Source of the DNA: Pyrinomonadaceae bacterium
GTDB taxonomy: Bacteria; Acidobacteriota; Blastocatellia; Pyrinomonadales; Pyrinomonadaceae
Length of the DNA stretch: 64,000 nucleotides
NCBI GenBank assembly: GCA_014380365.1
Contig: JACMJZ010000026.1
Span: 124,001-188,000 of the forward strand
Direction of reading: 5' to 3'
Made by a program: the position numbers and the translations under genes. The first letter of the stretch is position 1. Every line of letters starts with the position of its first letter. Positions 1 to 64,000 of the stretch are shown piece by piece. A model generated the notes under the pieces. It was not told where the DNA came from. It made no database searches and saw only the letters and a program-made list of their open reading frames with translations.

Positions 1-152
1 TAATAAATCAGCGCGTCGTTGTGCTGACGCTGTTCGGCCCGGACAAAGCGCTCAAACAGGCGGCGCCAGTGTGGGACCAGTTAAGAAAGAGCCTACAAAT
101 CGCAGAGTCGCAACCGGCAGATAAACCTACGCCGAAACCCACTCCCAAGTAG
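1..152 (+). CDS. C-terminal end of an unidentified protein (partial)
   Basis: An open frame enters from the left edge (first full codon at base 3) and stops at the TAG at 150-152, giving 49 residues. It reads like the end of a folded domain (VVVLTLFGPDKALKQAAPVW) followed by a helix and a Pro/Thr/Lys-rich tail (KPTPKPTPK). The tail resembles a linker or extracytoplasmic end. The start and most of the protein lie outside the window, so no family can be assigned. It is on the same strand as the next gene, 56 bases downstream. Confidence 0.5.
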   Translation, partial: INQRVVVLTLFGPDKALKQAAPVWDQLRKSLQIAESQPADKPTPKPTPK

Positions 153-208
153 AGCTGGGGCTAACTGACGACCGGATTAGTGATGACACTGCTTGCAGAG
201 ACGAACAA

Positions 209-670
209 ATGCGGTTTGTTAGAGAGAGCTTTATCGCAGCAACCCCCGAGCGCGTTTTCGAATTTCATGAACAGCCAAATGTCCTGACCTTGCTGCTGCC
301 GCCTTGGGAGACCGCGCGCGTAATTCAGCCCGCGAAGATTTCGGAAGTTGGTTCTCAGGCGATAGTTGAGACCAGGGTGTTTGGCCCGATAACTGTGCGC
401 TGGGTCGCGGAACACACACTCTATGATCCGCCACGCGTGTTCGAGGACATACAGTTGAAGGGACCTTTTCGGAGTTGGCGGCATCGACACGTGGTCGAGC
501 CGCATGCTGATGGAGCTCTGCTGCGTGATGAAATAGACTACGAACCGCCCCTGGGATTTTTAGGGCGTGCGTTTGCGCCGTTGCTTGTTGAGCGGCGGCT
601 CAGGAAGCTTTTCCATTACCGTCATGAAGTCACCCGTCGATGGTGTGAAGGACAAAAGGAAGTCGTTTAG
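209..670 (+). CDS. SRPBCC (START-like) family protein
   Basis: This 153-residue protein has the SRPBCC pattern: an opening strand MRFVRESFIAATPERVFEFH, where an N-terminal strand is followed by the xPxERVFxF helix, a middle proline-rich strand segment, and a C-terminal long helix (about 120-150) rich in Arg and His. SRPBCC proteins form a helix-grip fold with a hydrophobic pocket for lipids or other small hydrophobic ligands. The ligand cannot be read from sequence. There is no signal peptide, so it is probably cytoplasmic. The start is the first ATG; no strong ribosome site precedes it. The stop lies inside a short inverted-repeat element (669-725). Confidence 0.8.
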   Translation: MRFVRESFIAATPERVFEFHEQPNVLTLLLPPWETARVIQPAKISEVGSQAIVETRVFGPITVRWVAEHTLYDPPRVFEDIQLKGPFRSWRHRHVVEPHADGALLRDEIDYEPPLGFLGRAFAPLLVERRLRKLFHYRHEVTRRWCEGQKEVV

Positions 671-725
671 AGTACAACCTTCAGGTTGCCCTCCTGCTTA
701 CACAGCAAGCTGAAGCTTGTACTCT
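669..725. repeat. Composite inverted repeat, AGAGTACAA ends
   Basis: The ends AGAGTACAA (669-677) and TTGTACTCT (717-725) are perfect inverted copies. Inside are a small hairpin (AACCTTCAGGTT) and the string AGCAAGCTGAAGCTT. The element begins in the stop codon of the SRPBCC gene. It has the nested-palindrome style of many other gaps in this window. Confidence 0.7.
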
Positions 726-760
726 GAACAGCTTGAGTGAACTCTAGACTTATCTAAGCT

Positions 761-1051
761 ATGCTGACTCATATTGTTATCTGGAAGTATCGGGCTGACG
801 TTGAAGCGGAGGTGCGCGAGGAGCACGTCCGGTTGCTCAGCAAATTACCTGCGGCCATCAAAGAGATCGAGAGTCTGCAAGTGGGGTTCGATATGGTGCG
901 TCTGCCGCGTTCCTACGACAGTGGCCTCGTAGCTACATTTAAGGATCGGGCGGCGCTGCAGGCCTACACGGTCCATCTCGAGCATGTGAAAGCTGCCGAG
1001 TTTGGCAGGAAGATCAGCGAGCACGTTGCGTCGGTCGATTTCGAGATTTGA
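761..1051 (+). CDS. Dabb (stress-responsive alpha/beta barrel) domain protein
   Basis: The 96 residues match the Dabb family (stress-responsive A/B barrel) from end to end: the opening strand LTHIVIWKYR, a central helix LLSKLPAAIKEIESLQVGFD, a strand with YDSGLVATFKD, then the typical AYTVHLEHVKAAEF and a final strand HVASVDFEI. Such proteins are dimeric ferredoxin-like barrels of about 100 residues; some bind or modify small molecules, but many have no known reaction. It ends 7 bases before the next gene, so the two are probably cotranscribed. Confidence 0.88.
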   Translation: MLTHIVIWKYRADVEAEVREEHVRLLSKLPAAIKEIESLQVGFDMVRLPRSYDSGLVATFKDRAALQAYTVHLEHVKAAEFGRKISEHVASVDFEI

Positions 1052-1058
1052 GTCCCCG

Positions 1059-2270
1059 ATGAAACGTTGGAAAAAACTCTTATTGGCGTTGCTGGTCGTG
1101 GTCCTGTTTTCGCAGATTCCCTTCGCCTATCGTCGTTACAAACTTGGCCGTCTTCAAGCGGCGATTCAGCAAGTCAATTCCCAGCGTCGAAATTCAGAAA
1201 AATCCGACTACCTTGAATACACAGGGGTGATGCATGTTCATTCTTTCCTGGGTGGACACAGCACCGGCAACTTCGAACAGATCATCGCAGCAGCACAGGC
1301 GAACCAACTCCGCTTCGTGGTAATGACTGAACATACCTCCGACAGGTTTAATACGGCGGCGATGACGCTGAAGGGAACACATGGAGGAATACTCTTCATC
1401 AATGGCACTGAGTTTAGGGCCGGCAATGCAGATCGTTTGCTGCTTGTCCCCGGTGATGAGCTGGCTAATGACAGCCGGCCGTCGTCAAGCGAAGATGTAA
1501 TTACCAGGACGAAGGCCGCGGCGCGGCTCGCGTTTGTCGCCTATCCACAGGAGTTTAAGAGTTGGACCGCCAGAGGGTACGACGGAGTCGAGGTCTATAA
1601 CGTTTACACAGACGCACTCCAGATCAACCCCGTGACAATGTTCTTCGACGGACTTTGGTCTTATCGCAGCTATCCCGATTTGCTGTTCGCTAACTTCTAC
1701 CGAAGACCAGACAGGAATTTACAGAAGTGGGACGAGGCAATTGGCTCCACTTCAAGGAGACTTGTCGCTACCGCAGGCAATGATGCCCACGCTAACGTTG
1801 GCTTCAGTCTCAACAGCGATTCGGGCAAACCTCTTTTCGGGGTCACCCTGGATCCTTATGAAAGAAGTTTCCGTCTCGTCCGGCTCCACGTGCTGCTGCC
1901 GAATGATAAACAGCTCGACGCCGAGTCGCTGCTGGCGTCGTTGGGCGCGGGACATTGCTTCATTGGATTCGATCTGTTCGGCGACACTTCGGGCTTTAGT
2001 TTTTCAGCATCCAACGGGGTCGAGCACAAAATTCAGGGCGACGAGATATTGTTTGAGAAGGAAGTGAAACTTTCCGTGAACACCCCGGCGCCGAGCCGCG
2101 TCATCTTGTTAAAGGACGGGAAAGCAATCAAGGACGAGAATGCAGTGGGGCGGAAAGAATACCTGGTAGCTGAAAAGGGAAGTTATCGCGTGGAAGTTTA
2201 CTTGCCGCAGCTTGGCAAGCCGGTTGGTGACCAGCCCTGGATAATTTCAAACCCGATTTACGTAAGGTAG
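1059..2270 (+). CDS. Membrane-anchored PHP-type metal-dependent hydrolase-like protein
   Basis: With the ATG at 1059 the protein has 403 residues and begins MKRWKKLLLALLVVVLF, a basic start plus one hydrophobic segment that is a signal anchor or signal peptide. An upstream in-frame start at 1002 would overlap the Dabb gene and spoil this signal, so 1059 is preferred. Metal-ligand motifs of the PHP superfamily are visible: GVMHVHSFLGGHS (HxH), VVMTEHTSD and a later AGNDAHAN. PHP proteins use two or three metals to cleave phosphoester or related bonds. The substrate is unknown, and the signal places the enzyme outside the cytoplasm. The C-terminal 100 residues look like an added beta-sandwich. 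Confidence 0.75.
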   Translation: MKRWKKLLLALLVVVLFSQIPFAYRRYKLGRLQAAIQQVNSQRRNSEKSDYLEYTGVMHVHSFLGGHSTGNFEQIIAAAQANQLRFVVMTEHTSDRFNTAAMTLKGTHGGILFINGTEFRAGNADRLLLVPGDELANDSRPSSSEDVITRTKAAARLAFVAYPQEFKSWTARGYDGVEVYNVYTDALQINPVTMFFDGLWSYRSYPDLLFANFYRRPDRNLQKWDEAIGSTSRRLVATAGNDAHANVGFSLNSDSGKPLFGVTLDPYERSFRLVRLHVLLPNDKQLDAESLLASLGAGHCFIGFDLFGDTSGFSFSASNGVEHKIQGDEILFEKEVKLSVNTPAPSRVILLKDGKAIKDENAVGRKEYLVAEKGSYRVEVYLPQLGKPVGDQPWIISNPIYVR

Positions 2271-2290
2271 GTGTAACGCAAACACGACAT

Positions 2291-2321
2291 CGCCCCACTG
2301 GGTTGTTGACCCGGTGGGGCG
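2291..2321 (+). terminator. Stable hairpin downstream of the PHP-type gene
   Basis: CGCCCCACTGGGT and ACCCGGTGGGGCG pair over 13 positions with one G-T pair and a five-base loop. No T-tract follows, so this is either a weak or factor-assisted terminator or an RNA-stability hairpin. Confidence 0.45.
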
Positions 2322-2546
2322 CGAAACCGGAAAGCTCCGGTTCAATATCGTCGGAAGCAGTGCTTAAGACACTGTGGTCTACTGTAGAGAGCCACGTTAT
2401 TTGACCCTTCACTCGCTCATTTCCCGAGTGTTAGGGAGAAGCGAGAACAGCCTTCCTTATTCGGTTTTCAAGTGGGGAACAGTCTAGGCGTGATAATGAG
2501 TACTGTCAAGAATCAGCTTGACCGATGCCGAAGCGTACAAGCATCT

Positions 2547-2574
2547 GTAAGACAGGCGTTCCTGCCTGTCCTAC
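2547..2574. repeat. Short palindrome of the GACAGGC family
   Basis: The arms GACAGGC and GCCTGTC face each other around a six-base centre, flanked by GTAA and CTAC. The same palindrome occurs twice, inverted, at 25473-25538, so it is a dispersed family. Confidence 0.7.
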
Positions 2575-2698
2575 CAAAAAAGTGCGAGCCGTTTGCGATT
2601 GCATTCTATTCGCGAACATAATCTGGAATTGAGATGCGGTTCACTCTTTTTGGCCTTCTGCGTAAACCTGCGGATATTCGCAACTCTCAGAGTTCAAC

Positions 2699-3583
2699 AT
2701 GGAAATCTCAATCAGAACCCCGCCCGACTTCAGTTTCAAGAGAACGGTGATTAGTCACGGGTGGTGTCAGTTGCGACCCTTTCATCTGGATCCCGAAAAG
2801 TGGGTACTTACCCGCACATTAGACCTGGCGGAAAGCCAGCCGGTGACGCTTTCCATACGTGGAACGAAGCGCGCGCTGAAGATCACCGCTTCCCGTCAAC
2901 CAGGCGAGGCGGCGCGCAAACAAGTGGTCACCGACGTGCGCCACATGTTGAGGCTTGACGACAACATGGCTGACTTCTATCAGCTATTAGCCAGAGACCC
3001 CGACTTCGATTGGATACCCACTCAGGGCGCAGGACGCCTGCTTCGCTCACCGACTGTCTTTGAAGATCTGGTGAAAATGATTTGCACGACCAACTGCTCC
3101 TGGGCGCTCACGAAAAAAATGGTGAGCGGTCTGGTGGAGAACCTCGGTCGTGAATCAACTGACGGTGAGAGGACGTTTCCGACACCGAAAGCGATGGCCC
3201 TGATGCCGCTCAACTTTTATGTCAACGAGGTGCGTGCCGGCTACCGCTCCTCTTATTTGAAGCAACTTGCCGATCGCGTGGCTGCTGGCGAACTCGATGT
3301 TGAGGCCTGGCGCACGAGCATGCTCTCGACCCCCGATCTTATAAAGGAAATGCGCGGCGTAATGGGCGTGGGGCCATATGCGGCTGAGAATCTCTTGAAA
3401 CTTTTGGGTCGCTACGATGGTCTCGCGCTTGACTCATGGACGAGAGCAAAATTCTTCACGGTGAGAAACAATGGCCGTAAGGCGTCCGACAAAAAGATTG
3501 CGCGTTATTACTCTCGCTATAAACAGTGGCGCGGTCTCGTGCTGTGGTGTGATGTAACGCGCGACTGGCTGGAAGTCGACTAG
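2699..3583 (+). CDS. HhH-GPD DNA glycosylase (AlkA/OGG-like)
   Basis: This 294-residue protein has the layout of AlkA/OGG-type base-excision glycosylases: an N-terminal beta domain (about 1-90), then a helical HhH-GPD domain. The hairpin motif reads GVMGVGPYAAENLLKLLG (about residues 220-238) and is followed by LALDSW, where the Asp sits at the catalytic position. The position that is Lys in bifunctional glycosylase/lyases is Tyr (GPY), so a monofunctional glycosylase is expected. LVKMICTTNCSW corresponds to the helix that flips the damaged base. It should remove alkylated or oxidised bases, but the exact lesion is uncertain. No iron-sulphur cysteines are present. Confidence 0.85.
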   Translation: MEISIRTPPDFSFKRTVISHGWCQLRPFHLDPEKWVLTRTLDLAESQPVTLSIRGTKRALKITASRQPGEAARKQVVTDVRHMLRLDDNMADFYQLLARDPDFDWIPTQGAGRLLRSPTVFEDLVKMICTTNCSWALTKKMVSGLVENLGRESTDGERTFPTPKAMALMPLNFYVNEVRAGYRSSYLKQLADRVAAGELDVEAWRTSMLSTPDLIKEMRGVMGVGPYAAENLLKLLGRYDGLALDSWTRAKFFTVRNNGRKASDKKIARYYSRYKQWRGLVLWCDVTRDWLEVD

Positions 3584-3773
3584 GTTGCTCCCTCACTTGG
3601 GGCGTCCGTTCCAACCTGTTTTTTAGGACTCCATCCATTAATTCGTCTTTCGGATAAATGCATTGTTTCGTAGTTCTCCTCATTTTTTATTTTGGGAACT
3701 TCGCGCTCGGAACGTCGTTCTAGAGGAATGCTCCCCCAGGAGTGATTCACAAAGAATGATAAGGAGTCCCGGA

Positions 3774-4136
3774 ATGAAATCCATTATTAATCGCATCGCC
3801 ATCGCCCTGCTAGTCACCTCGCTCGCGAGTGGCTTAGCTTTTGCCAAGACAAAAAGGCAGACAGTGACGTTTGAAACAGACATCAAGGTCAACGGCACAG
3901 TTGTGAGTAAAGGTGTCTATGACGTCAAGTATGACGATGCTGCTGGAGAGCTGACGATAGCTAAGGGCAGCAAGGTCATTGCTCGCACAACAACCCGCGT
4001 CGAGAAACGCGATCGCAAAGCACAACAATTCGAGTTGAGGTCGTTAGGCACTGGCGAGGAAACTGAGCTAACTGGCATCACTTTCGCCGGCTCGGATCAC
4101 AACGTGGTTATCGGTAACTCGCAGGCCACTCGGTAG
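3774..4136 (+). CDS. Small secreted protein of unknown function
   Basis: The start is ATG 3774, preceded by AAGGAG at 3761-3766. The 120-residue product starts with a clear signal peptide (MKSIINRIAIALLVTSLASG, cleavage near LAFA-KT). The mature part has about 95 residues, mostly alternating polar and hydrophobic stretches that suggest a small beta-rich fold, including the segment VNGTVVSKGVYDVKYDD. No known catalytic motif is visible. A strong terminator follows directly, so this is a single-gene transcript or the last gene of one. Confidence 0.8.
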   Translation: MKSIINRIAIALLVTSLASGLAFAKTKRQTVTFETDIKVNGTVVSKGVYDVKYDDAAGELTIAKGSKVIARTTTRVEKRDRKAQQFELRSLGTGEETELTGITFAGSDHNVVIGNSQATR

Positions 4137-4171
4137 CCAATCGAACGCTAATGAACGCCTGGTCTTTAGTT

Positions 4172-4206
4172 CGCTCCCGGAGCTCCAGCTTCGGGAGCGT
4201 TTTTTT
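4172..4206 (+). terminator. Rho-independent terminator
   Basis: CGCTCCCGGAGCT pairs with AGCTTCGGGAGCG (4172-4199), followed by a run of seven T (4200-4206). It ends the transcript of the small secreted protein. Confidence 0.9.
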
Positions 4207-4317
4207 GCTTTCCGGCAGAGGGAGGTCGCCAGGGTAGTGATATGACGCGCCAATTTTATTGTGGCAGAATAAAAGTCGGCTCTCCTTTCGCTGCTGTCAA
4301 ACTCTTCAGGGAGATTC

Positions 4318-5850
4318 ATGTTGATACACCGCCAACTGCTCCTTACTTGCGCGCTCGCGTGCGCCACTTTGTTCTCTTCGCTGACCGCGTCGAGCCAGCA
4401 AGAGAGCGCGAACCGCACCAGCCCCACGCCGGCGGGATCTATCCTGCTCGAGCCTTGTGAAGTGCCCGGGCCAAATGAAGGCCGGAAGGAGATAGCTCGT
4501 TGCGGAACCTATGAAGTCTTTGAGGACCGAGCTACGAAGAGCGGGCGCAGAATCAAACTCAAAATCATCGTTTACTCAGCCACGGGTCAGAACAAAGCGG
4601 CTGACCCTCTGTTTTATATTCCTGGTGGTCCGGGTTCATCCGCCACCGAAGATGCGCCCTACGTCGCGCAGGAATTAGCTCAGATTCGTGAGCGCCGCGA
4701 CCTGGTCTTCGTAGATCAGCGCGGGACCGGAGGCTCTAACCCGCTCAACTGCGATCTTTTCAACCCGGCTTCGCTCCAAAGTTACCTGGGTTCGTTTTTC
4801 CCGCTCGAAGACGTGCGCAAATGTCGCGCACAACTGGAACCCAGGGCCAACCTCAAGCTCTACACCACGCCCATAGCAATGGACGACCTGGATGAGGTGC
4901 GCGCCGCGCTCGGTTATCCCCAAATCAATATCAGCGGCGGCTCTTACGGAACGCGCGCCACGCAGGTTTACCTCAAGCGCCACCAGGAGCATGTCCGCAC
5001 AATTGTGTTGCACGGCGTCTCGCCAACCAATCAGTTCATGCCGCGCGATTTTCCGCAGCACACCGAGCGTGCTCTCGACGGAGTCATCGCCGAGTGCGCT
5101 GCGGATGAGGCTTGCCGCGCCGCATTCCCCAACCTGCGAGCCGAAGCGAAGACTGTGCTTGAAAGATCACTGCGCGGGCCCGTCGAAGTTGATGTGAAGC
5201 AACCGGGGACGGGCAAGAGCACGCGCGTTCAACTATCGCGCGATCTTGCGGGGGAAGCTATTCGCTACATGCTTTACCAATCAGGTGCAGCAAGTCGCCT
5301 CCCTCTATTCATACACCTTGCCGCTCAGGGCAACTTCACGCCGCTCGCCGAGTCCGCAGTCTTTTATCGCCAGCAGATTGTCGCTACCGGCAGCAACGGC
5401 ATGTATCTCTCTGTGACCTGTGCAGAGGATCTGCCGTGGATCAAACCCGGCGAAGGTGAGCGCAACGCGGCCAACACATTTCTCGGCGACTACCGCCTAC
5501 GCCAGCAGCGCGCCGCCTGCGCGCTATGGCCTCGGGCAGAACTGTCCAAAGACTACGCCGAACCGACGCGCGCCAACGTGCCCGCGCTTATACTTACCGG
5601 CCAATGGGATCCGGTGACGCCGCCTCTTTATGGCGACGCCGTCGCCAAATATCTTCCCAACAGTTTGCATGTCGTCGTTCCGCACGGGGGCCACGGCTTC
5701 GGCGGCCTCGAGGGGCTCGATTGCCTTCAGAAGCTCGTCGCCGATTTTGTCAATCGTGGAACGACGAAAGGGCTGGATACGTCCTGCGTGAACAGTATTC
5801 GGCGTAACGGCTTCCTCCTTAAACTTGCCGAACCGAAGAAATCGCCTTGA
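4318..5850 (+). CDS. Secreted alpha/beta-hydrolase, tripeptidyl-aminopeptidase (S33) type
   Basis: The protein has 510 residues with a signal peptide (MLIHRQLLLTCALACATLFS). The full alpha/beta-hydrolase set is visible: the oxyanion motif GGPGSS, DQRGTGGSNPL, the nucleophile elbow GGSYGTR (Ser about 209), the acid in TGQWDPVTPP (Asp about 431) and the base in HGGHGFGG (His about 459). The C-terminal part matches the TAP-like domain of proline- and tripeptidyl-peptidases. It should cleave short peptides from the N-terminus in the periplasm or outside the cell. A GGGAG-type ribosome site lies just before the ATG. It is followed 51 bases later by an S41 peptidase gene. Confidence 0.88.
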   Translation: MLIHRQLLLTCALACATLFSSLTASSQQESANRTSPTPAGSILLEPCEVPGPNEGRKEIARCGTYEVFEDRATKSGRRIKLKIIVYSATGQNKAADPLFYIPGGPGSSATEDAPYVAQELAQIRERRDLVFVDQRGTGGSNPLNCDLFNPASLQSYLGSFFPLEDVRKCRAQLEPRANLKLYTTPIAMDDLDEVRAALGYPQINISGGSYGTRATQVYLKRHQEHVRTIVLHGVSPTNQFMPRDFPQHTERALDGVIAECAADEACRAAFPNLRAEAKTVLERSLRGPVEVDVKQPGTGKSTRVQLSRDLAGEAIRYMLYQSGAASRLPLFIHLAAQGNFTPLAESAVFYRQQIVATGSNGMYLSVTCAEDLPWIKPGEGERNAANTFLGDYRLRQQRAACALWPRAELSKDYAEPTRANVPALILTGQWDPVTPPLYGDAVAKYLPNSLHVVVPHGGHGFGGLEGLDCLQKLVADFVNRGTTKGLDTSCVNSIRRNGFLLKLAEPKKSP

Positions 5851-5901
5851 GAGCGAAGGCTACTTAGTAGAGAAGCGGATCTTTCGATTGCTGGAGACAA
5901 A

Positions 5902-7200
5902 TTGCGCAGAGCCACTTTCTTAAGTCTAGTCGTCCTTCTATGTTTCTTTGTTGAAGCCCTTCCGGCTCCGCAGACTAACTTCACTCGGCAGCAGTATGAG
6001 GAAGATTTTGATCGTTTGTGGCAGGGCATCTCAGACGACTACGCTTACTTCGATAAAAAACAGACTGATTGGAACAAGGTGCGGGAGATTTATCGCCCTC
6101 AGATTGGTGCAATCAAAACGCGTGGTGAATTTGTAGCGTTGTTAGAATCCGTGCTTGAAGAACTCTACGACTTCCACACCCATCTGAACACAAATACGGC
6201 AGCCTCGCCGCGGCTTGTACCGTCAGGCACAGACATATGGGCAGAATGGATAAAGGGAAGGGCCATCATTACCGAAGTCAGGCCCGAGTCGCATGCTGAA
6301 AAAGCAGGGATAAGAATAGGAATGCAGGTTGCATCCATTAACGATATAGCCGTGGATCAGGCCGTGAGCAGGCGATTAGGCAAATCCCTGCGTTCGAGCG
6401 ATGAGGCAGCGAGGAACTGGTCACTCAGAATTCTGCTGGCTGGACGACGAAACGAGAAAAGAAGCATCGAGGTTATCGCCAACGGGGAACGCAGGGCGCT
6501 ATCTATTGATGATCAACCTGCTCAGCCATCGGTTGGCGCGACCTCGGCTAGGCCTTTGCTTGAGTATCGCCGAGTGGCAAAGGATATTGGATACCTCCGT
6601 GTAAACAATTCTCTTGGCGAGTCCGATCTGATCCAGCAGTTTGATGTTGCGCTGGCCGCACTGAGGAACACGCGCGGGTTGATTCTTGATCTGCGTGACA
6701 CGCCGAGCGGCGGCAACACCACGGTGGCCCGCGGGATGATGGGTCGGTTCATACGCCGTGACATGCCGTATCAGAAGCACAGCATACCCGCCGAAGAGCG
6801 CCAGTATGGAACGAAGCGTAGTTGGATCGAGTTAGTGTCGCCGAGGGGACAGTTTACTTACACATCGCCAGTGGTGGTCCTGGTAAACCATTGGACGGGA
6901 AGCATGGGCGAAGGAATCACGATCGGCTTGGATGGGATGAAGCGCGCGACTATTGTCGGCACCGAAATGGCTCGCTTGGCGGGAGCAACATCCGGGATAA
7001 GGTTGCCGAATACGGGAATTGGCGTGACCTTTCCCACCGAGAAGCTGTTTCATGTTAACGGAAGCCCACGCGAAAACTTTGTGCCACCCGTTCATATTAA
7101 CTTGCTGTTGACGGTCAATCAGCAAAATGAAGATGTTCTGTTGGATCGCGGTTTGAAAACATTGAGGGCTATGATCAAGCCCGCGCGAATCGGGGAGTGA
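5902..7200 (+). CDS. Secreted S41 family (C-terminal processing type) peptidase
   Basis: Translation begins at TTG 5902, with GGAG at 5893-5896 at the right distance. The start is followed by a signal peptide (RRATFLSLVVLLCFF). The 432 residues contain a helical N-terminal domain (about 25-95), a PDZ-like segment (ITEVRPESHAEKAGIRIGM), and the S41 catalytic core with LRNTRGLILDLRDTPSGGN and NHWTGSMGEGITIGL, where Ser of GSMGE is the expected nucleophile. S41 enzymes cut proteins near their C-termini with a Ser/Lys pair. The substrate is unknown. It lies tail-to-head with the S33 hydrolase, which suggests joint peptide breakdown. Confidence 0.85.
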   Translation: MRRATFLSLVVLLCFFVEALPAPQTNFTRQQYEEDFDRLWQGISDDYAYFDKKQTDWNKVREIYRPQIGAIKTRGEFVALLESVLEELYDFHTHLNTNTAASPRLVPSGTDIWAEWIKGRAIITEVRPESHAEKAGIRIGMQVASINDIAVDQAVSRRLGKSLRSSDEAARNWSLRILLAGRRNEKRSIEVIANGERRALSIDDQPAQPSVGATSARPLLEYRRVAKDIGYLRVNNSLGESDLIQQFDVALAALRNTRGLILDLRDTPSGGNTTVARGMMGRFIRRDMPYQKHSIPAEERQYGTKRSWIELVSPRGQFTYTSPVVVLVNHWTGSMGEGITIGLDGMKRATIVGTEMARLAGATSGIRLPNTGIGVTFPTEKLFHVNGSPRENFVPPVHINLLLTVNQQNEDVLLDRGLKTLRAMIKPARIGE

Positions 7201-7238
7201 TTTGTAGAGCGGAGCTTTATTTAGGCAGGAGGCGAATG

Positions 7239-7457
7239 ATGGGAAATGAAAAGGATGTCGAGAAATCCTACTCAAACAAAGAGGTAGTCGGGAAGTTGCG
7301 ACGCCTGGCCGACGCTCTTGAAGAAGGGAAAACGTTTGAAATACAGATCGCCGGAGAACGTATCTACGTTCCACCGCATGCGACCGTAGAGTTTGAGTAT
7401 GAGCGGCGGGGGGAAGAGGAAGAAGTTGAAATCGAATTGAAGTGGAAGCGACAGTGA
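7239..7457 (+). CDS. Amphi-Trp domain protein
   Basis: This small 72-residue protein has the amphi-Trp pattern: a short helix SNKEVVGKLRRLADALEEGKTFEIQIAGERIYVP, then a very acidic strand EYERRGEEEEVEIELKW ending in the conserved Trp. The family is small and its role is not known. AGGAGG at 7227-7232 is six bases from ATG 7239 and three from ATG 7236, so 7239 is the better start. Confidence 0.82.
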   Translation: MGNEKDVEKSYSNKEVVGKLRRLADALEEGKTFEIQIAGERIYVPPHATVEFEYERRGEEEEVEIELKWKRQ

Positions 7458-7585
7458 CCTGAGATCTTGGTCGTTCATGAGATGCGCGGTGCCGGCAAAT
7501 GATGTTGACAACCGCAGTGGTCGTCGGTGAATCTAAAGTCTCGCTTGCAACGCCCCGCGAAGTTTGAATATCGGGGATTTATTTT

Positions 7586-8905
7586 ATGAAAAGACTCTTG
7601 TTCGCCGCATCACTCGTTATCTTAGCTACCGCTGTCGCAGCTCAAGCACAAACTCCAAGACCTACGCCGTATTTCGAACCACGCCCGCGCACAACTGTGC
7701 CGGCGCCAACTCCGGTGCCGCCGCGCACGTACCCACCACTTTCGCCAGGTGAACCAACCTCGCCACCGGCCACCGTTGTTGGCAGCGAACCTGAGGACGA
7801 AGGCAGCGTGGCGCCGGTAGCCGGTCCGGCAGCGACTGAACGTCATCCGGAGCCGTCCGCCACGGCGACACGCCTAATGTCTCCGCCGGTAATTCAGTCG
7901 CGCATCGCTGAAGCGGAAAGATTTTTGAAATCGCGACCGCTGCAAACTGCCATGACGTCGCCGTCGCTCACTTATGTGACGCTCGCGGCACTCGATCGCA
8001 CTACCTCCCGCGTTCATTTAGTAACCGTCTCCAAAGAAACTTTTCTGGCGAAAGGTTCGGAAGTGACGATGACGAGTTCGCTGGGCACTCCCGTGAACGT
8101 CCGGATCCTCCGTGCTAACGGAGTCAACACTGCTGTGGCAATCTTTGACTTGCAGGGGCGTTCTTTCGCACCGCTCGTGGTTGAGTTTCCGATTGAGAAG
8201 CGCGGCGTGTTTCGCGAGATGGCCTATTACACCTCGGCGCATCCGGCCCTGTTGTCGCCGGAGTTGACGCGATCGGGACGTGCGTATGTTCATCGCATGA
8301 TCGAGCTGGCGGCCAAACGATTGCGCGAGCGGGGGACCTTTATCTCACCGCAGATCATCGACGTGGCCGAGCGGCTCTGTCTGGTGGAACACGTGGATCA
8401 CGATCGCTTTCGACGTGAAAACCGAGCGGCGTTGTTCGATGAGATCTATTCGTTGTACGCGCTGAATGAACTCGACACCTATCGTTACTCGGTGAGTTCG
8501 GCGGGCGCCGGCGGGATGGTGCAGATGATTCCGTGGGCTTACAACCTCATGAGGCAGCGTCATCCCGGAGTGGGGCTGACACCGGATTTTGTCGCCGGCA
8601 TGCGAAACCATGCAAACGCGCTCCAGGCCATGCTGCTATACATGCAGGACACGTGGAACGATCTGGCGGCAAACGAAGACGTGCAGTTTGCGTTACGAGC
8701 CAAACTCGCGACCCAACCGGAATTGCTGGCCGCTGGTTACAACTCCAACGCCGCGCGCCTGCCGGGTTACATCCGGCGCGGTGGCGCTTCCTGGCGCACG
8801 CTGATTCCTCGCGAGACCCAGATGTATTTGCAAATTTATAAGAATCTTGAAGCAGTCCTCCCGCGAAAACCGCTGCCGGGAACGACAACCCGAGCTAGTA
8901 ATTAA
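7586..8905 (+). CDS. Secreted lytic-transglycosylase-like protein with proline-rich linker
   Basis: The 439-residue protein has a signal peptide (KRLLFAASLVILATAVAAQA), a long Pro/Thr-rich low-complexity linker (about 22-90), a middle domain and a C-terminal helical domain. The last part resembles SLT-type transglycosylases: YRYSVSSAGAGGMVQMIPWA corresponds to the S-x-AGAxGxxQ motif and LLAAGYNSNAARLPGYI to the AxYNxG motif. A Glu shortly before (ALNELDTYRY) could be the catalytic acid. It would cut or bind peptidoglycan in the periplasm. The family is fairly certain, activity less so, because the motif spacing is unusual. Confidence 0.7.
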   Translation: MKRLLFAASLVILATAVAAQAQTPRPTPYFEPRPRTTVPAPTPVPPRTYPPLSPGEPTSPPATVVGSEPEDEGSVAPVAGPAATERHPEPSATATRLMSPPVIQSRIAEAERFLKSRPLQTAMTSPSLTYVTLAALDRTTSRVHLVTVSKETFLAKGSEVTMTSSLGTPVNVRILRANGVNTAVAIFDLQGRSFAPLVVEFPIEKRGVFREMAYYTSAHPALLSPELTRSGRAYVHRMIELAAKRLRERGTFISPQIIDVAERLCLVEHVDHDRFRRENRAALFDEIYSLYALNELDTYRYSVSSAGAGGMVQMIPWAYNLMRQRHPGVGLTPDFVAGMRNHANALQAMLLYMQDTWNDLAANEDVQFALRAKLATQPELLAAGYNSNAARLPGYIRRGGASWRTLIPRETQMYLQIYKNLEAVLPRKPLPGTTTRASN

Positions 8906-9001
8906 AAGTTCGTTGAAAGTGCCTTCAGCGCTGAAAAGGGGGTCTTTTCATTGCGGGGCACCATTCGACAAACTGAAGTTTGTCGGACAGTTTCACATTT
9001 T

Positions 9002-9244
9002 CTACTCCGAGGTTTTGCCGAAGAGGACGTTGATCCAATAAAAGGCAACTGTTCCGCTTCCGATTACCAGGCAGGTGGCAACGGTGCGCCAGAGGATGTC
9101 AGTCCCGGCGAATTGCCAGATGGCGAGGAGGGATGCCACGACGGCCACCAGAATGCAGAGGCTGGTTATCCAGAATGAGATACTGCGGACCATGGCCGGA
9201 TCCAGGAATCCACGTCGCTTGCGGGCTGCTTGAGAGTCTTGCAT
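9002..9244 (-). CDS. Small two-span membrane protein
   Basis: This 80-residue product has two hydrophobic segments (FWITSLCILVAVVASLLAIW and VATCLVIGSGTVAFYWINVLF) separated by a short polar loop, and a basic N-terminus (QAARKRRGF). That is typical of small inner-membrane proteins of unknown role. No family is recognised. It is the last of a minus-strand group; the ribosome site is weak. Confidence 0.6.
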   Translation of the reverse strand: MQDSQAARKRRGFLDPAMVRSISFWITSLCILVAVVASLLAIWQFAGTDILWRTVATCLVIGSGTVAFYWINVLFGKTSE

Positions 9245-9369
9245 GTTTCGTTCTGTGCAACTGGTCCGAACGCGTCGTGAGCTAATGTCCCGAAAGGTTC
9301 TTTGTAGTTGGCGTATCAGTATTCTACCTCAGAAGGGACAAAGCATCCTCAGGAAGACCAGGCCACGCT

Positions 9370-9567
9370 CTAATCTTCTTTAGCGTCTTCCTCGGCTTCG
9401 CTCGATTTACTTCTCGGCACTTCGCTGTGGTTCGTGCCCAATGTCCACGACGGCGGATCGCTCGCAGGAAACGTGTCGGCCAGGTTCTGATCTATTTCCG
9501 CCTCACTCATCTCGCCCGCATTTCCCTCGGCGCCCGCCGGCGTCGCAGGCTCTTTATCGTCTGCCAT
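9370..9567 (-). CDS. Small acidic protein with FPASDPPSW motif
   Basis: ATG at 9567 is preceded by AGGAG on the minus strand (ACGAGGAGTATTT), which selects it over an earlier in-frame start. The 65 residues are rich in Glu, Ala and Asp and contain DTFPASDPPSW, a motif shared by small uncharacterised proteins of many soil bacteria. It is probably intrinsically disordered and cytoplasmic. No function is known to me. Confidence 0.7.
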   Translation of the reverse strand: MADDKEPATPAGAEGNAGEMSEAEIDQNLADTFPASDPPSWTLGTNHSEVPRSKSSEAEEDAKED

Positions 9568-9635
9568 AAATACTCCTCGTCTTGAGAGAAAACATTGAAT
9601 CCAATCAACTACATCCAACGGTCACGCGTCAATCA

Positions 9636-10181
9636 TCAACCGCGGCACAAAATATAAGTTGAATCTGCGGGCCGAAACTCTCTCCGCGTGATCGCATAGC
9701 GAACGCCATCTACGCCGTAGTGGCTCACTTCTTTTTCGTAGCTCATCCCGATCTTGGTCACCACGGTGATAGAAGCTGTATTGCCTGGACGGATAACGGC
9801 GATAATGCGGTCAAATTCCAACTCCTCAAAGCCGTAACGTAGCGTCGCTGCAGCCGCCTCGGTAGCGAACCCTTTGCCCCAGCTTGCTTCTGCAAACAGG
9901 TAGAACAACTCCGGAACTCCGTCAAGCAGCCGCAAGCCACATAGGCCGACAAGTTTCCGGTCCACCTTGTCAATTACAGCCCAGCGCCCGAATCCATTTC
10001 TCGTCCAGAAAACGATCATCTTTTCCAGAGTATCTTCCGTTTCCGCTCTGGACAGCGTGGTTCCGGCTTCAATGCCAATAAATTTCATAACCTCCGAATC
10101 AGCGAAGATCAAAGCGAATTCGTCGAGGTCCTGCATGCTGAGCATGCGAAGCAGCAGACGTGAAGTCTCAATTTTCGGCAT
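9636..10181 (-). CDS. GNAT N-acetyltransferase, RimJ/RimL type
   Basis: The 181 residues show the RimJ/RimL-like GNAT order: IETSRLLLRMLSMQDLDEFA at the start, the GRWAVIDKVDRKLVGLCGL strands, then the acetyl-CoA-binding segment with FYLFAEASWGKGFATEAAAA and the FEELEFDRIIAVIRPGN strand and helix. Members acetylate amino groups of proteins, antibiotics or small amines from acetyl-CoA. The acceptor cannot be told. The gene stands alone between the small acidic protein and the glucan synthase, transcribed in the same direction. Confidence 0.88.
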   Translation of the reverse strand: MPKIETSRLLLRMLSMQDLDEFALIFADSEVMKFIGIEAGTTLSRAETEDTLEKMIVFWTRNGFGRWAVIDKVDRKLVGLCGLRLLDGVPELFYLFAEASWGKGFATEAAAATLRYGFEELEFDRIIAVIRPGNTASITVVTKIGMSYEKEVSHYGVDGVRYAITRREFRPADSTYILCRG

Positions 10182-10351
10182 GGGCGTTAGCTCGATTCAA
10201 ATCGCTGTTCACTGCAGTAGGATTTCGCGCTTCCAGTATTAAGTGAGACTGTCGCGCTTTCGAGTTCTTCGGGTATCCGCGGGGAATGCTACCAAAGATT
10301 CGGCGCAGCAGCATAGAAGAGACAGCGCGGAGTAGCGGGTCAGTTTGAAGA

Positions 10352-10400
10352 GTGGCACGGGCGTCCCGCCCGTGAGCCAAGCGCAAGATGCGCGTGCCAC
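10352..10400. repeat. Palindromic repeat, GTGGCACGGGC family (copy 1)
   Basis: GTGGCACGGGCG opens and GCGCGTGCCAC closes the element, with an inner hairpin CACGGGCG/CGCCCGTG. A second copy with the same ends lies at 23883-23931. It sits between the stop of the glucan synthase and the start of the acetyltransferase region. Confidence 0.75.
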
Positions 10401-10416
10401 AAGCTCACGCCGGAGT

Positions 10417-13400
10417 TCAATTACGCCGGCTCTCGGAAGCCGTTTCGGCTTCAGTTTCGGATTCGCTGCTGGTGTTTTCACCAAGCACGACGCGCACCGT
10501 GTGATTCTGACCGTCGTCCGTCAAGGGAATTGCCCCGTCCGTTTGCCGCACTCCGTCAAGCTCGATGGTGGCCACGCCGTGGCTGATGCCGGTAGGGTTT
10601 TCCACCTTGATGCGATACATAGCTGAGCCGCGACGGTAGTTAATCTCAAACTCGCGCCACCAGCGAGGAATGCAAGGATCAATCTCCAAACGCGCGCCCC
10701 GCAGCTTAAACCCAACAATGGATTCAAGACCGGCGCGATACATCCAACCCGCCGAGCCCGTGTACCAGGTCCAACCCCCGCGCCCCGTGTGCGGCGGCAC
10801 CGCATAGACATCGCCCACCGCGACATAAGGTTCAACTTTGTACTTATGCAAACCGGCGCGTGTGGATGAGTGATTCACTGGATTCAAAAGCGAGAAGAGT
10901 TCGCCTGCGCGCTCGCCGTCACCAAGAATCGCGAAAGCGATCAGTGTCCAGAGCGCCGCGTGAGTGTATTGTCCGCCATTCTCACGCACGCCCGGCACGT
11001 AGCCCTTGATATAACCCGGATCGAGTTTGCCTTTGTCGAAAGGCGGAGTGAAGAGAATCACCAGGCCATCACCGCGGCGAATTAAGTACTCTTCAACCGC
11101 AGCCATGGCACGTTGCGCGCGATGGGATTCCGCCGCCCCGGAAATGACGGCCCACGATTGCACGATTGAATCGATGCGGCATTCATCATTCTGCACCGAC
11201 CCCAGCGGGGTGCCGTCATCGAAATAAGCGCGGCGATACCAGTCGCCATCCCAGGCTTTCTCCGCCAGGGCCTGCTTCAGCTTCTCGAGATGTTCCCGAT
11301 AACGGTCGCCGCGCGGCTGCTCGTTTTGGCCGTCGCATAACGGTGCGAACTCGACCAGCGTGCTGTAGAGAAACCAGCCCACCCAGACGCTTTCGCCCTG
11401 TCCCAGATGGCCGACGCGGTTCATGCCATCGTTCCAATCGCCGCCGCCCATTAGTGGCAGCCCGTGTTCGCCAACCGCCAAACTTCGATCAATCGCGCGA
11501 ACGCAGTGTTCAAACACCGACGCTGCTTCGGTCGAAACCGTTGGCTGCATGTACGCTTCCTGCTCGTCGGGTTTGAGCAGCGGCTGTTCCAGAAACGGAA
11601 TCACCTCGTCCAGGACCGAAAGGTCACCGGTTACGCTCGTGTAGAACGCGGTGACAAACGGCAGCCAGAGCAGGTCATCGGAAAAGCGCGTGCGCACTCC
11701 GCGTCCACTGGGCGGATGCCACCAATGTTGGACATCGCCTTCTTTGAACTGGTGCGCGCTGGCAATAAGGATTTGCTGGCGGGCAATCGCCGGACTGCTG
11801 TAGACCAAGGCCATCACATCCTGCAATTGATCGCGAAAGCCAAACGCGCCGCCCGATTGGTAGAAAGCCGAACGGGCCCAAATGCGGCAAGACAAAGTTT
11901 GATACAGCAACCAACGGTTGAGCATCGTGTCCATCGCCGCGTCCGGCGTTTTGACCTCCACCGTGCCCAGGAGTTCGTCCCAGTGCGCCAGCACCTTCTC
12001 AAACGCATCGTTAACGGCGCCCGGCTTATTGAACGTCTGAACGATGGACTGCGCTTCTTCTTTCGAACCTGCTTCGCCCAGTAGAAAAATGACTTCCCGA
12101 TTTTCATAGGGCGCCAGCTCAACTGTGATCCGCAGAGCCGCGCAAGGATCCAGGCCCGCCCCGTCGCGATTGGCAAGATTTGTCCGGCGCATCGCCGCCG
12201 GATTCCGGAGCGTGCCGTTTCGTCCCAGAAATTCCTTGCGATCACAGGTGGCGCTGGAGATCGAGTCGCTCGTTGCGGTGAAAGCAACGCGATCCGCAAA
12301 CTCATTGTTGAAGGGATTATGCGCAAAGACGGTCGCGGCCGGCGCGTCGATGTCGGTAATCACATAAGGTGCGGAGGTCGTGCGTTGCACGCCCAGAACC
12401 AGTTCGTTGTAGAGCGTGATCGTTAGTCTTCGCTTCCGGTCGCCGCGATTTCGCAGACGCAGCAACGAAATCTTCACCGGCGCATCGAGCGGAGCGAACA
12501 AAAGTAATTCCTGCGAAATGCCGTGACTTGTGTGTTCAAAGACCGAGTAGCCCTGGCCATGCCGGATTATGAAGGGCTCTGCTTCTCGAATCGGCAGCGG
12601 TGTGGCCGACCAGACCGTGCCCGTGTCTTCATCGCGCAGGTAAACTATTTCGCCGGGCGGATCGCTAACGGCATCGTTGGACCACGGCGTCAAGCGGTTT
12701 TCCCGGCTGTTAACTGACCAGGTGTAGCCGGCGCCGGTTTCGGTAACCTGAAAACCAAACTCCTGCTTGTTGGCGATGATGTTTGCCCACGGGGCAGGCG
12801 TCCATTGATCGGCGCCCAACAGAATCATGTACTCGCGGCCGCCCTGATGAAATCCGCCGAGGCCGTTGAAGAAGGTCAACTCAGGCGGCGCGACTGTGGG
12901 TTCCGGATACGTCTGCGATGGCAGGCGGGGCACAAACGCCGCCGGCAAGGGTTCCTCCACTTGAGGGCGCTCGATCTGATCTTCGAACTGGCCGCGCTCG
13001 GTGACGATCACAGCCCTCGCGACTGAATGGAGCAGGATGCGATCCACTTCCGGCATTTGGTCGGTACGCCGCAGGAAGACGCCGCCGGGCTTGTCCTGCA
13101 AACCTCCGAGACCGCTGGTGCGAATCATTGTCTCCAGCTCTTTCTGAAGCGATTGCAGATAGGTGGTCGGGTTGTCGTTCAGAATAACGAGATCGATCTT
13201 GAGCCCTTTGTAATGAAGATACTCGTGCCCCCTGACAATCTTACGAACTATGGGCAGGTCCTCGGCCTTGTTAATCCGGACGACAAGGAGCGGTAGATCG
13301 CCGCTGATTCCGTAGGCCCACAAACTCGATTGCGCTTTGGTGTTGAGCGCGAGCACGTGCGAGCGCGGGCGCAACGAGGGATCCGAATAGACAATGCGTG

Positions 13401-16400
13401 CCGCCAGACGCTGAAACAGATGCGCCTCGTCGGAGTCGATTCTCAGGTGACTCATCTCCACCTGCGCTTTGGTCCACGCAAGCTGGCATTCGCGTTCGAA
13501 AATGTTTGGGTCGTGATACTTGTCGGCCAGCAGCAGCGCCTCTTCACGTGAACGTGCCACGAGCGTGCTGAACGAACACCGCACGGTCTGATTCGGGCGG
13601 ATGCGCACGCGTCGTCGCAAACTAAACACCGGATCGAGCACGGCGCCGGTGGTGTTTGAAAGCGGGCGGTCTTCCATGACAGCTACTGGATCGGCAGGAG
13701 TGTGGCCCCGGCCCAGGAATCGTCCCCGATCAGTTTCGTATTGGACGGCCCCGACCAGATCGCCCTCGACCACCACCACATGAATTCCCCAGACGCGAGC
13801 GTCGTCGCTCGAGCGCTGGCGGCGATGGGCCAGGATCGCGTTTTCCGCGGCGACGAATTCTGTCTCGATGAAAAGATTACTGAAAGCCGGATGGGCCGCG
13901 TCAGCCTGTGGCGTCGCCAGCACCACCTCGGCGTAGCTGGTCAGTTCGATTTCGCGTGTGCGCGTCGAATTATTCGTCAGCGAAACGCGGCGCACCTCAG
14001 CGTTGTCTTCAGCCGAGACCACCACTTCCATGTGCGTCAAGATCCCGGCGTCGTTGCGCCAGAAATCCGCTTTGTCTTCCGTAAAGGAGACTTCATACGA
14101 CTGTGGCCGCTTAAGCACGGGTTGGTAACTGGCCGACCACACCGAGCCGCTGCGCACGTCGCGCAAATAAATAAACGTGCCCCAGTTATCCCTGGTCACG
14201 TCTTCACGCCAGCGCGTGACCGCGTTTGCACCACACGTGGAATAACCACCTCCGGCGTTGGTCACCATTACGTTGTATGTGCCGTTTGAAAGAAGCTGGG
14301 TGCGTGGAGTTTCCAGATCCGGAGTGTTGTAGACGCGTGTGCTCGTGCTGGCCAGAGTTTGCGTTACGCGGCCGGTCAAGACCTCTTCGGAGCGCAGGTG
14401 CGGGGCCGGAGCGCCGACAGGAATGCGTTCTTGCAACAGCAGCTCAGTGGCCTGCACGGACGGGTCCGCGTGGAAACGCTGCTCCATGCGATCTTGTTGG
14501 AGAATATTGCTGAGCGAAACCAGGCTCATGCCCTGGTGGTGAGTCATGAAGGCGCGAATCAACACGCGCTTCTGACCCTGCGGAAGACGTTCGGCGGTGT
14601 AGTCAACCGACTCGTAATAACCATAAGGACCGAGCGCGCCTTCGTGCTGCAAACGGCGCAGGTTATCCATCGCGGCCGCAGGGTCAATCTCCGCCGCGAG
14701 CATGGTTGCGTAAGGCGCGACGACCAGGTCTTCCATCAGTCCGCGCTTCAAACCCAAACCCGGAACACCGAATGGCCCGTATTGATAGTTCAACTGGAGG
14801 TCGCGAACATTGTAGGCAGCTTCGGAAACTCCCCACGGCACGCCGCGCTCCTCGCCGTATTCGATTTGTCTCTTAACTACCGTGCGGTAGGTTTCGTCGA
14901 GCAGCGTGCTGCCGTAGTTGCGCATCACGAGGAGCGGCATCAGGTATTCGAACATCGTGCCGGTCCAGGAAATCAGCGCGCGTCCGCCATCGACGCGCGT
15001 GAGTTGGCGTCCCATGCGAAACCAGTGTTCCATCAGCACATCGCCTTTGGCGATGGCCACGAAACTTGCGAGTCGCGCTTCTGAAGCCAGCAGATCGTAG
15101 TATGAATTGTCCGCGGACGCCGCGGAGACGTTGTAACCAATCGTAAATACCTTCCGCTCCGGATCGAAGAGAAACTTGAAGTCCATCTCCGCCATGCTTT
15201 GCTCCGAGGCGTGCGCCAGACGGCTCAGACGAGACAGGACATCGGCTGCCGCCTGAGCTGAATCTTCGAGAGCTTTCGTCAAGCGGGCGACCGTCTCGGC
15301 CGAAAGGGGATGGTCGTTCCGCAGACCTGACAACTGAACCAGCGCCGAATCGCAAATCTCCGGGACCTCGGCGAGGGTTGGGACGGTGTTCAGGAGTTGC
15401 AGGAGCGACGTCAAACCACTATCGCTATCGGTCGGATCCGCTGGCACTTCGTTTGCGGGCAGGATGCCCGCGCTCCCGGGAGCGCTCCCGGGAAGGGAAC
15501 GACCCCAGCTCGCCAGCAAGTCCGCATCGCGTTGGCAGCCGCTCACCTGGTGCTGAAGGGCTCCAACCCACCAACGCAGCTCCTTGAAATTTACTTCGCC
15601 ATGTTCGTGGGCGAGGGCGTTGACGATGTCTTCGATTTCAGAAACGCGTTTGGCAAGGCGATCAAAAAGCAGAAACCATGACGGCAGATTATCCAGGTCG
15701 TCGAGCGATAACATGGTCTCACAAGCGTCAATCTCGTCGCGCAACTGGCTAACGGTCACTACATCGGTGCGTTGCCGGAAGCTGCCGAGCTTATTCGCTT
15801 CGTCGGATACGGCGTGAATCGTGTCCGCGAGGCCTTTGATGGTCCGATCGTCAAACAGCTTCGCGTCAGGAAGCTCGATGCAGGCTTGTTTATGCGCAAT
15901 GAGGTGGCCGGCGAGATTCCCACTGTCCACTGTAGAGATGTATTGGGGTTGGAGAGGCTGAAGCGTTTTTGTGTCGTACCAGTTAAAGAGATGCCCGCGA
16001 AACTTTCCAAGTTTTCCCAGAGTCGCGAAGGACAGCTCTCCACGTTCAAGAAATTCCAGCGAGGGGATGTAGCCCAAATCATGTGCCGACACGTTGGCGA
16101 GCAGGAGTAGTCCGATGTTCGTCGGCGAAGTGCGATGGGCGATGACCGGCGCCGGGTCTTCCTGAAAATTATCAGGAGGCAGCCAATTGTCTTCCGCACC
16201 CACGAACGTTTCAAAGAAACGCCAGGTGCGGCGAGCGACAACTCGCGCCAGTTCTACATCAGCCGGGCTCAGAGCTTTGCGTTGAACAACGCGCGCGGTG
16301 CTGACCCAGTAAGCTACGAGAGGTGAAACGAGCCAGATGGCAACGAACGCTCCCATCACCGGCAACGCAGCCGGCCTGACGGTAAAGGTCAGCCCGGCGG

Positions 16401-19293
16401 CCTCGAGCGCGAGCAACTCGGCAGGCAACATGAACCAGAAAAATGCAGCCAGATCGTGGCGCCCGGACCTTTCCGCGTCCGCGGCAGTCACCCACTGAAG
16501 CAACTTCTTCCGCGAGATCAGTTTGCGGTAGACCGTGCGCCCAATCGCATCGCTCATCAAATAAGCCTGATGGGGAAGCAGGAGGATCGACAGCACCACC
16601 TGGGCGGTGTTGGTTCTAAGGTCGCCCCAAACACTCCAGAAGTGGCTGGTCCAGGGAATTCCGCGCGGATGGATTAAGAGGCTCGTGGTGACGTGGAGAT
16701 AAACCGGGAAGGCAAGCGTTAAGACAATAAACAAACTCCAGAGCAGCGGCGAGCCCGGAAAGATAGTCCAGGCTGCCAGCAGCCAGAGAAACATCGATGG
16801 AGCTACCAAACTCCGGCGCAGATTATCCAGTATCTTCCAGCGTGAAATTAATGGCAGCGTATTGCGAAGCTTGCGGCGATTGGCGTCGGGCACGGAGGGG
16901 AACAGCCATCGAAGAATTTGCCAGTCGCCACGTGTCCAACGATGCTGACGTTTCGCATAGGCGTCGTAGAATGCCGGGTATTCATCCAGCAACTCGATGT
17001 CCGTTATCAGCGCAGTGCGGGCAAACAACGACTCAAAAAGATCGTGACTGAGCAGGGAGTCTTCCGGAACGCGGTTGTGCAGCGCAGACTGAAAAGCATC
17101 GACGTCATACAGGCCCTTGCCCGTAAAGTTTCCTTCCGAGAAAAGATCCTGATAGACGTCGGAAACAGCGGTGGTGTATGGATCGATTCCCGTGTTACCC
17201 GAGAAGATGCGTGCGAACTGCGAACGCGAAGCGCTGGCGAGAGAAATGCTGACGCGCGGCTGCAGAATTCCGTAGCCACGGGTGACGCGTTTAGTGTCTG
17301 GATCAACGCTCGGCTGGTTTAACGGGTGCACCGCCGCGCCCACGAGCTTGCGCGCCACATCGCGGGGAAGTTGCGTGTCGGAATCGAGCGTGATTACGTA
17401 ACGTGTCCGCGGCAGCAAAGTCTCATCAGCAGATTTTTCGATGAAGCTGGTGTCCGCAGCGCCGCGCAGAAGGCGGTTGAACTCCTCAAGCTTGCCGCGT
17501 TTGCGTTCCCACCCGATCCATTTGCCTTCTCCGGCATTCCACTGGCGTCGCCGGTGAAACAGATGAAAGCGATCGTGGGCCGGTTTCCCCGGCTGAGTCG
17601 CCTCGCGGTATTTGGTGTTGAGCGCCGCGATTCCCGCTTTCGCCGCTGCGAGCAGCGACGCATCGTCGGGTTCGCTTTCGGAATCAGCGTCCTTGAAATC
17701 GCCCAGCAGACCGAAATAGATGTGCGGATCCTGGTTGGCAAGAAAATGAACCTCCAGCCGTTCGACCAGCTCTTTCACGACCGCCTCGCTGGAAAAGATC
17801 GTCGGGACTACAACCATCGTGCAGGCGTCTGCGGGGATGCCTTTGATTGTTTCCATCCGCGGCAGCAAGCGTGGCGGAAACAAATGCGTGACGTCCCAGT
17901 TCAAAACGCTGAGGGCCAGATCGCTTGCCGGAATGAGTCCAAGCAACACGGTAGCGACGAGCAACGGCCAGCCGGCGCCGGCGCGATACATCGCGATAAC
18001 CAGCAGACTCAGAATCAGGGTTGTCAGAGCGGCTAACCCGCCAAGGTATACGGTCGTTGCGTGACGCAGGCAGAAGCGTCGCAGCCTTTCGCCGAGCGGC
18101 GATTTGTAAGCGAAGTTTGTCTCGAGCTGGGCCAGCCCGGCATCGATAAAGTAATAACCTACGTGGGACTTCAGTTCCTCGTCCAGGTTTTCCTCAACCG
18201 CTTCTTCTGCCAGTTCGACCGCGGCGCGGGCGACATCGAGCTCATCCGATCGAGTTCGCTTGCTGATTCGCTCAATTACGTGCCGGTAACGATCGCGTGT
18301 CGCAAACTCCATTTGCGAATAGGCCCCGGCGGGATCCTGCGCCAGCAGTGGCTCAATCAAACTGACGCTTTCGAAGAAGTCGCGCCAGTCGAGCGTCGAT
18401 AGGAGACGCATGCTGGTGATGATGTTGCCGACGGTTACCTGCGTGGCGGCTTGGCGCTGGTGTTCAGCATGAATAATTCCCTCGATGCTTGTGTTTTGTT
18501 GAGTGAGTTGTCGTTCCAGCCAATCCGTCACCGGCATTACCGCCGGATCTTGTTCACGAAGACGTTGCGTGAGCTGGACAACCAGTGATTGCGGAATGCG
18601 CTCGCGTTTGCCCAGTCGCTCCGAAATCGTCGGTATGAGTGCAGCAGGCTGACGCTTCGCGAGTTCCAGCAGTTTGTCCGCAAGCTTGTCGGCCAGTTCG
18701 CGCTGTTCGCGCCCGCGCACAATCATCAGCGCTAGTCGGCGAAGATTCTCGACGAGGGCCAATCGCAAAGTGATGGCGACGGCCCACAATTCACCGATTG
18801 AAAGTGGAGCAACGGTTTGATAGGAAGCGATAAACCTGCGCAGCGTATTGGTGTCGAGGCGGCAATCCGTGTGCGCGATTAACTCCAGGGCGACCGCGTA
18901 GATGCGTGGATAGTCTTTGAATTCACCACGCGCGAGCTTCGGCAGCTCATGGTAGTAACTCTTGGGAAGATCTTCGCGAATCTCACGCAACTGCTCTTCG
19001 ACGATATGAAAATTATCGATGAGCCATTCAGCGGCGGGTGAAATCGCGTGGCCGTTGCGAATTGTTTCGACCAGGATGCGGTAAGCGCCTACGAGTTTGC
19101 GTCCGTTGTCCTCCAGGCGCGGCAGGAGTTGAGCGCGACCCTTCTTCGTTATGGTCTCGTGCTCGGCGGCGAGAGTTTGCGCATACTGTTCGAGACGCTC
19201 AACGCTGAATATCTCAGCACGCACGGGCTGTTCTTCGGCGTATCCCGCAGCCTTGCCAAGTTTTGCCGATAGCGATCCGAGAAACTCACTCAT
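10417..19293 (-). CDS. ndvB: Cyclic beta-1,2-glucan synthase (GT84-GH94 type)
   Basis: This is a single 2958-residue protein, close to the length of Cgs/NdvB of rhizobia and Brucella. In order it shows a long N-terminal helical region, a membrane-embedded glycosyltransferase domain with LDSDTQLP near residue 635 and QRHRWTRGDW near 785, a glucoamylase-like section (PTNIGLLLLANVSAHDLGY), beta-sandwich domains, and a C-terminal GH94 phosphorylase domain with GGGDWNDGMN near 2619 and the SAGWMYRAGLES segment. Several membrane segments lie near residues 415-470 and 820-1000. Such enzymes start, elongate, trim and close cyclic beta-1,2-glucans that act as periplasmic osmolytes or host-interaction factors. 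No export gene (ndvA) is seen nearby. Many short frames on the opposite strand are shadows. Confidence 0.93.
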   Translation of the reverse strand: MSEFLGSLSAKLGKAAGYAEEQPVRAEIFSVERLEQYAQTLAAEHETITKKGRAQLLPRLEDNGRKLVGAYRILVETIRNGHAISPAAEWLIDNFHIVEEQLREIREDLPKSYYHELPKLARGEFKDYPRIYAVALELIAHTDCRLDTNTLRRFIASYQTVAPLSIGELWAVAITLRLALVENLRRLALMIVRGREQRELADKLADKLLELAKRQPAALIPTISERLGKRERIPQSLVVQLTQRLREQDPAVMPVTDWLERQLTQQNTSIEGIIHAEHQRQAATQVTVGNIITSMRLLSTLDWRDFFESVSLIEPLLAQDPAGAYSQMEFATRDRYRHVIERISKRTRSDELDVARAAVELAEEAVEENLDEELKSHVGYYFIDAGLAQLETNFAYKSPLGERLRRFCLRHATTVYLGGLAALTTLILSLLVIAMYRAGAGWPLLVATVLLGLIPASDLALSVLNWDVTHLFPPRLLPRMETIKGIPADACTMVVVPTIFSSEAVVKELVERLEVHFLANQDPHIYFGLLGDFKDADSESEPDDASLLAAAKAGIAALNTKYREATQPGKPAHDRFHLFHRRRQWNAGEGKWIGWERKRGKLEEFNRLLRGAADTSFIEKSADETLLPRTRYVITLDSDTQLPRDVARKLVGAAVHPLNQPSVDPDTKRVTRGYGILQPRVSISLASASRSQFARIFSGNTGIDPYTTAVSDVYQDLFSEGNFTGKGLYDVDAFQSALHNRVPEDSLLSHDLFESLFARTALITDIELLDEYPAFYDAYAKRQHRWTRGDWQILRWLFPSVPDANRRKLRNTLPLISRWKILDNLRRSLVAPSMFLWLLAAWTIFPGSPLLWSLFIVLTLAFPVYLHVTTSLLIHPRGIPWTSHFWSVWGDLRTNTAQVVLSILLLPHQAYLMSDAIGRTVYRKLISRKKLLQWVTAADAERSGRHDLAAFFWFMLPAELLALEAAGLTFTVRPAALPVMGAFVAIWLVSPLVAYWVSTARVVQRKALSPADVELARVVARRTWRFFETFVGAEDNWLPPDNFQEDPAPVIAHRTSPTNIGLLLLANVSAHDLGYIPSLEFLERGELSFATLGKLGKFRGHLFNWYDTKTLQPLQPQYISTVDSGNLAGHLIAHKQACIELPDAKLFDDRTIKGLADTIHAVSDEANKLGSFRQRTDVVTVSQLRDEIDACETMLSLDDLDNLPSWFLLFDRLAKRVSEIEDIVNALAHEHGEVNFKELRWWVGALQHQVSGCQRDADLLASWGRSLPGSAPGSAGILPANEVPADPTDSDSGLTSLLQLLNTVPTLAEVPEICDSALVQLSGLRNDHPLSAETVARLTKALEDSAQAAADVLSRLSRLAHASEQSMAEMDFKFLFDPERKVFTIGYNVSAASADNSYYDLLASEARLASFVAIAKGDVLMEHWFRMGRQLTRVDGGRALISWTGTMFEYLMPLLVMRNYGSTLLDETYRTVVKRQIEYGEERGVPWGVSEAAYNVRDLQLNYQYGPFGVPGLGLKRGLMEDLVVAPYATMLAAEIDPAAAMDNLRRLQHEGALGPYGYYESVDYTAERLPQGQKRVLIRAFMTHHQGMSLVSLSNILQQDRMEQRFHADPSVQATELLLQERIPVGAPAPHLRSEEVLTGRVTQTLASTSTRVYNTPDLETPRTQLLSNGTYNVMVTNAGGGYSTCGANAVTRWREDVTRDNWGTFIYLRDVRSGSVWSASYQPVLKRPQSYEVSFTEDKADFWRNDAGILTHMEVVVSAEDNAEVRRVSLTNNSTRTREIELTSYAEVVLATPQADAAHPAFSNLFIETEFVAAENAILAHRRQRSSDDARVWGIHVVVVEGDLVGAVQYETDRGRFLGRGHTPADPVAVMEDRPLSNTTGAVLDPVFSLRRRVRIRPNQTVRCSFSTLVARSREEALLLADKYHDPNIFERECQLAWTKAQVEMSHLRIDSDEAHLFQRLAARIVYSDPSLRPRSHVLALNTKAQSSLWAYGISGDLPLLVVRINKAEDLPIVRKIVRGHEYLHYKGLKIDLVILNDNPTTYLQSLQKELETMIRTSGLGGLQDKPGGVFLRRTDQMPEVDRILLHSVARAVIVTERGQFEDQIERPQVEEPLPAAFVPRLPSQTYPEPTVAPPELTFFNGLGGFHQGGREYMILLGADQWTPAPWANIIANKQEFGFQVTETGAGYTWSVNSRENRLTPWSNDAVSDPPGEIVYLRDEDTGTVWSATPLPIREAEPFIIRHGQGYSVFEHTSHGISQELLLFAPLDAPVKISLLRLRNRGDRKRRLTITLYNELVLGVQRTTSAPYVITDIDAPAATVFAHNPFNNEFADRVAFTATSDSISSATCDRKEFLGRNGTLRNPAAMRRTNLANRDGAGLDPCAALRITVELAPYENREVIFLLGEAGSKEEAQSIVQTFNKPGAVNDAFEKVLAHWDELLGTVEVKTPDAAMDTMLNRWLLYQTLSCRIWARSAFYQSGGAFGFRDQLQDVMALVYSSPAIARQQILIASAHQFKEGDVQHWWHPPSGRGVRTRFSDDLLWLPFVTAFYTSVTGDLSVLDEVIPFLEQPLLKPDEQEAYMQPTVSTEAASVFEHCVRAIDRSLAVGEHGLPLMGGGDWNDGMNRVGHLGQGESVWVGWFLYSTLVEFAPLCDGQNEQPRGDRYREHLEKLKQALAEKAWDGDWYRRAYFDDGTPLGSVQNDECRIDSIVQSWAVISGAAESHRAQRAMAAVEEYLIRRGDGLVILFTPPFDKGKLDPGYIKGYVPGVRENGGQYTHAALWTLIAFAILGDGERAGELFSLLNPVNHSSTRAGLHKYKVEPYVAVGDVYAVPPHTGRGGWTWYTGSAGWMYRAGLESIVGFKLRGARLEIDPCIPRWWREFEINYRRGSAMYRIKVENPTGISHGVATIELDGVRQTDGAIPLTDDGQNHTVRVVLGENTSSESETEAETASESRRN

Positions 19294-19508
19294 AACGTTG
19301 CAAGATGCCGCCGCTCTGCATCTACCTGCGGGCGTTGATGCAGAGTCTAAATACCAGAAGCAAATTTGGAATACGTTTTAGGATATCACGATTCGAATTG
19401 ACGCTTGGGTTCGGGCGGGTAGTTGTGAATGTAGGCCGGGGGGTTGCAGAACCGGGGGCGGGTTCCCGGCGATGCAAACTCAACGGCCCTGCTTCTTTGT
19501 AGTATTCT

Positions 19509-20768
19509 GTGCCCTCGTTCATGGATCCCAGCGAAAAACATACCAAAGGCAAGACTGAAAGCGCGGCGGCAGGCGGTCGCTGGCGCACGCTTGTCTTGCT
19601 GTCGCTGGCAGAGTTGCTGGCCATGGCGCTTTGGTTCAGTGCATCGGCGGTGGTACCCGCGCTGCGCGTCGAATGGAACCTGAGCGACGCGAGTGTTAGC
19701 TGGCTGACGATTGCCGTGCAACTTGGTTTTGTTTGCGGCACTCTGCTCAGCGCGTTTCTCAATCTGCCTGACGTTATCAATGTTCGATACCTGTTCGCGC
19801 TTTGTGCGTTTGCAGGGGCAATCGCCAACGCGGCCTTTGGCGTCTATGCCCACGACGCCAACACGGCTGTTGCCTTGCGTTTCCTGACGGGAATGTTCCT
19901 CGCCGGAGTCTATCCGCCAGGGATGAAGATATTAGCGACGTGGTTCCAGCGGGGTCGTGGAATGGCTCTCGGTATGCTCGTGGGTGCGTTGACGCTAGGC
20001 AAGGCGTCGCCTTATTTGGTGAACGGCGTTGGTAGCGCAAACTGGCGCCAGAACATTCTCTTCATCTCTTTGCTGGCGTTGCTCGGCGGTCTGCTCGTGC
20101 TCCTCTTTGTCGAAGATGGGCCACATGCGTTACCCGCTGCGAAGTTTGACTTGAAGCAGGCAATCGCAGTTTTCCGCAATCGGGGCGTGCGGCTCGCGAG
20201 TTTTGGCTACTTTGGTCACATGTGGGAGCTGTACGCGATGTGGGCCTGGCTGCCGGTGATGATTCGCGCCAGCATGGACGTGACAAAGACTTCCTCGGTC
20301 TCGGCGGAAGTAGCTTCGTTTCTGGTAATCGGTTGCGGCGCGGCCGGGTGCGTCGTGGCCGGGCTAATCGCGGATCGTATTGGACGCACAGTTGTCACCT
20401 CTTGGGCGATGGGGATTAGCGCCTCTTGCTGTCTGCTGATTGGATTCTGTTTTGGCGGCAATCCCTTTCTGCTTCTGTTGGTGGCGGCAATCTGGGGGGC
20501 CAGCGTGATTGCCGATTCGGCGCAGTTCTCCGCCTGCGTCACAGAGCTTGGCGATCCGCGATACGTGGGCACGGCACTGACAATGCAAGCGTGTATCGGA
20601 TTTCTGCTGACCACTATTTCCATCGAACTCGTGCCGCATTTTGTGAAGCTCGTGGGTTGGCAATATGCATTTGCGGTCCTGGCGCCGGGACCACTGTTGG
20701 GCGTGGTTGCGATGCTGCGATTGCGCTCTTTGCCGGAAGCGGTGAAGATTGCGCACGGACGAAGATGA
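19509..20768 (+). CDS. MFS transporter
   Basis: The protein has about 419 residues and twelve hydrophobic segments, starting with WRTLVLLSLAELLAMALWFS. It has a central cytoplasmic loop after segment 6 (VEDGPHALPAAKFDLKQAIA) and the segment-8/9 loop motif GLIADRIGRTVV, which is typical of the major facilitator superfamily. The opening LAELLAMALWFSASAVVPAL is typical of a family of uncharacterised MFS carriers. The substrate is unknown. Translation could begin at GTG 19509 or ATG 19521; no strong ribosome site distinguishes them. Confidence 0.87.
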   Translation: MPSFMDPSEKHTKGKTESAAAGGRWRTLVLLSLAELLAMALWFSASAVVPALRVEWNLSDASVSWLTIAVQLGFVCGTLLSAFLNLPDVINVRYLFALCAFAGAIANAAFGVYAHDANTAVALRFLTGMFLAGVYPPGMKILATWFQRGRGMALGMLVGALTLGKASPYLVNGVGSANWRQNILFISLLALLGGLLVLLFVEDGPHALPAAKFDLKQAIAVFRNRGVRLASFGYFGHMWELYAMWAWLPVMIRASMDVTKTSSVSAEVASFLVIGCGAAGCVVAGLIADRIGRTVVTSWAMGISASCCLLIGFCFGGNPFLLLLVAAIWGASVIADSAQFSACVTELGDPRYVGTALTMQACIGFLLTTISIELVPHFVKLVGWQYAFAVLAPGPLLGVVAMLRLRSLPEAVKIAHGRR

Positions 20769-20771
20769 GCA

Positions 20772-20892
20772 GCCGCGGATTTACGCGGATCAGATCAAGA
20801 ACTGCAAATAATTAGCGCGCGGCTGTAGTTCCGGAGTCGCTATTGGACAGCCGGTTTTCAGATTCGCGTCATCCGCGTTAATCCGCAGCAAA
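20772..20892. repeat. Composite inverted repeat, CCGCGGATT family
   Basis: CGCGGATTTACGCGGATC near the left end and CATCCGCGTTAATCCGC near the right end are imperfect inverted copies. The element fills the gap between the MFS gene and endonuclease III. A related element is at 38745-38840. Confidence 0.65.
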
Positions 20893-20895
20893 AAC

Positions 20896-21558
20896 ATGGT
20901 TACAGAACTGAAACAGAGAGTTCGCAGGATCATTCGCCTGTTGAAGCGTGCCTATCCGGGCGCCAAGTGTTCGCTGAATCACTCGAACGCTTTTGAGTTA
21001 TTGATCGCGACCATCTTGTCGGCCCAATGCACAGACGCGCGCGTGAACATCGTGACGCAGGATCTGTTTCGCAAATACCGCAAACCCGAAGACTATCTCA
21101 AAGTCTCCACCAGCGAACTCCAGCAGGACATCCGCACCACTGGTTTCTTTCGCAACAAAACCACTTCCATTCAAGGCACCGCGAAGATGTTGACGGAGCA
21201 GTATGCCGGGGTTGTGCCGCAGACGATGGATGAACTGCTGGAGTTGCCGGGCGTTGCTCGCAAGACCGCCAATGTGGTACTCGGCAACGCGTTTGGCATT
21301 CACGCCGGAGTTGTAGTCGATACTCACGTCACGCGTTTGTCGCACCGCCTCGGTTTATCGGAGGAGAAGACGGCGGAAAAGATTGAGCAGGATCTGATTG
21401 CTCTAGTCCCTAAAAAGGATTGGGTGATCTTTCCTCACCTCTTCATCGCCCACGGTCGGGCGATTTGCAAGGCCCGTAACCCGCTCTGCCCCGAATGCGT
21501 GCTGGAAAAACTTTGCCCGTCATCCTACCTGAAAACAGGCGTCGCGCCCGGTGGCTAG
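20896..21558 (+). CDS. nth: Endonuclease III
   Basis: This 220-residue base-excision enzyme cleaves DNA at oxidised pyrimidines and abasic sites. Everything expected is present: LIATILSAQCTDARVN at the start of the HhH-GPD fold, the helix-hairpin-helix LPGVARKTANVVLG with the catalytic Lys, VVDTHVTRL with the catalytic Asp, and the C-terminal 4Fe-4S ligands spaced C-x6-C-x2-C-x5-C (CKARNPLCPECVLEKLC). The length is normal. The start is ATG 20896. Confidence 0.97.
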   Translation: MVTELKQRVRRIIRLLKRAYPGAKCSLNHSNAFELLIATILSAQCTDARVNIVTQDLFRKYRKPEDYLKVSTSELQQDIRTTGFFRNKTTSIQGTAKMLTEQYAGVVPQTMDELLELPGVARKTANVVLGNAFGIHAGVVVDTHVTRLSHRLGLSEEKTAEKIEQDLIALVPKKDWVIFPHLFIAHGRAICKARNPLCPECVLEKLCPSSYLKTGVAPGG

Positions 21559-21812
21559 TGTGCTCCGTGCGTGGCACAACGACGGCCGAATCTGTGGCGG
21601 GTGACCTCGCTAGCACATCACCGCGAAGGCCGTTACAATGCCCGCGTTCCACTATCCTGATCGTATGGTCCTGAACCGAATGCGGGCTTAGTGCTCGTGT
21701 CCCCGGAATCGACCCCTGCGCTTCGCATGCCACTTGTTATTGATCCGCATCCAGTCTTGCAAAAAGTCGAATTTACCAGGCAAACCTCATCGTTTTGGAG
21801 GGCACCGGCAGC

Positions 21813-22832
21813 GTGAGCTATCGCTTTCCCTGGTATCGACTTTCTGACGAGCATCTGCTCGACATGCGCATTTGCGACCTTACGCTCAAGATCAAAGGTT
21901 CATTTCTCGAGCCTCACATCAAGCGTCTCTACAGCGAACTGAACGATCGTGGGATTCGTTTCATGCCCCACGTTTGGCTATCCGAAGAGTGGTTCTCGCC
22001 GGACGGGGTTCCTGGGATTGCTATTCCGTTTTACCTCGCTCATCCGCGTCTGATGAAACTCGAGCGCAAGCAAATGCTCGAGGTGGAAGGCGGCACCGAT
22101 CCCGAATGCATGCGCATACTCCGCCACGAAGCTGGTCATGCGCTCGATACGGCGTTCCGTTTACACTTCAAACGACAGTGGCGCGAACTCTTTGGATCCT
22201 TCGCTCAACGCTATCCTGATTTTTATAAACCAAAACCGAAAAGCCGCAACTACGTGCTGCATCTGCGCGCGTGGTATGCGCAGGCGCATCCGGCCGAAGA
22301 CTTTGCCGAGACGTTTGCCGTTTGGCTCACGCCCCGCTCGCGCTGGCGGCGACGTTATAGAGGCTGGCCCGCCTTGCACAAGCTTGAGTATATTAACGAG
22401 TTGATGACCGAGATGGCGGGAACCAAACCACGAAATCGCACGCGCACGAAAGTTGAACCACTGTCAGCCATCAGAACTACGTTGCGCGAGCACTATCAAC
22501 ACAAACGCGAAAAGTATGACTTCGACTGGCCTGCGGTTTACGATCGCGACCTGCTTAGAATCTTCTCGGACGATCCGCGACACAAAGCGCAACCCAGCGC
22601 TGCGAGTTTCCTTCGCAGCGTCCGTCGTGAAGTGCGCCAGATAGTTGCCGAAGGAACGGGAGTTCATCAGTACACAATCGATCATGTGCTTGAGAACATG
22701 ATCGACCGTTGCAAGGATCTGAAGCTGCGAGTGGCGACGCCGGCAAGAGAGGCGCGCCGGCGGGTAATGATTGTGTTGACGGTCCAGGTAATGAACGTGC
22801 TGCATTCTGGTTATCATCGCATCGCCGTCTGA
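21813..22832 (+). CDS. Putative zinc metallopeptidase (HExGH type)
   Basis: The HEAGH zinc site lies at about residues 105-109. A downstream HPAEDFAETFAVWL segment supplies the probable third ligand, as in the putative zinc-binding metallopeptidase family. The remaining ~150 residues are helical and charged. GTG 21813 is preferred because GGAGGG at 21797-21802 lies about ten bases upstream; an upstream in-frame TTG (21795) falls inside that site. There is no signal peptide. The product should be a cytoplasmic protease, but the substrate is unknown. It is followed six bases later by an ATP-grasp gene, so the two form a tight pair. Confidence 0.78.
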   Translation: MSYRFPWYRLSDEHLLDMRICDLTLKIKGSFLEPHIKRLYSELNDRGIRFMPHVWLSEEWFSPDGVPGIAIPFYLAHPRLMKLERKQMLEVEGGTDPECMRILRHEAGHALDTAFRLHFKRQWRELFGSFAQRYPDFYKPKPKSRNYVLHLRAWYAQAHPAEDFAETFAVWLTPRSRWRRRYRGWPALHKLEYINELMTEMAGTKPRNRTRTKVEPLSAIRTTLREHYQHKREKYDFDWPAVYDRDLLRIFSDDPRHKAQPSAASFLRSVRREVRQIVAEGTGVHQYTIDHVLENMIDRCKDLKLRVATPAREARRRVMIVLTVQVMNVLHSGYHRIAV

Positions 22833-22838
22833 CCCTCT

Positions 22839-23879
22839 ATGACTTTTGAACCAAAAAAGAAGTTGCGGGTAATAGTTTTGGTTCATCAGGACCTGGTGCC
22901 TCCCGATTCACTGGACGGACTAACTGATAAAGAAAAGCTCGAGATAAAGACTGAATACGATGTCGTGTCAACGCTAAAGAAGATGGGCCACGAAGTCTAT
23001 CCGGTCGGGCTTTACAACCAGTTGAACCTCATCGGCGATGCCTTGATGGAGCATAAGCCTCATATCGCTTTCAACCTGCTGGAGGAGTTTCACGGTTACC
23101 CACTTTACGATCAGCATGTCGTCAGCTATCTCGAGCTGATGAAGCAGGCTTACACCGGCTGCAACCCTCGGGGAATGACGCTCGCGCACGACAAGGCCCT
23201 CACCAAAATGATTCTCGCCTATCACCGCATTCAGGTGCCGAGTTTCGCCGTGTTTCCCATGAATCGAAAAGTCAGGCGGCCAAAGCGTTTGAAGTTTCCG
23301 CTCCTGGTCAAGTCGATCAGCGAGGAGGGATCGGTGGGCATCTCGCAGGCGTCAGTGGTTCACGACGATGAAAAACTCACGCAGCGAGTGGAGTTTATCC
23401 ATCGGCAAAACAAAACCGCCGCGATCGCGGAGCAGTACATTAAAGGACGTGAAATTTACGTGGGGGTGATAGGGAATCAGAACATTCAAACGTACGCTCC
23501 CTGGGAGCTGGTGATGGAAAAGCTTCCGGAAGGTTCGGAAAACATCGCCACGCTGAAGGTCAAATGGGATCCGGCGTACCAGGAAAAGGTCGGAGTTAAG
23601 ACTCGGGCCGCGGAACTTAGCCCGGAACATCATAAGACCCTGGAGCGCCTGTCGAAACGAATTTACCGCTACCTGTTTCTCAACGGTTACGCTCGTCTTG
23701 ATTACCGGCTGACTGATGACGGCCAGTTTTATCTGCTTGAGGCAAATCCGAATCCGCAAATCGCCGAAGGCGAGGACTTCGCAGACTCAGCCGCGCACAG
23801 CGGAGTGCCGTACGATCAGCTGCTTCAGAAAATCATCACTGTGGGTTTGAACTATCAGGCTGCTAACCAGGCGCCATGA
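22839..23879 (+). CDS. ATP-grasp ligase, D-alanine--D-alanine ligase-like
   Basis: This 346-residue protein has the ATP-grasp layout of the D-Ala-D-Ala ligase family: an N-terminal Rossmann-like part (LRVIVLVHQDLVPP), then KFPLLVKSISEEGSVGISQ for the ATP-binding lysine and loop, AAIAEQYIKGREIYVGVIG, and the magnesium site YARLDYRLTDDGQFYLLEANPNPQ split over two strands (D, E and N ligands). The family joins carboxylates to amines via an acyl phosphate. It diverges from true Ddl, and its pairing with a metallopeptidase gene suggests a specialised peptide or amide ligase. Both activity and substrate are inferred. Confidence 0.85.
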   Translation: MTFEPKKKLRVIVLVHQDLVPPDSLDGLTDKEKLEIKTEYDVVSTLKKMGHEVYPVGLYNQLNLIGDALMEHKPHIAFNLLEEFHGYPLYDQHVVSYLELMKQAYTGCNPRGMTLAHDKALTKMILAYHRIQVPSFAVFPMNRKVRRPKRLKFPLLVKSISEEGSVGISQASVVHDDEKLTQRVEFIHRQNKTAAIAEQYIKGREIYVGVIGNQNIQTYAPWELVMEKLPEGSENIATLKVKWDPAYQEKVGVKTRAAELSPEHHKTLERLSKRIYRYLFLNGYARLDYRLTDDGQFYLLEANPNPQIAEGEDFADSAAHSGVPYDQLLQKIITVGLNYQAANQAP

Positions 23880-24192
23880 CAGGTGGCACGGGCATCTTGC
23901 CCGTGATCCACGGGCGAGACGCCCGTGCCACTGCCTCAGGTCCTTCCTTCAGTTTGACTGATTGTGTTCTCGGATCAAACGTTATAGCTCTAACACTCCT
24001 TTACCGGGACCTGCTTTCGCAGATTTCGTGTGACCTCTTTTGGTGCGGTACATTTTGATCCTGTGTGATTCGTCACGAAACAGTCACATTGCGTCTTGTT
24101 CACAAGCACTTTAGCGTCTACTATCATTTTGCTTTCGGGCATTCTCACCTCACGAAGCAATAAAAAATTTTAAGAAGGTAGACGAAACCCCT
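23880..24192. other. 313-base gap before the NlpC/P60 gene
   Basis: The left 50 bases are a dispersed palindrome (23883-23931). The remainder is a leader-like region ending in AATAAAAAATTTTAAGAAGG just before the gene. I looked for the ydaO-type cyclic-di-AMP riboswitch that often precedes NlpC/P60 genes but could not confirm its conserved core. No gene is supported. Confidence 0.5.
23883..23931. repeat. Palindromic repeat, GTGGCACGGGC family (copy 2)
   Basis: Two hairpins, CACGGGC/GCCCGTG and CACGGGCG/CGCCCGTG, make an overall palindrome with GTGGCACGGGC and GCCCGTGCCAC at its ends. It starts four bases after the ATP-grasp stop codon and matches the element at 10352-10400. Confidence 0.8.
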
Positions 24193-24819
24193 TTGCTCTT
24201 GAAAAAACTGTTCCCCTATGCGCTAGCGGCCTGCTTTGCCCTTGGCATGTTCCCCGTATCGGTCGCAGCACAGTCGCCAGAAGCGCGTCAACGTCAGTTA
24301 ACTCCAACACTTGAGACCATTAACCTGCCCGCTCCCGACGCGGACGAGCCGGTTATTATCTCGCTCGCTTCCGCGGAAGACATCAACAGAGCCAAGCCTT
24401 TAGCTGAAAAGGGCGGTTCAACTTTTCCGTTTCAGAGTTTGATGAACGCCGCGATCGAGCAGCGCCTGGGCTCGCCCTATTCATGGGGAGCGACAGGACC
24501 ATCGGCTTTCGACTGTTCGGGTTTTGTTTGGAGCACCTTCCGTTCGGTGGGAATAGATTTCGAACGCGGGAGCGCTCGCACTCTCTGGGCGCGCTTTGCA
24601 GCTCCGGCCCCGGAACAACAATTTAAGTATGGGACGCTCGTCTTCTTCAGCAATCTCGCCCATGTCGGGATCGTAGTCGACGAAAAAGGCTTCTATCATG
24701 CCTCGCGCCGCAAAGGCGTCATCTATTCTCCGTTCAATGACTACTGGACTTCGCGTATCGATGGCTTCCGTCAGGTTCCGCAGCGCGCGCCACTTGTGGC
24801 GGACGCCGCAGGCAAGTAA
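24193..24819 (+). CDS. Secreted NlpC/P60 peptidoglycan hydrolase
   Basis: The 208 residues begin at a TTG (24193, or 24199 two codons later) and have a signal peptide (LLKKLFPYALAACFALGMFP). The C-terminal half is an NlpC/P60 domain: SPYSWGATGPSAFDCSGFVW with the nucleophilic Cys, the catalytic His in LAHVGIVV and the third polar residue in GFYHAS. Such enzymes cut gamma-D-Glu-diamino-acid bonds in wall peptides. It is a single-gene unit ended by a strong terminator. Confidence 0.9.
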   Translation: MLLKKLFPYALAACFALGMFPVSVAAQSPEARQRQLTPTLETINLPAPDADEPVIISLASAEDINRAKPLAEKGGSTFPFQSLMNAAIEQRLGSPYSWGATGPSAFDCSGFVWSTFRSVGIDFERGSARTLWARFAAPAPEQQFKYGTLVFFSNLAHVGIVVDEKGFYHASRRKGVIYSPFNDYWTSRIDGFRQVPQRAPLVADAAGK

Positions 24820-24887
24820 TCAAGCAGAAGCCCGCGCGTCAGCAAGGGCCCATCTTGGTCTGTAGAAATACAAGGACGATTATGCAG

Positions 24888-24919
24888 AACGCCGGCGCTT
24901 CAATTAGCGCCGGCGTTTT
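24888..24919 (+). terminator. Rho-independent terminator
   Basis: AACGCCGGCGCT (24888-24899) pairs perfectly with AGCGCCGGCGTT (24906-24917) around a six-base loop, followed by T residues. It ends the NlpC/P60 transcript. Confidence 0.92.
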
Positions 24920-24938
24920 GTGCTGATCAGCTTCTGAC

Positions 24939-25032
24939 GGGGCAGTAGCCCGACCGTGAGGGAGGGCGCCGCTTTCTCATTGGCGCATAATTGACTGAGT
25001 GACGCCCTTGCTTACGCGCGAGCTACTGCCCC
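24939..25032. repeat. Interspersed element, CCGACCGTNAGGGAGGG family (copy 1)
   Basis: The ends GGGGCAGTAGC and GCTACTGCCCC are perfect inverted repeats. The left half carries CCCGACCGTGAGGGAGGGCG, and a second hairpin (GGCGCC...GGCGC) lies inside. A related element sits at 28792-28885. This copy lies between a terminator and the stop codon of the convergent YkgJ-type gene. Confidence 0.8.
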
Positions 25033-25042
25033 TCGCAAGATC

Positions 25043-25453
25043 CTATTTCGACTCCCGGAACGTGATCTTCACAAGTGGAATCACATCCGGGTCATCCTGC
25101 TGTTTGCGTTCCCACTCAATGAGGTCGAAATAAGCGCAACGCGAGCTATCAGGAAACTCGCGGCAGACGTCCGGTCGGGCGTCGTATATGGTGCATTTCC
25201 GCGTGTCCTGATTGAGGAACATGCAGGCCTGCCCAAACAAGCGATCGGCCCGGCGCCTGAGAATCCGTTCCTTGCCGTTGAGTTTCGTGAAACGCAACGC
25301 CGCGGCTTCCGTTGTGACCTTGAAATGCTCCGCGAGCCGTCTAACATCCTTCGGAGTCACCTGGACTCGCTCATAAATCGAACAACAATAAGCGACGCAT
25401 TTATCGCAATCATATTTGACGCGAGCGTAGCCCGGGATAGATGTTCGCGCCAT
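25043..25453 (-). CDS. YkgJ-type cysteine cluster protein
   Basis: This 136-residue protein has the cysteine cluster YDCDKCVAYCCSIYERV near its start and further cysteines in QACMFLNQDTRKCTIYDARPDVCREFP, the standard YkgJ (putative zinc- or iron-chelating) arrangement. There is no signal peptide. Members are presumed metal-binding; no reaction is established. The gene is transcribed in the same direction as the deoxyhypusine-synthase-like gene upstream, with a repeat between them. Confidence 0.85.
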   Translation of the reverse strand: MARTSIPGYARVKYDCDKCVAYCCSIYERVQVTPKDVRRLAEHFKVTTEAAALRFTKLNGKERILRRRADRLFGQACMFLNQDTRKCTIYDARPDVCREFPDSSRCAYFDLIEWERKQQDDPDVIPLVKITFRESK

Positions 25454-25472
25454 ATGCTTTATGACCCTCGTC

Positions 25473-25538
25473 GTAGGACAGGCATTCCCGCCTGTCCCTC
25501 TCCATTCGACAAAGGACAGGCAGGAATGCCTGTCTTAC
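25473..25538. repeat. Inverted pair of GACAGGC palindromes
   Basis: GTAGGACAGGCATTCC at the left is mirrored by GGAATGCCTGTCTTAC at the right. Each half is itself a hairpin of GACAGGC/GCCTGTC. It lies directly downstream of the deoxyhypusine-synthase-like gene. A single half-copy is at 2547-2574. Confidence 0.78.
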
Positions 25539-25540
25539 AA

Positions 25541-26686
25541 TTAACGCCTTTTCGATTTCTTGTATTCCGACAAGAGCAAAGCCATAGAGGCTTCTCGCTG
25601 GTCATAAAGTCTCTTCGGCTTTCGCGGCTTGTGCGTCGCCAACGCGTAAGCGGTAATGATCGGCAGCGCCACCGTCGAGTCCACATAACAAACAACAGCG
25701 TCGGGTAAGCGATCGGGATCCACTTTTCCCCAGGAGACCGCCTCACCCGGCGTCGCGCCGGAAAGGCCGCCGGTGTCGGGACGTGCGTCGGTCACTTGTA
25801 GAAAATAGTCGTGACCACGTTCGTCAATTCCCAGCACCTCTTGAATCTGCGGCTCAGTTTGGAGCAGAAAATTCTTGGGAGACCCCCCGCCGAGGATGAA
25901 GCACGCCGAGAGCCCGGGCTTCTTTTTGACTTCTTTCTTGCCGGCCGCTTTGCTGCTGCCGCCACTTCGCTTTGCCGCCAGCACGATGGCCGCAGTTTCA
26001 TTTACGTCTAACGACGGATCAAAAGCGAGTTTGTTACCCTGCAACGCCTTTGCGGCGACGTTCATGCCGATCGAAGAATCGCCGGGTGACGACGTGTAGA
26101 TCGGCACACCGTATTCATACGCCACCGCCAGCAAAGACTTTTCTTTCAAACCCAGCTTGCGCTCGCGCTCGTGGACATAACGGCCACACAGGTAGTGAAA
26201 CTCCGCCGTGGACATCGCTTTCTGAAATTCCCTCCCTTCGATTATCTTGCGGAAGAAAGCGTCAGTGTCGAGCAGTACGGAATAGTCAAAGAAGATGTCA
26301 TAGATGCGCACCACTTCTTCGGCGCGCAGGACGACGTCGGAAATGTCTGACCGGCCCTGATGCATCGGGAGACCAATGCCAAAGTGTGTGTCGTGATAGA
26401 GATTTGCGCCAGTGGAAATAATCCAGTCGACGAAGCCGGCTTTGATCAGTGGTATCAGCGCCGAGATTCCCAAACCCGCGGGCGTGAGCGCACCGGTCAG
26501 TGACATCCCGACGGTCACTTCAGGCTCCAGCATCTTCCGGGTAAAGAGTTGACACGCTTCACGCAGCCGCGCGCCGTTGTAAGCAATGAATGACTCGTCG
26601 ACTAGTTCGGCTAGAGTTGTGCTTTTAGTAATCGGCGGTGGATCTATTCGCCGGCCCTGTAGAAATTTGCTTGTTCGTTTGGCCAT
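25541..26686 (-). CDS. Deoxyhypusine synthase-like protein
   Basis: This 381-residue protein belongs to the deoxyhypusine/homospermidine synthase superfamily. NAD- and polyamine-binding motifs are visible: [48 protein letters not shown], and [15 protein letters not shown] with the Lys at the position that forms the imine intermediate in deoxyhypusine synthase. Bacteria lack eIF5A, so bacterial members probably transfer aminobutyl groups from spermidine to another acceptor, for example to make homospermidine. An inserted lysine-rich stretch ([15 protein letters not shown], about 250-265) precedes the active-site loop and is unusual. Confidence 0.85.
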
Positions 26687-26749
26687 AGTATTCAGTCGTT
26701 ACTATGTGTTGGGAGACGATCTGTTTCGGAGTGACTGGAAAAATGTTCG

Positions 26750-28054
26750 CTATGACACTCTGCCAACTTCAGTTGCGTCCTCAACTACAACTCGCTTCAC
26801 CAGCAGTCGTCCAATCCGGCGTTCATCAGCTTCCAGCACTTCAACGTCAAGTCCGCGAAAACTTAACTGCTCCCCCTTCTGCGGCACTTTGCCTGAAGCG
26901 TTGATTACCAACCCGGCTATCGTGGTGAAGTCGTCGGCCTCGATCTCCATATCGAAGAGATGTTCGATCTTCCCGATTTCCGTTGAGCCCTGCACTTCAT
27001 ACCAGCCGTCATCGCGCCCCACGATATCATTCAACTCCTCGCCACCGATGTCCTCGTCCTCGATCTCGCCAACAATCTCTTCGAGTATGTCTTCCACAGT
27101 GACCAGGCCGGAGACGCCGCCATACTCATCAATCACCATCGAAAGCTGCACGTGCGCCTTCTGCATTTCTTCAAGCAGCTCGGCCACCGGCTTTGTTTCA
27201 GGAACAAAATAGACTGTGCGTACGAGCGGTGCGACCGGCCCGTCCACGTCGCCCACTGCCCAACGCTCGAGCAGGTCGCGCACATAGATGAGACCCTCGA
27301 CGTTGTCGATCTGTTCGCGGTAGACGGGCAGCCGTGAATACTTCGATTCGATCATGACGTCACGGGCTTCGCGAACCGAGGTATCCGCCGGCACTGCAAC
27401 AATGTCGGGCCGCGGCGTCATTACTTCACTAACGCGCGTGTCGCCAAATTCGAGGATCGAGTGAATCAGCTCGCCTTCTTCTTCTTCCAGTATTCCTTCG
27501 GCTTCGCCAACATCGATTAGCGCCTGAATGTCGTCAACGCTGTCCTGCTCCTCATCGTCCTCGCCCTTGTCCGTCTCCAGCTCCTTTTTGCGCGAGCGGT
27601 CGAATAGTTTGTGAAAAGGGTCGGCGGCAAACGCCATCAGCGGAAGAAGCGGACGAATCAGAGGCAGCAGGAAAAGCAGCGTACCTTCAGGGTCGCGCGT
27701 GGAAATGAACAAGGGGACCAGTTGCCGAAAGACTCCGCCGAGCAGTAGGCCGGCGAGAAGTCCAACCAGTACGAAGCGCCGATCCTGAAAAAGGGTAAGG
27801 GAGATCGAAGTTACCAGTACCGCCAGGCCGACCAACAGAATTTGGATGGTCGCTGAAATAGCGAAACTAAAGCGCGGCCGGTTCTCCAGCACCTGCTTTA
27901 AGAAAGCCGACGAGCGGAGTTTGGAGCGCTCTTCGGCCCCGGTAATCAACCGGCGCAGACCTACGTCGCTGAGTTGGCCGAAAGCCATGTCCACTGTCGC
28001 GAGCAGGGACAAAAGAACCAATAGGAGCGAAGCCAGGGTGATCTCAATCTGCAT
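26750..28054 (-). CDS. CNNM/CorC (hemolysin C-like) membrane protein with CBS domains
   Basis: The 434 residues contain an N-terminal membrane domain of about four spans ([40 protein letters not shown] and others), an acidic linker ([12 protein letters not shown]), a CBS pair starting at [20 protein letters not shown] and containing [20 protein letters not shown], and a C-terminal CorC_HlyC domain ending at [18 protein letters not shown] proteins move or sense magnesium. The gene is downstream of phoH and ybeY in the same direction, a common order (phoH-ybeY-corC), though repeats separate the genes here. Confidence 0.9.
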
Positions 28055-28139
28055 CTATTGGTGAATAGTAAATGGTGAAGGGTGAATGGTAAACCTGTCG
28101 GGGCGATTGAGCCGATTTTCCGTTTGTCATTTCTCAGTG

Positions 28140-28290
28140 TTCATCTGACATCTTCTAAGCCTTTGCGTCTCTTTGCGTGTCCTTTGCGTTCTTTGCGGTT
28201 TAGATTTCCCTAGTTGTTCCGAGTCCAATTGGCCAAAGAAAAGCGTAACCGCAAAGAACGCAAAGTGATTCGCAAAGAGCGCAAAGCGAG
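28140..28290. repeat. CTTTGCG-rich inverted repeat element (copy 1)
   Basis: The left part has repeated CTTTGCG words (CTTTGCGTCTCTTTGCGTG, then TTCTTTGCGGTT) and the right part has the reverse complement (AACCGCAAAGAACGCAAAG, then GCAAAGAGCGCAAAG). It occupies most of the gap between ybeY and the CNNM gene, with a related element at 30045-30142. Confidence 0.8.
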
Positions 28291-28352
28291 CTGATGAAAA
28301 AATGAGAAATCATAAATGGAAAATGGAAAATCGACTGATCCTGCCAACAGCC

Positions 28353-28781
28353 CTAGCCTATACCAAGTCTGCGCCGCAGACGCAGCTCCAGCCGGTTCAT
28401 CTCGCCATTGTCGCTGGAATGATCGTAGCCACAGAGATGCAGGAGGCCATGCAGAATGAGCTGCGCGATTTCATCGTCCAGGGTCAGATTGTTTTCCTTC
28501 GCCTGTCGCGCTGCCTGTTCGACCGAAATCACCACATCTCCAAGTGTTGGACTTTCAAACTTTTCAAACTCATCCTGCGACGCCGGAAACGAGAGTACGT
28601 CGGTTGTCCCCCTCTGCCCGCGCCAGCGCCGGTTCAACTCGCGCATCATGCGATCGGAAACGAAGGCAACCGTAACGCCCGACGCATTTGGTGGCAAGAC
28701 CCGCAACGCCGCCGCCGTAAACTTCTCCCAACGCGGTCGATCGAGTTTCAGTTTGCGCTGCCGATTAACAACTTCAATCAT
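28353..28781 (-). CDS. ybeY: Endoribonuclease YbeY
   Basis: This 142-residue zinc RNase matures 16S rRNA and controls ribosome quality. The signature LILHGLLHLCGYDH is present in full, giving the three zinc-binding histidines. It is preceded by GTTDVLSFPA and LGDVVISVEQA, both typical of the family. Its place directly downstream of phoH agrees with the common bacterial order. Confidence 0.96.
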   Translation of the reverse strand: MIEVVNRQRKLKLDRPRWEKFTAAALRVLPPNASGVTVAFVSDRMMRELNRRWRGQRGTTDVLSFPASQDEFEKFESPTLGDVVISVEQAARQAKENNLTLDDEIAQLILHGLLHLCGYDHSSDNGEMNRLELRLRRRLGIG

Positions 28782-28791
28782 GGATTCAAGA

Positions 28792-28885
28792 CAGAAGCCC
28801 TACCGTCAGGGAGGGGGCTCAAAGAGCTGGCGGTCGTACAGGTCACGGTAACTGAGCCCTCCCTTATGGTCGGGTTTCTGCTTCG
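28792..28885. repeat. Interspersed element, CCGACCGTNAGGGAGGG family (copy 2)
   Basis: AGAAGCCCTACCGTCAGGGAG at the left is answered by an imperfect reverse complement at the right (CTCCCTTATGGTCGGGTTTCT). The shared core with 24939-25032 is CCNACCGTNAGGGAGGG. It fills the whole gap between phoH and ybeY, so it is transcribed within the operon. Confidence 0.78.
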
Positions 28886-28888
28886 GGC

Positions 28889-29845
28889 TTAGATGTGGTT
28901 CTTCCTGGTGGAATGCTCTTCGTAGGCCCTGATGATCATCTGGACCATCTTGTGACGCACCACGTCCTTTTCGGTGAAGTTAACAAACTCGATTCCTTCC
29001 AGATTAGCCAGCACGCGTTGCGCCTCAATGAGTCCACTCCGCTTTCCTGCCGGCAGATCCACCTGAGTAACGTCGCCGGTGATCACGGCCTTAGAGCCGA
29101 AACCTATGCGCGTCAGAAACATCTTCATCTGTTCGCTGGTCGTGTTCTGGGCTTCGTCCAGAATTATGAAAGCGTCGGCAAGTGTCCGGCCGCGCATGAA
29201 GGCGAGGGGAGCAATCTCGATCACCTGCTTCTCCAGCAGTTTCGTCACCCGCTCGTAGTCGATCAAATCAAACAAGGCGTCGTAGAGGGGACGAAGATAG
29301 GGATCCACTTTCTCCTGCAAGTCACCTGGGAGAAAACCCAGCTTCTCGCCGGCTTCAACCGCCGGACGCGCAAGGACGATCCGGTTGACCTGTTTTAGCA
29401 TCAACGCTTGCACAGCCAGGGCCACGGCGAGATAGGTTTTTCCGGTGCCGGCCACGCCAATGCCGAAGACCACGTCCCGCTCCTGAATCGCCTGAATGTA
29501 TTTGCGTTGATTAGCCGACTTCGGCGCGACCTGTTTCTTGCCAGAAGGATTGAAGCGAGACTTGGTGAAGTAGTCGCGCAAACTAAAGGCGCGGTCCTCG
29601 GCAATCTGCGCAAATGCCTCGCGCAGCTCTTTGTCGGTAAAAGCGCGACCTTCGCGAAAAAGTTCAGAGAAGTCTTCGAGTATTCGTTCGGCGGTGGCGA
29701 CGTCCTGGGAGTCGCCATCGATGGAAACGTCCTGACCGCGCGCGTCAATCCGCACGGCAAGCAGCGACTCAAGGTATTTAATGTTCTGGTCGTGAACGCC
29801 GAAAAGCGTTTCTAACCCGCGGGGTGGAAGTTCGATTTGTTTCAA
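28889..29845 (-). CDS. phoH: PhoH family ATPase
   Basis: The 318-residue protein has an N-terminal KH-like region ([20 protein letters not shown] to about 110) and a PhoH helicase-like ATPase domain with Walker [13 protein letters not shown], Walker B-type [10 protein letters not shown], and [18 protein letters not shown]. PhoH proteins bind RNA and are linked with rRNA processing. The arrangement with ybeY supports a shared role in RNA metabolism. Confidence 0.94.
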
Positions 29846-30287
29846 GTGATGTGGGACTCGCTTTCTGCCTGCGATGGAGAGATTAGTGCTTTATTAACTG
29901 GTGTGCGTAGCTGTGAGTATCCTGCAATTGCTGGCATATCCTGTAAGTTTGACGCTACTACACCCTTCCATAGCTGTCAAATAAACTGTGTGTGACCAAC
30001 GGGGGCAACCGCTGTCGCTTCAGCTGCCGTTTCCAGATCGGCTCTGCTTCCTTTGCGATTCGTTGCGCATCCTTTGCGTACTTTGCGGTAAAAAAGGACT
30101 GAAACCGCAGAGGCCGCAAAGTTAGGACGCAAAGAGCCGCAAAAGACAACGCGCGTAAGCGCTTTCTCCTGCGAGTTTGACACTAACCTGAACCCTCCCT
30201 ATACTCCTTCACTTGCGCGTTGGCCGCCATAATGTAAACTGGTGTGACAAACACTATTAGCAAGTAGGAAGTTATCGGAGAGAGTGA
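29846..30287. other. 442-base divergent gap between phoH and rpsT
   Basis: This region must carry promoters for phoH (leftward) and rpsT (rightward). It also contains the CTTTGCG-type repeat at 30045-30142. No gene is supported: the two short minus-strand frames inside come from the repeat. A GGAGAG ribosome site lies just before rpsT. A weak candidate for the rpsT promoter is CTTCAC and TAATGT 17 bases apart. Confidence 0.5.
30045..30142. repeat. CTTTGCG-rich inverted repeat element (copy 2)
   Basis: CCTTTGCGATTCGTTGCGCATCC-type words on the left are mirrored by CCGCAAAGTTAGGACGCAAAG on the right, around a centre rich in A and G. The sequence style matches 28140-28290. Confidence 0.78.
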
Positions 30288-30557
30288 ATGCCTAATCATA
30301 AATCAGCAGAAAAGCGCATGCGCCAGAGCGAAGCGCGACGGAAGATCAATCGCGGGAACCGCAGCCGCTTGAGGACTTCCATCAAGAACTTGCGCGTGGC
30401 CATGAGCGCGGGCGACGCGGGCCAGATTAAAGAACTGCTGCCCGAAACAATTTCGACTATTGATAAAGCGGTACAGAAGGGCGCACTGCATAAGAATGCA
30501 GCGGCGCGCTACAAATCGCGTTTGACTATCAGGTCAAACGCAGCAGCGGCTAAATAA
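30288..30557 (+). CDS. rpsT: 30S ribosomal protein S20
   Basis: The 89-residue basic protein starts MPNHKSAEKRMRQSEARRKI, the classic S20 opening, and ends in an Ala/Lys-rich helix (HKNAAARYKSRL). S20 binds 16S rRNA early in small-subunit assembly. GGAGAG upstream selects the ATG. A strong terminator follows, so it is probably a single-gene transcript. holA is nearby but convergent. Confidence 0.98.
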   Translation: MPNHKSAEKRMRQSEARRKINRGNRSRLRTSIKNLRVAMSAGDAGQIKELLPETISTIDKAVQKGALHKNAAARYKSRLTIRSNAAAAK

Positions 30558-30576
30558 TAGAGTTCATAATTGTCGC

Positions 30577-30615
30577 AGACGAGGCGGATCGAGTTTTCGG
30601 TCCGCCTCGTCTTTT
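30577..30615 (+). terminator. Rho-independent terminator of rpsT
   Basis: AGACGAGGCGGA (30577-30588) and TCCGCCTCGTCT (30601-30612) pair perfectly over 12 bases and are followed by T residues. Confidence 0.93.
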
Positions 30616-30636
30616 GCTGTTTGGAAGGAGGGCGGC

Positions 30637-31053
30637 ATGGATTACTACCAGAGCGAAGCAGAGATTGAAGCGGTCGTGAAGGGTTTCGAATCATGCACTA
30701 CGGCGAAGGAAGAGTTCAAACACCGCAACCATCTGACAGTCGCCGTGTGGTACCTCAGCCACTCAACTCCCGAGGAAGCTTTACACAAGATGCGCTCCGG
30801 TCTCTTTCGTTTTCTCGACCATCACGGAGTCGGCCGCGCCAAGTATCACGAGACGCTCACCACCTTTTGGATCAAGCTCGTCCAGAATGCTCTTGACCAA
30901 ATGGATGCGCAGACATCGCTGGTCGAGATAGCTAACGCGGTCCTCGAACGCCTCGCCGACCCGGCGGTTGTCTTTCAGTATTTCAGTGAAGGTTGTTTGA
31001 ACTCAGAAACTGCTAAGAAGAATTGGGTCGAGCCTGACCTTAAGGATTTGTAA
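30637..31053 (+). CDS. Unknown helical protein with FKHRNHL motif
   Basis: This 138-residue protein is predicted to be mostly helical. Conserved-looking polar residues cluster in EEFKHRNHLTVAVWYL (about 25-42) and in HHGVGRAKYHETLTTFW (about 65-82), which together offer several histidines. I do not recognise a family or reaction. GGAGG lies before the ATG. The stop codon overlaps a long composite palindrome that ends at the stop of the convergent holA. Confidence 0.75.
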   Translation: MDYYQSEAEIEAVVKGFESCTTAKEEFKHRNHLTVAVWYLSHSTPEEALHKMRSGLFRFLDHHGVGRAKYHETLTTFWIKLVQNALDQMDAQTSLVEIANAVLERLADPAVVFQYFSEGCLNSETAKKNWVEPDLKDL

Positions 31054-31319
31054 CGCAAACTGTTAGTTTGCGATCGTGCACAAGAAGTCTGCACCAGTCC
31101 GCGAAGCGGACGACTGACAGTAGCCCACCGATTTATCGGTGGGATCTATTCAACAACAAAAAGGTAGTCCGTGAAGCGGACGACTGATTCAGTCGTCCGC
31201 TTCACGGACTCTTCATGACGTCTGGCCTTTGGTCCCAGCAGTAAACTGCTGGGCTACTGTCAACCGTCCGCTGTGCGGACTGAGCTGGAGGCAGCACGCA
31301 AACTAACAGTTTACGTTAC
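31050..31319. repeat. 270-base composite palindrome between convergent genes
   Basis: GTAACGCAAACTGTTAGTTTG at the left and a near-perfect reverse complement ending ACAGTTTACGTTAC at the right define the ends, which overlap the stop codons of both flanking genes. Nested inside are further hairpins: CCCACCGATTTATCGGTGGG, a 43-base near-palindrome of AGTCCGTGAAGCGGACGACTG with its complement, CCCAGCAGTAAACTGCTGGG, and the GTCCGC/GCGGAC pairs. The pieces look like several smaller palindromes inserted into one another. Confidence 0.85.
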
Positions 31320-32335
31320 TACGCGGCCGCAAGCTCACACACGAGCAGCTCGAGTTGCAGTCGCGCGCCCTTCGGTCCGCCGCCCCCTTGTGAAGTCTTG
31401 ATCGCGAGGTCGGCGGTAGCAATGAGTTGGATCCCACGGGCTATCTTCGCGGAGTCGCTCCGCTGCAGCGTTCTCATAAACGCGTCACGCTTCGCCGGCG
31501 GGCCGTAAACCAGCCGGTACACTTCATCTTTGGCGCCGCGGTTAAGCAACTCTTTCGCGATGGCCAGGCGGTGATAGTTGCTGGCAATCAAACCCAGCAG
31601 CATTACCGGCGCCACATCGTCGTCCAGCAGGCGATGCAGCGTTTCCAGCGCGCGGGCACGGTCGCCGGCAACCAGCTGATCTCCGAGGTCGAAGTTTGAG
31701 AGTTCTCGAGAACGGTCGATTAAATCATCGACCATCTCGGCGGTGATGCGGTGGGTATCGATCGCCGCCGCCGAGAGTTTTTCCAGTTCGGAATTGAGCG
31801 TCTGAAGGCTGCAACCGACCAGCCTGACAATGTCAAATAAGACCCGGTCATCCACTGTCGTGTTCAATTCCTTCAGACGTCCTTTGGCCCAGGCCCTTGC
31901 CTCTGCATCCTTCACCTCGGCAAACGCGACTACCGTGCAACTTCCGAGCAGGGCCTTGGTCAGCTTCTTTCGCTTGTCGAGATCCTCGGCGACAAAAATC
32001 AGCACGGTTGAATCAACCGGCCGCTCCAGGTAGCGGATGATCGTGTCTTCGTCCATCTCGCGGAGCTTCGCGAAGTCTCTGATTCTGACGACTCGCCGTT
32101 CGGACATCATCGGCAATTGTTCAGCAGCCGCGATGGCCGAGACCGCGTGATCGGAAAGCAGGCTGAAAGAGGATTCGTTAAACTCACGCAGAAGACAGCC
32201 GCTCAGGGCCACATCCGCGATCCTTCGGGCCGCGACGTCGCGCAGGTAACCTTCACAGCCCACCAGCAGGTACAGAGGCTGAACGCGACCGGCGGCGAGC
32301 GCTTTGTCGAGTTCGGCGCGCGTAATAGAACTCAT
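31319..32335 (-). CDS. holA: DNA polymerase III subunit delta
   Basis: The 338-residue protein has the delta-subunit layout: an opening PLYLLVGCEGYLRDVAARRI where the ATPase-like fold begins, FAKLREMDEDTIIRYLERP, STVLIFVAEDLDKRKKL, then the C-terminal helical domain (LGDQLVAGDRARALETLHRLL and LLGLIASNYHRLAIAK). Delta opens the sliding clamp in the clamp-loader complex. Its start overlaps the end of lptE by four bases (ATGA-type), so the two are translationally coupled. Confidence 0.94.
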   Translation of the reverse strand: MSSITRAELDKALAAGRVQPLYLLVGCEGYLRDVAARRIADVALSGCLLREFNESSFSLLSDHAVSAIAAAEQLPMMSERRVVRIRDFAKLREMDEDTIIRYLERPVDSTVLIFVAEDLDKRKKLTKALLGSCTVVAFAEVKDAEARAWAKGRLKELNTTVDDRVLFDIVRLVGCSLQTLNSELEKLSAAAIDTHRITAEMVDDLIDRSRELSNFDLGDQLVAGDRARALETLHRLLDDDVAPVMLLGLIASNYHRLAIAKELLNRGAKDEVYRLVYGPPAKRDAFMRTLQRSDSAKIARGIQLIATADLAIKTSQGGGGPKGARLQLELLVCELAAA

Positions 32336-32889
32336 TTCTTATCCATCTGAATGGCGTTAGTCAGGGTGGAGACGATGCTCTCGGCGAAGTTGCGGGCCAG
32401 GCGCTGCACCGCCGGATCTTCCTCGTTGAAGAAGTTGCGCGGGTCGTTGGCAAACTCATACTCGCCGCGAAACACAAAGTTTTGATTGTCGTAGAGCACG
32501 CGGTTTTCCGTCTGGTCACGCACCGTCACCGCGACTTCAATCGTCACCTCAAAAATTCTCGCGCGCCCCTTGTCGTCCAGCAACACGCCGGAGTAGTTAA
32601 AACTCTTGATGACGCCTTCGATGACTGCGTCGGCGCCTTCGCGATCGCCCTGCACGCGCAGTCCGCGCCCGCGTCGAATGATTTCATTAACCACCGCCTC
32701 GGTGAAACGCGATTGAATCTTGAAACGCAGCGCGTTGTTTTGGAAGGCAGGCACCGCCACCGTCTTGATGTGCGCCGGAAGCTGGTTCTTCGTCACCGGC
32801 TTGTAGCACTCAGCAAAGCCAGTGACAAAGAAGAGCATGGCGGTGAAGGCGAGTAGGCGAACAAATTTTGGCATCAAGTTATCTTTCAT
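32332..32889 (-). CDS. lptE: LPS-assembly lipoprotein LptE-like
   Basis: The chosen ATG at 32889 gives 185 residues with a signal segment (FVRLLAFTAMLFFVTGFAE) followed by Cys-Tyr-Lys-Pro. The Cys is a likely lipidation site, although the box is degenerate. The mature part matches the LptE pattern: IKTVAVPAFQNNALRFKIQS and FTEAVVNEIIRRGRGLRVQ, then TIEVAVTVRDQTENRVLYDN. LptE plugs LptD in the outer membrane for LPS export. It forms an overlapping pair with holA, a common neighbour order. Confidence 0.88.
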   Translation of the reverse strand: MKDNLMPKFVRLLAFTAMLFFVTGFAECYKPVTKNQLPAHIKTVAVPAFQNNALRFKIQSRFTEAVVNEIIRRGRGLRVQGDREGADAVIEGVIKSFNYSGVLLDDKGRARIFEVTIEVAVTVRDQTENRVLYDNQNFVFRGEYEFANDPRNFFNEEDPAVQRLARNFAESIVSTLTNAIQMDKK

Positions 32890-33044
32890 GTGTGAACCAC
32901 CGACTACCGAATTGATATGCGATTCTCTCGTAAGAGTAACCACCGAGGCAAGCCACCCCCGAAAGTCGCCTTCAGAACTGTGAGCGGATCGGGCTTCTGC
33001 TGGCTGGTACTGGTGCCGTTGAACTGTAGTGGGGAATTCCCTTA

Positions 33045-33223
33045 TTTCATTCACACCGCGGCTTCAGCCCGGTGACCGCGCGGCTTCCTAAACCTAAGAA
33101 CCGTTTTCAACGGTCTACTCTTTGTTTCAGTTTCAGGCAGGCGTTTTTGGGGAAACCGTTGAAACGGTTCCTATATTTGTGAAAAGCCTTTCCCACCGGG
33201 CTGAAGCCGCGGTGTGAATGAAA
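33045..33223. repeat. 179-base composite palindrome, CACCGGGCTGAAGCC family
   Basis: TTTCATTCACACCGCGGCTTC at the left and CTGAAGCCGCGGTGTGAATG at the right are near-perfect inverted copies. Nested inside are AACCGTTTTCAACGGT and AACCGTTGAAACGGTT. It fills most of the divergent gap between lptE and the STAND gene. Confidence 0.85.
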
Positions 33224-33324
33224 GTTCGAAAAGCAAACTGTACCAGTACTTTTATTCCCAGTGTCGAACCGCCTTGTTATACTCTGGCCGGTTTAGCTGT
33301 AACTCACAATGGATTAACTCAAAG

Positions 33325-36300
33325 ATGCCCAACTCACCGCCAACAAAGACCGCAATGATCAGCAGCACGGCCCGCGACCTGCCGGAGCACCGCAAGATGG
33401 TTATGGATGCGTGCCAGCGACTCGGCTTCAAGCCCATCATGATGGAGCACCTCGCCGCGCAGGACCGGTCCGCCAAAGATGTATCCACCGGAATGGTTGA
33501 GGATGCCGATGTGTACCTGGGTATCCTTGCCCACGCTTACGGTTCCAGCCCGGATGGCGACGCGCGCTCTTACACGGAAATCGAATACGACAAGGCCGTG
33601 AGCCTCGGAATTCAAGTGCTTCCTTTCTTCGCCGATGAGAGTACGCCGTGGCCACCACGTTTGGTGGACAAAGGTGAAAACGCCGAAAAGCTGGAGCGAC
33701 TAAAGCAGAAGGCCGCGAAGGACCGCATCCGTGCCGAGTTCACGTCGCCTGAAGATCTGCGTGGACTCGTGATTCACGCGCTGGGCGAATTCGAGAGAAC
33801 GCGCGCGAAACCGGAGGAGAAGCCCGCCGCCCCCAGCCTGCATCCGCCCAACATCATTCCAATTGCGCCTGAGCCGTACATCGCGCATCCATATTCGCTG
33901 TTGCAAACCGCGCAGGTAGTCGGACGCCAAACTGAACTAAACCTGCTTACGGACTGGGTCACCACGAACGAGCAAGTTCCCGCCAGCGTGCGACTCTTCA
34001 ACGTAGTGGCCATCGGCGGTATGGGCAAGAGTGCCCTAACATGGAAATGGTTCAACGACATCGCGCCCCACGAACTGCCAAACCGCGCCGGCTGGATGTG
34101 GTGGAGCTTTTACGAGAGCGACGCACACTACGAGAACTTCATCATCCGCGCGCTCGCGTACACCTCGGGACAGACCGAAAGAGCTGTGCGCGAACTGAAG
34201 GCACCAGAGCGCGAGGACCAGTTCTGGCGACTGCTTGATGAACAGCCTTTCGTCCTCGTGCTCGACGGGTTGGAGCGCATCCTTCTTGCGTACGCTCGCA
34301 TGGATGCATCGCAGATGCTTGACGATGACCTAGACGAGCGCACGGCCAACCGCGTCGCGCACGCTCTTGGCCTTCCTGAAAGCGCTGGTCAGTCCTTCAT
34401 CGGCAAGCACCAACTGCGTCTCACCGCGGACCACCGCGCGGGCCAGTTCCTCCGCCGGCTGGCGCGAGTGCGCGCCTCGCGCGTGCTCGTCAGCACGCGG
34501 CTCTATCCCGCCGAACTGCAGGCGGACACTGGCGACCCCTTGCCCGGGTGCTTCGCCCTGTTCTTACCTGGCCTGACTGACGACGATGCACTTAACCTTT
34601 GGCGCGAATTCAAGGTCAGTGGCTCCCGCGAGGAGTTACTGCCGCTGTTTCGGTCGTTCGGCAACTATCCGCTGCTGGTGCGTGCGCTGGCGGGCGAAGT
34701 TGCGGGCTACCGGTTGGCACCGCGGGATTTCGACAAGTGGCGCGCGGCCAACCCAGGGTTTAATCCAGCCGCGCAGCTCGATCTGAAAAACGCCAAGACG
34801 CACGTGCTCGAATATGCCTTGCGCGGCTTGGGCGCGACCCAGCGGAAGGTTCTCCACAGTCTTGCAGCTTTCCGCATGCCCGCGACTTGGGACACGCTAA
34901 CCGCGCTGTTGGTTCAATCTTCCGGCCGGGCCGAACTGCCGTTCGACGCTGAATCACCGAAAAAAGTTGATGATGATGATGCGCAACAATCGATCTCTAC
35001 TGAGGAAACGCGGAAACCCTGCGCCGACGACCGGGCGCTGGACGCCGTGCTGACGGAACTGGAAGATCGTGGCTTGATGGGCTGGGACAAGCATGCCAAT
35101 CGCTATGACCTGCATCCTATCGTGCGCGGCGTGGTCTGGGCGGCGCTCGCTCCAGAAGCGAAGCAGGGCCTCTACCGCGAACTGCACACCTACTTCGACG
35201 CCGCACCGCGCCCGCCCGAGTGGGATGAGGTCGAAAGCTTGGAAGATCTGACGCCCGCTGTTGAACTATTCGACAAGCTCATCGGCCTCGAACGCTATGA
35301 AAATGCCTTCGTCATCTTCCGTGACCATCTGGACGATGCCACGCTCTATCGTCTGAGCGCGAGCCGCCTGCGGGTGGAGTTACTGGAGCGACTTTTTCCT
35401 GACGGCGTGGACGCTCCGCCCCGGCTGGAGCGATCCCGAGGAGAAAGCTTCACGCTTAATGCGCTGGCGCAGGCCTACGAATTCAGCGGCGAACCGGGCT
35501 TGGCGACCCAGCTCTATCGGCGGGTGATTGCGATCTTCGAACCAGAAAAAGATACGCGGAATCTGGCGACAGGCCTCAACAACTCCGCAATGGCACTTTG
35601 GCGAACCGGCCAGCTTAGGGAAGCCGAGCTAGGAACGCGGCGTGCACTAGCCCTTCCTCAAGAACTGAACGATCGCTTTCGAGAAGGAACCTACCTTCGA
35701 GCAATTGGGATGATATTAGCCGCGTGCGGTGAGATTAATGACTCACACACCGCATTGCGCCGTGCCCTGGCGGTTTTTGACGCCGCGCACAGTGCAGCAG
35801 GCAAGAGCGAACTCTTTTCCCTTCTTGCGCAGCGACACATCTGGCTCAATCAGGCGGTCGAGGCGCTACCGCTCGCCTTACGCGCTTCTGAGGAAGCGCG
35901 CGTCGACCGGGTGGAATTTCATTTTATTTTCGCAGCACGACTCCACGGCTCCGCAGCGCTAGGTCTTGGTGAGCTCGCCACGGCCGAGGAACGCCTCTAC
36001 CACGCCCTTACCCGCGCCCGCGCCGTCAATCGTGTAGACGAAGAACTTTCCGCGTCCACCACGCTGGCCGAACTACACCGGCAACGCGGGCAATATGCTA
36101 CGGCGCGCGAACTGCTCGAACAAGTCTGGTCGCCGACCGAGCGCGGGCCGTACCCGCTTCTGCATGCAGATGGACGGAATGTCCTCGCCCGGATCGAGCG
36201 CGACGAGGGCCATGGCGATGCTGCTATCGCAGCCGCGACGCGCGCTTACGAACTCGCATGGTGCGATGGCCCGCCCTACGCCTATCACTTCGGCCTAACG

Positions 36301-36450
36301 AACGCGAAGCAACTTCTGGCGGAACTGGGCGCACCCGAGCCGCAGCTTCCGCCCTTCGATGAGTCGAAGTTCGAGCCGATGCCCGACGTTGAAATAAACC
36401 CCAAAGATGAGTTCTGGGTCGATCCGGCCACGCTTGAGTCAAGCTCTTGA
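33325..36450 (+). CDS. DUF4062-STAND NTPase-TPR protein
   Basis: Starting at ATG 33325 the product has 1041 residues; an earlier in-frame start (33214) gives an unlikely extension. The order is: DUF4062 (AMISSTARDLPEHRKMVMDA through YTEIEYDKAVSLGIQVLPFF, about 10-110), a STAND/NB-ARC-type NTPase with Walker A AIGGMGKSALTWKW (Lys about 235) and Walker B FVLVLDGLERIL (about 310-320), a winged-helix-like part, and a long tetratricopeptide-like helical array (about 690-1010). STAND proteins switch and oligomerise on ligand binding through the repeats. DUF4062 is a TIR-related sensor/effector module common in bacterial conflict proteins. A defence or signalling role is inferred. Confidence 0.86.
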   Translation: MPNSPPTKTAMISSTARDLPEHRKMVMDACQRLGFKPIMMEHLAAQDRSAKDVSTGMVEDADVYLGILAHAYGSSPDGDARSYTEIEYDKAVSLGIQVLPFFADESTPWPPRLVDKGENAEKLERLKQKAAKDRIRAEFTSPEDLRGLVIHALGEFERTRAKPEEKPAAPSLHPPNIIPIAPEPYIAHPYSLLQTAQVVGRQTELNLLTDWVTTNEQVPASVRLFNVVAIGGMGKSALTWKWFNDIAPHELPNRAGWMWWSFYESDAHYENFIIRALAYTSGQTERAVRELKAPEREDQFWRLLDEQPFVLVLDGLERILLAYARMDASQMLDDDLDERTANRVAHALGLPESAGQSFIGKHQLRLTADHRAGQFLRRLARVRASRVLVSTRLYPAELQADTGDPLPGCFALFLPGLTDDDALNLWREFKVSGSREELLPLFRSFGNYPLLVRALAGEVAGYRLAPRDFDKWRAANPGFNPAAQLDLKNAKTHVLEYALRGLGATQRKVLHSLAAFRMPATWDTLTALLVQSSGRAELPFDAESPKKVDDDDAQQSISTEETRKPCADDRALDAVLTELEDRGLMGWDKHANRYDLHPIVRGVVWAALAPEAKQGLYRELHTYFDAAPRPPEWDEVESLEDLTPAVELFDKLIGLERYENAFVIFRDHLDDATLYRLSASRLRVELLERLFPDGVDAPPRLERSRGESFTLNALAQAYEFSGEPGLATQLYRRVIAIFEPEKDTRNLATGLNNSAMALWRTGQLREAELGTRRALALPQELNDRFREGTYLRAIGMILAACGEINDSHTALRRALAVFDAAHSAAGKSELFSLLAQRHIWLNQAVEALPLALRASEEARVDRVEFHFIFAARLHGSAALGLGELATAEERLYHALTRARAVNRVDEELSASTTLAELHRQRGQYATARELLEQVWSPTERGPYPLLHADGRNVLARIERDEGHGDAAIAAATRAYELAWCDGPPYAYHFGLTNAKQLLAELGAPEPQLPPFDESKFEPMPDVEINPKDEFWVDPATLESSS

Positions 36451-36513
36451 GGAGAACCAAGCATGTCTCCTTCGCTCCGTCAGGAGCGAGATGTAATAGA
36501 ACACTTGGAACTT

Positions 36514-37821
36514 ATGAGTCGATTCGTCGCTTTTCTATTCGGCGTCACGTTGCTTCTGGTTTGCGCGCCGGGGCAGGCGCAGCAAACCGAGCCGGCGAAG
36601 CTTGAAATCGGGGCGCAGTTTTCTTCGCTCACGCTGGCTGAGCCCGGTGTGAAGAGGGAAGTTGGAATCGGGGGTCGCCTTACCTACAATCTCACCGAAA
36701 ATCTCGCGATTGAAGCTGAGGGTAACTACTTCCCGAGCGGAAGCACGAAAGGCTTCACACCCGGCGGCAGTGTTCTGCAAGGTCAGTTCGGGTTGAAGGC
36801 CGGCAAGCGTTGGCAGAAGTTTGGCGTCTTCGCCAAAGCGCGTCCGGGGTTTGTCAGCTTTGACGGCACATACAGGGCGAGGGTAATCGGCACGACCACC
36901 ATCAACGGCATGCAATTCCCCGTCTTCGATTACGACCACCTCATCAGAACCACCCATTTCTCAATGGACCTCGGCGGTGTCGTAGAAGCCTATCCGTCGC
37001 GCCGGGTCATTGTGCGTTTCGACGCGGGCGATACGATCATCCGTTACGGTTCCTACGATGAACTAGTTTTTTCGAACATCGCGGAGTTCGTTCGCGTGCC
37101 GGCACGGACGACTCATAACTTTCAATTCAGCGCCGGCGTGGGGTTCAGGCTGCTCGCGCCCAAAGATGACGGCCAGGGCGGTATGCGCGGGCAAGCCGCG
37201 ACTACAGGAGACGACTCCACGCCGAGATTTGAAGTAGGCGCCCACTTGACGTCTCTGACCTTCAACGCACCGCGCGAGTTGGTAACCCTTCCCGTTATCC
37301 CATCGGGTCGGAATAGCCCACAGACGGAAACCGGACTGGGCGGCAGGTTTACTTTCAATCTCAACGACGCTATTGGTCTTGAATCCGTGATCAACTACTT
37401 CCCCACCACCGATGCCATTGCTGCCGGGGTGACGGGTCGTCTGCTGCAAGGACAATTCGGCGTCAAAGCCGGCAAGCGATTCAAGCGGTTCGGATTCTTC
37501 GGTAAGGCGCGACCCGGATTCGTCAGCTTTGACCGGTCGGTCAACCTCGTCGGCACCAGGCCTTTCAACATAGGCGAATTCAGATTCATTGTAGGTGTCT
37601 TCGAAACCGGGCGACGAACCTTTTTCGCGAATGATCTAGGAGGAGTGCTGGAGTTTTACCCCTCGCGGCGCTGGGCGCTCCGGTTTGACGCCGGCGATAC
37701 CATGATTCATTACGGCAAGCGAAGCATCAGGACCTTTTCACTGAACCCCGCCTTCGTCAGCGCCCCGCCCGAGAAGCGTCACAACTTTCAGTTCACTTCG
37801 GGTTTTTCATTCAGGTTTTAG
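36514..37821 (+). CDS. Outer-membrane beta-barrel protein, internally duplicated
   Basis: ATG 36514 gives 435 residues with a signal peptide (SRFVAFLFGVTLLLVCAPGQAQ). The rest is two copies of a ~200-residue domain of alternating strands. Both carry the same landmarks: LEIGAQFSSLTL and FEVGAHLTSLTF; VLQGQFGLKAGKRWQKFGVF and LLQGQFGVKAGKRFKRFGFF; KARPGFVSFD in both; VRFDAGDTIIRYG and LRFDAGDTMIHYG; and THNFQFSAGVGFRL and RHNFQFTSGFSFRF. Each copy looks like an eight-strand barrel ending in the outer-membrane Phe signal. The second copy ends the protein with F. Confidence 0.83.
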   Translation: MSRFVAFLFGVTLLLVCAPGQAQQTEPAKLEIGAQFSSLTLAEPGVKREVGIGGRLTYNLTENLAIEAEGNYFPSGSTKGFTPGGSVLQGQFGLKAGKRWQKFGVFAKARPGFVSFDGTYRARVIGTTTINGMQFPVFDYDHLIRTTHFSMDLGGVVEAYPSRRVIVRFDAGDTIIRYGSYDELVFSNIAEFVRVPARTTHNFQFSAGVGFRLLAPKDDGQGGMRGQAATTGDDSTPRFEVGAHLTSLTFNAPRELVTLPVIPSGRNSPQTETGLGGRFTFNLNDAIGLESVINYFPTTDAIAAGVTGRLLQGQFGVKAGKRFKRFGFFGKARPGFVSFDRSVNLVGTRPFNIGEFRFIVGVFETGRRTFFANDLGGVLEFYPSRRWALRFDAGDTMIHYGKRSIRTFSLNPAFVSAPPEKRHNFQFTSGFSFRF

Positions 37822-37847
37822 GATTGAGGCCGGTATCCACCGGCCGC

Positions 37848-38723
37848 CTAATCTACCTCGCAACTGCGGATCGCATCAGTAACCCGAACTGTTTGCACCG
37901 CGGCCTTAACATCATGCACGCGGACGATGTGGGCGCCTTTCAAAACCGCCGCAGTTGTAGAGGCCATTGTGCCGTGAAGTCGATCTTCGACGGGGGCGGG
38001 GTTGCCGTCGGCACCGGCGAGGATGCGGCCGATGAAGGATTTTCTTGAAGTGCCGATTAGGAGAGGGAAGTCGGGGAAGGCGGCGATGAGCTGATCGAGT
38101 TTGGCGATTAGTTCGATGTTTTGTTCCTGGCTCTTGCCGAAGCCGATGCCCGGATCGATGACGATCGACTCGCGCTTCACGCCGCGGCGTTCGGCCACTG
38201 CGATGCTGGCGCGCAGGCTGCTAGTTACTTCCGCGATAATGTCCGCGACGGGTGGGAGTTTGTGCATAGTTGCCGGCGTGCCGCGCGAGTGCATCAGCAC
38301 CAGACCCGCGCCTGATCTCGCCGCCTCATCTGCAATGTGAAAATCGAAACGCAGTGCGGAGATGTCGTTAACGATTGCGGCGCCGGCGTCGAGAGCCGCG
38401 CGCGCGACCTCGGCCTTGGTGGTGTCGATGGAGATGGGAACAGTGGTTCGTTTGGCGAGATGGCTAATAACAGGAAGAACTCGTTTGAGTTCCTCGTCAG
38501 CCGATACGATGGCTGTGCCGCCGGGGCGAGTTGATTCGCCGCCAACGTCGATGATGTCGGCGCCTTCTGCGATCATCTGTTCAGCGTGAGCGATTGAGCT
38601 TTCGAGCGAGAAGAACGAACCGCCGTCGCTGAAGCTGTCGGGGGTGACGTTGAGCACGCCCATCACGAGCGTGCGCTCGCCGATGGGCAGCGTTCTACCG
38701 CCAGCAATGTGCCATTCGCGCAT
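37848..38723 (-). CDS. folP: Dihydropteroate synthase
   Basis: The 291-residue protein condenses p-aminobenzoate with the pterin pyrophosphate to make dihydropteroate. Signatures are complete: LVMGVLNVTPDSFSDGG, GADIIDVGGESTRPG, PISIDTTKAEVARAAL, AAIVNDISAL, and ESIVIDPGIGFGKSQEQN. It is downstream of ftsH in the same direction, an order seen in many bacteria (tilS-ftsH-folP), but separated by a terminator-like hairpin. Confidence 0.97.
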   Translation of the reverse strand: MREWHIAGGRTLPIGERTLVMGVLNVTPDSFSDGGSFFSLESSIAHAEQMIAEGADIIDVGGESTRPGGTAIVSADEELKRVLPVISHLAKRTTVPISIDTTKAEVARAALDAGAAIVNDISALRFDFHIADEAARSGAGLVLMHSRGTPATMHKLPPVADIIAEVTSSLRASIAVAERRGVKRESIVIDPGIGFGKSQEQNIELIAKLDQLIAAFPDFPLLIGTSRKSFIGRILAGADGNPAPVEDRLHGTMASTTAAVLKGAHIVRVHDVKAAVQTVRVTDAIRSCEVD

Positions 38724-38744
38724 TTCGTAATGATAGCCGAAAAC

Positions 38745-38840
38745 TTATCCGCAGATTGCGCAGATTACGCAGATTTATTTAAGAACTGCCAAGCTGACTG
38801 TTTCTTTGTAATCTGTGTAATCGGCGTAATCTGCGGATAA
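38745..38840. repeat. Inverted repeat, TTATCCGCAGATT family
   Basis: TTATCCGCAGATTGCGCAG at the left and TAATCTGCGGATAA at the right are inverted copies, each continued by further CAGATTACG/CGTAATCTG words. It lies upstream of folP and resembles the element at 20772-20892 in style. Confidence 0.8.
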
Positions 38841-38841
38841 C

Positions 38842-38873
38842 AAAAAGGGGAATGAGCAGTGCCCATTCCCCTT
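38842..38873 (-). terminator. Rho-independent terminator downstream of ftsH
   Basis: On the minus strand AAGGGGAATG pairs with CATTCCCCTT and is followed by TTTTT (38842-38846 on the plus strand are A). It lies about 130 bases past the ftsH stop and before folP, so folP probably has its own promoter. Confidence 0.8.
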
Positions 38874-39001
38874 AACAAAACATTGCCCGCTGCGGTTCTG
38901 ACTAGTGTTCGCGCTCCGCGATCATTGCAGGCAGGACGAGCACCCCAACCGGGCTGCCCGGTCGGGGACCCCGCGCCTGCGCTCGCAGCTCAGGTGCTCA
39001 G

Positions 39002-40945
39002 TTAGGCCGGGGCGGGATTACCTCCGGTGATTGGCGGCAGGATTGGTTTCAGCGGTCGCGCCGAAGGTTCTTTCAGCTGCGGCTTGCCTTCGTCGCTGCC
39101 GGGGTCGGGAACCGGCGGCACTTCATCGAGCGCCAGTCCCGCGACTATGCGGCGAATCTCAACACCGTCGAGCGTTTCGCGTTCAAGCAGGCACTCCGCC
39201 AGGCGCACCATCGTGTCGCGATTGCCTTCGATAATTGCGAGGGCACGCTCATATTGCGCGGTGACGATCTTCTTCACCTGCTGGTCAATGTGAATCGCAG
39301 TCTCTTCCGAGAAGTCGCGATGCTGCGAAATCTCGCGGCCGAGGAAAATCTGTTCTTCCTTCTTGCCAAACGTGAGCGGCCCCATTTCCGACATGCCATA
39401 CTCACAGACCATCGCGCGCGCGAGTTCCGTGGCTCGTTCAATATCATTCGAAGCGCCAGTCGTGATGCTGCCAAGGAACGAACTCTCGGCAATTCGCCCG
39501 CCCATCAGGATTGCTATCTGGCCCAGCAAATACTCTTCGCTGTAGTTGTGGCGATCGCCTTCCGGTAGCTGCTGAGTTACGCCCAGCGCCATGCCGCGCG
39601 GAATGATCGTTACTTTGTGAACCGGATCGGCATTGGGAACTTTCAACCCGACGAGCGTGTGTCCTGCTTCGTGATAAGCAGTGACGCGCTTCTCCTCGTT
39701 TGAAATAACCATGCTCTTGCGCTCGGCGCCCATCAGCACCTTGTCCTTGGCCAACTCAAAGTCGGCCATCGCAACCAGCTTCTGGTTGTAACGCGCCGCA
39801 TTCAGTGCTGCTTCGTTGACGAGGTTGGCCAGGTCGGCGCCGGTAAAGCCGGGCGTGCCGCGCGCGATGACGCTGATGTCAACGTCTTCACCGAGGGGAA
39901 TCTTGCGCGTGTGAACTTTCAATATGCCTTCGCGGCCACGCACGTCGGGTCTGGACACTACGACACGCCTATCAAATCGCCCTGGCCGGAGCAGAGCCGG
40001 ATCCAGCACGTCCGGACGGTTGGTTGAGGCGATTAGGATGACGCCATCGTTTGACTCAAACCCGTCCATCTCAACGAGCAACTGATTCAGCGTTTGCTCA
40101 CGCTCGTCGTGTCCGCCGCCAAGACCAGCGCCGCGATGTCGACCGACGGCATCGATCTCGTCGATGAAAATAATGCAAGGCGCATTCTTCTTGCCCTGTT
40201 CGAACAAGTCGCGAACGCGCGAAGCGCCCACGCCCACGAACATTTCCACGAAGTCGGAACCGGAAATTGAGAAGAAGGGAACGTTGGCTTCACCAGCAAT
40301 CGCGCGCGCCAGCAAAGTCTTGCCGGTTCCCGGCGGGCCCATCATCAGCACGCCCTTGGGAATGCGTCCGCCAAGTTTTTGAAACTTCTGCGGCTCCTTC
40401 AGAAACTCAATAATCTCCTGAAGTTCTTCCTTGGCCTCTTCGACGCCGGCGACGTCCTTAAACGTCACCCGCTTCTGCTGGTTATTCAAAAGCTTCGCGC
40501 GAGACTTACCAAACGAGAGCGCTTTGTTTCCACCCGACTGCATTTGCCGCAGCATGAAGACCCAGATGCCGATGATGAACAGCAGCGGCGCCCAGGTGAT
40601 GAGCATCGGCCAGAAGAAGCCGCTACTTCCCGAGTCATCTTCAAACTTAGCTTTGGGTTGACCATCGCTGCCCAACTCATTCGCTTTCTTGAACAACTCA
40701 TTCTTCATCTGCTCGTTGGTGAGCTGGACCTTGAATTCGTTGTTTTGTTTGTCAAGGGCGGTGGTCTCGTTTTGCTTGACCGTCACCTTGCTGATCTCGC
40801 TTCTGTCGATCTTCTGGTACAGAGCGGTCAGATCCATTGCTGTCGCATTTTTGCCGCCGGGATTCACCAGCTTATAAAGCAGAATAGCTCCCGCGATAAT
40901 CAGTACCCAGAAAATAATTTGTCTAGCTGTGGAACTCAAAGTCAT
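39002..40945 (-). CDS. ftsH: ATP-dependent zinc metalloprotease FtsH
   Basis: The 647-residue protein has two N-terminal membrane segments ([18 protein letters not shown] and [20 protein letters not shown]) around a periplasmic loop. It has an AAA domain with Walker A GPPGTGKT, Walker [13 protein letters not shown] and the second region of homology [10 protein letters not shown], and the protease domain with the zinc motif [11 protein letters not shown]. FtsH degrades misfolded membrane proteins and regulators such as LpxC. A Pro-rich tail follows. tilS lies upstream after a 300-base gap. Confidence 0.98.
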
Positions 40946-41260
40946 TAAAGCCTCCGGCCAAAATCATACCTTATCCCGCTATCCTTTGTCGCTTCGGCAG
41001 CCGAATGATTTCGGCCGCAGCGAACCCTGTCAATAGAGCGATTGGATGCCACGCAACATTGGGCTGGTTGTGTTACACCCGTGTTATTGGAACCTGTTAT
41101 GTCCTCACGGTTCCCGAAAACTTGGTCGCCGCCCGTCCCGAAGCGCCATCACCGTGCATCGTCAAGATCCAATTGCCTGCCCGTGCAACTCAAACTGGTA
41201 ACTTGCGGTCGGTCTCAGCTCGGGAGATTCCAGGTGTCCGAATGGCCTTTTTCAACCAGT
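40946..41260. other. 315-base gap between tilS and ftsH
   Basis: No gene is supported: frames on the plus strand here are interrupted or run into the antisense of tilS. In the usual bacterial order hpt may lie here, but no phosphoribosyltransferase motif is present. The region presumably holds the ftsH promoter. Confidence 0.5.
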
Positions 41261-42340
41261 TTATCGGATCAGTTCCAACCTTCCCCGCTTCCGCACTACC
41301 TTCATACCCCCCGGCAACTCAGCGACTCGGCCCCCTCGCTCGCCCCGTAGCAACCCTTCAACGGCGAGCAAGTGAACCATCTCCACCCGCCGCAGGTTAC
41401 CGCGCGCGCGCAAAATCCATTCACGCAGAGCCCGCCGGCGCAACGCGGCAGGCGCTTGCGCCAGAACACTTACGCTCAACGAGAGCACTTTGGTTTCATT
41501 AGTCTGCCCTGATGACTGCGCGGCTGCTTCCAACAGAGACCCCGCCGCCTCCGACAATGCCTCAGCGTCTTCGCTCAACAACGCAGCAGTCCGATTCAGC
41601 GCTTCGACGACGCGAGGGTTAAACGACTTCATCAGTGGTAACAACTGCTTCCGGATCCGCACCCGAGAGAACGTTTCATCGTCGTTCATTTCATCAATTC
41701 GGAAATCGATCTTCCTTCGCAAGCAGTAGTTCTCAGTATCAGTGCGGCGCGCCCAGGAGACTAAAGGTCGAATCAAACTAATATCGGAGTTTGTCGTCAG
41801 AGGGCGCACCGGCACAATGCTACTCAATCCTTCAGCAGCACTGCCGCGGAGCAGACGCATCAGAATTGTTTCCGCCTGATCGTCGAGCGTGTGCGCCGTC
41901 ACTACGAGCTTCGCGTTCTTCGCCTTTGCTATTTTGTGCAGGAAGGCATAACGCGCTTTCCTCGCTGCCTGCTCGAGATTTGCTCCTGACGCATCGCCAC
42001 TTGTTTTGCGTGGCTTCTTTAAGTCAGCCTTCCCGATTACGACCCCGATGTCACTACCAAGCGACTCCACCAACTGCTTTACCCACCTCGCATCCGCGCG
42101 GCTATCTTTCCTGAGGCCATGATCGAGGTGCGCGACAACGATCTCCAGATTCATCTTCTCGTTTTTAATCAACTCATCAAACGCCAGTAACAGCGCAGAG
42201 GAGTCAGCGCCGCCCGAGCCGCCAACTACGACGCTTGCGTCCGCGACCGGCAGGTCGAGCCGCCGCCACTCCGCCAGCAGTCCTGCGGCAAACGTGGACA
42301 GCCGCGGTCTCGTCGGTAGACGTGTCTTAGAGTGGGTCAT
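41261..42340 (-). CDS. tilS: tRNA(Ile)-lysidine synthase
   Basis: With ATG 42340 the protein has 359 residues; a TTG two codons upstream is the only other choice. The PP-loop motif VVGGSGGADSSALLL is present, followed by IVVAHLDHGLRKDSRADA and TAHTLDDQAETILMRLLRGS, all typical of TilS. It places lysidine at the wobble base of tRNA-Ile(CAU) so that AUA is read correctly. The C-terminal domain is short, like that of small TilS proteins. Confidence 0.95.
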   Translation of the reverse strand: MTHSKTRLPTRPRLSTFAAGLLAEWRRLDLPVADASVVVGGSGGADSSALLLAFDELIKNEKMNLEIVVAHLDHGLRKDSRADARWVKQLVESLGSDIGVVIGKADLKKPRKTSGDASGANLEQAARKARYAFLHKIAKAKNAKLVVTAHTLDDQAETILMRLLRGSAAEGLSSIVPVRPLTTNSDISLIRPLVSWARRTDTENYCLRRKIDFRIDEMNDDETFSRVRIRKQLLPLMKSFNPRVVEALNRTAALLSEDAEALSEAAGSLLEAAAQSSGQTNETKVLSLSVSVLAQAPAALRRRALREWILRARGNLRRVEMVHLLAVEGLLRGERGGRVAELPGGMKVVRKRGRLELIR

Positions 42341-42369
42341 CCCCAAGCGCAGAGAAAACAGATGAACGA

Positions 42370-42571
42370 AAGCGCCAAAGGCGCGTTATGTGGCAGCCTG
42401 GGGCAACGCCCCAGGAATGTGTGGGCATTTGTCAGCAAGCGCTGAAGGCGCGAAATAGATCTGATGCCCTTCCAATCTTGGCCCATGTCGCACCTTCAGC
42501 GCTCCGATCTCGACTCATGCCGTGTCCTGGGGCGTTGCCCCAGGCTAATTCATTTCGCGCCTTTGGCGCTT
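42370..42571. repeat. 202-base composite palindrome, GCGCCTTTGGCGC family
   Basis: AAGCGCCAAAGGCGCG and CGCGCCTTTGGCGCTT are perfect inverted ends. Nested inside are CCTGGGGCAACGCCCCAGG, its counterpart CCTGGGGCGTTGCCCCAGG, and an AGCGCTGAAGGCGC / GCACCTTCAGCGCT pair. It fills the divergent gap between tilS and the S46 peptidase. Confidence 0.88.
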
Positions 42572-42685
42572 CAATCCGTGCGCTTGACAATCCCCGGCCC
42601 AAAAGCTACTAATTCAGTCACCCCTGGTTCAGACGATTAAGTTCTAAATAGTTCTCCCGCAAAACAATTTTTCGCGAGGTTACTA

Positions 42686-44770
42686 ATGAAACTAAGACTA
42701 ATCCTGTGTGCGCTGATCGTCGCCGTATTCACCTTCCAATCCATTCCGGTCGCCGCGCTCGACGAAGGAATGTGGACCTTCAATAACGTACCCAGAGATG
42801 ACATCAAACAAAAGTATGGGTTCGAGGTCACTGACGAGTGGCTGCAGAAAGTCCAACTTGCTTCCGTGCGCTTCAACAACGGCGGTTCGGGCTCGTTTGT
42901 TTCGCCCGAAGGCCTGGTGCTCACAAATTATCACATTGTCGAAGACATTGTGGCCGAAGTGAGCACGCCCGAGAAGGATTACGCCAAGGAGGGCTTCGTA
43001 GCTCGCAGCAGGGCACAGGAAATCAAAGCTCCGTCGCTCGAGCTAAACGTACTGATGAGCATCGAGGACGTGACCGAGCGTGTAAACGGCGCAGCGAAGC
43101 CCGGCATGTCCGCTGCGGATGCGAATACGGCGCGACGCGCAGCCATCACCGGCATTGAAACCGAATCGACTACCGCTACCGGGTTGCGCAGCGACGTCGT
43201 CACGCTCTATCAGGGCGGTCAATACAATCTTTATCGTTACAAGAAGTACACCGATGTGCGCCTGGTCTTTGTTCCTGAGTTTCAGGCCGCGTTTTTTGGC
43301 GGCGACCCAGACAACTTCAACTTCCCGCGCTTCAATATCGACATGGCGCTTGTACGCGTTTACGAGAATGACCAGCCGGTAAAGGTGGACAACTACTTCA
43401 AGTGGTCAAAAACTGGCGCGAAGGATGGCGAGCTGGTTTTTGTCACTGGACATCCGGGTTCCACGTCTCGACTCAACACCGTGGCGCATCTCGAATCGTT
43501 ACGCGAGACGAGCATTCCCCTCCTGCTCCGAATGTTGGAATCGCGCCGCGCCATGCTCAAGCGCTACATGACACAGGGTGAAGAGCAAACACGACGCGCG
43601 CAGAGCGAGCTCAATTCGATTGAGAACTCGATCAAAGTCTACAAAGGCCAGGTCAAGGGTCTCAACGATCCCAAGTTGATGAACAAGAAACGTCTTGCTG
43701 AACAGGCGTTGCGAAGATCGGTCGAAGCCGATGAACAGAAGCGAAAAGAGTATGGCGATGCCTGGGTGGCAATTGCCAAGGGGCGCAAGGACCTCGCTCT
43801 CTACGAGCGCGACCGCCGTTTCCTCGATCTCGCCGCCGGCTTCAATACAGTTCTCTTTGGCTACGCGCGCACGCTCGTCCGTCTTGCCGAAGAAAATGCG
43901 AAGCCTAACGCCAAGCGTCTGCCGGAGTATGCCGACACGCGCCGAGGCGCGCTGGAAGCGAGCCTGTATTCCACCGCTCCGATTTACGACGACTTCGAAA
44001 AACTGAAGCTCGCGGATTCGCTCTTCTTCATGCAGAAGGAGTATGGCGCGAACCATCCACTCGTAAAGAAGGTGCTCAAAGGTAAAACTCCGGACGCGCG
44101 TGCCGCGGAGTTGATCGGTGGAACCAAACTCAAAGACGTCGCCTATCGCAAGCAAGTCGCTGCCGCCGGCGAGCGTATGACCAACAGCGGTGACGATCCC
44201 ATGATTGAGCTCGCTAAAGACATCGACAAAGAAGCGCGCACCGTGCGCAAGCGTTATGAAGAGGAAGTGGTTGCAGTGGAGCGTGGCAACTACGCCAAAG
44301 TCGCGCGCGCGCTTTTCGAGCAGCAGGGAACCAAAATGTATCCCGACGCCACCTTCACCCTCCGTCTTTCTTACGGCGCCGTAAAAGGCTACCAGGAAGA
44401 CGGAAAGTTCGTCGCTCCGTTTACCACGCTCGGCGGTCTCTACGCCCGCTCCGCGCAATTCAATCGAGAGTTTCCCTACAACCTGCCGCCTCGTTGGACC
44501 GCGAAGCGCCGGGCCGTCAACCTGCGCACGCCATTCAACTTCGTTTCGTCCAACGACATCATTGGCGGCAACAGCGGCTCACCCACGATTAACAAGAAGG
44601 GCGAGCTGGTCGGCCTAATCTTCGACGGCAACATTCAATCGCTGGTGGGAAACTTTGATTACGACGAATCAGTAAACCGTGCAATCTCGGTCGACGCGCG
44701 CGGCATGATCGAAATTCTGAGGAAAGTCTTCGGCGCCAACGAAGTCGCCAACGAACTCCTCCGCGGCTAA
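42686..44770 (+). CDS. S46 family dipeptidyl-peptidase-like protein
   Basis: The 694-residue protein has a signal peptide (KLRLILCALIVAVFTFQSIP) and then the S46 opening DEGMWTFNNVPRDDIKQKYG. The trypsin-like halves are visible: VSPEGLVLTNYHIVEDIV with the catalytic His (about 83), and GGNSGSPTINKKGELVGLIFD with the nucleophilic Ser (about 630), separated by a large helical insertion (about 290-580). S46 enzymes (DPP7/DPP11 type) release dipeptides in the periplasm and are typical of asaccharolytic Bacteroidetes and of some Acidobacteria. The motif TNYH replaces the usual TNHHC. Confidence 0.9.
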   Translation: MKLRLILCALIVAVFTFQSIPVAALDEGMWTFNNVPRDDIKQKYGFEVTDEWLQKVQLASVRFNNGGSGSFVSPEGLVLTNYHIVEDIVAEVSTPEKDYAKEGFVARSRAQEIKAPSLELNVLMSIEDVTERVNGAAKPGMSAADANTARRAAITGIETESTTATGLRSDVVTLYQGGQYNLYRYKKYTDVRLVFVPEFQAAFFGGDPDNFNFPRFNIDMALVRVYENDQPVKVDNYFKWSKTGAKDGELVFVTGHPGSTSRLNTVAHLESLRETSIPLLLRMLESRRAMLKRYMTQGEEQTRRAQSELNSIENSIKVYKGQVKGLNDPKLMNKKRLAEQALRRSVEADEQKRKEYGDAWVAIAKGRKDLALYERDRRFLDLAAGFNTVLFGYARTLVRLAEENAKPNAKRLPEYADTRRGALEASLYSTAPIYDDFEKLKLADSLFFMQKEYGANHPLVKKVLKGKTPDARAAELIGGTKLKDVAYRKQVAAAGERMTNSGDDPMIELAKDIDKEARTVRKRYEEEVVAVERGNYAKVARALFEQQGTKMYPDATFTLRLSYGAVKGYQEDGKFVAPFTTLGGLYARSAQFNREFPYNLPPRWTAKRRAVNLRTPFNFVSSNDIIGGNSGSPTINKKGELVGLIFDGNIQSLVGNFDYDESVNRAISVDARGMIEILRKVFGANEVANELLRG

Positions 44771-44844
44771 CCCGCGAGCGTCCGCTGGGAGCGCAGGCAT
44801 CCTGCCTGCAATTCTTTATTAGCCGCGCTGCGCGCGGCCAATGC

Positions 44845-44903
44845 GTCCAAAGGTCCAAGGTCAACCAAGGTAGACTTTGGACCTTGGACATTGGACTTTG
44901 GAC
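44845..44903. repeat. Inverted repeat, GTCCAAAGGTCCAAGG family
   Basis: GTCCAAAGGTCCAAGGTC at the left and GACCTTGGACATTGGAC then TTTGGAC at the right form an imperfect palindrome ending one base before the next gene's stop codon. Confidence 0.75.
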
Positions 44904-45602
44904 TTACCCCTGCGGCGTGGGCGCGCCCGTGGCAGTCTTCGGCGCAGCATGACTCGCCACGCGATCCACAACCACGCGCGCACTTCGATACCCCGAAACA
45001 AACTCCGGATCCGTCCTGCGAAACAGATTCACCAACCTGTCGATCTGGTCGCGCAGAATATTGTTCGCCTCGCGCACCAGCGTTGACAGTGATCCGGTCT
45101 GCACCGCACGCTCCACCACCGCCGTGCGCGGCTTAGCCTTGACCGCCTGGAAGTCCTGCAACGCCTGATCAAGCTCATCAATGTTCGCCTGCGTCACTTG
45201 CAACGCGGCGAGTTCGGTCTTCTTTGCGTTCGCCTTCGCCAGCACGTTGGTGGCGCGGTTTGAAAGTTCTTCGTCGCCCAGCTTGTCGAGCGCGTGCGGC
45301 GTCACATCCACCAGCGCCAGCAGGTCATGATCGTTGCTCGTGTGGGCCAGCACGCCGAGCGCTTCGCAGGTGAGAAACAAAACGTCTTCCAGAGCGTCGC
45401 GCGCGGCCGCCTTGTCGCCCGCCGCGCCGCTCACCGGTGTCTCCTGCTTTTGCGCCGCCGTATCAATCGCCGCAATCTTTTGTTGGAACTGCTGCACCGC
45501 CGCAACCAGCGGCGCCATCCCGTTCCACACTGAATTATTCTGATCGAGATATCCATCCACCGTCTTAAACATCGTCACCCGATTTGTCTGTGTTCTATTC
45601 AT
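44904..45602 (-). CDS. Unknown all-helical protein
   Basis: This 232-residue protein starts MNRTQTNRVTMFKTVDGYLD, with AGGAG seven bases before the ATG. It has no signal peptide, membrane segment or catalytic motif, but is rich in Ala, Asp, Gln and Leu throughout and should form long helices (for example MAPLVAAVQQFQQKIAAID and ANIDELDQALQDFQAVKAK). The C-terminus is Pro/Thr/Ala-rich. I do not know the family. Immediately upstream on the same strand lies a 21-bp minisatellite with open frames, and the gene is otherwise isolated. Confidence 0.75.
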   Translation of the reverse strand: MNRTQTNRVTMFKTVDGYLDQNNSVWNGMAPLVAAVQQFQQKIAAIDTAAQKQETPVSGAAGDKAAARDALEDVLFLTCEALGVLAHTSNDHDLLALVDVTPHALDKLGDEELSNRATNVLAKANAKKTELAALQVTQANIDELDQALQDFQAVKAKPRTAVVERAVQTGSLSTLVREANNILRDQIDRLVNLFRRTDPEFVSGYRSARVVVDRVASHAAPKTATGAPTPQG

Positions 45603-45759
45603 TTCAAATCTCCTAATCCTCGGCAGTTAGTGAGTGTTGCTCTCGACGCCGCAGCTGCCCTCCGTGGCGCTCCGGAGCTTGGGATTCTGCGCCCTCGCGC
45701 CTGATAGTTCATTCGCGAGTGTTTTCCGCACCCCTCTAACTGATATGCGCAAACTCGCC

Positions 45760-46095
45760 AAAGCATTTCGCACGACCCTGAGCGGCCTCCCCGCACCCGT
45801 CAGCCGCCTCCGCATGACCGTGTGCCGCCTCCGCGCAATGTTGACCCGCCTTCCCGCCTCCGCGAGCGGCCTTGCCAAGGCAATGAGCCGCCTCCGCGGA
45901 TCCGTGAGCCGCCTTCCCGCAGTCGTAAACCGCCTTCCCGCACCCGTAAGCTGCGTCCCCGCACTCGTGAGCTGCGTCCCCGCACTCGTGAGCGGCGTCC
46001 CCGCAACCATGAGCCGCGTTCCCGCACTCGTGAGCGGCTTCCCCGCACTCGTCAGCGGCGTTCCCGCGATCTTGAGCGGCGTTCTCGCGCCCGCG
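45760..46095. repeat. 21-bp minisatellite, 16 units
   Basis: From 45760 to 46095 the sequence runs in exact 21-base phase through sixteen diverged units of the type AGCNGCGTCCCCGCACTCGTG. Units at 45949-45969 and 45970-45990 are identical. Because 21 bases is seven codons, three long frames stay open through it: minus-strand ones with heptads such as AAHECGD or TPLTSAG, and a plus-strand one with heptads such as PALVSGV. The minus-strand TPLTSAG frame (46124 to 45627) ends 24 bases before the helical gene, so a coding role is possible, but none of the frames has a convincing ribosome site. Confidence 0.9.
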
Positions 46096-46170
46096 CGATG
46101 CGTTCGTAAAGCCCATCTTGTCAATAAGATAGCCGGAAGATGAGGGATCAGGGCTTATTGGAAGGAAATT

Positions 46171-46376
46171 ACGCTGAAAGCGTTGGTTAATTACAGCCCA
46201 GGGTTGTTGCAACCCTGGATTTTCCGGGCCCAAAAAATCTGTTCGCGAACTCTGAAGGAGTTCGCGACCGCGGCGGCACGACTACCCAACGCTTTCAGCG
46301 TTTGATTCGGGGAAGGCTGACACCCGTCCCAGGGTTGTTGCAACCCAGGGCAGGAATTAGCCAACGCCTTCAGCGT
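46171..46376. repeat. 206-base composite palindrome, AACGCTTTCAGCG family
   Basis: ACGCTGAAAGCGTTGG and CCAACGCCTTCAGCGT mark the inverted ends. Inside are CAGGGTTGTTGCAACCCTGG, its partner CCCAGGGTTGTTGCAACCCAG, a GTTCGCGAACTCTGAAGGAGTTCGCGA hairpin (27 bases in all) and another AACGCTTTCAGCGTT. It lies between the minisatellite and the thermonuclease gene. Confidence 0.85.
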
Positions 46377-46563
46377 CATTCATTTATTAATCTGCTGAAG
46401 TTGGTGGCTTTTGACTTTTGTGCAAAGCCCTGAAAACGCGGGTATTGGTCGTGCCGCCGGATGTGCGGAAGGGTAAGCCCAAATTCAATCCGCGGCTTAG
46501 TTACAAGAGTTCTTTTAATAGTCCGGTTGTTTGCTGTATGCTGCGGCCCGAAGGGGGTCTCAC

Positions 46564-47406
46564 ATGCCCGTCACTCTCAGAAAATTTCAACTGCCACTTC
46601 TCGTTGCGCTGCTGATCATCTGCAGCGGTTGTTCACGCGAAACGACCAATCCCTTATCTGGGACGAAGTCCGTCTCAGGAAAAGTCGTTAAAATCGTTGA
46701 TGGTGACACTATCACGATCCTTGACGCCCAAAATACCCAACATAAAATACGTCTCCAGGGCATTGACGCACCGGAGCGCAAACAGGACTTCAGCAAAATA
46801 TCGCGTGAGCACTTAGCCAGTTTAGTCTTTGGAAAACAGGTCAGAGTGGATTATGCGAAGGTTGACCGTTGGGGTCGCTTAATAGGAAAGGTCTGGATTG
46901 ACGGGAATGATGAATGCTTGGCTCAAATCCAAGCGGGCCTCGCGTGGCATTACAAGGAATACGAAAGGGAGCAGTCGTCGGTAGACCGAGAAGCTTACGC
47001 AGCAGTGGAACAAGAAGCTCGCGCACAAAAACGCGGCCTCTGGAAGGATCCCGCGCCTACCCCTCCCTGGGATTTCCGGCATCACAAAACCGGCTCACCT
47101 GCCGAGAACGACTTGGCCGACGAACCACCATCAGACGATAAAAACATCAACAGCACCGCACCAGCCGTCGAACGGAAGCACTTGGATCATCCGCCGGGAG
47201 CCTCTCAACTGCCAAATCAACTAACACCATCTGTTAATCCCGAAGTCACCGGATCAAGCCACATCCGGGGAAGCAAACATAGCAAGATTTATCACTGGCC
47301 CGGATGCCCAAACTATGACGCAATAGCTCCGCACAACCGAGTTCCGTTTCCGAGCCGTGAAGAGGCTGAAAAGGCGGGTTACCGTGCGGCAAGAAACTGC
47401 CGATAG
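46564..47406 (+). CDS. Thermonuclease (SNase-like) lipoprotein
   Basis: ATG 46564 is preceded by AAGGGGG. The 280-residue product has a lipoprotein signal (LLVALLIICSGC, Cys about 23), then a staphylococcal-nuclease fold (about 38-170) with VDGDTITIL, IRLQGIDAPERKQ and WGRLIGKVWIDG, where the catalytic Arg and Glu are in place. After a Pro-rich linker comes a short C-terminal domain YHWPGCPNYDAI ... EKAGYRAARNC, a small metal-binding module resembling those in DNA-repair and nuclease proteins. It should degrade nucleic acids at the cell surface. Confidence 0.9.
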   Translation: MPVTLRKFQLPLLVALLIICSGCSRETTNPLSGTKSVSGKVVKIVDGDTITILDAQNTQHKIRLQGIDAPERKQDFSKISREHLASLVFGKQVRVDYAKVDRWGRLIGKVWIDGNDECLAQIQAGLAWHYKEYEREQSSVDREAYAAVEQEARAQKRGLWKDPAPTPPWDFRHHKTGSPAENDLADEPPSDDKNINSTAPAVERKHLDHPPGASQLPNQLTPSVNPEVTGSSHIRGSKHSKIYHWPGCPNYDAIAPHNRVPFPSREEAEKAGYRAARNCR

Positions 47407-47524
47407 TGCTCGCACATTACTTTTCAGCAGATGGTTCGGGATTATGAATAAAAGTGCGGGCAGGCCAAGAATCAGGGGGATCTAACTGAGTGGGGTTCCC
47501 AAGTTGCGCGCTACGGGTCCCCTA

Positions 47525-48001
47525 CTATTCCCTGACGACCTCAACTACTTGGGATTTTGATTGAGCCTCCGGCCAGTTGGGCAACAGTTGCCCTTCCCGA
47601 AGTGTCTCCTTCGGATTAGCAATGGCCATAACCTCGTAAGGCTTGCCTGAATGCTGTCCCAGCTCTCCAAAGTAGCAGAGGACTTTCCACCTTCCACCCT
47701 CCCTGACGGTTACGTTTGGCTGCACCCAATAGTCTGCTACTTCCATTGGATGGATGACTACCCACACCTGCGCGTTTGCGTCCGCTACGACTCCTTCCAC
47801 GAAGTGACGCGGCGCAACTTTGGCATGATCGCATGGCGCGTTAATTACGATCTTTCGGCTTGGATCTGGAGACGGCGCGCCGCAGGGCGTTACAGATGAA
47901 GGAGCTTGGCCGTTCGTGGAGGTCTGTAGCGCGGTACTGCAGCCCGACATGACCACGCCCGCACATAGAAACAATATTGGTAACGCTGTTCCTTGCGGCA
48001 T
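47525..48001 (-). CDS. Lipoprotein with a single beta-domain
   Basis: This 158-residue product begins with a lipoprotein signal (LPILFLCAGVVMSGC, Cys about 21), with AAAGGAG before the ATG. The mature part, after a low-complexity linker, is one domain containing INAPCDHAKVAPRHFVEGVV, WVVIHPMEVADYWVQP, GGRWKVLCYFG and PYEVMAIANP. The same order of motifs is seen twice in the neighbouring 360-residue membrane protein and once in the GH16-like protein, so it is a repeated module of this locus. It is the last gene of the long minus-strand run. Function is unknown; it is likely a periplasmic or surface binding part. Confidence 0.8.
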   Translation of the reverse strand: MPQGTALPILFLCAGVVMSGCSTALQTSTNGQAPSSVTPCGAPSPDPSRKIVINAPCDHAKVAPRHFVEGVVADANAQVWVVIHPMEVADYWVQPNVTVREGGRWKVLCYFGELGQHSGKPYEVMAIANPKETLREGQLLPNWPEAQSKSQVVEVVRE

Positions 48002-48014
48002 TCGAATTTCTCCT

Positions 48015-49097
48015 TTACTTTCTTCGGATGACAGTTACCGAGTTAGAGACCACGGCATCTGGGGGATCTTTCATTAACGGCCCTGCAGACAAACTGGAGG
48101 TGGTGGCAACAATCTGAATCTCGTACTGCTCCCCAACGCCGACTTCTACGCCGCCAAACCTGGCGTTTCCACTGAAGGTACCGTCATTACGACTTATCGA
48201 CGCGGGTCGATCCTGAACATAACGAGTACCAACTCTAAGCGACTTTACAACGATGTAATGAGTCAGGTCCGGAACGGAAGTCTTGCCGCTAATAGCGGCA
48301 TCCACGCTCACTTCCGCGCCATTGACTGGAGTGTTGATAAGAATCACCTCTGAAGGCTTTGTGCGCCTGACGGTTACAGGTTCAGAAAGGATAGCATCGT
48401 CGGGGATTTTATCCAGAGTACCTGGTTCCAATTTGCTCAAGGTCGCCATCACGCGGATGGTAAATTCATCGTCCTCTCCGACTTTGATATCACTTCCGCC
48501 ATCGCTAAACCTGGCCTCCCCGCTGAATGAGCCGTCGGGACCGACTGAAGCGGGCTGAATTCGAGCGGTTCCGGTCCTAACCATCGTCACTAAGAGGTAG
48601 TGATTCCGGTCCAGAAATGGCGTTATGCCGCGAACCTTTTGACCGAGACCTACGCTGGAAAGTTCAGGAGGAGAAGTGATGATCAACTGCGTCTGGGCGA
48701 ATTTTCTTTCAGCCTTTTCGGCGCTTCTATTATTACTGATTATCCCTATGACAACTGTCGCGATGAGGGCAAGAATCGCAACGATGACGGCAATAATAGC
48801 CATCAGCAGTTGCCTCCTGGTCGTATTCTCGCCGGCTTTGATTGCATGTAATATTTTGTTGAGAAGGTTGAGAGACTCTCTACCCGGTTCAGACGAAGGT
48901 GTGTCCGGGTTGCGCGAAGGCTGCTTTGCCCTCCCTCGGTCATCGTCAGGTTGAGTACTGGGTGGACGGCGCTGGCCTTTCCGTTCTTTCGCCATCCACT
49001 CCTGGACACGTTGCACCTCAGCCTCAGCTCTTTTGATAGCTGAATCAAGCTGCGCGTCGCTTTCACCTGGCAAATCTGGCGGGTCGTCCTTATTCAT
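48015..49097 (-). CDS. Single-span membrane protein with two beta-domains
   Basis: The 360-residue protein has a charged cytoplasmic N-terminal part (1-~90, Arg/Asp/Pro-rich), one membrane segment (LLMAIIAVIVAILALIATVV, about 100-120) and an extracytoplasmic part with two related domains: ITSPPELSSVGLGQKVRGIT ... GSFSGEARFSDGG ... FTIRVMATL and INTPVNGAEVSVDAAISGKT ... GTFSGNARFGG ... YEIQIVATT. These match the module of the next lipoprotein. GGAG lies eight bases before the ATG. Gap to the next gene is 13 bases, so they are cotranscribed. Confidence 0.82.
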   Translation of the reverse strand: MNKDDPPDLPGESDAQLDSAIKRAEAEVQRVQEWMAKERKGQRRPPSTQPDDDRGRAKQPSRNPDTPSSEPGRESLNLLNKILHAIKAGENTTRRQLLMAIIAVIVAILALIATVVIGIISNNRSAEKAERKFAQTQLIITSPPELSSVGLGQKVRGITPFLDRNHYLLVTMVRTGTARIQPASVGPDGSFSGEARFSDGGSDIKVGEDDEFTIRVMATLSKLEPGTLDKIPDDAILSEPVTVRRTKPSEVILINTPVNGAEVSVDAAISGKTSVPDLTHYIVVKSLRVGTRYVQDRPASISRNDGTFSGNARFGGVEVGVGEQYEIQIVATTSSLSAGPLMKDPPDAVVSNSVTVIRRK

Positions 49098-49160
49098 TAA
49101 TCATACTCCGCTTTCATACGGCATTCGGGAAGCGATTCCACCCTCCCAACACGCACTTCG

Positions 49161-50342
49161 CTACCCACTTCCCGGAACGAACTCAAACTTCTCTATGATG
49201 ATCTCTACCACTCCATTGTCAGTTGGTGGTTGGCCATTGATCAGCCAAAGATTCATCCGCGCATTCTCATCGCCTGCTTGCGGGATACCTTCTGCGAAAC
49301 TATGTTTTCGGATGATCGCATTGTCGTGGCCGGGCCCGCTGTTCAAGCCCATTAGACTTTGGAAAGAAACGCTGTTCGGTTCCCAGCGAAACCAGTGCAT
49401 TGTTTTATCCAATCGGCGAGGAATCTGAAAGCGAACTATATTTTGTGGACGGGTGTAGGGTTGAATTACGAACTGTGCGTTCTTGTTGTTGGCATCTCCC
49501 CAACGGGAAATTTCAATATCTATTTCGCGATGACTGTATGCCGGATCATCCGACCAGGTGAACATTCCCAGCACAACTCCAGGATCAAGAACGTCCGCCT
49601 TGGTATCAAGATAGAATCGGTAAGTTCCGTAACCGAAACTTTTCTCTGAAATAACTTCGGCGCAATACCAACGTTCGCCGCGCTTGGTAATGCGCAGGTG
49701 TAGTCTCCCTTTGGCGTCAACCTCGACGTTGTTACCGCTATCTGAAAAATAATTGGGTCCGGGGCCTACTCGTTCGCTACTCGACTTGACTCTCCATTCG
49801 TACCCTGAGAACTGGATAGTCCTGACCTTCGCGGTTGTATCGTTGCGTGCGTCATGAGTCTTCACATTCGGGACGCTGGCAGCAACTCGAGCAATCGCCA
49901 GCACGGGACCTACGAGGTTAGGCAGGGTGTCGGTCGTGGCCGGCGGTTGATACGAAGAGTCGACCAACAACGCAGCATATTCGTCGCCGAGGTGCGTCGC
50001 GGCTTTCCACTTGCCATCTTTCGCGATAGCTGTGTAGGGCGAAGCTGCGTACGGTTGCACGTACCAGGTGTTGGTGCGTGCGAAAATCACCACCTTAAGT
50101 TGGGTTACATTCGCCGCGCTTGCCGTGCCCGCAATCGAGCCCATCGAGTCAGGCCCCGCGCCTTTGGGAGGGACAAGAGTGATTGTGATAGTCGTCCGTG
50201 CGGTTGCTTCGTGCAATTTTTCGAGTCTCGAGGCGTTAGCCTGAACGGGAAACGCGTACAGAGTGATAGCCACAATCATCAAGCACGCGCGCAGGCGTGA
50301 ACTCAAATATTGCTGATGTAGTATTAACCCTCGCCCTAACAA
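49161..50342 (-). CDS. Secreted GH16-like protein with N-terminal beta-domain
   Basis: The 393-residue product starts at a TTG two bases after the stop of the upstream gene, whose last codons contain AGGAGG, so translation is coupled. A signal peptide (LMIVAITLYAFPVQA) and a beta-domain follow (GSIAGTASAANVTQLKVVIF ... WYVQPYAASPYT ... GKWKAATHLGD), the same module as in the two genes downstream. From about residue 185 comes a GH16-type jelly roll: SEKSFGYGTYRFYLDT, the catalytic-type motif REIDIEISRWG (ExDxE, about 271-275) and WFRWEPNSVSFQSL. GH16 enzymes cut beta-glucans and galactans. Active residues look intact. Confidence 0.82.
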   Translation of the reverse strand: MLGRGLILHQQYLSSRLRACLMIVAITLYAFPVQANASRLEKLHEATARTTITITLVPPKGAGPDSMGSIAGTASAANVTQLKVVIFARTNTWYVQPYAASPYTAIAKDGKWKAATHLGDEYAALLVDSSYQPPATTDTLPNLVGPVLAIARVAASVPNVKTHDARNDTTAKVRTIQFSGYEWRVKSSSERVGPGPNYFSDSGNNVEVDAKGRLHLRITKRGERWYCAEVISEKSFGYGTYRFYLDTKADVLDPGVVLGMFTWSDDPAYSHREIDIEISRWGDANNKNAQFVIQPYTRPQNIVRFQIPRRLDKTMHWFRWEPNSVSFQSLMGLNSGPGHDNAIIRKHSFAEGIPQAGDENARMNLWLINGQPPTDNGVVEIIIEKFEFVPGSG

Positions 50343-50344
50343 AA

Positions 50345-50692
50345 TTACTTTGCCCTCCTATACCGGAATTCGCAGTTCTCATCATTTCGAAATGTCAAGA
50401 CTTCATTAGTTACTTCGAACTCATAAACTCCGGGGCCGAACCGAGTGTCCAACTTGATTCGATTGCTATCAACCAACTCATATTTGCCGCCATTCCAATG
50501 CAGGAGTCCCCCAACGTAAGTTCCATTGTCAAAGAACTCGACCTTGCTGGGATACGCCGCGTCACATGACGCCCCGTTTACTTTGTTCCATTGGCCTACC
50601 AAGTTGCGTTTCGCGCTGCACGCCGGAAACGAGACAACGAGAACCAGCGAGAGAAGCAGAAAGGCGCGCCGGACTCTACTTGTTAGGTTCAT
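50345..50692 (-). CDS. Small lipoprotein, lipocalin-like
   Basis: The 115 residues have a lipoprotein signal ending SFPACS (Cys about 25), followed by NLVGQWNKVNGASCDAAYPSKVEF and short beta strands to the C-terminus, resembling small lipocalin-like proteins. GGAG precedes the ATG. The function is unknown. It sits between the channel fusion and the GH16-like gene and is part of the same run; the 255-base gap before it could contain an internal promoter. Confidence 0.75.
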   Translation of the reverse strand: MNLTSRVRRAFLLLSLVLVVSFPACSAKRNLVGQWNKVNGASCDAAYPSKVEFFDNGTYVGGLLHWNGGKYELVDSNRIKLDTRFGPGVYEFEVTNEVLTFRNDENCEFRYRRAK

Positions 50693-50947
50693 TTCAAAAC
50701 TCCTTCAAATCAGTCGTCACTCAGCAAATGCGAAAGAGACAATTTTGCTACCAGTGCACCAACTGTAACCGCATAAACATTTGCCGAACTCCCCTAGTTG
50801 AATCTCGCCGCTTGAAAGAATTGACATTTCAAGTGCTGCTAAAACAACCTCGAGCAATTCCCGATTGCTGGTTGCTGCCCTCTGATTCTTACATGGGCAT
50901 ACCACCCAATCATTCCCACTTTCTCCATAATAAGTCCCGTGTACAGG

Positions 50948-52726
50948 TCATGTCGGATTGCGTCCGGGAAAATTCGCCTTTCTAACTCTCGGATTTTCAA
51001 GGGTCGACTCGTCCTGCGGTTCGGCTTGGTCGCCAATAACCCCCGGTAAGCGTGCCTTTTCATCTTGCTTGTCGCCTTTAATTGAGATGAGGGCGTTGAA
51101 GAAAACTACGAGGAAGAGCACCTCACATATATTCGCAAGAGAAGTAACGAACTTGGCATAAGAAGTCGTAGGCATTATGTCGCCATACCCAGTTGTGGTG
51201 ATCGTGTAGATCGAGAAATACATATAATCAATTAACTCCAAGGGCTTTGACTGACTTTGAGCGAGGTGCTCTTTCTGATCTTCTTGTAGACTTGTCAGTT
51301 TAATATTTGCTTCATCCTGTCCTGCTGTCAGCCTTCTTTCCTGATCGGGCGGTAGAACGACCCCTGTATCTCTGATCTCCTCAATAGTGGCAATAACAAC
51401 GCGCTTTTGCTGTGCCGGGAGTATGTCGTCCTGCGCCTCGGTTGACATTCGACGTTCGATTTGATCAAGAAAGAACTTTCGTTCCGAATTCGGATGAATG
51501 TCTATTTTTGCCAATTCAGAGGGGGGAAACATCGCGTGGGTAATCGCCCCGCGATTTATCCGCGCCAACGGTGCATCAGCAGCAGCGAAGATCGTCCAGC
51601 GGATATTGTCGACGTTAAGCCCGTTAATGCGCAGCGCATCCAGTATTTGATATTGCACATTCTCAGCTCTTGATCGTGACAGTTCGTAGTTTGACGCATA
51701 ACCTGACCCACTGGCGTATATGGGTTCTTTATCTGAGTGGCCAAGTAAGTTAATCTTTATTCTCGTATCGTTTTCAATTGCTTTCCGTAATTTCGCAATG
51801 AGCGCCTGATGGCTACAGGCGTTGAATACCTTCGTTGAATATTCTGTTTGAAACCGTTTTGGGTTGCTGCCATCGCAGTTTGCATCGCTCTGACTTACGT
51901 TTGCCTTTCTCTCATCAAAGTAAAAGCAAAACTCTTCGTCCTCATTGTTCGCAGAAGCGGCTCCTCTGCCTGACGGTGGGATCGAGGCACCGCTTCGCTC
52001 GTCTTCTCCCGTTTTGGCGTTTTCTTTGCTGGATGAACCGGAAGGATGTGCTTTGTCGTTATCGTCACTACTGCTCAGATTCACCATGTACAATGCAGGC
52101 ATCTTGTTCTTGGTTTTCGCGAGCGTCGATTGGTCATGGAAGGCAAGCGCGAAGCCGAACAGATATGCAACGCCTAGAAAAAGAACAAAGAAGAGCGCTA
52201 TTGCCCATAGAGGCTCGTTCTTGATACCCGCGCGCATCTCATCGCACTTACTCGGCAGCCAACTTGTTGATTCTTCGTTGGTCGGTTCCATGATAAAGGC
52301 GGCTGTCATAAACGCGACGAAGAGCAATAAGAGGGACACGACTCCCAATGCAAGCAGCGAGATCGCCTGGAGCCAATAAGAATGGCCATGAAATGATCGT
52401 TGAGAGAACACCAGCCAAAGAACGCAATAGGAAAAGATGCATCCAGACGCCGCCCAAAGATTCAATCGGTAATAACCCACATGTCCAGGTTTCTTAGCGT
52501 TGTTGAGCCTGTGCCAGAGAATCACCGACCCCACTACCAAGGCCAGAACCGGCAAAAACAGCAGACCCGCTGTGGAGAGGTCGTTAATGCCGTTTGATAG
52601 AAGTGCGCAAGCTACGAAAACGAGAGTTATGACTACGGAGAACTTATAGGGCGAAAGCTTCTGGCTCGCGTCCATTTGTGCAGCGTTTCCCGATTTTGGA
52701 GCGCTCGGTGGGGTCGGGTGAGACAT
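50948..52726 (-). CDS. OmpA-like domain / ion-channel pore fusion protein
   Basis: AGAGGAGG precedes the ATG. The 592 residues show about five N-terminal membrane spans (1-~205), a disordered Ser/Asp/Lys stretch, a domain of the OmpA/MotB peptidoglycan-binding type (KINLLGHSDKEPIYASGSGY ... NYELSRSRAENVQYQIL, about 325-375), a charged helical linker, and then a pore module: YMYFSIYTITTTGYGDIMPT with the potassium selectivity filter TTGYGD (about 513) and a following span VLFLVVFFNALISI. A wall-binding-type domain inside a K-channel protein is very unusual. It would link the wall or a ligand to ion flow. Orientation of the middle domain is not certain. Confidence 0.85.
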   Translation of the reverse strand: MSHPTPPSAPKSGNAAQMDASQKLSPYKFSVVITLVFVACALLSNGINDLSTAGLLFLPVLALVVGSVILWHRLNNAKKPGHVGYYRLNLWAASGCIFSYCVLWLVFSQRSFHGHSYWLQAISLLALGVVSLLLLFVAFMTAAFIMEPTNEESTSWLPSKCDEMRAGIKNEPLWAIALFFVLFLGVAYLFGFALAFHDQSTLAKTKNKMPALYMVNLSSSDDNDKAHPSGSSSKENAKTGEDERSGASIPPSGRGAASANNEDEEFCFYFDERKANVSQSDANCDGSNPKRFQTEYSTKVFNACSHQALIAKLRKAIENDTRIKINLLGHSDKEPIYASGSGYASNYELSRSRAENVQYQILDALRINGLNVDNIRWTIFAAADAPLARINRGAITHAMFPPSELAKIDIHPNSERKFFLDQIERRMSTEAQDDILPAQQKRVVIATIEEIRDTGVVLPPDQERRLTAGQDEANIKLTSLQEDQKEHLAQSQSKPLELIDYMYFSIYTITTTGYGDIMPTTSYAKFVTSLANICEVLFLVVFFNALISIKGDKQDEKARLPGVIGDQAEPQDESTLENPRVRKANFPGRNPT

Positions 52727-52848
52727 TGTTTCCTCCTCTGGCGTCTAGATTTTACCGTCCACTAAAAAATGCGACCGACGTCGTGAAAGACTATTGCTTG
52801 GGTGACCGTCACTAAATTGTGCGTGGCAGTATTTTGCTTTTGTGAACT

Positions 52849-53544
52849 TTACCGCCGATAGATCAGCACCAATTCAATGCGACGGTTGCGGCGGCGTTGT
52901 TCATCTGTCACGTTATCCGCTTGCAATTTTTCTAAGTTATATTCAGTCGTGCCTGCGCTGCGCTGTACGGACTGGTACTCGCCGAAAGAGGTCACCGACA
53001 TCAAGTGCTCCGCAGGTTGAATGCCGACTTTGTCCCGCAAGAAACTGAACACTGCAATGCCCCTGTTGGCGGCCAGAGTGACGTTTGACTCATATCTTTG
53101 GCTTGGATTCGTGTCGGCGTGTCCCTGAACCTGGATCTCTCTAATGAGCGCCAACTGCGCCCGCAGTTTCGTGCCGACGACCGTCAATACTTGCTCGCCC
53201 GCGGACTTGATCTCGATGTGATCCGGTTCGAACAGAATCTTGTCACTAAAAGTTATGCGTTGAGAATTAAGGTCGTTGTGGATCTCGATGTCGGGATCCT
53301 TGTTCTCGTTGAAGTAAATCCCAAAGGTATTGTCAGCTAGTTTGCGAGGCTTCACCTTGTAGTCGTCAGCGATGGAATTGATCATGCTCATCTGATTCGC
53401 CCCGACCTCTTTCAAGTTGACAGTTCCTACCGCTACGACGGCCGTTACCAGGAACAGTGCGAGGCATAGAACCAACACCAACGCGAGCATCATGTCGGCG
53501 AACGAAGGCCAGAAATTAAAACTGATGAGATCCTCGTCTTGCAT
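52849..53544 (-). CDS. MotB/ZorB-like stator protein (OmpA family)
   Basis: The 231-residue protein has an N-terminal membrane span FWPSFADMMLALVLVLCLALFL with Asp17 in the ADMM motif, the place of the proton-carrying Asp of MotB and ZorB. It continues with a periplasmic linker and an OmpA-like peptidoglycan-binding domain: ITFSDKILFEPDHIEIKSAG, IQVQGHADTNPSQRYESNVT, LAANRGIAVFSFL and the terminal RRRNRRIELVLI. The ATG directly abuts the TAA of the MotA-like gene (no gap), with GGAGG in that gene's last codons, so the two are coupled. Together they should form a 5:2-type ion-driven motor. Confidence 0.9.
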   Translation of the reverse strand: MQDEDLISFNFWPSFADMMLALVLVLCLALFLVTAVVAVGTVNLKEVGANQMSMINSIADDYKVKPRKLADNTFGIYFNENKDPDIEIHNDLNSQRITFSDKILFEPDHIEIKSAGEQVLTVVGTKLRAQLALIREIQVQGHADTNPSQRYESNVTLAANRGIAVFSFLRDKVGIQPAEHLMSVTSFGEYQSVQRSAGTTEYNLEKLQADNVTDEQRRRNRRIELVLIYRR

Positions 53545-55350
53545 TTAGCCTCCCCGCCTTGAATCGTCGATCATCCTGGTCAATTCCGGCAGCATGCCAC
53601 TTAGCTGGGTGAGAAGGGGCACCAGACGGTTGTCGTCCCGTGGCTGCTTGCGAACTTGCGCACTGAGCGCACTCACGCCACTGCCCAGAGCAGCTACGCT
53701 TTGCGAGAGGGCATTGGTGTCCTTACTTAGTTGCTGCCCGTGCGTGGCAAAACTACTACTGCTCTCAGAGAAGTTGTTGCTGCTATCGGTGAGTTGTTGC
53801 AGCAGTTGTGGAATCTGCTTGCTGAGGCTTTCCAAAGTTTTCAATTGCTGCTGATTCGTTTCGTTTTGCGTGGCAAACTCTCTTTGCAGTTTGGTACGCC
53901 ATTCGTTGGTGTACTCGTTGAAATTGGAAAAGGTGTCAGTAAATTTCTGTGCGGCAGTGTTAAGCGGTGCATCCAGTTGGCGTAACTTTTCGCCCAAGCT
54001 GCCAAGTTGCACCTCCAGAGATTCTTTAATTTCACGCAGCCGTTCCTGCAATTCCGTTTGCACCTCGCCTAGACTTGCGGTGAGGTTTTCTCGCAGCGGC
54101 TTGCCCAGGGCGGCTTCGAGGGCTTGGCCGATTTCCTCATTGCGCTGGCCCAAACTTTGGAAGGCTTTTTCCGCTCCGACCAACACTGCGCCCAACTTCT
54201 CATCAATCCCTTCCCGATTGGCTACGTAGGCCGCTTCATAACTTTGGAGGGCCTGGAGTACTTGCACCAGCTGCAGGTTCCCACTATTCAGCTGCTCCTG
54301 AATGCGTTGTCGAAACTCCTCTGAACCGGCGATGTTGCGCTGGACGCTCTCCTGAAATGCTCTGGACTCCTGAGTCATTTGGTTATAGAGCTTGCGCAGA
54401 TCGTCCTGAAAGGGTGTTAGCGCATTCACGCCTTCAACGAACTTCTGGGAAAATGTGCTGAGGGTGTTAGCAACTTTTCCCATCTCTTTGAGAGCTTCGG
54501 TGCTGAGGCCGAGAGTCTCCCTGAGGGTGCCGGCTTTTTGTTGGAAATCGTCGGCGAACTCGGTGACCTGCTTTGCTGCCTCGACGCTCCGTTCCATTTG
54601 CTCTCTACTAAGGTGCAGTCTTTCCTGCAGTTTCTGGGAAGGAGTGGGAACAAGTTGCGGAATCCAGACCGTCAACGTCGTACGTTCGAGTAAACCACCC
54701 AGTGGCAACGCGACGGCACGTAAGTAGAACGCGAAAAGCAAAACGCCAAATACCGTAAGCGAGACTCCCAGGATGCTGGGGGCAAATGCGCCCTTCAGAG
54801 TCCCGAGCAACTGCTGCAAGCTGAGGCTCAGAGTGTCGTTGTTGAGTTGCGACGTGCCCCGCAACAATTCATCCAGAGCAGCCATCGTATCCGCCAGACC
54901 GAAGAGTGTTCCCAGCAAACCCAGGATAATAAAGATCGACAGCAGCGAGCGGTGCAGGGTATTGATTCGGAATAGTGCGTCGCTCGTATTTTTGATGAGC
55001 CCGCGTGCGTCAAGCTGGCTCTCGTTCCGCCCTGCCTCGAAGATCGCGCGTAAATGGCTGGTGATCGGACTCCTCGTCGGAAGAGCTTTCGCCAGCTCAA
55101 ACGAGTTGAAGATCTCTTCGTTTGAGCGCTGCACGGCCGAAGCGGAATCAGCATTCTCGTCGCTCACGAGGCGTTCTGGAACTCGCAGCCCGCTGACATC
55201 CTGACAGCGCGCGATTTGGACCGCGTACTGAAGATGCCGCCACAAGCTGACCACGAGCAGACCAAACCAGAAACCGAATAGCACTACCAATAGGTAGACA
55301 ATCCAGAGTGCGATCGGATTCTGTGGGATTAGATAATCAAGCAGTCTCAT
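53545..55350 (-). CDS. MotA/TolQ/ZorA-like channel protein with long coiled-coil tail
   Basis: In this 601-residue protein, membrane segments lie at about 13-38 (IALWIVYLLVVLFGFWFGLL), 135-160 (SIFIILGLLGTLFGLADTM) and 188-212 (GAFAPSILGVSLTVFGVLLF), the core of the MotA/TolQ/ExbB family including the GLLGTxxGL motif. From about 220 to the end it is a continuous helical, Gln/Glu/Leu-rich stretch of around 380 residues. ZorA of the Zorya antiphage systems has the same design: a MotA-like core plus a long intracellular tail. No zorC, zorD or zorE partner follows here. Confidence 0.9.
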   Translation of the reverse strand: MRLLDYLIPQNPIALWIVYLLVVLFGFWFGLLVVSLWRHLQYAVQIARCQDVSGLRVPERLVSDENADSASAVQRSNEEIFNSFELAKALPTRSPITSHLRAIFEAGRNESQLDARGLIKNTSDALFRINTLHRSLLSIFIILGLLGTLFGLADTMAALDELLRGTSQLNNDTLSLSLQQLLGTLKGAFAPSILGVSLTVFGVLLFAFYLRAVALPLGGLLERTTLTVWIPQLVPTPSQKLQERLHLSREQMERSVEAAKQVTEFADDFQQKAGTLRETLGLSTEALKEMGKVANTLSTFSQKFVEGVNALTPFQDDLRKLYNQMTQESRAFQESVQRNIAGSEEFRQRIQEQLNSGNLQLVQVLQALQSYEAAYVANREGIDEKLGAVLVGAEKAFQSLGQRNEEIGQALEAALGKPLRENLTASLGEVQTELQERLREIKESLEVQLGSLGEKLRQLDAPLNTAAQKFTDTFSNFNEYTNEWRTKLQREFATQNETNQQQLKTLESLSKQIPQLLQQLTDSSNNFSESSSSFATHGQQLSKDTNALSQSVAALGSGVSALSAQVRKQPRDDNRLVPLLTQLSGMLPELTRMIDDSRRGG

Positions 55351-55424
55351 GAGATTCGTTTGTTAGCTTGGCGGTGTCATTTCCTTAGTGAGATTCAAAC
55401 TTGTGAACTGACGTTCCGCCGATT

Positions 55425-56519
55425 TCAGTCACCGAGCCCTAAATCCAATTCGCCGGGCGACTTCAACACCCAACAGTCCCCATCCCGTTTGAAGATGGCC
55501 GGTTTTCGTACCTGATAGCGTGAGTAGGACCGTGACGGATCGTAGGCCGGATTGCCGAACATTTCGCCAAGAGCGCCGGCGTTATAGCTGACCGGACCGA
55601 TTGTTAAACCCAATCGCGGAAAGACTTCATACTGATTCCCTCCGGATTTTGGAAACGCAAAAAAATCACCATCAGTGGTTTCTTTGAACTCTGGCTTAAT
55701 TGTCGCAGTGGGGTTCTGCCTGCGTTCGACCGCATTCACAGTGCCCACCCTCACCGGTTGGTGTCTTTCACGAAATCGTTCCCGGGCAACATTGTCGGTG
55801 ACTGCTTGGTTATAGAGACCGATAATGTCGGATTCCTTGATGGCACTGGAGCGCCGCCGAATAATAGTTGGCTGACCGGCGACGGATTTCGCGGCTACTG
55901 GCACATCCTCGTCAACCGAGCTCCTCATTGTTCTGAAGTCGTCTTCAAGAATATCGGCAGTCGTCTCAGCCTCCGAGTCTTCACCCGTGGGATAACCGAA
56001 GTCTTCTTCAGTAGCGTTTTGCGTCGCCTTGGCGGCCGCCGCCCTTTCGGATTCCGTTTTCAATTTTAAGACGATAGTTAGATCGGTTCTGATTCCCGTT
56101 ATGGCTTCCTTGATTTCTTTCAGACGATCGGCGAGTACGTCGGACTCAGTGGCCTGCGGCAGGGGTTTAGGCGTGGTTAACGACGAGAAGAATCGCCTGA
56201 TTAGACCCGGCTTTCCTGAATTATCAACAACTGTTTGGTCCCCAGGCAATTTACCTGGTGGTTTGGATTTCTCGCCTCCCAGTAACTGGTTGACCAACTT
56301 CCGGACTTTTTTGACTGACTCCGTCAAAAAAACTAATTGGTTCTCGGTTAAATCTGAAACCATAAGAGCAGTAGCGCTCTGATTGTGACGCGTTCGACGA
56401 CTCCGTACGAAGTACCCCGCCCCAAACGCCAGAAACATGAAGAAAAGGAGCATCCCTGCGTACAAGAGCTGCGCTATTGAACCCGCGATTAGTTGCATCA
56501 AAAGCGTCATGGGATTCAT
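55425..56519 (-). CDS. Single-span membrane protein of unknown function
   Basis: The 364-residue protein starts MNPMTLLMQLIAGSIAQLLYA; membrane segments cover about 8-37 (YAGMLLFFMFLAFGAGYF). The rest is cytoplasmic: a helix with LTENQLVFLTESVKKVRKLV, a variable acidic middle, and a C-terminal beta-rich domain (FFAFPKSGGNQYEVFPRLGL ... KPAIFKRDGDCWVLKSPG). No family is recognised. It starts 11 bases after the actin-like ATPase gene and comes just before the motor genes, so it may join the ATPase to the membrane. Confidence 0.8.
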   Translation of the reverse strand: MNPMTLLMQLIAGSIAQLLYAGMLLFFMFLAFGAGYFVRSRRTRHNQSATALMVSDLTENQLVFLTESVKKVRKLVNQLLGGEKSKPPGKLPGDQTVVDNSGKPGLIRRFFSSLTTPKPLPQATESDVLADRLKEIKEAITGIRTDLTIVLKLKTESERAAAAKATQNATEEDFGYPTGEDSEAETTADILEDDFRTMRSSVDEDVPVAAKSVAGQPTIIRRRSSAIKESDIIGLYNQAVTDNVARERFRERHQPVRVGTVNAVERRQNPTATIKPEFKETTDGDFFAFPKSGGNQYEVFPRLGLTIGPVSYNAGALGEMFGNPAYDPSRSYSRYQVRKPAIFKRDGDCWVLKSPGELDLGLGD

Positions 56520-56530
56520 CGATCACGAAG

Positions 56531-59500
56531 TCAACCGCCCAGTCGAATCTCAAGCCAGTGGCGAAGCGCCATGATGAAGATCGGTTCGACTACGATATTT
56601 GCTGTTGTCTGCGAGTTGCGATATCGGCTCAGGCTCTGACCGAGCCGGTTAATTATTTCTTTGGTTTCTTCCTTAGACATGTCTACTGTCGAAACAAGAC
56701 CTCTCGTCCGGGCAAATTGATTAAAGGCAATAAGAAAATCCGGCAATCGCTCCAACTTTTCCGGAGGGGCCAAGTTTCTGGTAAAACTCTCTGGTGTGAG
56801 AGTGGTGTTCCATGGGAGCTTACGTGCGGCATGATCTTTCTCGTCTTCATCATTCGAGGTCGGCCATTCGGTTGGCGTTCCTTCGGCAACGAAACACTCC
56901 CCCGCAAGAACTTTGCCCTCCTGATTACCGCCCTGGAGACTCGAGTCGGACACCAAGCCATACGCGGCCTCCATTTTCGGCTCGGGGCTAAGGATCACGT
57001 TGAACGCTTGGTCGTCGGTTAATCCAGCCGCCTGTGAGAAAACTGTCTTGTAGAGCATATTGATTAACCCATCGCCATCGATGTCCAGCCAACGGAAAAT
57101 GCGCGAGCCGTTCCCTCCCACATAAACGTTAGGAATGTTCTGGTAGTACACACGGATCTGCATGAGGTATCTCAATAAGGAACCCACGTAATAGAAGAGC
57201 CCAGCGACGCCCAAGGCGAGATGCTGCTGCAATGCCTTTACCTGTTGCGTCCCCGCATGGACGGGGAGCTCCGTGAAGATCAAGTTGCTGTTGTACCGCA
57301 GCAAGGCGTCGGTCAAGGCATAGTAAGGCTTCTTGTCACTCTTGCTTTTTCCTTTTTCATCGGGCAACTCACTGACCCCGACGCCGAATAATCCAAGGAA
57401 GTCTGGATGATGCCAAAGGTAATTTGAGAAGATGTTTCTTCCTGCGAGAAGCACGGATGTTTGCCAGACAGGTTTATCATTCTGCCAAATGGAGATGTCC
57501 GAGGTGCTCCCCCCGATATCTATGAAGATAGTACCCACTGCGGTGGCTGCGCTGAGGTGGTTCACAAAATATAGTGCGGCGGCCACGCTTTCCGTTTGCT
57601 TTTCGTTTTTAGCAGTTCGACTCAACCCTGACTGGGCGACGCAATCCGACGTGACTTGATTCCAAATCTCCGAAAAGCCCACCATTTGCTCAGCGCTGAA
57701 GGCGGTGGGATAGGAGAAAGCCCAACTAGCTTTGCTTGCGCCAGCAACTACCAGCTCTGCTGCCGTTTGTAAGCACAGTTGCGCCAAGAATGCTTTTACC
57801 ATCCTTCTGTCACTGTCGTCAGAAGACCATTTGAGGTCTAAGGCCAAGCCCGGTTGGTTGGCATCAAAGGTTCCCGCGCCCGGCAACAAGTAGATGTGTC
57901 CATTGAGAAATGGATGGAATTGCTGAGCGTGCGAATTCTCAAAACTCTGGAAGAAGCTTAGGAGAGGCATTTCGCTTTCGCTTTTTGGCAGGAAGAAGTT
58001 AGTTAGTTGCGCCTGCGCAATGTCACCTGATGCAGTGACGCTTAGTTTCCTTTCGGCGAATTTAACAGGGAACCTCTGCTCACCCACTCGTGCGCAGACG
58101 GTTGTGCTGGCCGCTCCGAAATCTATTCCAACTCTATAGGACTTTCCGCGCGGTAGAATAGGTTCTGGTTGGGTAAGCAGCAGGAGACCAGCATCTTGGT
58201 GCTCCATCTGATTGGTCTGTGCATTAGCGATGGAGGCTCGGCAGACCATCGCCTCCGGATAATTTTCCGTACGCCAGTATCGACGTTTCCCGCGACCTGT
58301 TAATGGCACTTCACTTTCGGTGGACTGGCCCGGTGCGTAGGGCTTTGCGGCAAATGTGCTGCGCGCATCATCCGTTGAAAAACACGTGTAATATGCCTTC
58401 CAGTCGGGGGCTTTGAAGTTCGGCCATACCTCCAAAATGGGTACATTGTCGAGGGTTTGAATCTCTTCCCGCCGGTAGAGCTTCGTAAGTTCGATGGTTC
58501 GTCCTGCCGCATTATTCAAGTCGGGTCCAGATAGTTTGAGAAACAGACGAATCCTAAGTCCATCCGGCGTTTGATCCCACCGTACGCGTTGCGCCAAGTC
58601 GTCCGATGTGAGGTGCTGCATTAGTTCCCATCGCAGCGGCAGGATGGGCGTAACGCTGTTGCTGCCGCCTGGAAGCGTGAGGGACTGAGTGCCGGTGCCT
58701 TGCGTACCCGGAAAAGCGTTTTCCTGGAAGATCACGAACAGTGTTTTAGTGAAAAAGTCTGCGCCCTTCCAGACGTCAGCGTCCTTGACGGTGACCTTCG
58801 TTGAGGCCAGGGTTTGAGCTCCGTCAACGGTCACATCTTGCAGAGACATGTCCCACTGCTCGGCGATGCCTCTGTCAAAGACGAGTAGAGGTTTAACTGG
58901 CGAGCGCCCCGCTGAAGGAATGAGCTTTACGTGGGACTCATCAGTCAAATTGCCGTCCGCGGGCTTATCGAGGTACTTGAAGACTCCCGCTTCCTTGCCT
59001 TGCATCCCAAAGCCGGACTGACTAAGACTGCAAGTTCCCGCACCGAGTTGATCCCTGAAGGTTCCCAACAATCCCGAAAGAAGATCCCAGCGATCGATCT
59101 TGCGATCCGGGTGTACGTCCAACTTGGCGATGAGCTGGGTGAGCCAGCCAGAGAGAATTTCCTTATAGCGGGGCGGAAGAAATGGTACTGGGTCTTTGAG
59201 GTGCGCCCCTTTGTACCAGCTGACTTCCTGGCTACTTATCCGGTCTAAGTAATCTGTTGCCGTTGCAACCAAAGTCGTTGGCGACGTCATGCCGATTGGC
59301 TTACCGTTAAAGAGAAACACATACAGTGATCGCCATGATGTATCCGAAGCCAATGTAGCCTTAGGCAGTAGCTTTGATAGCGTTTGCAAGAAATCTCGCT
59401 GTCCAGGAGCTTCTTCTTCCTGCTCCTCCGAGTTTCGTCTTACTGGTGCGGAAACTGGCAGAGTTATCGGGCTCACAGTCAAACGATCGAGCTTCAGGAC

Positions 59501-59773
59501 ATCCTTAAGCGCGATCATTGCCAGCAGGCCGCGCCATTCGCCATGAATGCGATCATGTAGCACATGTTCAGTATCTAAGAGAGCCATTTCAAAGAGGAGC
59601 GGGCGCGCCCACATGTCGGGAATCGAGCTGATTTCCGTTTCTACCTTGTCAACTTTCAATCCGCCGCTCAGTTTGTCGAGCGAGTCGCGCGTGCGGACGT
59701 CCCACTTTCCGGACTCTTTGAAGAGTTTTACGTTATGAGTTGTCTTCAGTTTGGGTAGTATTGGAAATGTCAT
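56531..59773 (-). CDS. Large protein with C-terminal actin/Hsp70-like ATPase domain
   Basis: The 1080 residues start at an ATG with GGAGG ten bases upstream. The first ~540 residues match no family I know. An actin/Hsp70-fold ATPase follows: phosphate-1 loop VGIDFGAASTTV (about 549), phosphate-2 loop TIFIDIGGSTSDISIW (about 750) and adenosine motif NVYVGGNGSRIFRWL (about 884). The last 130 residues are an extra tail with NRLGQSLSRYRNSQTTANIV. It lacks a signal peptide and membrane segments, so it is cytoplasmic. Whether it forms filaments or acts as a chaperone-like switch cannot be told. The DnaJ-type zinc-finger gene in the same run favours a partner of Hsp40 type. Confidence 0.85.
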   Translation of the reverse strand: MTFPILPKLKTTHNVKLFKESGKWDVRTRDSLDKLSGGLKVDKVETEISSIPDMWARPLLFEMALLDTEHVLHDRIHGEWRGLLAMIALKDVLKLDRLTVSPITLPVSAPVRRNSEEQEEEAPGQRDFLQTLSKLLPKATLASDTSWRSLYVFLFNGKPIGMTSPTTLVATATDYLDRISSQEVSWYKGAHLKDPVPFLPPRYKEILSGWLTQLIAKLDVHPDRKIDRWDLLSGLLGTFRDQLGAGTCSLSQSGFGMQGKEAGVFKYLDKPADGNLTDESHVKLIPSAGRSPVKPLLVFDRGIAEQWDMSLQDVTVDGAQTLASTKVTVKDADVWKGADFFTKTLFVIFQENAFPGTQGTGTQSLTLPGGSNSVTPILPLRWELMQHLTSDDLAQRVRWDQTPDGLRIRLFLKLSGPDLNNAAGRTIELTKLYRREEIQTLDNVPILEVWPNFKAPDWKAYYTCFSTDDARSTFAAKPYAPGQSTESEVPLTGRGKRRYWRTENYPEAMVCRASIANAQTNQMEHQDAGLLLLTQPEPILPRGKSYRVGIDFGAASTTVCARVGEQRFPVKFAERKLSVTASGDIAQAQLTNFFLPKSESEMPLLSFFQSFENSHAQQFHPFLNGHIYLLPGAGTFDANQPGLALDLKWSSDDSDRRMVKAFLAQLCLQTAAELVVAGASKASWAFSYPTAFSAEQMVGFSEIWNQVTSDCVAQSGLSRTAKNEKQTESVAAALYFVNHLSAATAVGTIFIDIGGSTSDISIWQNDKPVWQTSVLLAGRNIFSNYLWHHPDFLGLFGVGVSELPDEKGKSKSDKKPYYALTDALLRYNSNLIFTELPVHAGTQQVKALQQHLALGVAGLFYYVGSLLRYLMQIRVYYQNIPNVYVGGNGSRIFRWLDIDGDGLINMLYKTVFSQAAGLTDDQAFNVILSPEPKMEAAYGLVSDSSLQGGNQEGKVLAGECFVAEGTPTEWPTSNDEDEKDHAARKLPWNTTLTPESFTRNLAPPEKLERLPDFLIAFNQFARTRGLVSTVDMSKEETKEIINRLGQSLSRYRNSQTTANIVVEPIFIMALRHWLEIRLGG

Positions 59774-59806
59774 GGGTTGTAGGCCTCCGGAGATTAGCTC
59801 TGAGTT

Positions 59807-61318
59807 CTAACCAAGCTCATCAGTTTTCACTTTGCCGCAAGCATCGTACAAAGCTCGGGCAAATATGCCGACACCTTCCGCTTTCGGGTCTTTCACTCTT
59901 ATGTCACTCATTCTTTCCCACAACTCACTCAGCGCGCCTGGATACTCCTTCGTGACAGGCAACAGTAGATTGCCGAATGCCTCGCGGCTGAATTCAGCGG
60001 GATTTTTGAGCTGCACAATCGGCCTGCCGTTTTCATCATCGATCGTCTCGGCAAACGCCGTGAAGTTGACTAAGTGCCCGCCCGCAGCAACATTGTCTCC
60101 GGTTTGAGATTGTTCGATATTCGCTAACCAAAGCAGAAAACCCTCACAGTAAGTCTTGAGCTGCTTGAGTTCTTTCTGCATGCCGATCTTCAGGTCAACC
60201 TTTCTGCGCTTGAAGAGGTTCACATACCAGGGTGCTCGGTAATCCCGGCCCTCGTTATTTATGCTCTCCAGCATGGGGTAATAGGACGAAAGGTAAGCAA
60301 AAGCGAAGCGAGCGAGTTGGTTAACTTTTGCTTTCAGCTGGAGGAAGCCCGGATCGTAGGGAAGATCGGCCCAACCGGTCTTATCTTTCAGCTCACGCGA
60401 AATATGCGGATAGCCCTGAACATTATCGTTAGCAAAGAAGTGAATTGAGGCAAGCGCTGCGTACATTTCCAGCAAGTGAGGTTCATTTTCCTGTTCCTGG
60501 CCGCCGATGCTGGATGTTCTCATCGGTTTCAAAGTCTCATTTCCTAGGAGGTAAACGGCATTGCAAACCTTGAGTTCGTCTTGATGGTGATAATAGTTTA
60601 AAGCTGTCTGTGTACTGAGGAGGAATGTGTCGGCGTCAACCCTCATTCGCTCCTTCTTTACCGGGTCGAAGGAAAAATAAGGCAGCATCAAGACGCTACC
60701 CAATTGGAAGCGGTCGGCTAGCTTGGATGAGAATTCATTCTTCACTAGCCGGCCAATCGTGGGAACGCCCGAAGCTCCCGTACCGCCGAATATTGAGCCA
60801 AAGAGCATGACCTTGGCACCTTCGCCCGCACCAACGTCAAGACCGATCTGATCTCGCAAGCTAGCCCACGGTTCCTCCCCGCCTAGCTTTACGGCAGCAG
60901 CCATCACCGCGGCCCCTATCGATGGATGACCCCGGAATCCAAATTCGAGCGAGGTCTGTTTCTCTTTTGGACTGTAAAGCACGTCGAATAGTTGGGCTGC
61001 GGGCCGGGCCAAGGTGTTGTAGTTGAAGAACTGATCCAGACGCTCTGGTTTGTCCTGCAGCGGCGACCAAATATCGGGCTTTGCTATCCGCAAGTCATTC
61101 TTGAACAGGTCTGTGGCTCCTACCCTGAGTTGCTTACAATCGTGGTAGTTTTGCAGTAGTTGGCCAGCGCGTTTCAGACTGCCATTAGCGCCATCGGGGT
61201 CCACGAAGAGACTGAAAAAGGATCGGTTGTCAGGCATGAGGCCGGCAGCACAAAGATGAATGAAGGACTCAACGCATTTGGCACCGGTGCCGCCAATGCC
61301 GATGACGTAATAACTCAT
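59807..61318 (-). CDS. Tubulin/FtsZ-like GTPase
   Basis: The 503-residue protein opens with the dinucleotide-binding loop YYVIGIGGTGAKCVESFI and carries the tubulin signature FGSIFGGTGASGVPTIG at about 175-190, where FtsZ has GGGTGTG. Typical segments FFSLFVDPDGANGSL and GSVLMLPYFSF lie between and after. It matches the Tubulin_2 group of prokaryotic tubulin-like proteins rather than FtsZ or TubZ. GTP binding is very likely; filament formation is inferred. AAAGGAAG precedes the ATG. Confidence 0.88.
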   Translation of the reverse strand: MSYYVIGIGGTGAKCVESFIHLCAAGLMPDNRSFFSLFVDPDGANGSLKRAGQLLQNYHDCKQLRVGATDLFKNDLRIAKPDIWSPLQDKPERLDQFFNYNTLARPAAQLFDVLYSPKEKQTSLEFGFRGHPSIGAAVMAAAVKLGGEEPWASLRDQIGLDVGAGEGAKVMLFGSIFGGTGASGVPTIGRLVKNEFSSKLADRFQLGSVLMLPYFSFDPVKKERMRVDADTFLLSTQTALNYYHHQDELKVCNAVYLLGNETLKPMRTSSIGGQEQENEPHLLEMYAALASIHFFANDNVQGYPHISRELKDKTGWADLPYDPGFLQLKAKVNQLARFAFAYLSSYYPMLESINNEGRDYRAPWYVNLFKRRKVDLKIGMQKELKQLKTYCEGFLLWLANIEQSQTGDNVAAGGHLVNFTAFAETIDDENGRPIVQLKNPAEFSREAFGNLLLPVTKEYPGALSELWERMSDIRVKDPKAEGVGIFARALYDACGKVKTDELG

Positions 61319-61349
61319 GGTCTACTTCCTTTCTGAAGGTGAGACGACA

Positions 61350-61817
61350 CTACCAGCGACGTACTGCCATTGCGCCCCATGGCATATATTTGAACGACGA
61401 TGGTGACAAGAACAGTGTGGCCAGGTAGAACACAGCCAAGTTGTTAGCTAGATAAAACACCCAGGATAGCCGTCCCCATTCCTGACCTGCCGGTGTGAAG
61501 TACATTGCCGGTACGACCCCAACTAGCGAGACGATGAGAAATATGAACCACAGTGTGCGTGTTCTATTCGTCTTGGTCCAATAGTTCAAGTTAACAACCC
61601 ATTGACCCCAAACAAACCACACCATTGCCATCAGCAACGCAGCACCCGCACTTACTGCTGCCCAGTAGCGGAATGATTCACGCCAAGCGTCCAGCGTAAT
61701 ATCAGGCCCGGTACTCACGAGAGAATCCAGCAACTGATCCTCGCCGGGAATAACAAAGAAAAAAAAGATAAGCGCGATGCCTATCATCCCAAACATAAAG
61801 CCGATTGGTTTCAACAT
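61350..61817 (-). CDS. Four-span membrane protein
   Basis: The 155 residues have four hydrophobic segments: IGFMFGMIGIALIFFFFVIP, YWAAVSAGAALLMAMVWFVW, TLWFIFLIVSLVGVVPAMYF and WVFYLANNLAVFYLATLFL, with a short periplasmic loop after the first. No family is recognised. AGAGGAG lies five bases before the ATG. It sits between the VWA-like lipoprotein and the tubulin-like gene, so it may be a membrane anchor for either. Confidence 0.8.
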   Translation of the reverse strand: MLKPIGFMFGMIGIALIFFFFVIPGEDQLLDSLVSTGPDITLDAWRESFRYWAAVSAGAALLMAMVWFVWGQWVVNLNYWTKTNRTRTLWFIFLIVSLVGVVPAMYFTPAGQEWGRLSWVFYLANNLAVFYLATLFLSPSSFKYMPWGAMAVRRW

Positions 61818-61834
61818 AAGAACTCCTCTGAAAT

Positions 61835-63238
61835 CTACTTGTCGACCTGGATGTAAAGATGGAGGTCGCCGACTTTGGGCGGGGTAGTGCTGAGAACCGC
61901 GCCTTGCAGAGTGCCCAGGAAATTCTCCAGGTTGTAAGTCTTCGCCCCGTTGAAATCATGCGGGTTCCGATGCCAGGTTTGGATCTCGTCGTCACGCATG
62001 TTCCACAGGGGAATCCAGTCTGCCAAAGTGTTAGGCTTGGGACGCAAGACAATTCGATACTGATAGATTCCAGCGCCAGGTAGATCGCTCACCTCAATGT
62101 CGACCCTGAGTTGTAGCTTGTCGAACGGCGTTTGCTGCGGCAGAAGGTTTGCTACAACGTGAAAGGCTTTTTGGGCTTCAGCGTTTTCGACCGGAACGAG
62201 TACTTTTCCCCCCTTGTCTTCGCCTTTCCAAGCTGTAACTTCCGACGTCAAGTCGCTGCCGTATCCCATTACGTTGGGCAGGGCGGCATCGTAGCGTAAA
62301 TCGATGATCAACTTCGCTTTGGTTCTGCCCTTGCTAATCTTGAACGCCTTTACGTGATTACCTCTGTAGTCGCCTGAGACCAGGTTGCTACTGCTGATCT
62401 CGCTTACCCTATCGGCCGTCTTAAGTTTCGCTCCAGAAAAGGACGCGAGACGCGATGACAGATGGCGCGAAAGAATCAGCTCATGCTTGTCTGGGAAAGT
62501 ATTTACGCCGGTCGCGGCAAGGACATCGAAGTAATGTGCGATATCGGCGTGCGTTCCAAAAGCCAGCAAGTAAAATGGCCGGTTTCTTTCTGGTTTATCA
62601 CTCTTATAACCGAATGAATATGCGCTTGGGCCAACGTCATAAACTGAGCCCTCAAACTGACTGCGGATGGCATAGCTACCAATAGCCAGGTTGTTTGCGA
62701 TGAACTTCTGTTTGAGTTTTTCACTTAGCTGATTGACGTCAGCGTTAGATTGAAATAGGTCAGTGACGATAACCGTCAAGTGGTCTGGCTGGGCCTTGTC
62801 GATGACTCGTTCAATTAACGTCTTCCGATTGTATTTGCTGTCGCCATAGAAGGCGGGCTTAACTGCCTCTAGATACGCACGGCCCGGCAAGGGGGCGATG
62901 TCATCGCCAAATTTATAGAAGCTGACCTCGCCACCCTTCCACCCCTCAATTACGCTTCGTTCAAGCAAGGGAACTGTTTGTTGATAAAAGCTCGAGCTTT
63001 GCGTAGAAACAAATCCTCTCATCGAAAGTGTCGCGTCGAAGAACACGTCAACCTTTAGTGTCTGAGATACCGGTTCAAAGTCTTCTTTGATTTCGGGCGG
63101 GGGCAAGCCTTTCCGTTTGGCGCAACCAGAAAAGCCTGAGGTGAGAAGCAAACACGCTCCCAGAGAGATGATCACAAGTAGTCGTATCATTCTCCGGTTA
63201 ACAAACCAAAAGGATCCGCCAGATCGATTCGTCTTCAT
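61835..63238 (-). CDS. VWA-like lipoprotein
   Basis: The 467-residue product (ATG 63238) has a short basic extension, then a lipoprotein signal (LLVIISLGACLLLTSGFSGC). An alternative ATG at 63190 starts directly at that signal, but its ribosome site is too close. The mature part opens with VDVFFDATLSMRGFVS (about 64), a MIDAS-type DxTxS motif, and contains LTVIVTDLFQSNADVNQLS, the expected second metal-site strand. The von Willebrand A fold binds ligands via a metal. The C-terminal 150 residues look beta-rich. It is tethered to a membrane facing the periplasm. Confidence 0.82.
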   Translation of the reverse strand: MKTNRSGGSFWFVNRRMIRLLVIISLGACLLLTSGFSGCAKRKGLPPPEIKEDFEPVSQTLKVDVFFDATLSMRGFVSTQSSSFYQQTVPLLERSVIEGWKGGEVSFYKFGDDIAPLPGRAYLEAVKPAFYGDSKYNRKTLIERVIDKAQPDHLTVIVTDLFQSNADVNQLSEKLKQKFIANNLAIGSYAIRSQFEGSVYDVGPSAYSFGYKSDKPERNRPFYLLAFGTHADIAHYFDVLAATGVNTFPDKHELILSRHLSSRLASFSGAKLKTADRVSEISSSNLVSGDYRGNHVKAFKISKGRTKAKLIIDLRYDAALPNVMGYGSDLTSEVTAWKGEDKGGKVLVPVENAEAQKAFHVVANLLPQQTPFDKLQLRVDIEVSDLPGAGIYQYRIVLRPKPNTLADWIPLWNMRDDEIQTWHRNPHDFNGAKTYNLENFLGTLQGAVLSTTPPKVGDLHLYIQVDK

Positions 63239-63362
63239 TTGCAAAGTGTGCGGCCCTGATTAAGATTGAGGGTTAGTTGCAGAAGGTAACAACATCATTC
63301 GCTGGACTCGTATAGACTGCAAATGTGGTTTTCGCTTGATTCGCCTTCAGGCATGAGTTTCG

Positions 63363-63512
63363 TCAAGTTCGACCCCTGCCCTTGCAGACGGTGCAGTTGC
63401 CTGAACCGCCGCATTTTGAGCACACGGATTTAGTGAGCATGCCTTCTTTGCCGCCTTTGCCATGGCACTTCGAACACTTGCCAGTGCCGCTACAGCCTTT
63501 GCATTCCGACAT
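63363..63512 (-). CDS. DnaJ-type zinc-finger mini-protein
   Basis: This 49-residue product is too short for common gene-size cut-offs. It consists almost only of four CxxC pairs of the DnaJ central-domain type: CKGCSGTGKCSKCHGKGG at 4-21 and CSKCGGSGNCTVCKGRG at 31-47. AGGGAG (63522-63527 on the opposite strand as CTCCCT) lies nine bases before the ATG. In DnaJ these pairs bind two zinc ions and hold client proteins. There is no J-domain here. Being the first gene upstream of the VWA-like gene, and in one run with an Hsp70-fold ATPase, it may be its cofactor. Two open frames on top of it in other phases have no such pattern. Confidence 0.85.
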   Translation of the reverse strand: MSECKGCSGTGKCSKCHGKGGKEGMLTKSVCSKCGGSGNCTVCKGRGRT

Positions 63513-64000
63513 TTCGGCAGACTCCCTTCGGATGGGTGCGCTAGTTCAATTGGAAAATCGCCAGAAACGGCAGCGTCTCCTGAACCGTGGAAGTTGAGAC
63601 GCGCCAATCGGCCATGACTGGCTAGCCACAAAGTGTGACTACCTTGAACCCCATGAATGCGACTGGATCTAGTTGAGCCTCACAGTAGGTCGGAGCTCAC
63701 TTTTGGGTAATGCAAGGATGTGCGTGAGCCTTAAAGGTCACGTGAGCGCCATCGAGAAACTGCAAGGGGGTGTCTTATACTCCAAAGCCAAATTCTTTGC
63801 AACAAAAAATGACATAAATTCCGAAGGATGTGAACAGGAAACAAATTGGTTTGCCGGCGAGCTTTCTGGCATCGGACGGTAAATTTGTTGAATGCACATT
63901 CAAAAGAGAGGTGGTGTGCTCCGCCACCTGCCCGGGTCGCTACCGCTCCAGGTTCTGATTTGCGCATCGTCGTTGCGGATGTGAGGCTTACGGTCACACT
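63513..64000. other. 488-base upstream region of the locus
   Basis: No gene is supported. It should hold the promoter of the long minus-strand run, but no clear -35/-10 pair was found. A hairpin AGGTGG...CCACCT at 63909-63929, followed by CCCGGGTCGCTACCGCTCC, looks like the edge of another dispersed repeat. Two frames of 69 and 88 codons here lack ribosome sites and any recognisable pattern. Confidence 0.5.
63909..63929. repeat. Hairpin at the edge of a probable dispersed repeat
   Basis: AGGTGG and CCACCT pair around nine bases. The following GC-rich string looks like part of a longer element that reaches toward the window edge. Confidence 0.5.

What the first reader, a model, noticed from the sequence alone, without database searches (positions are those of the whole stretch)
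47525..63512. Undescribed thirteen-gene envelope machine with motor, actin-like and tubulin-like parts
Thirteen consecutive minus-strand genes with short gaps encode a DnaJ-type zinc-finger protein, a VWA lipoprotein, a four-span protein, a tubulin-like GTPase, an actin/Hsp70-like ATPase, a MotA-like channel with a 380-residue tail, a MotB/OmpA-like stator, an OmpA/K-channel fusion and secreted parts with a repeated beta-domain. The families are recognised by their motifs. Their union in one operon matches no system I know. It could be a defence system, an envelope-stress machine or a surface-moving apparatus; sequence alone does not decide.
Basis: partly seen in the sequence, partly recalled or inferred. 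Interest (0 to 1): 0.95.

Follow-up and report, generated by a model that had tools for sequence, protein, structure and literature searches.

The report
Motor-coupled tubulin and actin envelope cassette
An Acidobacteriota genome carries, in a variable chromosomal spot, a conserved set of seven or eight genes that joins an ion-driven membrane motor to relatives of tubulin and actin, a combination seen in other bacterial phyla whose job is still unknown.

Summary
The run of minus-strand genes is real, but thirteen genes are not one system. Seven travel together elsewhere: VWA-like lipoprotein, 4-span protein, tubulin-like GTPase, giant actin/Hsp70-like ATPase, single-span adaptor, MotA-like channel with a ~375-residue tail, MotB-like subunit; the OmpA/K-channel fusion has one relative. 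The zinc-finger ORF and the last four genes had no relative in the related stretches. Predicted models support the tubulin fold (Z 16) and actin/Hsp70 fold (Z 23). Of 40 genomes with the tubulin-like gene, 39 have the actin-like gene and 11 this MotB. In 84 Poribacteria the tubulin-like gene and this MotB occur in 12 genomes each, 11 shared; contig ends explain the mismatches. A published relative exists: the FtsZl1/VWA/OmpA operons of Makarova and Koonin 2010, predicted to remodel membranes; the text I read names neither a motor nor an actin-like partner. Best reading: a ZorAB-like, peptidoglycan-anchored ion motor energises or gates a tubulin/actin NTPase pair at the inner membrane, for envelope remodelling or surveillance. 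Anti-phage defence is a live rival; no ZorC/D/E was found and neighbourhoods are not clearly enriched in defence genes. All function is inferred.

The parts
61835..63244 (-). VWA-like lipoprotein (469 aa as listed; the true start may be a later ATG)
   Evidence: family found in 47 of 85 related stretches; within three ORFs upstream of the tubulin-like gene in 30 of 64 loci with 3 kb held, on the same strand in 16; MIDAS-like motif and near-invariant lipobox Cys; no Pfam hit
61350..61817 (-). four-span membrane protein (155 aa)
   Evidence: family in 71 of 85 stretches; within three ORFs upstream of the tubulin-like gene in 54 of 64 loci
59807..61318 (-). tubulin/FtsZ-like GTPase (503 aa)
   Evidence: Tubulin_2 in 22 of 22 family members at E <= 0.01; AF2 model pLDDT 82, Z 16.3 to CetZ1, 206 residues aligned between 1 and 322
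56531..59773 (-). giant actin/Hsp70-like ATPase (1080 aa), fold in residues ~543-1057
   Evidence: AF2 model pLDDT 81; Z 22.9 to Hsp70 Ssb 5tky, 22.2 to MreB 4cze; in 39 of 40 genomes with the tubulin-like gene
55425..56519 (-). single-span adaptor (364 aa) with a conserved C-terminal ~135-residue domain
   Evidence: family HMM of 137 positions in 93 ORFs of 45 of 85 stretches, often several per locus
53545..55350 (-). MotA/ZorA-like channel subunit (601 aa) with a tail of about 375 residues that resembles coiled-coil families
   Evidence: invariant GL-x-GTLFGL-x-D and K-x-A-x-APSI blocks in 12 sequences; MotA in 14 related loci; weak ZorA models E 4e-6; coiled-coil family matches
52849..53544 (-). 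MotB/ZorB-like stator (231 aa) with OmpA-type peptidoglycan-binding domain
   Evidence: PADLOC ZorB E 2.4e-15; OmpA; Asp17 aligns with the Asp of FWISYADLM of chain 8qyd_F
50948..52726 (-). OmpA-like domain fused to a K-channel-like pore (592 aa)
   Evidence: Ion_trans_2 E 8e-11, OmpA only E 0.011; one relative, in L011/L018, 27% identity
63363..63512 (-). 49-aa CxxCxGxG zinc-finger ORF; probably not part of the conserved system
   Evidence: no second CxxCxGxG pair in six frames of loci L011-L099 other than this gene; reading frame checked
47525..50692 (-). four adjoining genes (115 aa; GH16-like 393 aa; 360 aa; 158 aa), three with a shared beta-domain; probably passengers
   Evidence: no relative in 85 related stretches; beta-domain similarity; GH16-like only by NCBIfam E 9e-5, far under cut-off

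Best explanation
The conserved genes encode one envelope-spanning, accessory machine. MotA/ZorA-like and MotB/ZorB-like subunits form an ion-driven motor in the inner membrane; the OmpA-type domain grips or senses peptidoglycan, and the long tail of the MotA-like subunit reaches into the cytoplasm. There it turns on, moves or gates a tubulin-like GTPase that works with the giant actin/Hsp70-like ATPase, held at the membrane by the single-span adaptor and the four-span protein. The VWA lipoprotein is the metal-dependent contact on the periplasmic side. The likely task is to sense and remodel or repair the envelope. Shown: genes, predicted folds, motifs, co-inheritance. Inferred: complex formation, 5:2 stoichiometry, ion flow, nucleotide hydrolysis, filament formation and the task.
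For: Four-span, tubulin-like, actin-like, adaptor with a nearby VWA gene (divergent in most Cyanobacteria) recur in Acidobacteriota, KSB1, Nitrospirota, Poribacteria, Cyanobacteria and some Selenomonadales; MotA follows in 14 loci, MotB directly after it in 12 of these. 39 of 40 genomes with the tubulin-like gene have the actin-like gene; 11 of 40 have this MotB, the 11 whose loci carry MotA. In 84 Poribacteria: tubulin-like 12, MotB orthologue (379 bits or more; next 101) 12, both 11, same contig and 6.4-6.8 kb apart in 10 of 11; Fisher p 8e-12, not corrected for relatedness. In G420, G429 and G443 the contigs end before the partner's expected place. D17, N154, L157, R161 of the MotB are invariant in 11 sequences. 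ZorAB needs its tail, peptidoglycan binding and ion flow for function (PMC11890865, passages).
Against: The other 29 of the 40 genomes (Cyanobacteria, Selenomonadales) lack this MotB, so the core can exist without it. In one Nitrospirota genome (G341, L024) MotB lies on another contig than the core; whether that is a break was not checked. In 19 of 62 loci with 4 kb held downstream, all Selenomonadales, the actin-like gene is not among the next five ORFs. VWA is near in only 30 of 64 loci. MotA resemblance to solved structures is weak by sequence (E 0.26). No experiment, no expression data.
Confidence: 0.5

Rival explanations
1. It is a Zorya-like anti-phage system: the motor senses peptidoglycan damage at infection and the tubulin/actin pair is the effector that blocks the phage.
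For: ZorB-like E 2e-15 and ZorA-like tail; patchy, window genome or centre included: tubulin-like gene in 8 of 59 relatives, 10 of 297 of the phylum, 15 of 146 Cyanobacteria, 12 of 84 Poribacteria; variable chromosomal site with an empty counterpart; plasmid copies of the core in Cyanobacteria.
Against: No ZorC/D/E model hit in the nine operon proteins scanned or in 57 flanking proteins of related loci; no nuclease-like Pfam hit in the cassette; flanks hit 18 PADLOC families over 57 proteins against 9 over 23 control proteins, so no visible enrichment.
Confidence: 0.25
2. It is a transport or surface-movement engine: the motor drives secretion or adhesin movement, as GldLM does (recalled), and the cytoskeletal pair positions it.
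For: Ion-motor plus periplasmic VWA lipoprotein; secreted proteins follow MotB in seven Poribacteria loci and in the KSB1 locus; a reviewer of the 2010 paper preferred transport or signalling.
Against: No secreted substrate or outer-membrane pore is shared across the loci; the core exists without this motor in Cyanobacteria.
Confidence: 0.13
3. Two neighbouring systems: an FtsZl1-type VWA/tubulin/actin core, and an unrelated MotAB unit that merely sits next to it.
For: The core occurs without the motor; in G341 MotB is on another contig.
Against: Of 12 Poribacteria with this MotB 11 have the tubulin-like gene, and in the twelfth the contig ends before it; of 297 genomes of the window's phylum the MotB is in the window genome alone; on a tree of 83 tubulin-like proteins the 15 motor rows and three truncated loci form one side of a branch, support 86/74; counted strictly, with the truncated loci as lacking it, 4 changes.
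Confidence: 0.1

Closest known systems
FtsZl1 (Pfam Tubulin_2) operons, Makarova and Koonin 2010, PMC2875224
   Same: tubulin-like gene with VWA protein and OmpA-type proteins; a DnaJ-related Cys-rich domain is mentioned there; Cyanobacteria included
   Different: here the tubulin-like protein is 503 aa without a long coiled-coil region; an actin/Hsp70-fold partner and a MotA/MotB motor are not named in the text read; no P-loop GTPase or kinase found in the run
Zorya ZorAB, PMC11890865
   Same: MotAB-like motor, long cytoplasmic tail of the A subunit, peptidoglycan-binding B subunit, conserved membrane Asp
   Different: no ZorC/D/E found; neighbours are tubulin-like and actin-like
MotAB / ExbB-type ion motors
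   Same: membrane blocks of the MotA/ExbB family in most relatives, OmpA domain
   Different: tubulin-like and actin-like neighbours; no flagellar gene seen in the mapped loci by name, though flanks were not searched for them
Hsp70 / MreB superfamily
   Same: nucleotide-binding fold; invariant D551, G553, T557, D752, G754, T757, D759, G886, G887 in 22 sequences
   Different: 540-residue N-terminal part; single-sequence matches to MreB are weak

Membership tests
FtsZl1 / Tubulin_2 | Tubulin_2 (PF13809) profile match | tested here: met
   22 of 22 family members at E <= 0.01, best 2e-11; window protein E 1e-5 but 25.3 bits against a cut-off of 27
FtsZl1 / Tubulin_2 | extended coiled coil plus helical C-domain (majority architecture in the 2010 paper) | tested here: not met
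   503 aa; the model shows helices between 325 and 403 but no extended coiled-coil region; filed as a divergent short branch, not a typical FtsZl1
FtsZl1 operon | VWA partner | tested here: inconclusive
   conserved neighbour family with MIDAS-like motif, but no Pfam hit and no PDB relative
FtsZl1 operon | P-loop GTPase or Ser/Thr kinase partner (frequent, not universal) | tested here: not met
   no such Pfam hit in the run; a kinase gene lies just outside, window-equivalent 64069
Zorya | ZorA and ZorB | tested here: met
   as resemblance: ZorB E 2.4e-15; ZorA E 4e-6, partly coiled-coil driven; NCBIfam ZorB1 25.6 bits, far under its cut-off of 400
Zorya | ZorC plus ZorD/ZorE effector | tested here: not met
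   no PADLOC hit in nine operon proteins or 57 flanking proteins of related loci
MotB-type stator | membrane Asp and OmpA-type peptidoglycan domain | tested here: met
   D17, N154, L157, R161 invariant in 11 sequences; alignment to 8qyd_F; OmpA E 9e-11
MotA/ExbB channel | PF01618 match | tested here: inconclusive
   window protein 15.5 bits, under cut-off; 10 of 12 family members match at E <= 0.01
Actin/Hsp70 superfamily | fold and phosphate motifs | tested here: met
   Z 21-23 in the 50 rows shown; invariant motif residues in 22 sequences; my own strict regular expressions matched only some relatives
Active GTPase / filament former | nucleotide hydrolysis and polymerisation | not testable with these tools
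   needs biochemistry
GldLM / type 9 motor | GldL/GldM homology | not tested
   -

The most novel reading that the evidence does not exclude
A previously unrecognised class of energised cytoskeleton: a peptidoglycan-anchored, ion-driven motor whose cytoplasmic tail directly drives or gates a paired tubulin-like and actin-like polymer system across the bacterial envelope.
Probability: 0.4. Interest if true: 0.92.

Novelty: new variant of a known kind. Interest (0 to 1): 0.75.

Why it matters
No described bacterial machine that I know of joins tubulin, actin and motor families. The 2010 prediction left open how a cytoplasmic tubulin-like protein could act with periplasmic and outer-membrane partners, and a reviewer pressed that point. 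A MotAB-type bridge in one clade gives a concrete physical link and makes the question testable with point mutants.

Tried and rejected
Thirteen-gene unit: rejected, because five of the genes have no relative in the related stretches, with the flank limit told above. A whole-genome look for the 360-aa protein in 15 genomes with the core found nothing, without a positive control. Zorya membership: rejected, effectors not found. Of the ten proteins nine are operon proteins; the tenth, and one entry, was a 94-aa ORF in another frame over the zinc-finger gene, my slip; the right 49-aa ORF was scanned with Pfam, not with PADLOC. The 115-, 360- and 158-aa genes were not scanned with PADLOC.

Defence-island enrichment: 18 PADLOC families over 57 flanking proteins against 9 over 23 control proteins; the control is small and from one genome, so this says only 'no visible enrichment'. 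A rescan of 10 of the 57 gave a hit in 1, so most hits belong to proteins that I did not identify. I passed 57 of 77 listed flanking ORFs; dropped were those of L028 and L031 (16) and four Poribacteria genes after MotB; ORFs under 170 or over 900 aa and loci L029, L030, L032 were never listed.

Phage origin: no relative in 50,697 phage records at E 1e-5; five weak relatives (24-29% identity) in viral contigs. PDB sequence search gave nothing for the tubulin-like profile, only ribosomal proteins at E >= 0.03 for the VWA profile, chiefly coiled-coil or helical proteins in the 60 rows shown for the full MotA profile, one MotA/TolQ/ExbB chain at E 0.26 for its N-part. Literature for the combination: the searches gave, as far as listings and the passages I opened show, nothing closer than the 2010 paper; most listed papers I saw as listings only. 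The 2010 Additional files 5 and 6 may list the actin-like family without a name; not seen.
Full report
What is there. The window is from an Acidobacteriota-like genome: its same-class relative G047 holds a 90,321-base contig that matches in length and gene set the one listed as JACQDB010000032.1, 'Acidobacteria bacterium'. Thirteen minus-strand ORFs fill 47525-63512 with gaps of 0-255 nt. The stretch has 51.5% G+C, against 55.2-57.6% for 16-kb windows to its left.

Where it sits. In same-genus genome G005 the peptidase S46 gene (window 42686-44770) lies 53 bp from the relative of the UvrD-like helicase gene that in the window genome starts at window-equivalent 68645. About 23.9 kb, with the nuclease-like gene, the whole run, a kinase and a 463-aa gene, is thus absent there. 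Other same-genus genomes carry other genes next to the S46 gene (L111, L118). None of the 15 other same-genus genomes has a match to the tubulin-like protein, though several are incomplete. So the set is accessory and probably mobile. Plasmid copies of the core exist: Gloeothece plasmid Cy782204 has VWA (divergent), 4-span, tubulin-like, actin-like and two adaptor-family genes, and a Picosynechococcus PCC 7003 plasmid has VWA, 4-span, tubulin-like and actin-like genes, all recognised by my profiles. The record names the Gloeothece tubulin-like gene as such and calls the actin-like gene hypothetical.

The parts. The tubulin-like protein matches Tubulin_2, and its model (pLDDT 82) aligns with CetZ and FtsZ at Z 15-16 within residues 1-336. 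The 1080-aa protein has an actin/Hsp70 fold in residues 543-1057, Z 22.9 to an Hsp70 (5tky) and 22.2 to MreB (4cze), after a 540-residue N-terminal part that I could not assign. Motif residues are invariant in 22 sequences. The MotB-like protein has an invariant membrane Asp that aligns with the Asp in FWISYADLM of PDB chain 8qyd_F, which I recall to be E. coli ZorB. The MotA-like protein keeps the two channel blocks and a long tail. The VWA assignment rests on motifs only.

Who shares it. A scan of GTDB-220 contigs with the tubulin-like profile found 258 relatives; the best 80 were kept, so distant ones are not covered. I mapped these and five further stretches, 85 in all, one of which (L012) overlaps L018. 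MotA follows the core in 14 loci: Acidobacteriota 1, KSB1 1, Nitrospirota 2, Poribacteria 10; MotB follows it in 12. The three loci of the same branch without it (L021, L023, L025) end before its place. On a tree of 83 tubulin-like proteins (two short rows dropped) the 15 motor rows and those three form one side of a branch, support 86/74, short of firm; counted strictly the label needs 4 changes. Of 62 loci with 4 kb held downstream, 43 have the actin-like gene among the next five ORFs; the other 19 are Selenomonadales. Whole-genome search of 40 of the 80 genomes finds the actin-like gene in 39; the exception is a 1.3-Mb assembly whose locus shows a fragment. This MotB is in 11 of the 40, the 11 whose loci carry MotA.

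A test in both directions. In 84 Poribacteria, orthologues of this MotB (379 bits or more; eight further genomes have partial matches of 87-101 bits) occur in 12 and the tubulin-like gene in 12, with 11 in common; 1.7 would be expected by chance, Fisher p 8e-12, inflated by relatedness. In 10 of the 11 they lie 6.4-6.8 kb apart. In G443, where they lie on two contigs, and in the two genomes with only one of them (G420, G429), the contigs end before the partner's expected place. In 297 genomes of the window's phylum the tubulin-like profile hits 10 and the MotB only the window genome, which is counted in both; G047 was evidently not in that sample.

How it may work. ZorAB is reported as a 5:2 ion motor whose tail, peptidoglycan binding and ion flow are needed for defence (PMC11890865, abstract and other passages). 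By analogy the present motor would carry a signal or torque from peptidoglycan to cytosolic NTPases. That step is inference.

What is known. Makarova and Koonin (PMC2875224; parts 1-3 of 5 read and passages searched) described FtsZl1 operons with VWA, OmpA, kinases and GTPases and predicted membrane remodelling. 'MotA', 'proton' and 'Hsp70' do not occur in its main text. A 2023 paper on FtsZ/tubulin evolution treats the Tubulin_2 group as divergent and not directly related in history (PMC9871819, passages). A 2025 MotAB survey has no occurrence of 'tubulin' in its main text (PMC12505986, passages). The present set is therefore a motor-bearing variant of a predicted but, as far as I saw, untested kind.

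Noticed in passing
L011 15916-19830: An ORF of 1304 aa or more that looks RHS-like (recalled motif) interrupts the cassette between the 4-span and the tubulin-like gene in the closest relative.
   Followed up: no
L022, L026, L027, L029, L031, L033, L039, right after MotB: A conserved ~320-aa secreted, anchored protein with a GGGDCEDTT stretch that recalls transglutaminases (recalled); no Pfam hit at 0.001 for the one tested. L028 and L032 have an ORF of like size, not examined.
   Followed up: partly
L019 19927-21135: A second secreted protein that looks VWA-like follows MotB in the KSB1 locus.
   Followed up: no
L117 7943-7997 versus window 44770 to window-equivalent 68645: The interval next to peptidase S46 looks like a hot spot with different inserts in different species of the genus.
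   Followed up: partly
window 45736-46233: Low-complexity repeats read as AAHECGDAAHECGD in one frame.
   Followed up: no
L017 3070-5832: Protein kinase gene; 17-59 matches per genome in the genus, so kinases are abundant there.
   Followed up: no
L120-L124: Five viral-collection contigs encode tubulin-like relatives at 24-29% identity.
   Followed up: no
flanks in A8 (57 proteins): Hits to MADS, PDC-S32 and TIR defence models among some flanking proteins; owners not resolved.
   Followed up: partly
window 1-46000: Control proteins left of the run hit PADLOC IetA, TRIP13 and nicking-endonuclease models; owners not resolved.
   Followed up: no
window 47525-50692: Four genes, three sharing a beta-domain, one GH16-like; perhaps a surface-polysaccharide set.
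   Followed up: partly
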